From Segetibacter sp. (lineage in GTDB: Bacteria; Bacteroidota; Bacteroidia; Chitinophagales; Chitinophagaceae), in contig JAOQAJ010000122.1 in the NCBI GenBank assembly GCA_025963675.1, forward strand, positions 1 through 33,041: a DNA stretch of 33,041 nucleotides, given 5' to 3'. The translations under genes were made by a program, and so were the position numbers. Below, one piece after another: positions 1 to 33,041 of this stretch. The notes under the pieces are model-generated. The model did no database searches. It saw only the letters and a program-made list of their open reading frames with translations, and was not told where the DNA came from. Positions within the stretch are counted from its first letter, which is position 1, and every line of letters begins with the position of its first letter.

Positions 1-1567
1 CATTTAATTCAGCAGGAACATTAACACGTCGAATAGAATCGAAATTTTCAAAAGTTTGGCGATACAATAAAACTTCCTGCTTTACGGGCTCATCCAATTG
101 TCCATCTTCATACAATTGAGTAACTGCTGAAAAGTTTACTTTGGGCGTTATCAATCCAGCCGGTATTACTTCGCCTGAATTGAAATAAGCGCTAAACTTT
201 TCTATCCATTCAGCAGGAAGAATACCGAGCGTTCCATCATCCAAATGAACATACTTGCTTTTATTTCGCACGGATGCCTGCAATTGTTTTAAAGAAGCTT
301 TTTTTCTTCCAAAACGAACATTGACATCTGTATTAAACCAATTGGTTCCACTCGTAACCCGTATCGTAATCCTTGCTTTATGTTGATTGAGTTTGTTGCC
401 TTTTAACTGGTTAAATCCTAATACTGTGATGCCCTGGCTTTCCCATTCTTCAAACGCATTCAAAAACCAGTCTTCGTCTAAAAAACGTTCTTTATGCAGG
501 TAGAAATAAGGCAGCTCAAATTCCAATTGCTCTTCGAAGTGCGGGTGTTGTTTCAGCAACAGTGCGATGAAATTATTCTCTGCATTTTCGTTACGTTTTA
601 CAGTAAATGAGTTGCCTTTCTTATCAACACCGAAGAGTTGCCTTTTGGTAAGCACCGGTATATCTCCACTTCCATATTTCATCACGGGTTCAATCAAAAC
701 ATAATTATCCAAACCGGACAAATAAATAAATCTTTCCTGTGGACCATCGAATTCACTTTGCTTGATTTGTTCTTTAGTGCCTGCTGCTATAAAAGTGTAA
801 TAAATATTAATCTTGTCTTCGAGCTTACTCAAAGTTTCCTGGTGAAACTCTTTGTATTTGGCCTCGTGTATATTGAACCCGGTTTTGTATTGCTTAAACA
901 ACTGAGCAGCCTGCACATGATCATACTTCCCAAACAAATAAAGCGTGTCTTTTATCAAAACAAAATAGTCATGCTTAACCTCAACATCCTGTAAGTTGTA
1001 AGTTTTGCTGCCGGCTTTTATATCAAGCTGAAGCTCGTACACATCTTGTTTCTTATTGACGAACAAGAGGACATCCTCTACAACAGAACCAACGCTTACA
1101 GGTACAATTGAGCCTGCAACAATATTTTCTGAAAGTTCGGTATTGTGATAAAAGAAGGAGAGGGCCAGCGGATTTTTTATGATAGCTTTCAATGCGTCTA
1201 TATCTGCTGCCGATTTATTTGCTGTCGCATTGTTTTGAAACCGCGCTACTCCAGAGAAGAATTTCAGTTCATCCGGTTCATTCGTTTTCCACACAATGTC
1301 TAAAGGGTTAACAAGCGTTAACGGATTTTTTAATTTGCCTGACTTAGTAGTTTGCGCCGAATACAATTCTATACATAATTGCTTGTAAAACCTGTGTTGC
1401 TTTAATACAACAATCAGCTTTTCGTGTAGATCCTTCTTTAATTCTATAAACTTTTGGTGTTGAAGAATTTGTTCGGGAGAGTGTTTCAAAGGTTTCAAAT
1501 CGGCCATTACTGTTGTAGCAGGAGTTTTTGCTAATCTACGCCATAACTCTAATACCTTACTCTTCAT
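1..1567 (-). CDS. SNF2-family DEAD/DEAH helicase, N-terminal part (runs off left edge)
   Basis: My own translation of the minus strand from the ATG at 1567 gives 522 uninterrupted codons to the window edge. An in-frame TGA lies 24 bases upstream of that ATG, so the start cannot be much earlier; Met21 is a later alternative. The visible part is the non-catalytic N-terminal region of Bacteroidota SNF2-like proteins. Near its end is the stretch NKSKYVHLDDGTLGILPAEW (about residues 442-461), followed by a KVNFSAVTQLYE segment and the VPAEL that precedes the helicase core in this family. The Walker A/B motifs and helicase C-terminal domain would lie beyond the window. Such proteins are ATP-dependent DNA translocases or remodellers with poorly known roles. 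The family call rests on recognised sequence style, not on a visible catalytic motif. Confidence 0.8.
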   Translation of the reverse strand, partial: MKSKVLELWRRLAKTPATTVMADLKPLKHSPEQILQHQKFIELKKDLHEKLIVVLKQHRFYKQLCIELYSAQTTKSGKLKNPLTLVNPLDIVWKTNEPDELKFFSGVARFQNNATANKSAADIDALKAIIKNPLALSFFYHNTELSENIVAGSIVPVSVGSVVEDVLLFVNKKQDVYELQLDIKAGSKTYNLQDVEVKHDYFVLIKDTLYLFGKYDHVQAAQLFKQYKTGFNIHEAKYKEFHQETLSKLEDKINIYYTFIAAGTKEQIKQSEFDGPQERFIYLSGLDNYVLIEPVMKYGSGDIPVLTKRQLFGVDKKGNSFTVKRNENAENNFIALLLKQHPHFEEQLEFELPYFYLHKERFLDEDWFLNAFEEWESQGITVLGFNQLKGNKLNQHKARITIRVTSGTNWFNTDVNVRFGRKKASLKQLQASVRNKSKYVHLDDGTLGILPAEWIEKFSAYFNSGEVIPAGLITPKVNFSAVTQLYEDGQLDEPVKQEVLLYRQTFENFDSIRRVNVPAELN

Positions 1568-1753
1568 ATCAACGGCAACCGAACTCGGTCATATATTTCA
1601 AATGCAATAGCAGGAGTTGTAAAACATGACTTCAAACAATGCGTTTAAAAAGACAAACTGTGCAATATCCTTCATTTTTCGGAATCATACGCGTTTAAAG
1701 ATTTCCTTTGTTCATTGAGTTAATTCGCTTAATACATTTTAATTCTTATTGAA

Positions 1754-2345
1754 CTATTGGGAAGGACTGGTAGGCTTCGTTAAGATATCGTCATTATTTA
1801 CACCCTTCTTTTTCGAAACATTTTCACTAAGCTTTCCAAAATTCCAGGTTAGAGCCAGAACCCCACCTCTTCTAATTTGACGATTGATAATAGTGCTGGA
1901 GAAATTCTGATCTTTTGTGATCGTTTTGAAGTCACGGGTTTTCTCAAAGTAGTTTACTGCCCGCAGGGAAATATTGATCTTATTTTTAAATACTTTGTAA
2001 TTGAGTGCAACGTTATGCCATGTGCTAAAAGGATAAGTAGTTTGAATAGTTCGCGGATCCTTCCATAAACCAAGGAAACTGCTTGCCGTGAATTTATCGG
2101 AAAACTTATAACTGGTATTTAAGTAAATATTACTTCCGAAACCGCTGTTTGCTGAGAAGTATTTGAATTGTTTTTTACTGTGCTATAGCGCACCGATCCA
2201 TTAACAGACAAGCTCCATTTGTGGGTGAGCTTTGTATTTAAATTCAAGTTTACACTCGATTGAAGTTCTTTGCCGATATTCAAACTCGTTGTTTTTGTAA
2301 TTCCTGTGTGCGAAGTTGCAAATCTTGCCGGTTTAATGTAACAGC
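1754..2345 (-). pseudogene. Relic of outer-membrane beta-barrel (TonB-receptor-like) C-terminus
   Basis: The minus strand encodes a typical receptor C-terminus, but in two frames. One frame (about 2320 to 2170) reads TKTTSLNIGKELQSSVN and THKWSLSVNGSVRYSTVKN. The next frame (about 2168 to the stop at 1756-1754) reads YFSANSGFGSNIYLNTSYKF, then NISLRAVNYFEKTRDF and ends LTWNFGKLSENVSKKKG plus a short polar tail. The break falls at or beside a run of six T at 2171-2176. Alternating aromatic strands, the LTWNFGK terminal strand and the KKKG tail are typical of the outer membrane beta-barrel family (PF14905-like). Homology upstream of about 2330 is unclear, and no plug or signal peptide is present, so the 5' part is missing. 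It is probably non-functional; a sequencing error could explain the frameshift but not the lost 5' part. Confidence 0.75.
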
Positions 2346-2485
2346 AACATTGACTTGCTTTTCTAAATACGGTTCTAATTCATGGTTGAGTGAAGGATAG
2401 GTCGTTCTTTTTTTGAATTATTTGTTCAATCAATTCAGAAATACCATAAATTGATTTTGATTGCTGTTTTTAAAAAAAATTTATA

Positions 2486-3574
2486 TTGAAATTCTACTTT
2501 GCCCCCCGCCATGTGTTGTTGTTTTTAATTCAGGCTATTTGTATTTCTGGTTTTTGCCAGGACATGAATAATCTTAAACTAAAAGATTTTAAGCCTGTAT
2601 CTATCTATAAAGTGCCGCGTTCAAAAATTGAAAAGGCAAAGTTTCCTGTCATTGATTTCCATTCTCACGATTATCCGAAATCAGATGCGGAGGTTGATGC
2701 ATGGGTTAAGCGAATGGATCAGCTTAATATTTCAAAGACCCTCATTCTCTCTTACGCTACCGGTGCAAGATTAGATTCTTTAATTGAAAAATATTCACGT
2801 TATAAAGATCGATTCGAGATTTGGTGCGGCTTTGATTATACGGGGCATGAAAAGCCGGGATGGGAAAAGCATGCTGTTGCAGAGCTTGAAAGATGCTATA
2901 AGAAAGGCGCAAGAGGTGTAGGAGAATTAGGAGACAAGGGCCTCGGTGAATTGTATTCAAAACCTACCCCAGGCTACGGTTTACATATTGATGATCCTGC
3001 AATGAAACCGTTGTTGGAGAAATGTGCTGAACTTAAAATGCCTGTCAGTATTCATGTTGCGGAAGATCAATGGATGTATGAAAAGATTGATTCGACAAAT
3101 GATGGGTTGATGAACGCTTCAACATGGAGAGTTGATCAAACAAAGAAAGGAATACTTGGTCATGATGAGCTAATAAAGACTCTTGAAAACGCAGTAAGAA
3201 ATAATCCGAAAACAACTTTTATCGCCTGCCACCTGGCAAACACTAATTCTGACATGAGTGTGCTTGGAAGATTATTTGATCTCTATCCAAACCTTTATGC
3301 TGATATCGCTGCAAGATTTGGAGAGTTTGCCCCGATACCCCGTTATGCAAAAGCTTTCTTTGAAAAATATAATGACAGGCTCATTTATGGAACTGATATG
3401 GGACCAAATAATGAAATGTATTATACTACTTTTCGCATACTAGAATCGGCAGATGAACATTTCTATGATCATCGGTTGTTTAGCTACCACTGGCCGTTGT
3501 ATGGTTTGCAGTTAAATGATGAGACGCTTAAAAAAATATACAGCGAAAATGGTAAGAAGATTATGAGGCGTTGA
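2486..3574 (+). CDS. Exported amidohydrolase (Amidohydro_2-type TIM barrel)
   Basis: This 362-residue protein begins at a TTG. The first in-frame ATG (codon 27) lies after a clear signal peptide (hydrophobic VLLFLIQAICISGF, then CQ), so the TTG start is needed to keep the export signal. Metal-site residues of the amidohydrolase superfamily are visible: DFHSHD (His59, His61), SIHVAED (His190), ACHLAN (His249) and YGTDMG (Asp304). The set and order fit PF04909-type metal-dependent hydrolases or decarboxylases acting on C-N, C-O or C-C bonds; the substrate cannot be read from sequence. It heads a plus-strand run with the NagX-like gene, a second amidohydrolase and GH109, which suggests periplasmic processing of an amino-sugar-related compound. 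It is only distantly similar to the second amidohydrolase. Confidence 0.85.
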   Translation: MKFYFAPRHVLLFLIQAICISGFCQDMNNLKLKDFKPVSIYKVPRSKIEKAKFPVIDFHSHDYPKSDAEVDAWVKRMDQLNISKTLILSYATGARLDSLIEKYSRYKDRFEIWCGFDYTGHEKPGWEKHAVAELERCYKKGARGVGELGDKGLGELYSKPTPGYGLHIDDPAMKPLLEKCAELKMPVSIHVAEDQWMYEKIDSTNDGLMNASTWRVDQTKKGILGHDELIKTLENAVRNNPKTTFIACHLANTNSDMSVLGRLFDLYPNLYADIAARFGEFAPIPRYAKAFFEKYNDRLIYGTDMGPNNEMYYTTFRILESADEHFYDHRLFSYHWPLYGLQLNDETLKKIYSENGKKIMRR

Positions 3575-3635
3575 ATTCGCTATAAGTAGATATGATAAAC
3601 TTACTAAGATAACAGGTTGAATAAAGTTAAATAAA

Positions 3636-3661
3636 GTACAAGTGAGTGACACAAGGATGTT
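3636..3661 (+). repeat. Dispersed intergenic repeat, copy A
   Basis: This copy contains GTGAGTGACACAAGGATG preceded by GTACAA. It differs by one base in the core from copies B, C and E elsewhere in the window. It lies in the gap between the first amidohydrolase and the NagX-like gene. No strong internal hairpin is visible. Confidence 0.75.
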
Positions 3662-3741
3662 GAACAAAGCGCTTGTGCTGATACAATAAAAAACGACTTC
3701 TCACACCTCATTATTTGAATACTAAATTCGGAAAACAAACT

Positions 3742-4989
3742 ATGAATGTTGCTCATGCTGTTGAACCTAATGCTGAACAAAATGTAGCTACCGGCGCTGC
3801 TGTTAACCCGGCAATGCCGATGAAACGAGTAGCATCGGTCGACGTATACCGAGGCTTCGTTATGTTACTGATGATGGCAGAGGTATTATCGCTGGAGAAC
3901 GTAGCAGAAAAATTGCCGGGAAATTCTTTTTGGCAGTTTCTTGCATTTCATCAAAGTCATGTTGAGTGGACCTGGCTTTCGCTTCATGACATGATCCAAC
4001 CTTCATTTACGTTTTTAGTTGGTGTGGTTTTGCCGTTTTCTATTGCAGGCAGGCAAAACAAAGGCGCTACTAAAGCAAGTGTTTTAGCACATGCGTTTAA
4101 GCGCTCCCTTATCCTCATCTTACTGGGCATATTCCTTCGTTCGATGCACGCAAAGCAGACCAATTTTACTTTTGAAGATACCCTTACACAAATCGGCCTT
4201 GGATATACCTTTTTAGTGTTGCTTTCTTTTTATTCAAAAAAGGTGTGGTTAATAGTGTTGTCGCTGTTGTTAGTTGGATACTGGCTTGCATTTGCACTTT
4301 ATCCGCTTCCGGATGCAACGTTTGATTATGCAGCAGCAGGAGTGACTCCGGGATGGGAACATAACCTACAAGGGTTTGCAGCTCACTGGAATAAGAATAC
4401 CAATCTTGCATGGTCATTCGATCGCTGGTTCTTAAATCTTTTTCCGCGTGAAAAGCCCTTTCTAAGAAATGGCGGGGGATACGCCACGCTTAGTTTTATA
4501 CCCACTTTAGGAACGATGATTATTGGCCTGTTTGCAGGAGATGCTATAAAATCGCAAAGTTCATCAAGAGACAAATTAAAGTTTTTCGTTACAACAGGTG
4601 TCGCATTAATTATGGTAGGAGTGTTGTTACATGTTACAGGAATTAACCCAATCGTCAAGCGTATCTGGACTCCTGCCTGGACCATCTTTAGTGGCGGTAT
4701 TTGCTTTTTGTTTCTTGCGCTTTTTTATTGGCTGATTGATGTTAAGAACAAAAAGAACTGGTCTTTCTTTCTTACGGTGATAGGCGCCAACTCAATTGCT
4801 GCTTATGTACTCGCTGATGGCGGCATGAGACAAGTCATCTCTCAATCGCTTCATATTCATTTAGGCAAAACCTATGATCATGTTTTTGGTGATGCTTATT
4901 CGACTTTGGTAAATGGTGCCCTTGTTTTATTCTTTTTATGGCTGATCTTGTATTGGATGTATAAGAAAAAGATCTTTATTAAAATTTAA
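3742..4989 (+). CDS. DUF5009 / NagX-like multi-pass membrane protein (HGSNAT-related)
   Basis: This integral membrane protein has about ten hydrophobic segments. The N-terminal signature RVASVDVYRGFVMLLMM and the segment EWTWLSLHDMIQPSFTFLVG are typical of the COG4299/DUF5009 family, related to the catalytic domain of lysosomal heparan-alpha-glucosaminide N-acetyltransferase. The His82 and His91 region (numbered from the upstream TTG at 3715) matches the part of the fold holding the HGSNAT active histidine. In proteobacterial GlcNAc regulons a family member is called NagX and proposed to act in GlcNAc uptake or acetyl transfer. The nearby GH20, NagA and NagB genes support a similar amino-sugar role here. 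Start: I chose the ATG at 3742. The TTG at 3715 and Met codons at 3814 and 3820 are alternatives; the conserved part begins just after the latter. Confidence 0.85.
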   Translation: MNVAHAVEPNAEQNVATGAAVNPAMPMKRVASVDVYRGFVMLLMMAEVLSLENVAEKLPGNSFWQFLAFHQSHVEWTWLSLHDMIQPSFTFLVGVVLPFSIAGRQNKGATKASVLAHAFKRSLILILLGIFLRSMHAKQTNFTFEDTLTQIGLGYTFLVLLSFYSKKVWLIVLSLLLVGYWLAFALYPLPDATFDYAAAGVTPGWEHNLQGFAAHWNKNTNLAWSFDRWFLNLFPREKPFLRNGGGYATLSFIPTLGTMIIGLFAGDAIKSQSSSRDKLKFFVTTGVALIMVGVLLHVTGINPIVKRIWTPAWTIFSGGICFLFLALFYWLIDVKNKKNWSFFLTVIGANSIAAYVLADGGMRQVISQSLHIHLGKTYDHVFGDAYSTLVNGALVLFFLWLILYWMYKKKIFIKI

Positions 4990-5064
4990 GGCAAATGATT
5001 TAATTGAGATTTATCGCTAGTCGAGCTGTTAACATTTTCTCTTTAATCGGTTTTTTACAAACAA

Positions 5065-6195
5065 ATGAAATTATACAAACCTTTTCTATATCTGCGCTTG
5101 CTTGTAGTATCAGCTTTGCTACTGCAATGTACGTCTGCAAACCAACGTCTTTCACAAACCAATGCTACTGAAAATGCTTATTACTCAATTGAAGATTTTG
5201 CAAATGTTGTAAAATATGATACGCATGTTCATCTTAATGTTGATGATACCGCCTTTGTCACACAAGCCAGGGCCGATAACTTTCGATTACTGACTGTAAA
5301 CGTTAACCCGGCTTATTATCCCCCTATAGAAGAACAACGAAGCATTGCAATGAAATTGGTGGATGCTTATCCCAACCAATTGGCCTATGCAACTACTTTT
5401 TCATTGGATAATTGGGATAGTGATGAATGGCAGCAAAAGGCGTTGAACTACCTCAAAGAATCTTTTGACAAAGGTGCCATTGCTGTGAAGGTCTGGAAAA
5501 ATGTAGGGATGGAGTTGAAAGATAAGAATGGTAAATTCGTGATGATTGACAATCCAAAATTTGACCCAATCATTGATTATCTTGCCAAAAAGCACATTCC
5601 GTTAATAGGTCATCTGGGCGAGCCTAAAAATGCATGGATGCCTTTGAATCAAATGACAATTAAAAGCAATCAAAACTATTTTAGTAAGCACCCGGAATAT
5701 CACATGTACTTGCACCCTGAATATCCATCTTACGAGGATCAGATAAGTGCGAGGGATCGTATACTGCAAAAGCACCCTGATCTTATTTTCGTTGGTGCAC
5801 ACCTGGGAAGTTTGGAATGGAGTATTGAGGAACTGGCGAAGCGGTTGGATAGATTTCCGAACATGGCGGTTGATATGGCAGCACGGTTATCGGCGCTTCA
5901 ATACCAGGCAGCAACAAACTGGCAGGGTGTTCGTGATTTTTTTATCAAATACCAGGACCGGCTCATTTATGCAACAGATTTGGAAGCAGCGGGAAACATA
6001 AATGCACCTGAATTACAAAAGCGTATCCATGATAGTTGGTTACGTGACTGGAACTTTTTTGTCAGTGACCTATCCATGCATTCCAGTAGCTTTGATGAAG
6101 CTTTTAAAGGATTGAAGTTGCCAAAATCAGTCGTTAACAAAATTTATCGAAACAATGCCGAAAAGTGGTTTAAGGGAATTAATAAACACAGGTAG
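5065..6195 (+). CDS. Second exported amidohydrolase (possible lipoprotein)
   Basis: This 376-residue protein starts with a hydrophobic leader ending LLLQC. Cys22 could be a lipidation site, but Gln at the -1 position is atypical, so either a lipoprotein or a secreted protein is possible. Amidohydrolase-type metal residues are visible: YDTHVHLN (His54, His56), a Lys in AVKVWKN (about residue 142) that could be a metal-bridging or active-site lysine, GHLGEP (His183), GAHLGSLEW (His246) and YATDLE (Asp305). This is the same superfamily as the gene at 2486, but it is clearly divergent rather than a recent duplicate. It follows the NagX-like gene by 75 bp and precedes the GH109-type gene. The substrate is unknown; the context suggests periplasmic work on an amide or lactone bond of the imported ligand. 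Confidence 0.83.
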   Translation: MKLYKPFLYLRLLVVSALLLQCTSANQRLSQTNATENAYYSIEDFANVVKYDTHVHLNVDDTAFVTQARADNFRLLTVNVNPAYYPPIEEQRSIAMKLVDAYPNQLAYATTFSLDNWDSDEWQQKALNYLKESFDKGAIAVKVWKNVGMELKDKNGKFVMIDNPKFDPIIDYLAKKHIPLIGHLGEPKNAWMPLNQMTIKSNQNYFSKHPEYHMYLHPEYPSYEDQISARDRILQKHPDLIFVGAHLGSLEWSIEELAKRLDRFPNMAVDMAARLSALQYQAATNWQGVRDFFIKYQDRLIYATDLEAAGNINAPELQKRIHDSWLRDWNFFVSDLSMHSSSFDEAFKGLKLPKSVVNKIYRNNAEKWFKGINKHR

Positions 6196-6228
6196 TATTC
6201 TCGTCATCAGGGGAAAAACCTTAAAAGA

Positions 6229-6265
6229 AAGCTTCAAGCTGCTAGCTTCAGGCTACAAGCTTTTC
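6229..6265. repeat. AGCT-rich intergenic repeat with hairpin potential
   Basis: Several AGCTT/AAGCT blocks occur here. The outer arms AAAGCTT and AAGCTTT can pair, and an inner AAGCT/AGCTT pair surrounds GCT. A related AGCT-rich block is at 31646-31720. It may form a weak terminator or cruciform after the second amidohydrolase, but there is no proper T-tract. Confidence 0.55.
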
Positions 6266-6283
6266 ATGCTCGTTTTGAAAAAA

Positions 6284-6317
6284 ACTTCAAACTCAAAACT
6301 TCAAACTCAAAACTTTC
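6284..6317 (+). repeat. 14-bp tandem repeat, about 2.4 copies
   Basis: The unit ACTTCAAACTCAAA occurs at 6284-6297 and 6298-6311, followed by a partial third copy. It sits 40 to 75 bp upstream of the GH109-type start, inside what should be its leader or promoter region. Confidence 0.8.
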
Positions 6318-6359
6318 ACTTCTAAAAAGTATTAATTAAAATATAAACATTCATAAAAA

Positions 6360-7778
6360 ATGAAAGACAACCGCAGGAATTTTTTAAAGTTAACAAGCCT
6401 CACAGGTCTTGGACTTGCTGGTGGTGTAATGAAAGGGTTTGCGAAAGAAACGGAAACTACTCTTCCTTCAAATAATTCTGCTGATCAATTCTTTGCAGAT
6501 CGTTTTAATATGTCAGGCTATGCGGCACCTAAGATCGAAAACGTAAGAGTTGGCTTTATTGGGCTGGGAATGCGCGGACCCACACACCTCACTAATATGA
6601 TTAAGCTTGGCGGAGTGTCAGTGGTTGGATTGTGTGACATCCGGGAGGAACAAGTACTTAAAGCCCAAAAGCTGATTGAAAAATCAGGACAAAAGCCAAC
6701 ACTTTATTCCGGAGATAAGGATGCCTGGAAGAAGCTCTGCGACCGTAAAGATGTGGACTTAATTTTCATCGCAACTCCCTGGGCTTTGCATGTGCCACAA
6801 GCCGTATATGCAATGGAGCAAGGCAAACATGTTGCCATCGAGGTGCCTGCTGCTAAAACAGTAGATGAATGCTGGCAGTTAGTGAGAACATCTGAAAAGA
6901 CGCGTAAGCATTGCATGATGCTTGAAAACTGTTGTTATGATTTTTTTGAACTGATGACATTAAACATGGCACGTCAGGGCTTCTTTGGCGACGTCATTCA
7001 TACTGAAGGTGCTTACATTCATTACCTGCTGGATCTGAATTTCCAAAAGGATGGGTACTACGATATGTGGCGGTTAAAAGAGAATATCGGAAGGAACGGG
7101 AATCTATATCCTACTCATGGACTCGGCCCTATTTGTCAGGTCATGAACATCAACAGGGGAGACAAGATGGACTACCTGGTGTCGATGTCGAGCATCGATA
7201 ATATGATGGGAGATGAAGCAAAAGAACTTGCAGCAAAAGACAGTTTTTATAAATCTTTTGTCAATAAGCCTTATAGGGGTAACATGAATACGACGGTTAT
7301 TAAAACCAATAAAGGCAAAACGATCATGGTTCAACATGATGTGACTTCACCTAACGTTTATTCACGGATTCATAAGATTAGCGGCTCTAAAGGATCTGCT
7401 TTGAAATATCCTACACCAAGAATAGCATCTGGTCATAATAAATGGCTTTCGGAATCAGAATATAAAACGATTGAAGAAAAGTACCGCCCTGCTATAGTGA
7501 AGAAAGTGGGTGAACTGGCTAAACAAGTTGGTGGCCACGGTGGAATGGATTTCTTAATGGACTGGCGACTGATTGACTGCCTTAGAAACGGATTAGCACT
7601 TGACCAGGATGTATATGATGCCGCATTATGGAGTGCGATCGCACCATTAAGTGAAAAGTCTGTAGCCAATCGCTCATCATCAGTTGATGTACCGGACTTT
7701 ACAGGGGGCTTATGGAAAAAAAATACACCCGTTGATTTATCGTTGGAGAAAGGTGGAAATACTTTAGTAAAACTATAA
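6360..7778 (+). CDS. GH109-type Gfo/Idh/MocA protein (putative alpha-N-acetylgalactosaminidase), Tat-exported
   Basis: This 472-residue protein has a twin-arginine signal (NRRNFLKLTSLTGLGLAGG, residues 4-22) and an NAD-binding Rossmann motif GFIGLGMRG (residues 65-73). Blocks resembling GH109 enzymes are visible: EVPAAKTVDECW (about 161-172), MLENCCYDFFELMTLNMARQ (about 187-206), EGAYIH (216-221) and NGNLYPTHGLGP (about 246-257), followed by INRGDKMDYLVSMSS. GH109 enzymes such as that from Elizabethkingia meningoseptica cleave alpha-N-acetylgalactosaminides by an NAD-dependent redox mechanism. Tat export as a folded protein fits the bound NAD. The surrounding GH20, nagA and nagB genes agree with a HexNAc substrate. 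Activity is not proven, because many Gfo/Idh/MocA proteins with this leader act on other sugars. Confidence 0.85.
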   Translation: MKDNRRNFLKLTSLTGLGLAGGVMKGFAKETETTLPSNNSADQFFADRFNMSGYAAPKIENVRVGFIGLGMRGPTHLTNMIKLGGVSVVGLCDIREEQVLKAQKLIEKSGQKPTLYSGDKDAWKKLCDRKDVDLIFIATPWALHVPQAVYAMEQGKHVAIEVPAAKTVDECWQLVRTSEKTRKHCMMLENCCYDFFELMTLNMARQGFFGDVIHTEGAYIHYLLDLNFQKDGYYDMWRLKENIGRNGNLYPTHGLGPICQVMNINRGDKMDYLVSMSSIDNMMGDEAKELAAKDSFYKSFVNKPYRGNMNTTVIKTNKGKTIMVQHDVTSPNVYSRIHKISGSKGSALKYPTPRIASGHNKWLSESEYKTIEEKYRPAIVKKVGELAKQVGGHGGMDFLMDWRLIDCLRNGLALDQDVYDAALWSAIAPLSEKSVANRSSSVDVPDFTGGLWKKNTPVDLSLEKGGNTLVKL

Positions 7779-7791
7779 AGATCATATAAAA

Positions 7792-7828
7792 AACAGCCAT
7801 CTAACTTTCGTACAGTAAGATGGCTGTT
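7792..7828. terminator. Stem-loop after the GH109-type gene
   Basis: There is a perfect 11-bp inverted repeat: AACAGCCATCT (7792-7802) and AGATGGCTGTT (7818-7828), with a 15-base loop. On the plus strand no T-run follows. On the minus strand the stem is followed by a T-rich tract, so it would work best against minus-strand transcription. It may also end or protect the 3' end of the GH109 transcript. Confidence 0.65.
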
Positions 7829-7909
7829 GACCGAAATAGTGAGGCCTTAAAAAGTTCACTACTATATTTTCTGGTTACTTTATAAGTCACTAACCTTTAA
7901 ACTTAAACT

Positions 7910-8176
7910 ATGTCTCCGGGTGAAATTGTATTAATAGTAGGAGCTTTGATAGTTCTTATTATACCACAGGTATTTTTGAAACGTGTCAGGCAACCCTTGA
8001 ACACCTACATCAAATGGATAAGTGGACTGCTTTTATTAATTTTAGTTTGGTTTTTTGATCCCGAAAACTCATTACGAATGAAATTTGCAATGACTGCTTT
8101 TGTAATAGCAATTGCAATCATGAACATTAAAAAATACAAAGAGAGCAACCGTACGGCAGAAACAAAAAATGGGTGA
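7910..8176 (+). CDS. Small membrane protein of unknown function
   Basis: This 88-residue protein has three hydrophobic stretches (about residues 5-22, 37-50 and 57-73), a basic loop (KRVRQPLN) and a charged, hydrophilic C-terminal tail. I do not recognise a family. The ATG start follows an A/T-rich leader without a Shine-Dalgarno, like its neighbours. It lies 131 bp after the GH109-type gene, past the stem-loop at 7792-7828, and converges with the GH20 gene on the other strand. It may be separately transcribed and unrelated to the sugar genes. Confidence 0.6.
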   Translation: MSPGEIVLIVGALIVLIIPQVFLKRVRQPLNTYIKWISGLLLLILVWFFDPENSLRMKFAMTAFVIAIAIMNIKKYKESNRTAETKNG

Positions 8177-8259
8177 ATTTTACTGCAGAAGTTAAAGTCA
8201 AAGCGAAGGAGCGTATTGGTTTTAATTATTATTTTTTTGACCTGCTAAACAATTCTGTC

Positions 8260-10338
8260 TTATTTACTCCAATCGTTAATTCTCGAATTCATCGCTAATT
8301 CATAGACATACATCCAATCTGAATTATTTGTTCCGTTCGCCAAATGGTGATGTTGATTTTGGTCCAGAATGTAACCTTCCGGATTCTCAATAATCCGTGT
8401 CTTCGAAAAGACCTGTTCGTAGTTATTTCTTATTGCTTTAAAGTTGTCAGCAAATTTTCCTATTTCATTTTTTGCAGCAGCTTTATCAGAACCCGAAGCA
8501 TTGTCATATTTTTCTAATAACACCAACAACCTTGCAGGATAGATCTGCAATTCATTTATTTGATTCATCAATTGCAATGAGTATTCATTTTGACGCGCCA
8601 TCTGAGTTGCTTTTGCCAACCTGTTTTTCACCTCCTGGTATCTTACAATCTCGTTTTTGGCCTGGTTAATTTTTGCCTTGTATTTTTCACTCCAGGTTCT
8701 GCTGGTGTTCTGCTCTGGCAATTCTATCAACTCGATCTTGTTCGGGTAATTATTCCGGTGACCTTTGGTAATGAGAGCCGTCTCCCAGAACTCCAATGCC
8801 TTTTCGAGAGAGTCCTGGAATTCGAAAGAAGCATTGGCCAGCGCGGGGGCATAGAACCGGTGACGAAACCTGCTATGAACATCATCTACTTTTGCATCGG
8901 TATAATTCCAGCTAAAAAAACCGAAATTATATAAACCACGCCAGTAGGTTTCGAAATGAGGAGAGCAATCATCCCAGGCCGTGCATAATATTCCATCCAT
9001 TTTCTTTTCTGCCGTTATTCTACAGAAATCTTTTATCGGCTGAAAGTTTGATTTTTCTCTTGGCAGTATGGGCCACATCGTTTGGGCTGCTGTAGCTGCC
9101 ATAGCTTTTAAGTTGTGAGATTTATACCAGTCAATTGCTTTATTGTTTCCTAATATATCAGGTGTGTCATAATTCCATCTCATATACACACACTCTTTGG
9201 GGAAAAGTCCAAGGTTTTCATCCAGCCGATGTGCGTTGGCCTGCCATGTTTTGTTCACCTCTTCAGCAGAAATTTTCGGATCATAGGTTGTGCGATAAAG
9301 ATCAGCGAGCTTAAACAACATATCATCCCAAAAAATAGGAATCCTGTTATGACTGGTGGCAAATTCACACACTTTTTTAAGCCATTGCATTTGTAATTGC
9401 ATCGGTGTTAATCCAGACTTTTTCGACAATTCAGACATTCCTAAGTGCCCAACTTCATCACCACCAATATGCAAATATTTTCCATAAGGAGTAGCAGCAA
9501 TAGCATCTTCATACAAAGAAAATTGCAGTTCATAGGTTTGGGGATTCATAGGATCAAATGACCAGTCAGATGCAATAGTATCACGAAGGGTTTTCAACTT
9601 CTCGTGTTTTAAAATAAATGACGCGTGTCCAAGTCCTTGTATCAGGGGGCTAATTTCAATGTTTCTTTCTTTTGCATACCTGCTGATGGCAGCAAACTCC
9701 TGTATAGAGATAGCGTGCGCGGCACCAACTTCAGGAGATTTGCGGTAACGTAGTTTGTCTTCAAATTCTACAATGATTGCATTTACTTTTATATGTGCCA
9801 AACGATCAATTACATCATAGTAATATCCTGTTGCGTCGAGGTGATGCTTTAAATCGAGATGAACAGCACGATAAGCAATCTCAGGAAAATCGGTAATGTT
9901 ACACGCAGGAATTTCTATTTGTTGTGCATGTGCATCGTCAATTAATTGCAACAGTGTCTGGCAGCCATAAAATAATCCCGCTTGTGCAGAAGCTGTAATC
10001 ATTACCTGGTTATTCTTAATGCTAAGCGTATACCCTTCTGGTGAATGTTGGTTATTGTTGGATGTTGATAAACTTAAAACCAATACCCCTGGTCCCGCAC
10101 TGGCCGAGTAGGGCAGTTGCTTTAATTCACCAGATAAAACAGGCTTAACTGCACCACCATTTAAATAAACTGCTTTCAGCGAATTATACAGCATACCCCT
10201 ACCGACTGACAAGTCTATTTTTTGTGGTTGAGGCATTAACCTAAAGTGCTTGTCGAACTCTTCTTTGGCTCCGGCGACAACATCAACTGATACCAGGAAG
10301 CAAATAAATAATAAAAGACCAGCAAATTTATTTTTCAT
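8260..10338 (-). CDS. GH20 beta-N-acetylhexosaminidase, exported
   Basis: From the ATG at 10338 the protein is 692 residues and starts with a signal peptide (MKNKFAGLLLFICFLVSV). An upstream in-frame GTG at 10389 would put 17 residues before the signal, so I rejected it. After the leader comes a GH20 domain-2-like alpha/beta region (about residues 30-150), then the catalytic TIM barrel. It holds the hallmark HIGGDE (about 290-295), where the Asp-Glu pair orients the substrate acetamido group and acts as acid/base. Trp-rich barrel motifs IFWDD and CTAWDD follow. The C-terminal 200 residues are helical and charged. GH20 enzymes release terminal beta-GlcNAc or beta-GalNAc by substrate-assisted catalysis. 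It is the last gene of the minus-strand operon, 53 bp after nagA. Confidence 0.93.
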   Translation of the reverse strand: MKNKFAGLLLFICFLVSVDVVAGAKEEFDKHFRLMPQPQKIDLSVGRGMLYNSLKAVYLNGGAVKPVLSGELKQLPYSASAGPGVLVLSLSTSNNNQHSPEGYTLSIKNNQVMITASAQAGLFYGCQTLLQLIDDAHAQQIEIPACNITDFPEIAYRAVHLDLKHHLDATGYYYDVIDRLAHIKVNAIIVEFEDKLRYRKSPEVGAAHAISIQEFAAISRYAKERNIEISPLIQGLGHASFILKHEKLKTLRDTIASDWSFDPMNPQTYELQFSLYEDAIAATPYGKYLHIGGDEVGHLGMSELSKKSGLTPMQLQMQWLKKVCEFATSHNRIPIFWDDMLFKLADLYRTTYDPKISAEEVNKTWQANAHRLDENLGLFPKECVYMRWNYDTPDILGNNKAIDWYKSHNLKAMAATAAQTMWPILPREKSNFQPIKDFCRITAEKKMDGILCTAWDDCSPHFETYWRGLYNFGFFSWNYTDAKVDDVHSRFRHRFYAPALANASFEFQDSLEKALEFWETALITKGHRNNYPNKIELIELPEQNTSRTWSEKYKAKINQAKNEIVRYQEVKNRLAKATQMARQNEYSLQLMNQINELQIYPARLLVLLEKYDNASGSDKAAAKNEIGKFADNFKAIRNNYEQVFSKTRIIENPEGYILDQNQHHHLANGTNNSDWMYVYELAMNSRINDWSK

Positions 10339-10391
10339 ATAAGCAATGTTTTTCCTGTTAGTTTCTTCCGTGATAATGAAGGATGACACAA

Positions 10392-11591
10392 TTAAGTGCT
10401 AACAATTTTTTCATAAACAATGCGACCGTTTATGATGGTCATCCCAATCTCGATGTCGTTATTAAATATAACTATATCTGCATCTTTGCCCACGACTAAG
10501 CTGCCTTTTTTATCATCCACCTTAAGGATGCGGGCTGGAGTAGCGGTGATCATTTTAATGGCATCAATTAATGGAACATCGGCCATAAATACCATACTTC
10601 TAACCAACCGGTCTGCAGTCGCAACACTTCCTGCAAACGCAGTTCTATCTGGTAGTTTAGCCACCCCATCTTCAACAATTACTTTTAACCCGTTGTCAAT
10701 ATTCCCTAAGACACTTTCTCCCTCAGGCATACCCGCAGCACGCATAGCATCAGTAATTAATGCTGTCTTATCAGCACCTTTAATCTTATAAACTAATTTT
10801 AAAAGTGGGGGAGGAAGATGAATGCCATCAGCGATAATTTCTACATCCATTTCATCTATTAAGAAAGCACTTTCGACTGCTCCTGCATACCGGTAAGCAT
10901 TCTTTCTGGTAACGCCCAACATGCCGGAATACAAATGGGTAGCAAGTGTATACCCATTTTCAAATGCAACTATAACTTCATCATAGGTCGCATCAGTGTG
11001 CGCTAACGACGGCAATATATTTTTCGATAAAAGGCATTGCGAAAATTCAAGGGCACCTTTTAATTCAGGTGCTGCACTCCATCTCTTTATGATTGAAGAA
11101 CGACTTAGAATTTCATGGTATTCAACCGGATCGGGATCTCTGATATAGCGGGGATCTTGTGCGCCTCTTTGGTTCATTGCAAAGTACGGTCCTTCAAGGT
11201 GGATGCCCAGGAATTGAGACCCGTTGATATTTTTTGCATTCGCGGTCTCATAGATTTGTAAGGTTTCAAGTAGTTGTTCACGGGTGCTGGTAAGCGTAGT
11301 AGGCAGCATCGAAGTTGTTCCGAAACGTGCGTGGGTTTCAGCAATTTTAAGAAAAGCCAATTCACTTCCATCCATGAAATCATGACCGCCACCTCCATGT
11401 ACATGAATATCTATAAAACCGGGAGCAATGTACTTTCCCATTGCATCTATTTCAAGTGCATTTTCAACTTCTATATTACCTTGACCAACCGCAGTAATAA
11501 TTCCTTCCGAAACAATCACTGTTCCATTTGGAATTATTCTGTAAGGAGTAATTACATTACCGTTATATATTTTCAATTTTTCTGCAGGCAT
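10392..11591 (-). CDS. nagA: N-acetylglucosamine-6-phosphate deacetylase
   Basis: This 399-residue cytoplasmic enzyme converts GlcNAc-6-phosphate to glucosamine-6-phosphate plus acetate. NagA landmarks are present in order: HVHGGGG (His63, His65), HLEGPYF (Glu133), AHTDA (His198), ATHLYSGM (His219), IADGIHLPP and TDAM (Asp281, the catalytic acid/base). Glu133, His198, His219 and Asp281 correspond to the metal ligands and catalytic Asp of E. coli NagA. The usual THLFNAM reads THLYSGM, a conservative variation. The length is normal. It lies between nagB upstream and GH20 downstream on the same strand, so the operon couples hexosaminidase action to cytosolic GlcNAc-6-P use. A GlcNAc kinase is needed to supply its substrate but is not in the window. 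Confidence 0.95.
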   Translation of the reverse strand: MPAEKLKIYNGNVITPYRIIPNGTVIVSEGIITAVGQGNIEVENALEIDAMGKYIAPGFIDIHVHGGGGHDFMDGSELAFLKIAETHARFGTTSMLPTTLTSTREQLLETLQIYETANAKNINGSQFLGIHLEGPYFAMNQRGAQDPRYIRDPDPVEYHEILSRSSIIKRWSAAPELKGALEFSQCLLSKNILPSLAHTDATYDEVIVAFENGYTLATHLYSGMLGVTRKNAYRYAGAVESAFLIDEMDVEIIADGIHLPPPLLKLVYKIKGADKTALITDAMRAAGMPEGESVLGNIDNGLKVIVEDGVAKLPDRTAFAGSVATADRLVRSMVFMADVPLIDAIKMITATPARILKVDDKKGSLVVGKDADIVIFNNDIEIGMTIINGRIVYEKIVST

Positions 11592-11615
11592 AAAGCAGCT
11601 TGGTTATCATAATTG

Positions 11616-11700
11616 AACAATCATTAGTTCCTTCTTATGTAGGGACATAATGATGCTACGGCAATTTATAGTAAAATAAGAAGGCTTGCGTTAGATTGTT
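11616..11700. other. Nested inverted repeats between nagB and nagA
   Basis: Two inverted repeats are nested in the 132-bp nagB-nagA gap. The outer pair is AACAATC (11616-11622) with GATTGTT (11694-11700). The inner pair is CCTTCTTAT (11630-11638) with ATAAGAAGG (11676-11684). A short GTAG/CTAC pair (11639-11642 and 11656-11659) could extend the inner stem. The transcript could fold into a multi-step stem that might attenuate, stabilise or separate the two cistrons. There is no T-tract on either side. Confidence 0.5.
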
Positions 11701-11723
11701 TCTATTATCAAACCAGGTTGTCG

Positions 11724-12482
11724 TTATTTGTTGGTATCAACGATATTGTTAGAAAGAGTTACTGCAGAATTCTTATCAAGATATAACGTACAATCAGGAT
11801 GCTGTTGAAGAATACTGGCGGGAAAGATGTTGCTTACCTTTTGTTCCACTGCATTTTTTACGGCTGCAGCTTTTCTTTCATCTGGTACTGAGCAGATGAT
11901 ATTTTTGGACTTCATTATCTGCTTTACTGACATACTAATTGCCTGACGCGGCACTTCATCCAATGATGTAAACCATCCTTCACTTAATTGTTGTTTCCTG
12001 CACGGCTCATCTAATTCGACAACCAAATAAGGTTCTTCCGTTTCAAAATCTGCCGGGGGATCATTAAACGCAAGGTGTCCGTTTTCACCAATGCCAACCA
12101 AAGCGACGTCAATCGGATATTCGGTGATTAAACTCCCAAGTCTTTCACATTCTTCTTTTGGGTCGGCTTCACCATCAATTAAATAAAGCTCTTTCAACCG
12201 CTCTACTTTTGTAACAAATCGTTCGTGCAGATATTTTCTAAAACTTGCAGGATGTGTTATCGGAAGACCAATGTATTCATCCAGGTGAAACATTACTACT
12301 TTACTCCAATCAATTCCGGGGTCTGAAACCAGTTGTTTTATTGTTTCGAACTGGCTTGTGCCGGTTGCTAAAATAATGTTGGCGCTTCTTTTTTCTGCAA
12401 TTGCCTGCCGGATTAATGCTGCCGCAGCCAGGCCCGCCACTTTACCCAATTCTGCCGCAGTTGAGCTGATGTTAATTTCCAT
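11724..12482 (-). CDS. nagB: Glucosamine-6-phosphate deaminase
   Basis: This 252-residue protein has the NagB fold and active-site motifs: [10 protein letters not shown] (about 37-46), the phosphate-loop region; FHLDEY (Asp68, Glu69), corresponding to the proton-transferring Asp72 of E. coli; and [14 protein letters not shown] (about 129-142) with the ring-opening His136. It converts glucosamine-6-phosphate to fructose-6-phosphate and ammonia in the cytoplasm, feeding glycolysis. The length is close to the shorter NagB enzymes, so the full allosteric C-terminal part of the E. coli enzyme may be reduced. It precedes nagA in the same operon, with a structured 132-bp gap between them. Confidence 0.95.
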
Positions 12483-12516
12483 TGCTATTTTCGTTGTTTG
12501 TTTAAATACTATTCCT

Positions 12517-12543
12517 GACCACTAAGAACACGAAGGCGCAAGG
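12517..12543 (-). repeat. CCACTAAGAACACGAAGG-type intergenic repeat
   Basis: This stretch resembles a short intergenic motif of the form ACCACTAAGnACACnAAGG that I recall as recurring in Bacteroidota genomes. It lies in the 83-bp gap between the NTF2-like gene and nagB. The assignment is by recall only. Confidence 0.4.
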
Positions 12544-12565
12544 TACTGCTTACATTACTCGAACA

Positions 12566-13012
12566 TTATTTTGTCTTTGGAATCGTTGTTGAATGAAGCA
12601 GCTTCACCTTCCAATCTTCACCTTCTTTTACAAGCACTGCACTTTCCAACCAATTCGCATTTCTCGGTTTTTCATTAATTATTATGTCCGCGATATTGTT
12701 GTAATAAACCCAGGCTGTGTTTCCCTTTATTTCAGTCTTAATGAAATTAAGGTTATTTGTGCGCTTATAGCTCATTTTCTTCAATGGCTCCAACCTTGAT
12801 GTCAATGAGTCCATAGTCCAGATTGCACCGTTTTCAAGTATTATAATATCATTCGTGGCACTTCCTTTCATTTTATCGAAATCCAGTTCTGCAATTCCGT
12901 CAAAGAATTTTGAAATTGCACTATTCACCTGTTGTTGTTGGGAAGTAAAGGATTGAGCTTTTAAAGTTAATGAGGTGATTGAAAACAATATTATTAGTAA
13001 TCCTTTTCTCAT
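12566..13012 (-). CDS. Exported SnoaL/NTF2-like protein
   Basis: This 148-residue protein has a signal peptide (MRKGLLIILFSITSLTLKAQ). The mature part has the pattern of NTF2-like cone folds (DUF4440/SnoaL-like): an N-terminal helix with VNSAISKFFDGIAELDFDKM, then strands including NTAWVYYNNIADI, and a closing WLESAVLVKEGEDWKVKLLHST. Such domains bind small ligands or serve as cyclases, isomerases or accessory proteins; no catalytic residue can be named. It lies 60 bp after the alpha/beta hydrolase gene and 83 bp before nagB on the same strand, so it is probably co-transcribed, but a role in sugar metabolism is only inferred from position. Confidence 0.75.
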   Translation of the reverse strand: MRKGLLIILFSITSLTLKAQSFTSQQQQVNSAISKFFDGIAELDFDKMKGSATNDIIILENGAIWTMDSLTSRLEPLKKMSYKRTNNLNFIKTEIKGNTAWVYYNNIADIIINEKPRNANWLESAVLVKEGEDWKVKLLHSTTIPKTK

Positions 13013-13072
13013 AATTTCATGTAAAGTTGTATCCTAATCAACAAAAGAACGACGATTTTCTTAATCGCTTAA

Positions 13073-14380
13073 TTAAGCTTTCAACCACTGGTCGAACCAG
13101 TCAAAAGCTTCTGACTGCATCTTTACATCAAACTTATGCGGACCGGGATAATATGAGCACCTGAAATTGTTTTCTGCGCCTGCTTTTTTATACACTTCGG
13201 TTAGTATTTGTTCTGCCCTTTTCATTTCAGGAAGTGTATACAACTGATCTTCATTATCGTTCAAGACCAGGGTGGGAAGCGGCACACGCAAACCGAGGAT
13301 TTCCGGGAAATCGAGTTCATTTGGAAGTAATGGAACGTATGTCATCCATGTATGCGTATAAGACTTATGGAGCAGGAAATCTGTCCACGTACTCATAAAT
13401 CCAACGTCCACTGCACACTTGATTCTTGGGTCTAATCCAGCCATAAAGACTGTTCGAATTCCGCCACCTGAAAGTCCTCCGCAACCAACCCTCGTTGCAT
13501 CAACATCAGGACGAGCACATAATATGTCCAATGCTTTTCGGTCTTCGGCGAAAAACACGCCAGGCCAGGTTGTTCCAGCGCAGAATAACGATTTTGCCAT
13601 CAAATGTTCGTGTTCGCCTGCCCAGTCGTTATAAGCTTGTATATTCTCCGGATTATTTTCATCGTTATCATTTTTCCCTTTCCTCATAAACTCCGGAACA
13701 TCCTCATATTTTACCCTGCGGCTTGCAAAAGTAAAGGCATCAGAAACCAGTACAACATAACCGCGTTTAGCCATTTCATTTGCCCACGCAAAGCCGCTAT
13801 AATATACGTCCTGGTGTCCCTTCATTGAAGGAAGTTGATTGTCAGAAGTGCGGGTGATTTTAAGACGGCCGAAAAATTTGTTTCCACCGTGATCATGAAA
13901 AGCAAGGATGCCCGGTAATTTACCTTTTGCATTCACAGGTTTCAATAAAATAGCTTCCGTTGGCCGTCCATAAGGTAGTTGCCAGGTTAGCTCTTCTATA
14001 TGCAGGCCATCATAGGTGTATTGTTTATTTACACTCACTTTTGGAAGTCCACCAACGTCGGGGATCCCTAACCGATCGATAGCCCGCTGCCTGGCAGCCT
14101 TTTGCCATTGTGCCACATTAGTAAACTCTTTTCGCCGAAATGAAAAAGAGGGCACTTTATTAGCATTCAGAGAATTTGCCCATGCTCCATATAGGCCAAT
14201 AACGCTTGTCTTCTCATCCAGGTATTCGTTGTTACTCAACTCAGAGATAGTTTTTGGCATATGATTATTTAAGTTGTTATTATCATCGTTTTTTAAAGCA
14301 AATGCCTTTATACCAACCCCTGCAACACCCATGGTCGTGAGCCCTGCAAGTTTTATAAATTGCCTTCTTTTATTTGACAT
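13073..14380 (-). CDS. Tat-exported alpha/beta hydrolase (acetyl-xylan-esterase/dienelactone-hydrolase-like)
   Basis: This 435-residue protein begins with a twin-arginine signal (NKRRQFIKLAGLTTMGVAG). The alpha/beta hydrolase core is visible: an oxyanion-hole strand GILAFHDHGG (about 157-166), the nucleophile elbow GGLSGGG (Ser304), an acid after LVLNDNED (Asp375 or Asp378) and the His in GPHKFD (His415). The triad order and spacing fit esterases of the Abhydrolase_7/acetyl xylan esterase type. Ester or acyl decorations on a carbohydrate are plausible substrates. It is the first gene of the minus-strand operon leading into nagB-nagA-GH20 and is divergent from the ceramidase-like gene, with a 511-bp repeat-filled gap that should hold both promoters. 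Confidence 0.83.
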   Translation of the reverse strand: MSNKRRQFIKLAGLTTMGVAGVGIKAFALKNDDNNNLNNHMPKTISELSNNEYLDEKTSVIGLYGAWANSLNANKVPSFSFRRKEFTNVAQWQKAARQRAIDRLGIPDVGGLPKVSVNKQYTYDGLHIEELTWQLPYGRPTEAILLKPVNAKGKLPGILAFHDHGGNKFFGRLKITRTSDNQLPSMKGHQDVYYSGFAWANEMAKRGYVVLVSDAFTFASRRVKYEDVPEFMRKGKNDNDENNPENIQAYNDWAGEHEHLMAKSLFCAGTTWPGVFFAEDRKALDILCARPDVDATRVGCGGLSGGGIRTVFMAGLDPRIKCAVDVGFMSTWTDFLLHKSYTHTWMTYVPLLPNELDFPEILGLRVPLPTLVLNDNEDQLYTLPEMKRAEQILTEVYKKAGAENNFRCSYYPGPHKFDVKMQSEAFDWFDQWLKA

Positions 14381-14484
14381 TTTTTGACCTTGTTTTTAAA
14401 TTTTTCAAAAGATGCAATTTGCTACAGCAGAGCGGGCCGACATAATACTGTTAGCACCAAATTAATACTCGCTATTCCCACCAG

Positions 14485-14590
14485 TTATTGCAATAAGGAC
14501 ATCAGCCGGTTTGGGGGCTCGCCATGCGCCGGCATTTTGAAACATGCGAAGCAGCTTCTGAAAGAAGCGGGTGGAGCCCGATTGCAATAA
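14485..14590. repeat. Palindromic mosaic intergenic element
   Basis: The outer arms TTATTGCAAT (from 14485) and ATTGCAATAA (14581-14590) are inverted. Inside them GGGCTC (14515-14520) pairs with GAGCCC (14574-14579), and a small hairpin GCTTCT/AGAAGC lies at 14554-14568. CATGCG is repeated at 14523 and 14543. It is more GC-rich than its surroundings. The structure fits a REP- or MITE-like element; no transposase is nearby. Confidence 0.6.
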
Positions 14591-14704
14591 CGAAGCCTGC
14601 GGCCTGAGCATTGCGATACGATTAAAACGAGTTGAAAAACCAACATAAGTTTCCATTACACAGACAACCCATTCAACTGTAAAACATTCGGTCGAAAAAA
14701 ATTC

Positions 14705-14735
14705 TACAAGTAAAAGTGAGTGACACAACGATGTC
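14705..14735 (+). repeat. Dispersed intergenic repeat, copy B
   Basis: This contains the exact core GTGAGTGACACAACGATG (14716-14733), with a slightly expanded left end (TACAAGTAAAA). The following bases TCTAATAATGTTATTCTGCC resemble those after copy C, so the repeat unit may be longer than 26 bp. Confidence 0.75.
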
Positions 14736-14891
14736 TAATAATGTTATTCTGCCTGATCCCTAACAGTATTCTTTTCTTATAAGCTGTCCCAATCTTTGGG
14801 CCCGGCAAGTGTTTTTCACCGCTTTAATAACCCTCGTTGTTTCACGGATTCATATTATATTGCTTCTTGCCAACTCTAAGCTATACAACTT

Positions 14892-16304
14892 ATGAATACG
14901 AAAAACGATTGTTTCATCTTTACCATACGTTCCATTGCGTTTTATGGTCGTTTACTCTTTACACGTCCATCAATTTCTTTTTCTTTTTTGCCGCTTCTTT
15001 TGGTGTTTTGCATGACATTTTTATTTGTGGCGAATGTAACAGCACAATTACGGGCGTCTGTTGTCAAGGTCGATATTTCACCATCGGACTCGCAATACCT
15101 TGTCGGTTATGGAGAAAGAAAATCAACAGGTATTCACGATCGGATTTACCATCGCATCGTCGCCCTTGATGACGGCAAAACGCAATTTTATTTGATTTCA
15201 TCAGAAATCTGCCTTTTTTCTCCTTCTGAATATGATAACGTAGTTGCTAAACTGCAAAAGCAACATGGAATAAATCCATTAAACGTTTGGTGGTCTGTCA
15301 CCCACACGCATTCAGCGCCCGAAGTCGGGCCGCCGGGAATATATGGAGTGTATATGGGGAACCGCGTTCAACACACTATCGATACTGCTTATACCGCGAT
15401 GATAGAACAGTCATTAATTAAGGGCGTTCTGGAAGCGAAAAAAAACCTGGTTCCGGCGCGACTGGGTGTAGGCTGGGGATTTTCGCAAGCGAATATTAAC
15501 CGTCGTGCTATAGACGTTGATGGAAAAGCTTCTCTCGGCCTAAATCCGGATGGGCCAGTTGATCGCCGAATTGGTCTGATACGAATTGATAAAGCAGATG
15601 GAAAACCGCTTGCCCTAATTGCCAATTACCCGATTCATGGAACAGTGTTAGGTGATAAATTTGTACAGGTCAGTGGAGACGCGCCGGGTATCGTGTCAGA
15701 ATATGTAGAGGGAAAAATTGGAGCGCCGGTTCTTTTTATCAATGGTGCTGCCGGAAACATTGCACCGATTTATAGTGTTTATCCGACGCCTGCAGCGGGA
15801 CACTTAAATCAGTTCAGGGTACTGCTTGGAGACAAGATACTGGAAGCGAATCGAAAGATCACAACTACAGTCGATACAATAAAATTGTTGGCGTCATCAC
15901 TAATTGTAGAAACACCAAGGAAGCCGGGGCTTGGTTGGTCTGCTGACATGAGTAAGTATACAACAACTAAAGCAGGCAATCATTTCGTGCGGCTTCCTAT
16001 CCGTTTCCTAAAACTTAATAACGAGGTAGCAATCTGGAGTGCACCGATTGAACTGTTCTGTGAAATTTCGAATGAGGTTCGCGACAGGTCTCCTTTTCCG
16101 TACACTTTTTATTTTGGCTACACCAATGGGTGGTTCGGGTATTTACCTAATGCCGAAGCATGGCAACATGGAGGTTATGAAGTAGAAACCGTATCTCCTT
16201 TCACGCCGTCGGCAGCAGGCGATGTTACTGAATCTGTGGTTAGTTACCTGAACGGCGAAATGAAAAGCATTGATCCTTCAAACAAAGGGAAATCAAAGAA
16301 ATAA
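14892..16304 (+). CDS. Neutral/alkaline ceramidase N-terminal-domain-like metallohydrolase, exported
   Basis: This 470-residue protein has a long N-terminal region with one hydrophobic segment (about 30-50) ending VTAQ, a likely signal peptide. The mature part matches the ceramidase fold (PF04734-like): SVTHTHSAPE (His138, His140), YPIHGT (His249), VSGDAPG (261-266), INGAAGNIAP (283-292), APIELFCE and a C-terminal GYTNGWFGYLP. These mirror the zinc ligands of Pseudomonas aeruginosa ceramidase (two His in HTHS, a later His, a Glu and a Tyr). Where true ceramidases carry a nucleophilic Ser in a GDxSP-type motif, this protein reads GNIAP, so it is unlikely to be an ordinary ceramidase. It is also shorter, lacking the C-terminal domain. 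It leads the plus-strand run into the heme protein and SusCD. Confidence 0.8.
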   Translation: MNTKNDCFIFTIRSIAFYGRLLFTRPSISFSFLPLLLVFCMTFLFVANVTAQLRASVVKVDISPSDSQYLVGYGERKSTGIHDRIYHRIVALDDGKTQFYLISSEICLFSPSEYDNVVAKLQKQHGINPLNVWWSVTHTHSAPEVGPPGIYGVYMGNRVQHTIDTAYTAMIEQSLIKGVLEAKKNLVPARLGVGWGFSQANINRRAIDVDGKASLGLNPDGPVDRRIGLIRIDKADGKPLALIANYPIHGTVLGDKFVQVSGDAPGIVSEYVEGKIGAPVLFINGAAGNIAPIYSVYPTPAAGHLNQFRVLLGDKILEANRKITTTVDTIKLLASSLIVETPRKPGLGWSADMSKYTTTKAGNHFVRLPIRFLKLNNEVAIWSAPIELFCEISNEVRDRSPFPYTFYFGYTNGWFGYLPNAEAWQHGGYEVETVSPFTPSAAGDVTESVVSYLNGEMKSIDPSNKGKSKK

Positions 16305-16449
16305 AGGAACCACGAGTGGAACCAATACGATAAACGGTGAAACGCACTTTTGGAGCAATTTTTTTTGTTGCCGTACAACTGAATTTGTATCTAGCACTGT
16401 ACTAATGAACATGTTTATTTTTTTGTTACCGGCGGCAGAATATCTATTA

Positions 16450-16476
16450 AACATCGTTGTGTCACTCTCTTTGTAC
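16450..16476 (-). repeat. Dispersed intergenic repeat, copy C
   Basis: On the minus strand this reads GAGAGTGACACAACGATGTT after GTACAAA, nearly identical to copies A, B and E. Confidence 0.75.
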
Positions 16477-16542
16477 TCCAACAAAAAAATCAGCAGGTTC
16501 AGTTTGTCTGGTTTCAAAGCCCCTTTAGGGGTTTGGGGTTTC

Positions 16543-16561
16543 TTGCGTCGCACACTTGTAC
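16543..16561 (-). repeat. Dispersed intergenic repeat, divergent copy D
   Basis: On the minus strand this reads GTACAAGTGTGCGACGCAA. It shares the GTACAAGTG left end with the main repeat, but GTGACACAA has become GCGACGCAA, as in copy F at 28835. Confidence 0.6.
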
Positions 16562-16605
16562 CTTTTATCACTATTTACCAAAAACACTGAAAATAATAAT
16601 GTTCT

Positions 16606-19600
16606 ATGAACCGGACCTTTTATCCTCTTAAAAACAGAATCCTTTATCTGATCATTATTCTAACTGTTATCATCGTTAGCTGGAAAAATCATTCGGGCAA
16701 CAGTGTTGGTGAAGGAGGTGGTAAAGAGGCGCTTTCAACTTTTGAACTGGAGCCCGGTTTTAAAATTGAGCTTGTTGCAGACGAGCCATTAATTGCCGAT
16801 CCTGTTGATATGGAGATTGATGAATACGGTAGAATGTATGTGGTTGAAATGCACGGGTATCCATTAAATAAAACCGGGTCAGGAAAAATAAAACTGGTAA
16901 CAGATTCGGATAAAGATGGTCAGATGGATAAGAGCACCGTTTTTGCCGATGGGCTAACTCTTCCCAATAGCATTTTACGATGGAAGAAAGGTGTAATGGT
17001 TACTGATGCGCCTTATGTACTTTATTTTGAAGATACTGATAACGATGGCCGTGCTGATATCAAAGACACATTGCTGACTGGCTTTGCTTTATCTAATCCG
17101 CAACATAACCTTAATAACCCTGTTTATGGAATAGATAACTGGATTTACCTCGGTCATGAAGGAGCAGTAGGTACGCAGGCCTATAAAGAACAATTTGGAG
17201 ATCCGGGAAGCGAAGTGTATTATCCAGGTCATCCTGAAAGTCCTCGATTAGCCAGGAACGCCAGTGGCCGTTCGGTTCGCTTTCAACCCGACAAACACTT
17301 GCTTGAAACGCTATCGAGCAACACGCAGTTTGGACACACTTTTGATGCATGGGGACATTATTTTCTGGTTAGTAACGCCAACCACATTTTCCAGGAAGTG
17401 ATAGCCGCACAATATCTTAATCGTAATCCTGAACTTGTTGTATCGAATGCTACTCAGAATATTTCAGACCATCAAAATGCTGCTGAAGTTTTCCCGATCA
17501 CTAAAAACCCTGAACACCAGCTACTGACGGATGTTGGCGTCATTACTTCCGCATGCGGCATTACAAGTTACCAGGGTGGCGCTTTCCCCGCACCTTTTAA
17601 TAATGTCACTTTTGTAGCAGAGCCTGTAAGTAACCTGGTGCATGTAGACAGGATAAAAGAAAATGGAGTAAGTTTTACTGCAAGCCGTATTCATCCAAAT
17701 AAAGAATTTCTTGCTTCAACCGATTCATGGTTTCGACCGGTAAATATGTACATCGGTCCCGATGGAGCGTTGTATGTCGTCGATTACTACCGTCAGATCA
17801 TCGAGCATCCCGAGTGGATGGGAGATGAGGTAGTAAAATCAGGGAAATTATACAACGGATCTGATAAAGGCCGTATCTATCGAATCACACCAAAGAATGC
17901 ACCTTCGGCAAATTGGATAAAAGGTTTGAAATTAGGCGATGCGAGTGTTGATGAATTAATACAACAACTTGCCAATCCTAATATCTGGTGGCGACTAAAT
18001 GCACAGCGTTTGTTAGTAGATCGCCGGGACAGGAACGCAGTGCAAGGACTAACTGAAATGGCTCGCAATACAAAATCTGCTCATGGCCGGTTACACGCAT
18101 TGTGGACATTGGAAGGTTTAGGTGAATTGACACCGGGAGTAATCAAACAAGCGTTAAAAGATCCCGTAGCAGGAGTGAGGGAGAATGCAATAAAGCTGGC
18201 GGAGCTTCATTTGTCTGAAGCACCGCAATTGCAAAATTCACTTCTATCGTTGAAAGCAGACCCGGATAAAAAAGTAAGATTCCAACTACTATGTACGTTG
18301 GGGTCAGTAAACACGCCGGCAGCTTCGCAAGTAAGAAACAGACTTTTGTTTAAAGATATCAAGGAGCCGTGGATGCAGGTAGCTGCTTTATCGGCCGGGG
18401 CTTCCCAGTCGGGTGCATTATTAAAAGTGGTAGTTGATAGTTTCAAGACCAATGATCCTGCATATGCATCTCTTGTCGAACGCCTAAGCACAATGATTGG
18501 GACCAGTGAGAAACCGGAAGTTATTCGTACGCTCGTTCAAAACTCACTTGTTCCCGGTTCTACTACCCAAGCAGTATGGAAAGGTGCTTTATTAAAGGGA
18601 CTCAGCCAGGGAATCAAAAACCAACAAGTAAAGGCTGAGCTTAAAGGAGAACAAAACGCACTAATTAATGCCGTTTTTGCTAATCCTTCAAAACCGGTCC
18701 GTGATGCTGCTGTGGGTTTACTAAAAGTCGTTGGTCTTCAAAATGATGATACAGTGGAACAAGCCAAAACAACAGCCGCCGCTATTGCCGCAAACAGGAA
18801 CCGACCGGCAGATAAAAGGGTAGAAGCTATTCGTTTTATCGCCCTTAGCAATCCTGCACCTTACGGGGATTTGCTAAAGAACTTGATCGCTCCGACTGAA
18901 CAGCCGGCAGTTCAGCTCGCGGCTATGCAGACCCTAAGTACTTTACCGGGCACCGCAGTTTCTCAATATCTACTAACCAAATGGGCTGACTTAACTCCTG
19001 ACATTCGCAATGAAGCCATTAATACTTTTCTGAATGATAATGCCAGAATTGCAATGCTGCTGGATGCACTCGAAAATGGTATCATTCAAAAATCAACTAT
19101 TGGTTGGCCACGAAGTGTGCGGTTAATGGCACAAAGAGATGTGAAGCTACGGGACAGGGCCAGAGTACTTCTTACAAAGGATGAAGGTGAAAGAGCGAAG
19201 GTGAATAAAGATTATCAACCGGCCCTTGCTTTAAACGGCAATTCCGCAAATGGCAGGAACATATTTTTCAAGAATTGTTCAAGCTGCCACCAGGTAAGGG
19301 GTAGCCTGGGAGTAGAGTTTGGACCAGATCTGGGAACCATTCATAACTGGTCGGGTGAAGCAATTATGGCAAATATATTAGCCCCGAATATGTCCATCTC
19401 CAGCGGCTTCGACCTCTGGGCAGTTGAACTTAAAGATGGCAGTTCGTTCCAGGGAATAATTTCAACCGAAACCCCGACAGCTATCACGCTAAAAAACGCA
19501 GGGAATGAAATAAGGACTATTAAACGGTCAGAAGTGAAATCTTTGAAAGCACTTAATATGTCTTCTATGCCCACAGGCCTGGAAAAGCAAATCAACCACC

Positions 19601-19644
19601 AGCAGATGGCCGATCTGATTGCTTACCTGAAGCAAAACAAATAG
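16606..19644 (+). CDS. PVC-type heme-binding protein (beta-propeller dehydrogenase-like + HEAT repeats + cytochrome c)
   Basis: This 1012-residue protein starts with a hydrophobic export or anchor segment (about 11-25). Residues about 45-420 resemble the beta-propeller of sugar dehydrogenases (membrane-bound dehydrogenase domain of planctomycete type), with repeated DxDxDG-like loops (DSDKDGQMD, DTDNDGRAD) and YVVDYYRQ. Residues about 440-850 are helical, HEAT-like. The C-terminal 122 residues form a cytochrome c domain with CSSCH (891-895) covalently binding one heme and a possible axial Met in SSMPTG. This matches the PVC-type CxxCH architecture described from Planctomycetes and Verrucomicrobia. 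It could oxidise a sugar or amino sugar in the periplasm and pass electrons to the respiratory chain; the substrate is unknown. It lies between the ceramidase-like gene and SusC. Confidence 0.87.
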   Translation: MNRTFYPLKNRILYLIIILTVIIVSWKNHSGNSVGEGGGKEALSTFELEPGFKIELVADEPLIADPVDMEIDEYGRMYVVEMHGYPLNKTGSGKIKLVTDSDKDGQMDKSTVFADGLTLPNSILRWKKGVMVTDAPYVLYFEDTDNDGRADIKDTLLTGFALSNPQHNLNNPVYGIDNWIYLGHEGAVGTQAYKEQFGDPGSEVYYPGHPESPRLARNASGRSVRFQPDKHLLETLSSNTQFGHTFDAWGHYFLVSNANHIFQEVIAAQYLNRNPELVVSNATQNISDHQNAAEVFPITKNPEHQLLTDVGVITSACGITSYQGGAFPAPFNNVTFVAEPVSNLVHVDRIKENGVSFTASRIHPNKEFLASTDSWFRPVNMYIGPDGALYVVDYYRQIIEHPEWMGDEVVKSGKLYNGSDKGRIYRITPKNAPSANWIKGLKLGDASVDELIQQLANPNIWWRLNAQRLLVDRRDRNAVQGLTEMARNTKSAHGRLHALWTLEGLGELTPGVIKQALKDPVAGVRENAIKLAELHLSEAPQLQNSLLSLKADPDKKVRFQLLCTLGSVNTPAASQVRNRLLFKDIKEPWMQVAALSAGASQSGALLKVVVDSFKTNDPAYASLVERLSTMIGTSEKPEVIRTLVQNSLVPGSTTQAVWKGALLKGLSQGIKNQQVKAELKGEQNALINAVFANPSKPVRDAAVGLLKVVGLQNDDTVEQAKTTAAAIAANRNRPADKRVEAIRFIALSNPAPYGDLLKNLIAPTEQPAVQLAAMQTLSTLPGTAVSQYLLTKWADLTPDIRNEAINTFLNDNARIAMLLDALENGIIQKSTIGWPRSVRLMAQRDVKLRDRARVLLTKDEGERAKVNKDYQPALALNGNSANGRNIFFKNCSSCHQVRGSLGVEFGPDLGTIHNWSGEAIMANILAPNMSISSGFDLWAVELKDGSSFQGIISTETPTAITLKNAGNEIRTIKRSEVKSLKALNMSSMPTGLEKQINHQQMADLIAYLKQNK

Positions 19645-19970
19645 GGAAATTTCTTGTGTTTATATAAAACCGGCAATATTGGGAATATAAAAAGTTAAGA
19701 CTGCTATTAACTTATCAAATAATAGAACCGCCTATCAAGCATCCTGGTACACATTATCTCCAATTCATCCGTATTCACCGATAAAAGTATTTTTTATCAT
19801 TCATCGGTTGTTAAAAATGCATTGACATGTTTTAACTCTTGCTGTATTAACTGTACATTAGTCAGACCAAGATGATCCCCTGTTTTTAAACGATTATTGT
19901 ATGGCTTAATTCAAAAAAAGCTATAAAATCATTGTGTCGTTTTTTATTTATTTTAAACCAAAAACTACTT
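19645..19970. promoter_or_regulatory. susC upstream region with hairpin
   Basis: This 326-bp AT-rich gap before SusC probably holds its promoter or leader. A hairpin can form at 19777-19808: ACCGAT pairs with ATCGGT, and inside it GATAAAA (19780-19786) pairs with TTTTATC (19792-19798). It could terminate read-through from the heme-protein gene or act as a leader structure. No convincing TAnnTTTG element was found. Confidence 0.45.
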
Positions 19971-22900
19971 ATGAGATTAGTTGCAAACGACAAATGTTCG
20001 CATTTGCCAAAGCTTTTTATGAAAAAGCTCCTGCTTTTCAGTGTTACTTCTCTTTTTTTATTTGCTTTTAGCCTTAGTGCCGCAGCAAAAAAACATGCAC
20101 CACCCCCAATTGATATTACTGGTAAAGTAACCGACGACAAGGGAGAACCTGTTGCCGGAGCATCTGTATTTATTGCCGGGACGTCAAAAGGTACTACCAC
20201 AAATAGCGCCGGCGAATTTGTTATCAATGTCCCTGGTTCCGCAACGAAACTTGAGATTTCAAACGTTGGTTTCCAGACTCAAACAATCCAGGTTGGTAAC
20301 GGTACTCACTTAACCATTTCGTTGGTTAAATCTATTGCAGGTTTAGACGACGTAGTGGTGGTTGGTTATGGTCGGGTAAGAAAACGTGACTTGACCGGTT
20401 CAGTTTCGTCTGTATCATCAAGAGATATCACATCCTATCCGGCACCAGGCGCATTACTTGCACTGCAAGGTAAAACAACAGGGGTACAGGTGCTACAGAA
20501 TTCAGGTGCTCCGGGAGCTCCTATCACTGTTCGCGTGCGGGGTGCCAATTCACTATTAGGCAACAATGAGCCGCTCTACGTTGTTGATGGTTTTCCGTTG
20601 ACCAGCGATCCTAACGCTATCAATCCTAACGACATTCAATCCATCGAGATTTTGAAAGATGCCTCTGCAACTGCCATATATGGATCAAGAGGTGCAAATG
20701 GTGTGATACTTATCACAACCAAAACCGGAAGAGCAGGCAGGAGTGAAGTAACTTTTGACAGTTATTATGCAACTCAAAAGGTAACTAAGACAATTCCCAT
20801 GCTGAATGCAAAACAGTTTGCTGAAATAGCAAATGAGCGCGCTGCCAACGATGGTAACGCTGCCTATTTTACCCAGGACCAGGTAAATTCGTTTGGTGAA
20901 GGAACCGACTGGCAAAAAGCATTATTCCGCACTGCGCCAATGCAAAATCATGCTATCAATGTAGCAGGCGGAAATGAAAATACCCAATACTCCGTTTCCG
21001 GAAGCTTTTTGAAGCAAGATGGTATTATTGCCGGCTCAGCTTTAGAAAGAGGTTCATTAAGGGCTAACCTTTCTCAAAAGATAAGTGAAAAGATAAGGAT
21101 GAGTTATAATGCCATTATGACCAACACTAATCTTTCTCAGTTAGACATCAATGGCCAAAAAGGTGGCACCACTTTGTCTGCTGTTTTGGTTGCTCCGCCA
21201 ACGATTGCCCCAGTTGATGCAAATGGAAACTACAATAATATAAGAGCTTACGTTTTTAGCCCAAATGAATTAAGAAATCCACTAGCCATCTCAACCCAAC
21301 GCAGGCAAAAAGCAAATACAAGATACATTCTGGCCGGAACTGCGGTGAACTACGAGCTGGTTAAAGATCTGATGTTCCGATCTTCAATAGGTATAGAATC
21401 AGTTAATACACGTGAGGACCTTTATTCTACACGACTACTGGATAACTCACCCACCGGAAGTGCATCTATCAGATTTGACAACCTGATGAATGTGCTGAAT
21501 GAAAACACCCTGACTTTCAACAAGAAGATAAACGAGGATAACAGCGTTAATGCTCTTGCTGGTTTCACCTACCAGGATAATAGATTTAAAACGGCAGGTA
21601 CTGGTACAGCATCCGGTTTCTTGACTGACCAATTTGAAACAAACAACCTTTCTGCTGGTACAGTATTCGGTACGCCTTCCAGTAATTCTTCCCGCTGGAC
21701 TTTGATCTCTTACCTTGGTCGTGTTAATTACTCCTTTAAAAATACTTACCTGTTAACTGCAAGTATCCGGGCTGATGGCTCATCACGTTTTGGAGAGGGC
21801 AACAAATGGGGATATTTTCCATCCGCAGCTTTTGCATGGAGAGCTATTAACGAAAGCTTCATGCAAAATCAGAACTCTTTATCTGACCTCAAATTCAGGG
21901 CATCGTGGGGAGTTACAGGAAATACCGCTATCGATCCATATCAAACACTTAATACGCTTACCACTTACAATGCCGTTTTCGGCGACACCCGTTACGTTGG
22001 TTTTGCCCCAAACAATAACAGCCTGGCTAATCCTAATCTGAAATGGGAAACCACCATTCAGACAGACTTCGGAGTTGATGTTGGCGTATTAAAAGATCGT
22101 CTTAGCCTTAGTTTTGACTACTACAACAAAGACACCCGTGACTTGCTTGCAAGCATACAGTTACCTACTTCAGCCGGGTACTCTAATACCTTGAGCAATG
22201 TAGGAAGAATAAGAAATAGGGGTATTGAACTGGGTCTAAACGGAATAATCATAGACTCCAGGGCAGTAAAATGGTCAATGGGCGTAAACTTCACTAAGAA
22301 TAAAAGCAAGGCAATTAAGCTCGCCGGTGGAAGCGACGTTTTTGGTGTAGCCATTCCTCAACCACTTTCTGTATCAGTAAACCTTGTTAGGGAAGGTCTT
22401 CCTGTCGGGGTTTTCTACGGCTTTCTCGAAGATGGTCTCGATGCCAATGGTGCCATCAAATACAAGGACCTTGATGGAAAAGCGGGCATAACAAATGCTG
22501 ACAGAACAATTATCGGTGATCCAAATCCTGACTTTATTTACAATGTGAATTCCAGGACGAGCTTCAAAAATCTCGAATTGAACTTTTCCATCCAGGGAGT
22601 TCAGGGCAACGATATTTTCAATGTGAACAAAACAGCGGTAGCCAACAGTTTCTATTTCGGCGAAAATCAGTTGAGTGATGTTTACAATAACCATTGGACT
22701 GCATCAAAGCCTGATCCTAACGCAAAATATCCTAAGCTGAGCACTAAGACTGTGTTCTCCGCTTCAGACCGTTTTGTTGAAGATGGTTCTTTTTTAAGGT
22801 TGAAAAACATTCAACTTGGATATAACATCCAACCTTCTAAACTCGGTGTACGGTGGATCAAGAACTTCCAGTTGTATGTAAGCGGCCAGAACTTGTTGAC

Positions 22901-23033
22901 AGCAACAAAATATTCATGGTACGATCCTGAAATAAACACTCGTGGAGGAAGTAATTCATTTTCCAACGGAATTGATAACGCTGGTTACCCTAATGCAAAG
23001 ACTTATACTGTCGGAGCTAGAATGACCCTTTAA
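19971..23033 (+). CDS. SusC/RagA-family TonB-linked outer-membrane transporter
   Basis: This transporter is about 1020 residues. The ATG at 19971 has the same ACTTATG context as the starts at 14892 and 24867. The in-frame ATG at 20019 (MKKLLLFSVTSLFLFAFSLS) would begin directly at the signal peptide and is equally plausible. After the leader comes a carboxypeptidase-like regulatory domain (ITGKVTDDKGEPVAGASVF), then the TonB-box region DDVVVVGYGRVRKRDLTGSV. The plug follows, with VRVRGANSLLGNNEPLYVVD and IYGSRGANGVILITTK. The rest is a 22-strand-type beta-barrel ending TYTVGARMTL. It imports oligosaccharides or other large ligands with the SusD lipoprotein encoded 28 bp downstream. No N-terminal STN domain is seen, which fits the absence of a neighbouring ECF sigma/anti-sigma pair. 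Confidence 0.95.
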   Translation: MRLVANDKCSHLPKLFMKKLLLFSVTSLFLFAFSLSAAAKKHAPPPIDITGKVTDDKGEPVAGASVFIAGTSKGTTTNSAGEFVINVPGSATKLEISNVGFQTQTIQVGNGTHLTISLVKSIAGLDDVVVVGYGRVRKRDLTGSVSSVSSRDITSYPAPGALLALQGKTTGVQVLQNSGAPGAPITVRVRGANSLLGNNEPLYVVDGFPLTSDPNAINPNDIQSIEILKDASATAIYGSRGANGVILITTKTGRAGRSEVTFDSYYATQKVTKTIPMLNAKQFAEIANERAANDGNAAYFTQDQVNSFGEGTDWQKALFRTAPMQNHAINVAGGNENTQYSVSGSFLKQDGIIAGSALERGSLRANLSQKISEKIRMSYNAIMTNTNLSQLDINGQKGGTTLSAVLVAPPTIAPVDANGNYNNIRAYVFSPNELRNPLAISTQRRQKANTRYILAGTAVNYELVKDLMFRSSIGIESVNTREDLYSTRLLDNSPTGSASIRFDNLMNVLNENTLTFNKKINEDNSVNALAGFTYQDNRFKTAGTGTASGFLTDQFETNNLSAGTVFGTPSSNSSRWTLISYLGRVNYSFKNTYLLTASIRADGSSRFGEGNKWGYFPSAAFAWRAINESFMQNQNSLSDLKFRASWGVTGNTAIDPYQTLNTLTTYNAVFGDTRYVGFAPNNNSLANPNLKWETTIQTDFGVDVGVLKDRLSLSFDYYNKDTRDLLASIQLPTSAGYSNTLSNVGRIRNRGIELGLNGIIIDSRAVKWSMGVNFTKNKSKAIKLAGGSDVFGVAIPQPLSVSVNLVREGLPVGVFYGFLEDGLDANGAIKYKDLDGKAGITNADRTIIGDPNPDFIYNVNSRTSFKNLELNFSIQGVQGNDIFNVNKTAVANSFYFGENQLSDVYNNHWTASKPDPNAKYPKLSTKTVFSASDRFVEDGSFLRLKNIQLGYNIQPSKLGVRWIKNFQLYVSGQNLLTATKYSWYDPEINTRGGSNSFSNGIDNAGYPNAKTYTVGARMTL

Positions 23034-23061
23034 TTCTAAAAGCATTTTAAAAAAATAAGCA

Positions 23062-24525
23062 ATGAAATTCAATAAAATATTACCTGCTTCAGCTGCCCTG
23101 TTTATGCTTGTGGCATCATGCTCCAAGCAGCTACAGGAAAAGCCGGAAAGCTTGTTGTCAACCACTAATTTTTACAAAACTAAAGCAGATGCTGTAGCGG
23201 CGGTTGATGCTATCTATAATCCTCTTCGCAATGAATATGGCGGAACAGAATGGGGAGGCCAGTTTACTGCTGCAGAGGATTATTCGTATGGTACCGGCAT
23301 TTATGCTGCCATTGGCCAGTACGTATTGACCTCGTCCGATATCGGAAGAACTGATGCGTCATGGAGAAATTTTTACCGTTCTATCCGTAATGCGAATCTT
23401 GTTTTAAAATATGTTCCGCCTATCCTCATGACTGATGCAGAAAGAAATGCCATTTTAGGAGAAGCCCGTTTTTTACGTGCGCTTGCCTATCGCAATCTTG
23501 TACGCAGTTGGGGGGCTGTTCCGTTAAGGACCGATCCAACAGAAAATGTTGAACAGGTTCACATGAAAAGAACGCCGGTGGCAGAAGTTAATGCATTCAT
23601 TATCGAAGATTTGAAATTTGCTGAAACAAACTTGCCTAATTCACAGTCTATGATTGGTCGGCCAACAAAATGGTCTGCTAAAGTATTCCTTGCAGATTTT
23701 TACCTGTATAATGAGAAATGGCAGGAGGCCCGTGATAAGGCGGACGAGGTAATTAAGGCAAATGTCTACTCACTGGTTCCAGTTACGAAACCTTCTGATT
23801 TCGAAAATATTTTCGGACCGACGGTTCAAACGCACACCGAGGATGTTTTCTCTTTTAAATATTCAAGAGCAAACGGAGGTTCGCAAATTGCGCAGCAATA
23901 CGCAATGCCTAATAGCGCTTATTCAGAAAACGGGTACTCTTCTTTTTATGGTGTACCTACGATGCCGCTTCTGAGAGATTGGGATAAAAACGACTTAAGG
24001 TACCAGTTCGACGTTTATACTTCTTACCCCAACCGTTCTGGGGCAATTACTCCAACAAGTGCTGATAGGCCATTGATGTTCGGCAAGTTTAAAGACGCCG
24101 GGTTCGCACCTAGTCATGGCAACGATTTTCCTATTTATCGTTATCCTGATGCGCTGTTTATCTATGCAGAGGCAGATAACCAGGTTAGTGGTGGTCCTAC
24201 CGTTCTTGCCCTCGAAAGATTGAATATGGTACACAGAAGGGCATACGGCTATTCTGCGACAGCACCTTCTCCGGTTGATTTTACAATTGCGACAGCTCCT
24301 ACTGCACAGGCTTTCAGAGATCTTGTCTTAAGAGAAAGAGCCTACGAGTTCCTTGCCGAACACAAACGTTGGTTCGATCTTGTTCGTACGAAAACATACA
24401 AACAGGTGATCAAGGAAGCGAAAGGAATTGACGTACCCGATAAGTTTTTGCTGTTTCCGATCCCGCAGGCAGAGATAGACAATAACGACGAGATCGCTGC
24501 AGGCGATCAAAATCCCGGTTACTAA
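23062..24525 (+). CDS. SusD/RagB-family nutrient-binding lipoprotein
   Basis: This 487-residue lipoprotein has a leader ending LVASC (Cys20 is the lipidation site). SusD features are visible: an N-terminal FYKTKADAVAAVDAIYNPLR helix, TPR-like helices with NANLVLKYVP and GEARFLRALAYRNLVRSWGAVPL, a later ALFIYAEADNQ block, and the C-terminal ERAYEFLAEHKRWFDLVRT followed by LLFPIPQAEIDNN. SusD proteins sit on the outer-membrane surface and cap the SusC barrel, binding the ligand. It follows SusC by 28 bp, so the two are co-transcribed. Ligand identity cannot be predicted from sequence; the HexNAc-processing neighbours suggest a GlcNAc- or GalNAc-containing glycan or glycoconjugate. Confidence 0.95.
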   Translation: MKFNKILPASAALFMLVASCSKQLQEKPESLLSTTNFYKTKADAVAAVDAIYNPLRNEYGGTEWGGQFTAAEDYSYGTGIYAAIGQYVLTSSDIGRTDASWRNFYRSIRNANLVLKYVPPILMTDAERNAILGEARFLRALAYRNLVRSWGAVPLRTDPTENVEQVHMKRTPVAEVNAFIIEDLKFAETNLPNSQSMIGRPTKWSAKVFLADFYLYNEKWQEARDKADEVIKANVYSLVPVTKPSDFENIFGPTVQTHTEDVFSFKYSRANGGSQIAQQYAMPNSAYSENGYSSFYGVPTMPLLRDWDKNDLRYQFDVYTSYPNRSGAITPTSADRPLMFGKFKDAGFAPSHGNDFPIYRYPDALFIYAEADNQVSGGPTVLALERLNMVHRRAYGYSATAPSPVDFTIATAPTAQAFRDLVLRERAYEFLAEHKRWFDLVRTKTYKQVIKEAKGIDVPDKFLLFPIPQAEIDNNDEIAAGDQNPGY

Positions 24526-24585
24526 TAGTTAAATGTGAAGATCGGGCGTTTGCATTTTTTGGGAACGAGCTATGATTGGTAATTG

Positions 24586-24611
24586 AACATCGTTGTGTCA
24601 CTCACTTGTAC
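24586..24611 (-). repeat. Dispersed intergenic repeat, copy E
   Basis: The minus strand contains the exact core GTGAGTGACACAACGATG, preceded by GTACAA and followed by TT. It is the best match to copy A, with one mismatch over 26 bp. Confidence 0.8.
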
Positions 24612-24795
24612 GATTCGTTATTTATTCAGCCATGGCATCACAATAGGTAAAGCATGTAGTTGGATCTTTTTGAAACATAAATAGAATTTTGCCAAATATT
24701 GAATAAATACCTTCTTATCCATTCCGTCGGAAAAAGAGTTTTTACAGAAGAAATTAAAGTCGGGAAAGACACAGATTATTGTAGAAGCAGTTCCT

Positions 24796-24835
24796 AATAA
24801 AAACAATTTACCAGTACCGGTAAATTGTTTTTATT
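24796..24835. terminator. Strong bidirectional terminator-like hairpin
   Basis: There is a perfect 17-bp inverted repeat: AATAAAAACAATTTACC (24796-24812) and its complement (24819-24835), with a 6-base loop. The A-run on one side and T-run on the other let it act in both directions. It ends 32 bp before the PHP gene start, so it probably separates the SusCD transcript from that gene. Confidence 0.8.
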
Positions 24836-24866
24836 ATTGGCAATTCATATTCAAGTATCACAACTT

Positions 24867-27323
24867 ATGAAATTCATCAAATTCTTAAAAAGGTCACCAT
24901 TTGTCTGTTTTCTTGTTCCTTTTCTGCTTGCATATTTTAGTACACCTGCCCAGCACGAACATCAACGTGAGCAACAAAGTCAGGGACTGAAATTGATTGA
25001 AAAAGTGGAGGCTCAGCCGTTGCTCTCACAAGCACTAAGAATTGGTGAAGCGCTGAACTATATTGGCAACGCTTTGCCCCAACATGCAACGGCCCGTTTA
25101 CAGGAATTGAAAAATTTGCCCTACAATGCAAAAACTGTAAAAGCAATCCAGGAAATATTAGATCCGTATTGCCTGGCGGAGGTAGAAATAAATCCCGAAG
25201 CAAGGGTGAAGGTTAGTGCCGGTCCTGCAAAACCAGAATTGATACAGGAAGGTTGGAAAAGTTATTTGGTTAAAGTACATAACCAGGCACACATTGTTAC
25301 AAGGCTGGCTGCTGAAAGCCCAAATGCAAGTCCTTTGTTTTATACGTCAACATTTTCTCATCGAATGTTGCCAAAAAATAAACTGACACAAGGACAACTC
25401 GACAATAGTTTTCTTCAAATGGCTATGTATCGTGATCGCCCTTTGCAACAGAATTTATCAGGCCTGGAACTTGAATACGTCGTGTTGCAATTATATACCC
25501 GCAGCAAGGGAAAACGTGAGGCACAAATTGGTTTTAATGTTGGACAAGGAACCCAGGACATCGCTTTTAGAAATACAGTAAGTATTCTCTTTGATATCAG
25601 GCCCGCGGTCAAAATGGTCTTTGATGTAAAAGATGAAGACAATCAGCCGACCATGGCTTCATTCATCATAACTGATCACGTTGAAAGGTTTGGTCGCACA
25701 AAGGAAAAAACAGGGCTACCCTGGCGTCTTCCATGGCGCGACTGGGAACCGGTAAAGATGGACAAACCAATTGACACGATTGCACCAATAAATAAACTAA
25801 GCGGCATTTATCCATTACCGGCCCGAAGACTGGCAATGACAGATGTATACCCCGACTTCAATTTTCAACCGCAGGTGTATCGTTCTTCCGGCGAGTATGT
25901 TTACTTATCTCCCGGCACGTACGATGTCGTTTATACAAGAGGCCCGGAATATTTACCTCAATATCAAAAGATAACTATCCCGGAGAATAAAGATTCCATC
26001 AAAGTAAGCTTCCGGTTAAAGCGATGGATACAAATGTCAAAACTTGGCTGGTACAGTGCCGATCATCATATTCATGCAGCGGGATGTTCGCATTACGAAA
26101 GCCCCGAGGAAGGAGTGAAACCGCTGGATATGTTTCGACAGATAAAAGGCGAAGATCTGAACCTGGGAAGTAACTTAACCTGGGGACCGAGTTGGTATTA
26201 CCAGAAGCAATATTTTACCGGAAAAGACAATCCCTTATCTGACAAAAAAAATGTGTTGCGGTATGATATTGAAGTGTCTGGTTTCCCATCTTCGCACGCT
26301 GGTCACATTTGCTTATTGAATTTGAAGGAAGATGATTATCCAAATACAAAAGTTATTGAAGACTGGCCAACATGGACGCTACCTGTATTGCAATGGGCAA
26401 AGAAACAAGGCGGAATAACTGCTTACGCACATTCAGGTTGGGGGCTTGAACCTACTACGCCAACTTCCGCCATTCCAAATTATGTAATGCCTAAGCTCGA
26501 TGGTATTGGCGCAAACGAATACGTCGTTACGGTAACTCATGGCGCCGTGGATTATTATTCTCTTGGCGACACGCCAGTACCCTGGGAGTTGAATATGTGG
26601 TACCATACTTTGAACTGTGGTTTTAGAACAAGGATTGGTGGCGAGACTGATTTCCCTTGCATCTCAGATGAACGGGTAGGCTTAACGCGGAGTTATGCAA
26701 AACTGAAAAATGGGATAACCTTTGCTGGTTTTATGGATTGCCTTAAACGAGGCAGCAACTATGTCTCTGACGGTTTTTCTCACCTGATCGATTTTAAGGT
26801 TAATAATTTAGAAGCAGGTGAAAAAAATAGTGAATTGTCAGTTGCAGCAAACTCGACCCTTAACGTTACCGTTAGGGCTGCTGCAATGCTTAGCGAAACC
26901 CAGGATGAAACAGGAAAGTATATTGCTGCCCGTACTCCTGAACAATCTCCCTACTGGAATATCGAACGGGCACGAATTGGAACATCAAGAAACATTAACG
27001 TAGAACTGATTGTGAACGGGCAGTCGGTTGAAAAGAAACAAATCTCAGCAGATGGAAAATGGAATGATTTAAAGTTCAACTATAAACTGCAGCGATCATC
27101 GTGGCTAGCCGTTCGAATTAATTCCAGTGCACATACCAACCCAATATTTGTAATAGTTGATGGCAAACCAATTGTTGATCAGAAAAGTGCGATTTGGTGT
27201 CGTGATGTAGTCGACAAATGCTGGTCTACAAAAAGCCCTGCAATACGCAAAGAAGAACTGCCGGCAGCAAAAGCGGCCTACGAACAGGCAAGAAAAACAT
27301 ATGAGGCAATGATTACAAAATAA
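24867..27323 (+). CDS. Exported CehA/McbA-family PHP-type metallohydrolase
   Basis: The start at ATG 24867 places a signal peptide at once (KRSPFVCFLVPFLLAYFSTPAQ) and matches the ACTTATG start context. An earlier in-frame TTG at 24825 lies within the terminator hairpin. The protein is 818 residues. The N-terminal 390 residues are beta-rich, without a known motif. The metallohydrolase part has YSADHHIHAAG (about 396-406), AYAHSGWG, a GIGANEYVVT segment and GGETDFP, typical of the CehA/McbA subgroup of PHP phosphoesterase-like domains, which includes carbaryl hydrolase. These enzymes hydrolyse ester, amide or carbamate bonds with bound metal. The location just after SusD suggests action on the imported ligand; the substrate is unknown. 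Confidence 0.85.
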   Translation: MKFIKFLKRSPFVCFLVPFLLAYFSTPAQHEHQREQQSQGLKLIEKVEAQPLLSQALRIGEALNYIGNALPQHATARLQELKNLPYNAKTVKAIQEILDPYCLAEVEINPEARVKVSAGPAKPELIQEGWKSYLVKVHNQAHIVTRLAAESPNASPLFYTSTFSHRMLPKNKLTQGQLDNSFLQMAMYRDRPLQQNLSGLELEYVVLQLYTRSKGKREAQIGFNVGQGTQDIAFRNTVSILFDIRPAVKMVFDVKDEDNQPTMASFIITDHVERFGRTKEKTGLPWRLPWRDWEPVKMDKPIDTIAPINKLSGIYPLPARRLAMTDVYPDFNFQPQVYRSSGEYVYLSPGTYDVVYTRGPEYLPQYQKITIPENKDSIKVSFRLKRWIQMSKLGWYSADHHIHAAGCSHYESPEEGVKPLDMFRQIKGEDLNLGSNLTWGPSWYYQKQYFTGKDNPLSDKKNVLRYDIEVSGFPSSHAGHICLLNLKEDDYPNTKVIEDWPTWTLPVLQWAKKQGGITAYAHSGWGLEPTTPTSAIPNYVMPKLDGIGANEYVVTVTHGAVDYYSLGDTPVPWELNMWYHTLNCGFRTRIGGETDFPCISDERVGLTRSYAKLKNGITFAGFMDCLKRGSNYVSDGFSHLIDFKVNNLEAGEKNSELSVAANSTLNVTVRAAAMLSETQDETGKYIAARTPEQSPYWNIERARIGTSRNINVELIVNGQSVEKKQISADGKWNDLKFNYKLQRSSWLAVRINSSAHTNPIFVIVDGKPIVDQKSAIWCRDVVDKCWSTKSPAIRKEELPAAKAAYEQARKTYEAMITK

Positions 27324-27375
27324 GATTATACGGATAGAACGGTAACTATACCAGAAAGTACACGCTCTGAAATTC

Positions 27376-28074
27376 TTACGGACCGTCGCTCAGGTATAAA
27401 AATAATGCGGTTACCTGCTTTTCATCTTTGAAATCAACTTCATGTTCTTTTAGGTAAGAATCAAGCGCCTTTCTTTTTTTAAAAAAAATCTTCTCGAAGT
27501 TTTTCCTGGTGGCGGGTAAGAAAAATTTATAAGGATCGCCGATAAAATATTCTGTTCTCAGAACCAGGGTGATGTTTTCCCTTACCACGAGGTCATGCCT
27601 CAAATTACTACGGTCAGAAAAAGAATTATAAGAGTCAATGGAACTTGTGGGAGCGCTAAGGTTATATGCGCCCATTTTTTCCCTGCTGATCTCAAAATAT
27701 TTCTGTTTTCGTGCCAGGCTCCAACTCTTATTTTCCTTGATAATTTGCAGGTAGCCTTTATTGTACACGTACAGGTCGGTATCGATAGAAACAAGTTTTA
27801 AATTAAGCATTTGCTCTTTGACAAGGGCAAGGGTATCACCACCTGGAGCAGCAAACACAATGTCTCCATTAAACAAGTTGTAATTCAATTTAGCCTCGTA
27901 CAAAACGTCATCCTTTAAAAGTATTCGCCCCGGTTTAAACTCTTTGTATCGAAATGAAATTGCGGGAGTGATGACCTCACCAACACTTTTGCCTGCTTCG
28001 ATAGTAATACGCGGCTGCTGAGCCAATAAGGCTTGAGTAAGGAATAAACTAATAGCAACTGCAATAGATTTCAT
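27376..28074 (-). CDS. Exported protein of unknown function
   Basis: This 232-residue protein has a signal peptide (MKSIAVAISLFLTQALLAQQ). The mature protein is mixed beta/alpha, with TLALVKEQMLNLKLVSIDTD and a lysine-rich helical C-terminus (KNFEKIFFKKRKALDSYLKE). The layout resembles uncharacterised periplasmic proteins of Bacteroidota, but I recognise no named family and no catalytic motif. It is convergent with the PHP metallohydrolase gene (52 bp between stops) and divergent from the GNAT gene. It is probably a single-gene unit outside the sugar locus. Confidence 0.7.
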   Translation of the reverse strand: MKSIAVAISLFLTQALLAQQPRITIEAGKSVGEVITPAISFRYKEFKPGRILLKDDVLYEAKLNYNLFNGDIVFAAPGGDTLALVKEQMLNLKLVSIDTDLYVYNKGYLQIIKENKSWSLARKQKYFEISREKMGAYNLSAPTSSIDSYNSFSDRSNLRHDLVVRENITLVLRTEYFIGDPYKFFLPATRKNFEKIFFKKRKALDSYLKEHEVDFKDEKQVTALFLYLSDGP

Positions 28075-28220
28075 ATAAATTAAACGTAACCAATGTAAGG
28101 AAAATTTCGCCTTTTATGGCTTTTCGTAATAAATACATCGCTTCTATTTTTGCTATTTAACGTCCTTTGCATTTGCCTTTTGACAGATAGAATCAGGTAT
28201 CTGATGTTTCGTCCAACAGA

Positions 28221-28757
28221 ATGGCTTTGTCTAAATTTGCATTCATGCCACTACACATAGTACCAGTTAGAATGAATGAATTAAAGTTGCTTTGCGAAGT
28301 TAGCCGAAGCACTTTTTACGATACTTTTTCGGCGTTTAATAAAAAGGAAGATATGGACCACTTTCTGCGGCATTCATTCAACGAGCAGATTCTGCAACAT
28401 GAAATGCTGCAACAGTGTAATCATTTTTTCTTTGCCAAAGATGATAATACGATAAGCGGGTATATCAAGTTGTCTTCCGCCCAATCCAGGCATTTCGATC
28501 GTCCGGCTCTGGAGATTTCAAGGGTTTACGTAATAAAAGAAAAGCTTGGATCAGGATTGGGTAAAGCCTTTATTGAATTTTCAAAAACTTTTGCCCAAAA
28601 CATGAATTTGAAGACGTTATACTTAGGGGTTTGGGAACACAATATCAGGGCGATAGACTTTTATAAAAAATTCGGATTCGAGAAATTTGATGAACAGATA
28701 TTTATGGTAGGAAATGATGCCCAAACGGACTGGTTGATGAAGGTGGAACTGGATTAG
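28221..28757 (+). CDS. GNAT-family N-acetyltransferase (PaiA-like)
   Basis: This 178-residue protein has GNAT motif A, VYVIKEKLGSGLGKAFIEF (acetyl-CoA pyrophosphate loop), followed by LYLGVWEHNIRAIDFYKKFG (motif B) and a C-terminal FMVGNDAQTDWLM. The LGVWEHNxRAIxFYxKxGF plus QTDxLM pattern is typical of the subgroup containing B. subtilis PaiA, a spermine/spermidine acetyltransferase. The substrate here is not certain. The start at 28221 is the first ATG; Met9 (28245) is an alternative. A short inverted repeat ATCAG/CTGAT lies about 20 bp upstream and could be an operator, but the evidence is thin. Confidence 0.85.
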   Translation: MALSKFAFMPLHIVPVRMNELKLLCEVSRSTFYDTFSAFNKKEDMDHFLRHSFNEQILQHEMLQQCNHFFFAKDDNTISGYIKLSSAQSRHFDRPALEISRVYVIKEKLGSGLGKAFIEFSKTFAQNMNLKTLYLGVWEHNIRAIDFYKKFGFEKFDEQIFMVGNDAQTDWLMKVELD

Positions 28758-28834
28758 GTACCGATATTTTCAAGGCGGGTACTTTACAAACTTTATTCGT
28801 CAAAGTGCGATAGATGCTGAAAAGAAACCCAAAA

Positions 28835-28860
28835 GTACACGAGTGCGACGCAACGGCAGC
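28835..28860 (+). repeat. Dispersed intergenic repeat, divergent copy F
   Basis: This reads GTACACGAGTGCGACGCAAC and then GGCAGC. It shares the GTACA left end with the main family and the GCGACGCAA core with copy D. Confidence 0.55.
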
Positions 28861-28967
28861 ATTAAAAATGATATGATGCCTGGCTCCAAATAATTGCGCT
28901 TACTTTTTTTAGCTCATTCCTCAGACCGCTACGTTTCCCCAAAAATTCTTTAGAAAAGCTTATCGCT

Positions 28968-28975
28968 TATCTTTG
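28968..28975 (+). promoter_or_regulatory. Bacteroidota -7 promoter element for the thiolase gene
   Basis: TATCTTTG matches the TAnnTTTG consensus and is 31 bp upstream of the ATG at 29007, giving a short leader. A -33 TTTG element is not obvious. Confidence 0.5.
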
Positions 28976-29006
28976 ATTCGGCTTACAATTAAATACGATT
29001 GTTTCT

Positions 29007-30191
29007 ATGACAACAAGAGAAGTTTATATCATATCTGCGGTTCGCACACCTATTGGAAGTTTTGGTGGTTCACTGAAGGAATTGAGTGCTACCAGGCTAG
29101 GTGCAATCGCTATAAATGCGGCGGTAGCAAAAGCAGGAATTGAACCTGGGCAGGTAGATGAATTATTAATGGGGAATGTCATTCAGGCCGGATTGGGACA
29201 AGCGCCTGCAAGGCAAGCATGTAAAGCTTCTGGTCTTCCTGATACAGTAATTTGTACGACCGTAAATAAAGTTTGTGCAAGCGGGATGAAGGCGATTGCC
29301 CAGGGGGCTGCAAGTATTGCATTAGGAGAAGCTGACATTATAGTGGCTGGCGGAATGGAAAGTATGAGCAATGTTCCTTTTTATATTGAAAACATGCGTT
29401 GGGGTAATAAATATGGCAATAGTGTTTTGATTGACGGAATCGCAAAAGATGGTTTGACCGACGTATACGACGGCCTTGCAATGGGTAATGCTGCAGACTT
29501 TTGTGCAAAGGAATGTGGAATAAGCCGCGAAGAACAAGATGCTTTCGCTATTGAAAGTTATAAACGCAGCCAGGCTGCATGGAATGAAGGGAGATTTTCA
29601 GATGAAGTTGTCGCTGTAGAAATACCGCAACGCAAAGGAGAACCAATCGTAGTAAGCAAAGACGATGAGCCTTTTAATGTAAAATTTGATAAAATACCTG
29701 AACTGCGCCCGGCGTTTAGTAAAGAGGGAACGGTTACGGCAGCAAATGCCTCTACTATGAATGACGGTGCCGCGGCCGTTGTACTTATGAGCAAAGAAAA
29801 AATGGAGGAACTTGGGTTGAAACCATTAGCGAAAATTGTTAGCTATGCTGATGCGGAACAAGACCCGAAATGGTTTACAACTACTCCGTCTATCGCGGTG
29901 CCTAAATCAGTTGAAAGAGCGGGGTTGAAAATGGAAGATATAGACTTCTTTGAGTTAAATGAAGCTTTTGCGGTAGTAGGTATCGAAAATACGCGCCGGA
30001 TGAAGCTTGATCCCGCAAAGGTAAATGTACACGGAGGTGCAGTGTCGCTCGGTCATCCGCTTGGATGTAGCGGAGCAAGGATAATTGTTACGTTAATAAA
30101 CGTCTTAAGACAAAACAAAGGCAGATATGGCGCAGCCGGAGTGTGCAATGGCGGCGGCGGGGCAAGTTCTATGGTGATAGAATTGTTGTAA
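29007..30191 (+). CDS. Acetyl-CoA C-acetyltransferase (thiolase)
   Basis: This 394-residue biosynthetic-type thiolase has all catalytic landmarks: NKVCASGMKA (Cys90, acyl-enzyme nucleophile), FFELNEAFA (about 314-322), GGAVSLGHPLGCSGARI (His350) and GVCNGGGGASS (Cys380). It condenses two acetyl-CoA to acetoacetyl-CoA or cleaves acetoacetyl-CoA, in the cytoplasm. The length is normal for AtoB/ThlA/PhaA enzymes. It appears to be a single-gene unit with its own promoter and is a housekeeping gene rather than part of the upstream locus. Confidence 0.94.
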   Translation: MTTREVYIISAVRTPIGSFGGSLKELSATRLGAIAINAAVAKAGIEPGQVDELLMGNVIQAGLGQAPARQACKASGLPDTVICTTVNKVCASGMKAIAQGAASIALGEADIIVAGGMESMSNVPFYIENMRWGNKYGNSVLIDGIAKDGLTDVYDGLAMGNAADFCAKECGISREEQDAFAIESYKRSQAAWNEGRFSDEVVAVEIPQRKGEPIVVSKDDEPFNVKFDKIPELRPAFSKEGTVTAANASTMNDGAAAVVLMSKEKMEELGLKPLAKIVSYADAEQDPKWFTTTPSIAVPKSVERAGLKMEDIDFFELNEAFAVVGIENTRRMKLDPAKVNVHGGAVSLGHPLGCSGARIIVTLINVLRQNKGRYGAAGVCNGGGGASSMVIELL

Positions 30192-30208
30192 GGGAAAATG
30201 GAATTTTT

Positions 30209-30442
30209 TCAGTCTTCATCGAAAACTTTATCGAAAAACCCCCTTAGTGATATTACTATCAGTACCAGGAATAAAATAGAGAAAAATAGGATGATTGAAG
30301 TTTTAATAATATACATAACCAAGTAGAGACTAGTTGAAATAATAAAAGGCTGCACGATAATTTCAAAAAACGGAATGTATTTTTGAAATAAGAGTATAGT
30401 AAAACTACTAAACGCTGTGCCAATATTATATTGCAACAGTGA
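30209..30442 (-). CDS. Possible small two-helix membrane protein (doubtful)
   Basis: This minus-strand frame has two strongly hydrophobic stretches (FFEIIVQPFIISTSLYLVMY and ILFFSILFLVLIVISL) and ends with a charged tail RGFFDKVFDED. The frame stays open upstream into the start of holA; I placed a TTG start near 30442 to limit overlap, but no start is well supported. The region is very AT-rich, which by itself yields hydrophobic frames. It could be a real divergent gene or chance. Confidence 0.25.
   Translation of the reverse strand, partial: SLLQYNIGTAFSSFTILLFQKYIPFFEIIVQPFIISTSLYLVMYIIKTSIILFFSILFLVLIVISLRGFFDKVFDED
30378..30385 (+). promoter_or_regulatory. Possible -7 promoter element for holA
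   Basis: TATTTTTG fits TAnnTTTG and lies 70 bp upstream of the ATG at 30456. The surrounding DNA is AT-rich, so a chance match is possible. Confidence 0.35.
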
Positions 30443-30455
30443 TTTTATAAAAAAT

Positions 30456-31454
30456 ATGTCTGTAGAAAAAATACTATCTGAGTGGAAAATAGGTGCGTTC
30501 AAGCCTATTTATTGGCTGGAAGGAGAGGAGCCTTATTTTATAGATAAAATAGTCGATTATGCCGAGCATAAAATTCTAAATGAAAGCGAAGCCAGTTTTA
30601 ACCTTACCGTTTTTTATGGCCGGGATGCAGACTGGACAGCTGTCGTGAACGCGTGCCGCCGATACCCAATGTTTTCTGAAAGGCAGGTAGTTTTGCTGAA
30701 GGAAGCCCAGCACATGAAAGATATTGAAAAGCTCGAAGGATATGTGAGCAAGCCTTTAGCATCTACGATTTTTGTAGTGGCCTACAAGGATAAAAAGATG
30801 GACGGCAGAACCAACTTTTCGAAGGTTATTAAGAAGAACGGTGAATTGTTTCAAACTAAAAAAATATTTGAAAATCAGTTGCCGGATTGGACAAAGGGAA
30901 TGATTCAATCGAAAGGTTACGAGATCACGCCGCAAGCTTTGCAATTATTAATAGACAACATTGGAAATGATTTAAGCAGATTAGAAAATGAGGTAGAAAA
31001 AGTCTGGATCAACCTGGGCAATTCCAAAACGATTGATGAAAATGCAGTTGAAAAATATGTTGGTATCAGTAAAGAGTTTAATGCTTTTGAATTGCAGGCC
31101 GCAATAGGAAAAAAGGATCTCGCAAAAGCCATCCGGATCATTCAGTACTTTAAGGCTAACCCTAAAGCTGCACCGATTCAATTAATCCTTCCCGCAGTGT
31201 ATTCCTATTTCAGTAAAGTCTATTCAATTTTTGGAATGGATGATAAAAGCGAAAACGGGGTAAAGGGACTTTTTAGTAATAATTTTTATGCAGCTAAAGA
31301 CGCCCTTGCCACAGCCAAGACATTTGGGATACAGGGAGTTGAAAAAATATTACTGCTGTTGCATGAATATAATTTAAGAAGCATTGGCATACACGACGCC
31401 GGCACTTCAGATGCAGATCTAATGAAGGAAATGGTTGTGAAGATGGTGAGTTGA
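30456..31454 (+). CDS. holA: DNA polymerase III subunit delta
   Basis: From the ATG at 30456 (MSVEKILSEW) the protein is 332 residues, normal for HolA. I rejected an earlier ATG at 30417 because the family begins near the FKPIYWLEGEEPYFIDKI segment. Visible landmarks are that N-terminal segment, the VVLLKEAQHMKDIEKLEGYV and TIFVVAYKDKKMDGR parts of the degenerate AAA+ fold, LLIDNIGNDLSRLENEVEKV, and the FELQAAIGKKDLAKAIRIIQ start of the C-terminal collar domain. The delta subunit opens the beta sliding clamp in the clamp loader. It is an essential housekeeping gene, followed by a clear terminator. Confidence 0.9.
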   Translation: MSVEKILSEWKIGAFKPIYWLEGEEPYFIDKIVDYAEHKILNESEASFNLTVFYGRDADWTAVVNACRRYPMFSERQVVLLKEAQHMKDIEKLEGYVSKPLASTIFVVAYKDKKMDGRTNFSKVIKKNGELFQTKKIFENQLPDWTKGMIQSKGYEITPQALQLLIDNIGNDLSRLENEVEKVWINLGNSKTIDENAVEKYVGISKEFNAFELQAAIGKKDLAKAIRIIQYFKANPKAAPIQLILPAVYSYFSKVYSIFGMDDKSENGVKGLFSNNFYAAKDALATAKTFGIQGVEKILLLLHEYNLRSIGIHDAGTSDADLMKEMVVKMVS

Positions 31455-31535
31455 ACAGAGTTTTGAGTTTATAATTTCGGCTTTAGAGTTGCATTTGATC
31501 AACCTAAAAAACAAGTTGAACAAGCCTGCTGTCTG

Positions 31536-31559
31536 GATCTGACTTTTCAGATCTTTTTT
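31536..31559 (+). terminator. Intrinsic terminator after holA
   Basis: GATCTGA (31536-31542) pairs with TCAGATC (31547-31553) around a 4-base loop CTTT, followed by six T (31554-31559). This is the classic intrinsic terminator form on the plus strand, 82 bp after the holA stop. Confidence 0.8.
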
Positions 31560-31645
31560 AGCAAAAAGGCAATTACAATGGTTGGGCTAGTTCGAAAGCC
31601 ACTGGAGAAAACATTATTTTTTCAACCACCCAAATGCAAATATTG

Positions 31646-31720
31646 AAAGCTAGCAGCTACCAGCTAACCGCTAGAAGCTTTTTCCCGGCATCCGGAAGCT
31701 AACACCTAAAAGCTTTTTCC
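31646..31720. repeat. AGCT-rich intergenic repeat block
   Basis: Repeated AGCT-containing units occur here, with two AAGCTTTTTCCC/AAAGCTTTTTCC blocks about 40 bp apart. It is similar in style to 6229-6265. It directly abuts the promoter of the aminotransferase gene. Confidence 0.6.
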
Positions 31721-31721
31721 C

Positions 31722-31729
31722 TACATTTG
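31722..31729 (+). promoter_or_regulatory. -7 promoter element for the aminotransferase gene
   Basis: TACATTTG followed by CG is a very good match to the Bacteroidota TAnnTTTG(C) element, 20 bp before the ATG at 31750. This implies a short leader. The -33 position falls in the AGCT-rich repeat, so the repeat may supply upstream promoter sequence. Confidence 0.6.
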
Positions 31730-31749
31730 CGTCCAAAATAAAAAACTTC

Positions 31750-32940
31750 ATGTCTTTATCAAGTATTTTAGATCGTTTTGCTGAACCAGAAACCCTCAAA
31801 ATGGCTAAGCTTGGCCGTCAACTCAGAAGCGAGGGAAAAGATGTTGTAGACCTTAGTCTCGGTGAACCTGACTTCGATACACCGGAACACATCAAACAGG
31901 CTGCTATTAAAGCAATTAATGACAATTATTCTCATTATACGCCTGTAGGAGGTTACCTGGATTTAAAAGAGGCAGTGTGTCATAAACTAAAACGTGATAA
32001 TAACCTTGACTATAAGCCCGAAAACATTGTTACCTCCACAGGAGCTAAGCAAAGTATTGCAAACCTGATTTTAGCGGTTGTAGATAAGGGTGAAGAAGTG
32101 ATTATTCCAACACCGTATTGGGTAACTTATTCTGAGCTGGTTAAAATAGCTGAAGGCGTAGTCGTTCCGATTGAAACAACGATCGAAAGCAATTATAAAA
32201 TTACACCAGCACAATTAGAAGCGACAATTACCGAAAAAACAAAACTCTTCATGTTTTCGTCTCCTTGTAATCCTTCAGGAGCGGTTTACAGCAAGGAGGA
32301 GTTGGAAGGTCTCGCAGATGTATTCGTGAAATACCCGAATATCTATATCATGAGTGACGAAATTTATGAGTACATAAATTTTGTTGGTGGACACGAGAGC
32401 ATTGCCCAGTTCGACGAAATAAAAGACAGGGTGATCATTGTAAACGGATTAAGTAAAGGCTTCGCAATGACCGGTTGGAGGCTAGGTTATATTGCCGCCT
32501 CTGCTGAGATAGCAAAAGCGTGCGAAAAATTACAGGGTCAGTTTACCAGCGGTCCAAACTCAATAGCTCAAAGAGCGGCCGTTGTTGCTTTAACAGCTGA
32601 TCTTGAACCTTCTTTTGCAATGGTTAAGGAATTTGAAAGAAGAAAGAACCGGGTGCAGGAGTTGGTGTGCGAGATTCCTTCGTTTAAATGTTATGTTCCT
32701 GAAGGTGCATTTTATATTTTCCCTGATATCAGCAGTTTGTTTGGAACGTCAGACGGTGAAACTAAAATTGAGAATGCTGAAGATCTTTGCATGTATTTGC
32801 TTCACACAGCAAATGTTTCCACCGTTACCGGCTCTGCGTTTGGATCTCCAAATTGCATTCGTATAGGTTTTGCAAACAGCATGGAAAACATTGAAAAAGG
32901 CTTTTCAAGAATTAAAGTCGCTTTAGATAAGTTGAAATAG
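31750..32940 (+). CDS. PLP-dependent class I aminotransferase (aspartate aminotransferase-like)
   Basis: This 396-residue fold-type I aminotransferase shows SLGEPDFDTPEHIK (36-49), the PLP ring and phosphate contacts around TSTGAKQSI and TPYWVTY, FSSPCNPSGAVY (Asn174), MSDEIYEYI (Asp203, Tyr206) and NGLSKGFAMTGWRLGY with the Schiff-base Lys236. CIRIGFAN near the C-terminus provides the carboxylate-binding Arg. It best fits the Ib subgroup of aspartate aminotransferases; related enzymes can also use prephenate or aromatic substrates. It has its own promoter and terminator, so it is a single-gene unit with a housekeeping role in amino acid metabolism. Confidence 0.92.
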   Translation: MSLSSILDRFAEPETLKMAKLGRQLRSEGKDVVDLSLGEPDFDTPEHIKQAAIKAINDNYSHYTPVGGYLDLKEAVCHKLKRDNNLDYKPENIVTSTGAKQSIANLILAVVDKGEEVIIPTPYWVTYSELVKIAEGVVVPIETTIESNYKITPAQLEATITEKTKLFMFSSPCNPSGAVYSKEELEGLADVFVKYPNIYIMSDEIYEYINFVGGHESIAQFDEIKDRVIIVNGLSKGFAMTGWRLGYIAASAEIAKACEKLQGQFTSGPNSIAQRAAVVALTADLEPSFAMVKEFERRKNRVQELVCEIPSFKCYVPEGAFYIFPDISSLFGTSDGETKIENAEDLCMYLLHTANVSTVTGSAFGSPNCIRIGFANSMENIEKGFSRIKVALDKLK

Positions 32941-32994
32941 CCCCCCGCCCTAAAGGGAGCTTTGAGGGAAAATTATATGCCTGGAATGATTTAG

Positions 32995-33033
32995 AAGCAG
33001 TTCAATGTAAATTACAAAGAACTGCTTTTTTGT
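32995..33033 (+). terminator. Intrinsic terminator after the aminotransferase gene
   Basis: AAGCAGTTC (32995-33003) pairs with GAACTGCTT (33019-33027), followed by a T-rich tract. It lies 55 bp after the stop codon. Confidence 0.8.
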
Positions 33034-33041
33034 TTTTGGTA

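Follow-up and report, generated by a model that had tools for sequence, protein, structure and literature searches.

A candidate composite locus for HexNAc-bearing oligosaccharides in a Segetibacter draft genome

Gene content of the locus

The window, i.e. the whole 33,041-nt stretch of DNA analysed, belongs to a draft genome of Segetibacter sp. (Chitinophagaceae) and carries a gene block at positions 2486-27323 (Table 1). The family scan covered 20 ORFs of at least 145 aa each, and export signals were assigned by visual inspection rather than by a prediction program. All gene families named in the preliminary description were recovered in place from the ORF list and family profile searches. 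The genes lie in three runs, forward (2486-7778), reverse (14380-8260) and forward (14892-27323); 511 bases separate the second and third, which are divergently oriented. The SusC and SusD genes are adjacent, with GH20 and GH109 in the same locus, as in a Sus-type polysaccharide utilisation locus (PUL). The 20 scanned ORFs include neither a sugar kinase nor a sugar permease of the inner membrane, and no regulator of the ECF sigma/anti-sigma, HTCS or any other type either, a local regulator not being obligate for a PUL. The window has no Rfam match at gathering scores.

The G+C content ranges from 0.38 to 0.44, with the highest values (0.43-0.44) in the abH, ceramidase-like and cytochrome genes, 0.42 from SusC to PHP, and 0.39-0.40 in the remaining two runs and on the right flank. 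The third codon positions show no matching step, and the three richest genes are not regarded here as a clear foreign segment.

Table 1. Genes of the locus and their positions in the window
Feature	Position	Strand	Basis
amidoA, Amidohydro_2 (PF04909) metallohydrolase	2486-3574	+	family search; exported by eye
NagX-like transmembrane glucosamine N-acetyltransferase	3715-4989	+	NF046061 130.5 bits, cut-off 480; no Pfam match
amidoB, second Amidohydro_2	5065-6195	+	family search; lipoprotein-type signal by eye
GH109 alpha-N-acetylgalactosaminidase-type protein	6360-7778	+	PF21252 133.8 bits, cut-off 27; Tat-type signal by eye
GH20 beta-N-acetylhexosaminidase-type protein	8260-10389	-	45.5 bits, cut-off 22.3; GGDE motif by eye
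NagA, GlcNAc-6-P deacetylase	10392-11591	-	TIGR00221 287.6 bits, cut-off 225.65
NagB-like protein, FNDP clade	11724-12482	-	TIGR00502 157.7 bits, below cut-off 236.9
SnoaL/DUF4440 small protein	12566-13012	-	family search; also present in same-genus locus
abH, alpha/beta hydrolase, esterase-like	13073-14380	-	weak AXE1, 24.1 bits; Tat-type signal by eye
Ceramidase-like protein	14892-16304	+	PF04734 62.2 bits; match to N-terminal domain only
PVC-type propeller + HEAT + cytochrome c protein	16606-19644	+	TIGR02604 and TIGR02603, both above cut-off
SusC-type TonB-dependent receptor	19932-23033	+	family search
SusD-type lipoprotein	23062-24525	+	family search
CehA/McbA-type PHP metallohydrolase	24825-27323	+	NF038032 268.9 bits, cut-off 80
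Function-unassigned protein	27376-28074	-	no Pfam match; adjoins PHP in same-genus locus too

The predicted membership of the GH109 protein in its family agrees with both its C-terminal domain and its match to a solved GH109 (best relative 6t2b, 341 bits). The GH20 of the window ranks last in score among the five GH20 matches of its genome, and relatives of its type (E<=1e-80) occur in only two of the 116 other genomes of the family (G059 and G081). The NagX-like protein does not reach the score of the NagX_SO_3504 equivalog, yet its match spans the full model length. The PHP protein is predicted from its NF038032 domain score to be of the CehA/McbA type; its start is likelier an ATG near 24867 than the listed TTG, as judged by eye, and the sequence search gave no solved relative worth using. 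The ceramidase-like protein scores 53.7 bits against the neutral ceramidase model NF041649 (cut-off 1200), with coverage of model positions 19-231 of 636, and a role as a sphingolipid enzyme was dropped at a value so far below the curated score. In the alignment with 2zws, H97 and H204 of the latter, which we take to be zinc ligands, match His residues of the ceramidase-like protein. For amidoA no solved relative was found by sequence search; the invariant columns of the amido alignment (A1) include its H59, H61, H190 and D304. Characterised proteins of the PF04909 superfamily are generally lactonases, decarboxylases and hydratases, so a label of amidohydrolase is poor evidence for action on amide bonds, and the earlier suggestion of a ligand decorated through amide or ester bonds has only family names as its basis.

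NagB of the FNDP clade and its neighbours

The comparison set consists of 117 genomes of one family (116 besides that of the window), with just one other member of the genus, G098. We call two genes near when tblastn (E<=1e-10, coverage of 30% or more) finds the one in the stretch compared around the other, which measured 4.7 to 33 kb; contig edges cut off some of the compared loci (e.g. G043 and G107).

The NagB-like protein of the window falls outside canonical NagB (TIGR00502), having both a score below the cut-off and an FNDP motif. In the alignment this motif is present in 23 rows, and FNEP, LNEP or MNEP in 14. Near 13 FNDP NagB genes we found NagA in 9 loci, GH109 in 7, MFS and LacI genes in 5 each, abH (at least 60% identity) and NagX-like genes in 4 each, and a kinase in 2, where the MFS, LacI and kinase queries were taken from three of the 13 loci, which count by construction. 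The control set of canonical NagB (11 loci in 11 genomes, of which G064 and G007 are without FNDP NagB, with the G038 copy left out and three short stretches of 8.5, 4.7 and 12.4 kb) gives 0/11 for every one of these genes. Fisher tests between the two sets yield 0.0006 for NagA, 0.006 for GH109, 0.04 for both MFS and LacI, and 0.10 for both abH and NagX, neither of which is thus significant alone. Weak GH20 matches (23-28%) lie near four of the 11 NagB genes of the control set. GH109 occurs more widely than the FNDP-NagB core, with 7 of 33 copies among the matches listed lying by an FNDP NagB.

The neighbourhood scan of abH, limited to the best 80 of 85 confirmed sites, shows GH109 or NagB near abH in 13 of the 38 loci with at least 60% identity vs one of the 42 below 60%, and GH20 of the window type in none of the 80. 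The hosts of loci of the GH109/NagB/abH type include Runella, Dyadobacter, Daejeonella, Fodinibius and Chitinophagaceae. The linkage of GH109, FNDP NagB, NagA and abH beyond the genus is thus supported by neighbourhood, with which genome co-occurrence agrees; it crosses families, and the HexNAc part of the preliminary description holds.

Distribution of the remaining genes

In G098 the order and relative direction of amidoA, NagX, amidoB, GH109, NagB, SnoaL, SusC, SusD, PHP and the 27376 protein are kept, with a relative of N-acetylhexosamine-1-kinase between NagB and GH109 (178 bits to 4wh1). The G098 locus is without GH20, NagA, abH, ceramidase-like and cytochrome genes; the search of the whole of G098 covered relatives of abH, the ceramidase-like protein and GH20, and the absence of NagA and cytochrome applies to the locus. 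The genes flanking the block of the window have no match in the 38 kb compared at the G098 locus.

The orthologous SusD is found by PHP in three of nine other PHP loci (G098, G077 and G048, the last with a ROK-SIS protein between the two), and nag genes by PHP within the genus only, in none of the eight loci outside it. Orthologues of amidoA (at least 60% identity) occur in 13 of the 116 other genomes, and the neighbourhoods of 12 of them were compared (G076:C167 left out): none of the 11 loci outside the genus, one of which is a 3.6-kb contig, has an orthologue of GH109, NagB or NagX beside amidoA. More distant amido-type genes (39-54% identity) lie near abH in six loci of the best 80 of 85, namely the amidoA type (39-49%) in L029, L033, L035 and L043, with GH109 in three of these four, and the amidoB type in L016 and L061.

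The cytochrome gene is near the ceramidase-like gene in three of six other copies of the latter, and adjoins ceramidase-like genes in G028. HexNAc genes are near two of the six copies, both from one genome; for two of the six the contig is shorter than 7 kb. One contig of G081 (C82) holds within ~27 kb the ceramidase-like, cytochrome, GH109, FNDP NagB and NagX-like (26%) genes and two distant SusCD pairs; on another (C36) a NagX-like gene (29%) is immediately 5' of the ceramidase-like gene.

By genome, in tests without correction for shared ancestry and with gene-specific cut-offs, amidoA outside the genus is present in 6/7 abH genomes (p 2e-6), 3/3 ceramidase-like genomes (p 0.0009) and, weakly, 3/7 PHP genomes (p 0.02), and it also co-occurs with NagB. 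Co-occurrence is not beyond chance for NagB with PHP (2/10, p 0.11) or for the ceramidase-like gene with PHP (1/3, p 0.17).

Comparison with known systems

NagA, NagB, NagX, GH20 and TonB-dependent import are features of the nag regulons of the Shewanella/Xanthomonas type, in common with the window. Relative to these GlcNAc catabolic regulons with NagX, which are the subject of PMC2996990, the window has a NagB of another clade, no NagK, NagP or NagR, and an added GH109. The chitin utilisation locus of Flavobacterium johnsoniae (PMC5127042) is also a Bacteroidota locus for a GlcNAc polymer, and GH20 and nagB feature in that paper, whereas no chitinase family is present among the scanned ORFs of the window.

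The nearest known system is the GalNAc/mucin locus BT4240-50 of B. thetaiotaomicron, which, according to PMC11992087, shares with the window the SusCD pair and GH109. The window itself lacks its APH-family N-acetylhexosamine kinase, of which relatives occur in the G098 locus and, within the genome of the window, on contig C333, and its GH2 galactosidase, M60 O-glycopeptidase, MFS and sigma/anti-sigma genes have no counterpart among the scanned ORFs. The window has in addition GH20, NagA, NagB, NagX, abH, PHP, ceramidase-like and cytochrome genes. For BT4240-50 the same paper suggests independent evolution of its two operons. Apart from that paper, no locus of this make-up is named in the titles and abstract openings of the literature searched.

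Interpretation of the locus

The locus is a mosaic of modules that occur apart elsewhere: GH109/NagB/NagA/abH, SusC-SusD-PHP, ceramidase-like/cytochrome, and amidoA. We regard it as probably a composite PUL for HexNAc-bearing oligosaccharides. Families, gene order, modularity and clade structure are observed, and in the pathway proposed here each catalytic step, the substrate and the order are putative. The SusC/SusD pair would import the oligosaccharide, from which, in the periplasm, GH20 may cut off beta-linked HexNAc and GH109 alpha-linked GalNAc, with abH possibly taking off an ester group. At the inner membrane, free glucosamine would be re-acetylated by NagX; uptake and phosphorylation of the sugar would require a permease and a kinase from other parts of the genome (the candidate kinase being the N-acetylhexosamine-1-kinase relative on contig C333), followed by deacetylation by NagA and deamination by the FNDP-clade NagB. 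The amidoA, amidoB, PHP, ceramidase-like and cytochrome genes fall outside the proposed HexNAc pathway. Also weighing against this reading are the missing kinase, permease and regulator among the 20 scanned ORFs, the rarity of the window-type GH20 and its absence near the 80 abH loci, the wider occurrence of GH109, and the NagX and NagB scores below their curated cut-offs.

The preliminary description had seen in the block one HexNAc-conjugate system, and had named separate travel of the exotic genes as the finding that would speak against it. In the neighbourhood comparison amidoA, the ceramidase-like gene and PHP are mostly apart from the nag genes, which in good part matches that finding. 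The HexNAc part of the proposal stands, and the single N-acylated-conjugate system is set back. A dedicated system in which one N-acylated or decorated amino-sugar conjugate is attacked by the exported hydrolases one after another would suit the packing of the genes in three close runs, the gene groupings of both G081 contigs, the amido-type genes near abH and the genome co-occurrence of amidoA with abH, ceramidase-like and PHP genes; set against the 11 amidoA and eight PHP loci described above, the five genes missing from the same-genus locus and the chance-level co-occurrence of PHP with the ceramidase-like gene and NagB, it appears improbable. Still less probable is a chance neighbourhood of ordinary nag genes and unrelated loci in a hydrolase-rich genome, since ten genes are collinear in G098 despite the unmatched flanks and the GH109/NagB/NagA/abH linkage spans families, even though several modules do occur apart elsewhere.

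A very unlikely alternative is an oxidative route: extracytoplasmic oxidation of a sugar to a lactone by the PVC-type cytochrome, then opening of the lactone by the Amidohydro_2 proteins. Against it, NagA and NagB, by the established pathway, have phosphorylated, unoxidised sugar as their substrates. Three linkages point to the oxidative route, namely a glucose/sorbosone-dehydrogenase-cytochrome gene immediately 5' of the cytochrome gene in G081:C82, an SMP-30/gluconolactonase between NagB and NagA in G059, and amidoA followed by a PQQ dehydrogenase in G028, but each is a single case, and for the two Amidohydro_2 proteins a lactonase activity is putative.

The composite reading carries the caution that genes near a SusCD pair need not all act on one glycan, and offers as a testable unit the GH109-NagA-NagB(FNDP)-abH module, found in several Bacteroidota families and with a NagB clade of its own. 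The association of this clade with GH109 and NagA is the freshest lead. Tentatively, the FNDP NagB clade could serve specifically to deaminate an amino sugar phosphate that is not GlcN-6-P, e.g. GalN-6-P from the GalNAc released by GH109, or a modified HexN. Together with GH109, NagA and abH it might define an uncharacterised HexNAc pathway of Bacteroidota beside the housekeeping GlcNAc route, with abH and amidoA acting on a decorated form of the sugar. The activity of the FNDP NagB on GlcN-6-P vs GalN-6-P would tell whether environmental Bacteroidota channel GalNAc via a NagB-fold enzyme. An AgaS-like SIS protein, as in the GalN-6-P route via AgaS, is present in four of the 12 genomes with FNDP NagB (G000, G028, G059 and G081) vs eight of the 117 overall.

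Gene organization and the same-genus locus

The window represents contig 231 in a Chitinophagaceae draft genome of 444 contigs (88% complete). All the gene families named in the preliminary description were confirmed, and they form three runs, of which B and C are divergently oriented (see table).

Features of the window and of related loci
Feature	Sequence	Coordinates	Strand	Description
Block under study	window	2486-27323		
Run A	window		+	amidoA, NagX-like, amidoB, GH109
Run B	window		-	abH, SnoaL, NagB-like, NagA, GH20
Run C	window		+	ceramidase-like, cytochrome, SusC, SusD, PHP
NagB-like gene	window	11724-12482	-	FNDP clade
PHP-adjoining protein	window	27376-28074		
Inverted repeat	window	24795-24836		near-perfect; 21-base arms (95%) without a loop
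Repeat element	window	3642, 14716, 16451, 24587	both orientations	intergenic; core GTGAGTGACACAACGATGT, up to 3 mismatches
Non-coding segment	window	14479-14608		abH/ceramidase-like interval
NagB-type domain protein	L043, Lunatibacter	7892-9775		627 residues, FNDP; beside abH and amidoA relatives
NagB-type domain protein	L035, Cytophagales	1701-3581		626 residues; next to relatives of abH and amidoA
LacI-type regulator	L119	10191-11204		in GH109/NagB/NagA/MFS cluster
LacI-type regulator	L144	5436-6464		in GH109/NagB/NagA/MFS cluster

The genus is represented in the 117-genome Chitinophagaceae sample by one further genome, G098. Its gene order is PHP, SusD, SusC, then SnoaL, NagB and a kinase, then GH109, amidoB, NagX and amidoA, with proteins 64–90% identical to those of the window (95% for one SusC piece). 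The PHP-adjoining protein keeps its place there, and the window genes flanking the block are unmatched in the 38 kb of G098 sequence retrieved at the locus. The NagB–GH109 interval holds NagA and GH20 in the window, whereas in G098 it holds a single kinase; the SnoaL–SusC interval holds abH (the esterase-like alpha/beta hydrolase), the ceramidase-like gene and the cytochrome gene in the window, and only ~0.25 kb in G098. Because searches of the whole G098 genome returned no relative of abH (E≤1e-50), of the ceramidase-like protein (E≤1e-20) or of the GH20 (E≤1e-80), these three seem to be absent and not relocated. NagA and the cytochrome are missing at the G098 locus. The G098 kinase belongs to the APH family and has N-acetylhexosamine 1-kinases as close relatives (4wh1, 178 bits); a 56% relative lies on contig C333 of the window's genome, and relatives were present in 14/14 genomes queried.

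The FNDP NagB clade and its company

The most useful new point is a NagB-like clade, named by its FNDP motif, together with its GH109, NagA and abH company. The FNDP stretch of the window protein aligns to GIGRNGHIGFNEPG of the solved B. subtilis NagB, and the Glu replaced in the clade is an active-site residue of NagB. FNDP is found in 23 rows, most of them with the full string of the window and three with changes around the motif, and FNEP, LNEP or MNEP (canonical) in 14. The FNDP and canonical groups are split with support of 99/91 in a tree of 41 rows, which carries a long-branch warning and holds a few genes entered twice. NagB in a long frame (~640–675 residues) occurs in 11 of 12 genomes, with the canonical motif in those checked.

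Every FNDP gene found in the 117 genomes is included in the count, which gives 13 genes from 12 genomes. Near them lie NagA (9), GH109 (7), MFS (5), LacI (5), abH of at least 60% identity (4), NagX-like (4) and kinase genes (2), and each of these is found near none of the 11 canonical NagB genes, four of which have weak GH20 matches (23–28%) nearby and one a weak SusC match. With the window set aside, the counts are 8/12 for NagA, 6/12 for GH109 and 3/12 for abH. Four of the 12 genomes with an FNDP gene, among them that of the window, encode an AgaS-like protein, compared with 8/117 overall, a distribution that speaks neither for nor against a GalN-6-P role of the FNDP NagB. GH109 is commoner than the core (33 listed copies in 27/117 genomes, 7 of them beside FNDP NagB).

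A search of genome contigs with abH as the query gave 85 confirmed places, the best 80 of which were analysed. GH109 (at least 45% identity) or NagB (at least 55%) is present in 14 of these 80 loci: 13/38 with abH of at least 60% identity versus 1/42 below (Fisher 0.0002), or 13/26 versus 1/31 when the loci are limited to those of 13 kb or more (Fisher 0.00008). GH109, NagB and abH are contiguous in one Runella, one Cytophagaceae and one Dyadobacter genome (the last with a NagX-like gene), and NagX-like, abH, GH109, NagB, MFS and NagA are consecutive in one Chitinophagaceae genome (MFS called by Pfam on a relative from the same cluster). Window-type GH20, ceramidase-like, cytochrome, SusC, SusD and PHP genes were found in 0/80 of the best abH loci at thresholds of 30–45% identity; SusC, SusD and cytochrome matches below these thresholds are present in some. 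Genes of amidoA or amidoB type (Amidohydro_2; 39–54%) occur in 6/80 (Daejeonella L016, Fodinibius L029 and L033, Lunatibacter L043, Cytophagales L035, Bacteroidales L061). The LacI-type regulators of relatives' clusters could regulate the core; the window has none.

Separate modules around the core

PHP, the CehA/McbA-type metallohydrolase, has nine further loci in eight genomes. Orthologous SusD (at least 66%) adjoins it at three (G098, G077 and G048, where the contig starts within SusD and SusC is thus outside view), a distant SusD is present in G076, and five loci are without SusD. Between SusD and PHP in G048 lies a ROK-SIS protein, whose kinase family includes amino-sugar kinases.

Six further ceramidase-like copies (at least 60%) occur in three genomes, two on contigs shorter than 7 kb. 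Two copies flank the cytochrome gene in G028. In G081, the cytochrome gene is ~12 kb from one copy, followed by GH109, FNDP NagB, distant SusCD and NagX-like genes (contig C82), and a NagX-like gene directly precedes another (C36).

Orthologues of amidoA (at least 60%) occur in 13 other genomes, and 12 of the 13 loci were fetched, 11 outside the genus (one a 3.6-kb contig). GH109, NagB and NagX orthologues adjoin amidoA in 0/11 loci outside the genus. Its neighbours include a GH20 relative at 2.5 kb (G059, C120), a distant SusCD pair (G028), a distant SusC (G007), short GH109-like (32%) and cytochrome (29%) matches (G081, C137) and a short 22% GH20 match (G064). In G007 and G107, of one genus, amidoA adjoins genes for SIS, PfkB kinase and class II aldolase proteins, an arrangement reminiscent of GalNAc-6-P catabolism. 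In G063, a distance of 28 kb separates amidoA from abH-GH109 on one contig.

Co-occurrence was counted in 115 genomes, the window's genus excluded, with statistics that ignore shared ancestry and genome richness. NagB and amidoA are each present in 6/7 abH genomes, and amidoA in 6/10 NagB and 3/3 ceramidase-like genomes. Weaker are abH with ceramidase-like (2/7, p 0.009), NagB with ceramidase-like (2/10, p 0.02) and PHP with amidoA (3/7, p 0.02); PHP with abH (2/7, p 0.06), NagB (2/10, p 0.11) or ceramidase-like (1/3, p 0.17) is not notable. Thus amidoA, and perhaps the ceramidase-like gene, belongs to the same genome type as the core even where not adjoining, and for this reason a functional tie to it is possible.

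Proposed pathway and known systems

The cluster is real and modular, and it is most likely directed at amino sugars. The interpretation in the preliminary description is partly supported: the amino-sugar role is retained, a single N-acylated or decorated conjugate as the target of all the enzymes is less likely, and individual enzymes may still act on such a conjugate. In the likeliest reading, with substrates and step order taken from protein families and linkages, SusCD would import a HexNAc-bearing oligosaccharide, GH20 and GH109 would trim it in the periplasm, NagX would re-acetylate free glucosamine, a kinase encoded outside the locus would phosphorylate the sugar, and NagA/NagB would complete the breakdown. 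The main sugar may be GalNAc, as suggested by GH109 and by the HexNAc-1-kinase relative in G098, or GlcNAc, which NagA/NagB fit; GH20 fits either.

The nearest described system is the GalNAc/mucin locus BT4240-50 of Bacteroides thetaiotaomicron, which combines SusCD with GH109 and a GalNAc kinase and whose two operons, its authors suggest, evolved independently (PMC11992087). The present locus would act as a variant both of BT4240-50 and of nag regulons, but it falls outside the BT4240-50 type, being without GH2, M60 and MFS and, in the window, without a kinase. No other locus of the same make-up was found in the literature searched (mostly titles and abstracts, few subscription journals).

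Non-coding elements

The inverted repeat is located in front of the PHP gene and overlaps its listed TTG start. The GTGAGTGACACAACGATGT element looks like a small genus-specific dispersed repeat: it occurs in 5/6 other same-genus stretches examined, whereas 174 other loci totalling 2.35 Mb gave two hits, both from a single place that is present in two of the loci, and 50 mononucleotide shuffles of the window gave none. The 14479-14608 segment has ~80–85% matches at two same-genus places (L106, L107), and it may be a second dispersed repeat, since these G098 matches are not its counterpart.
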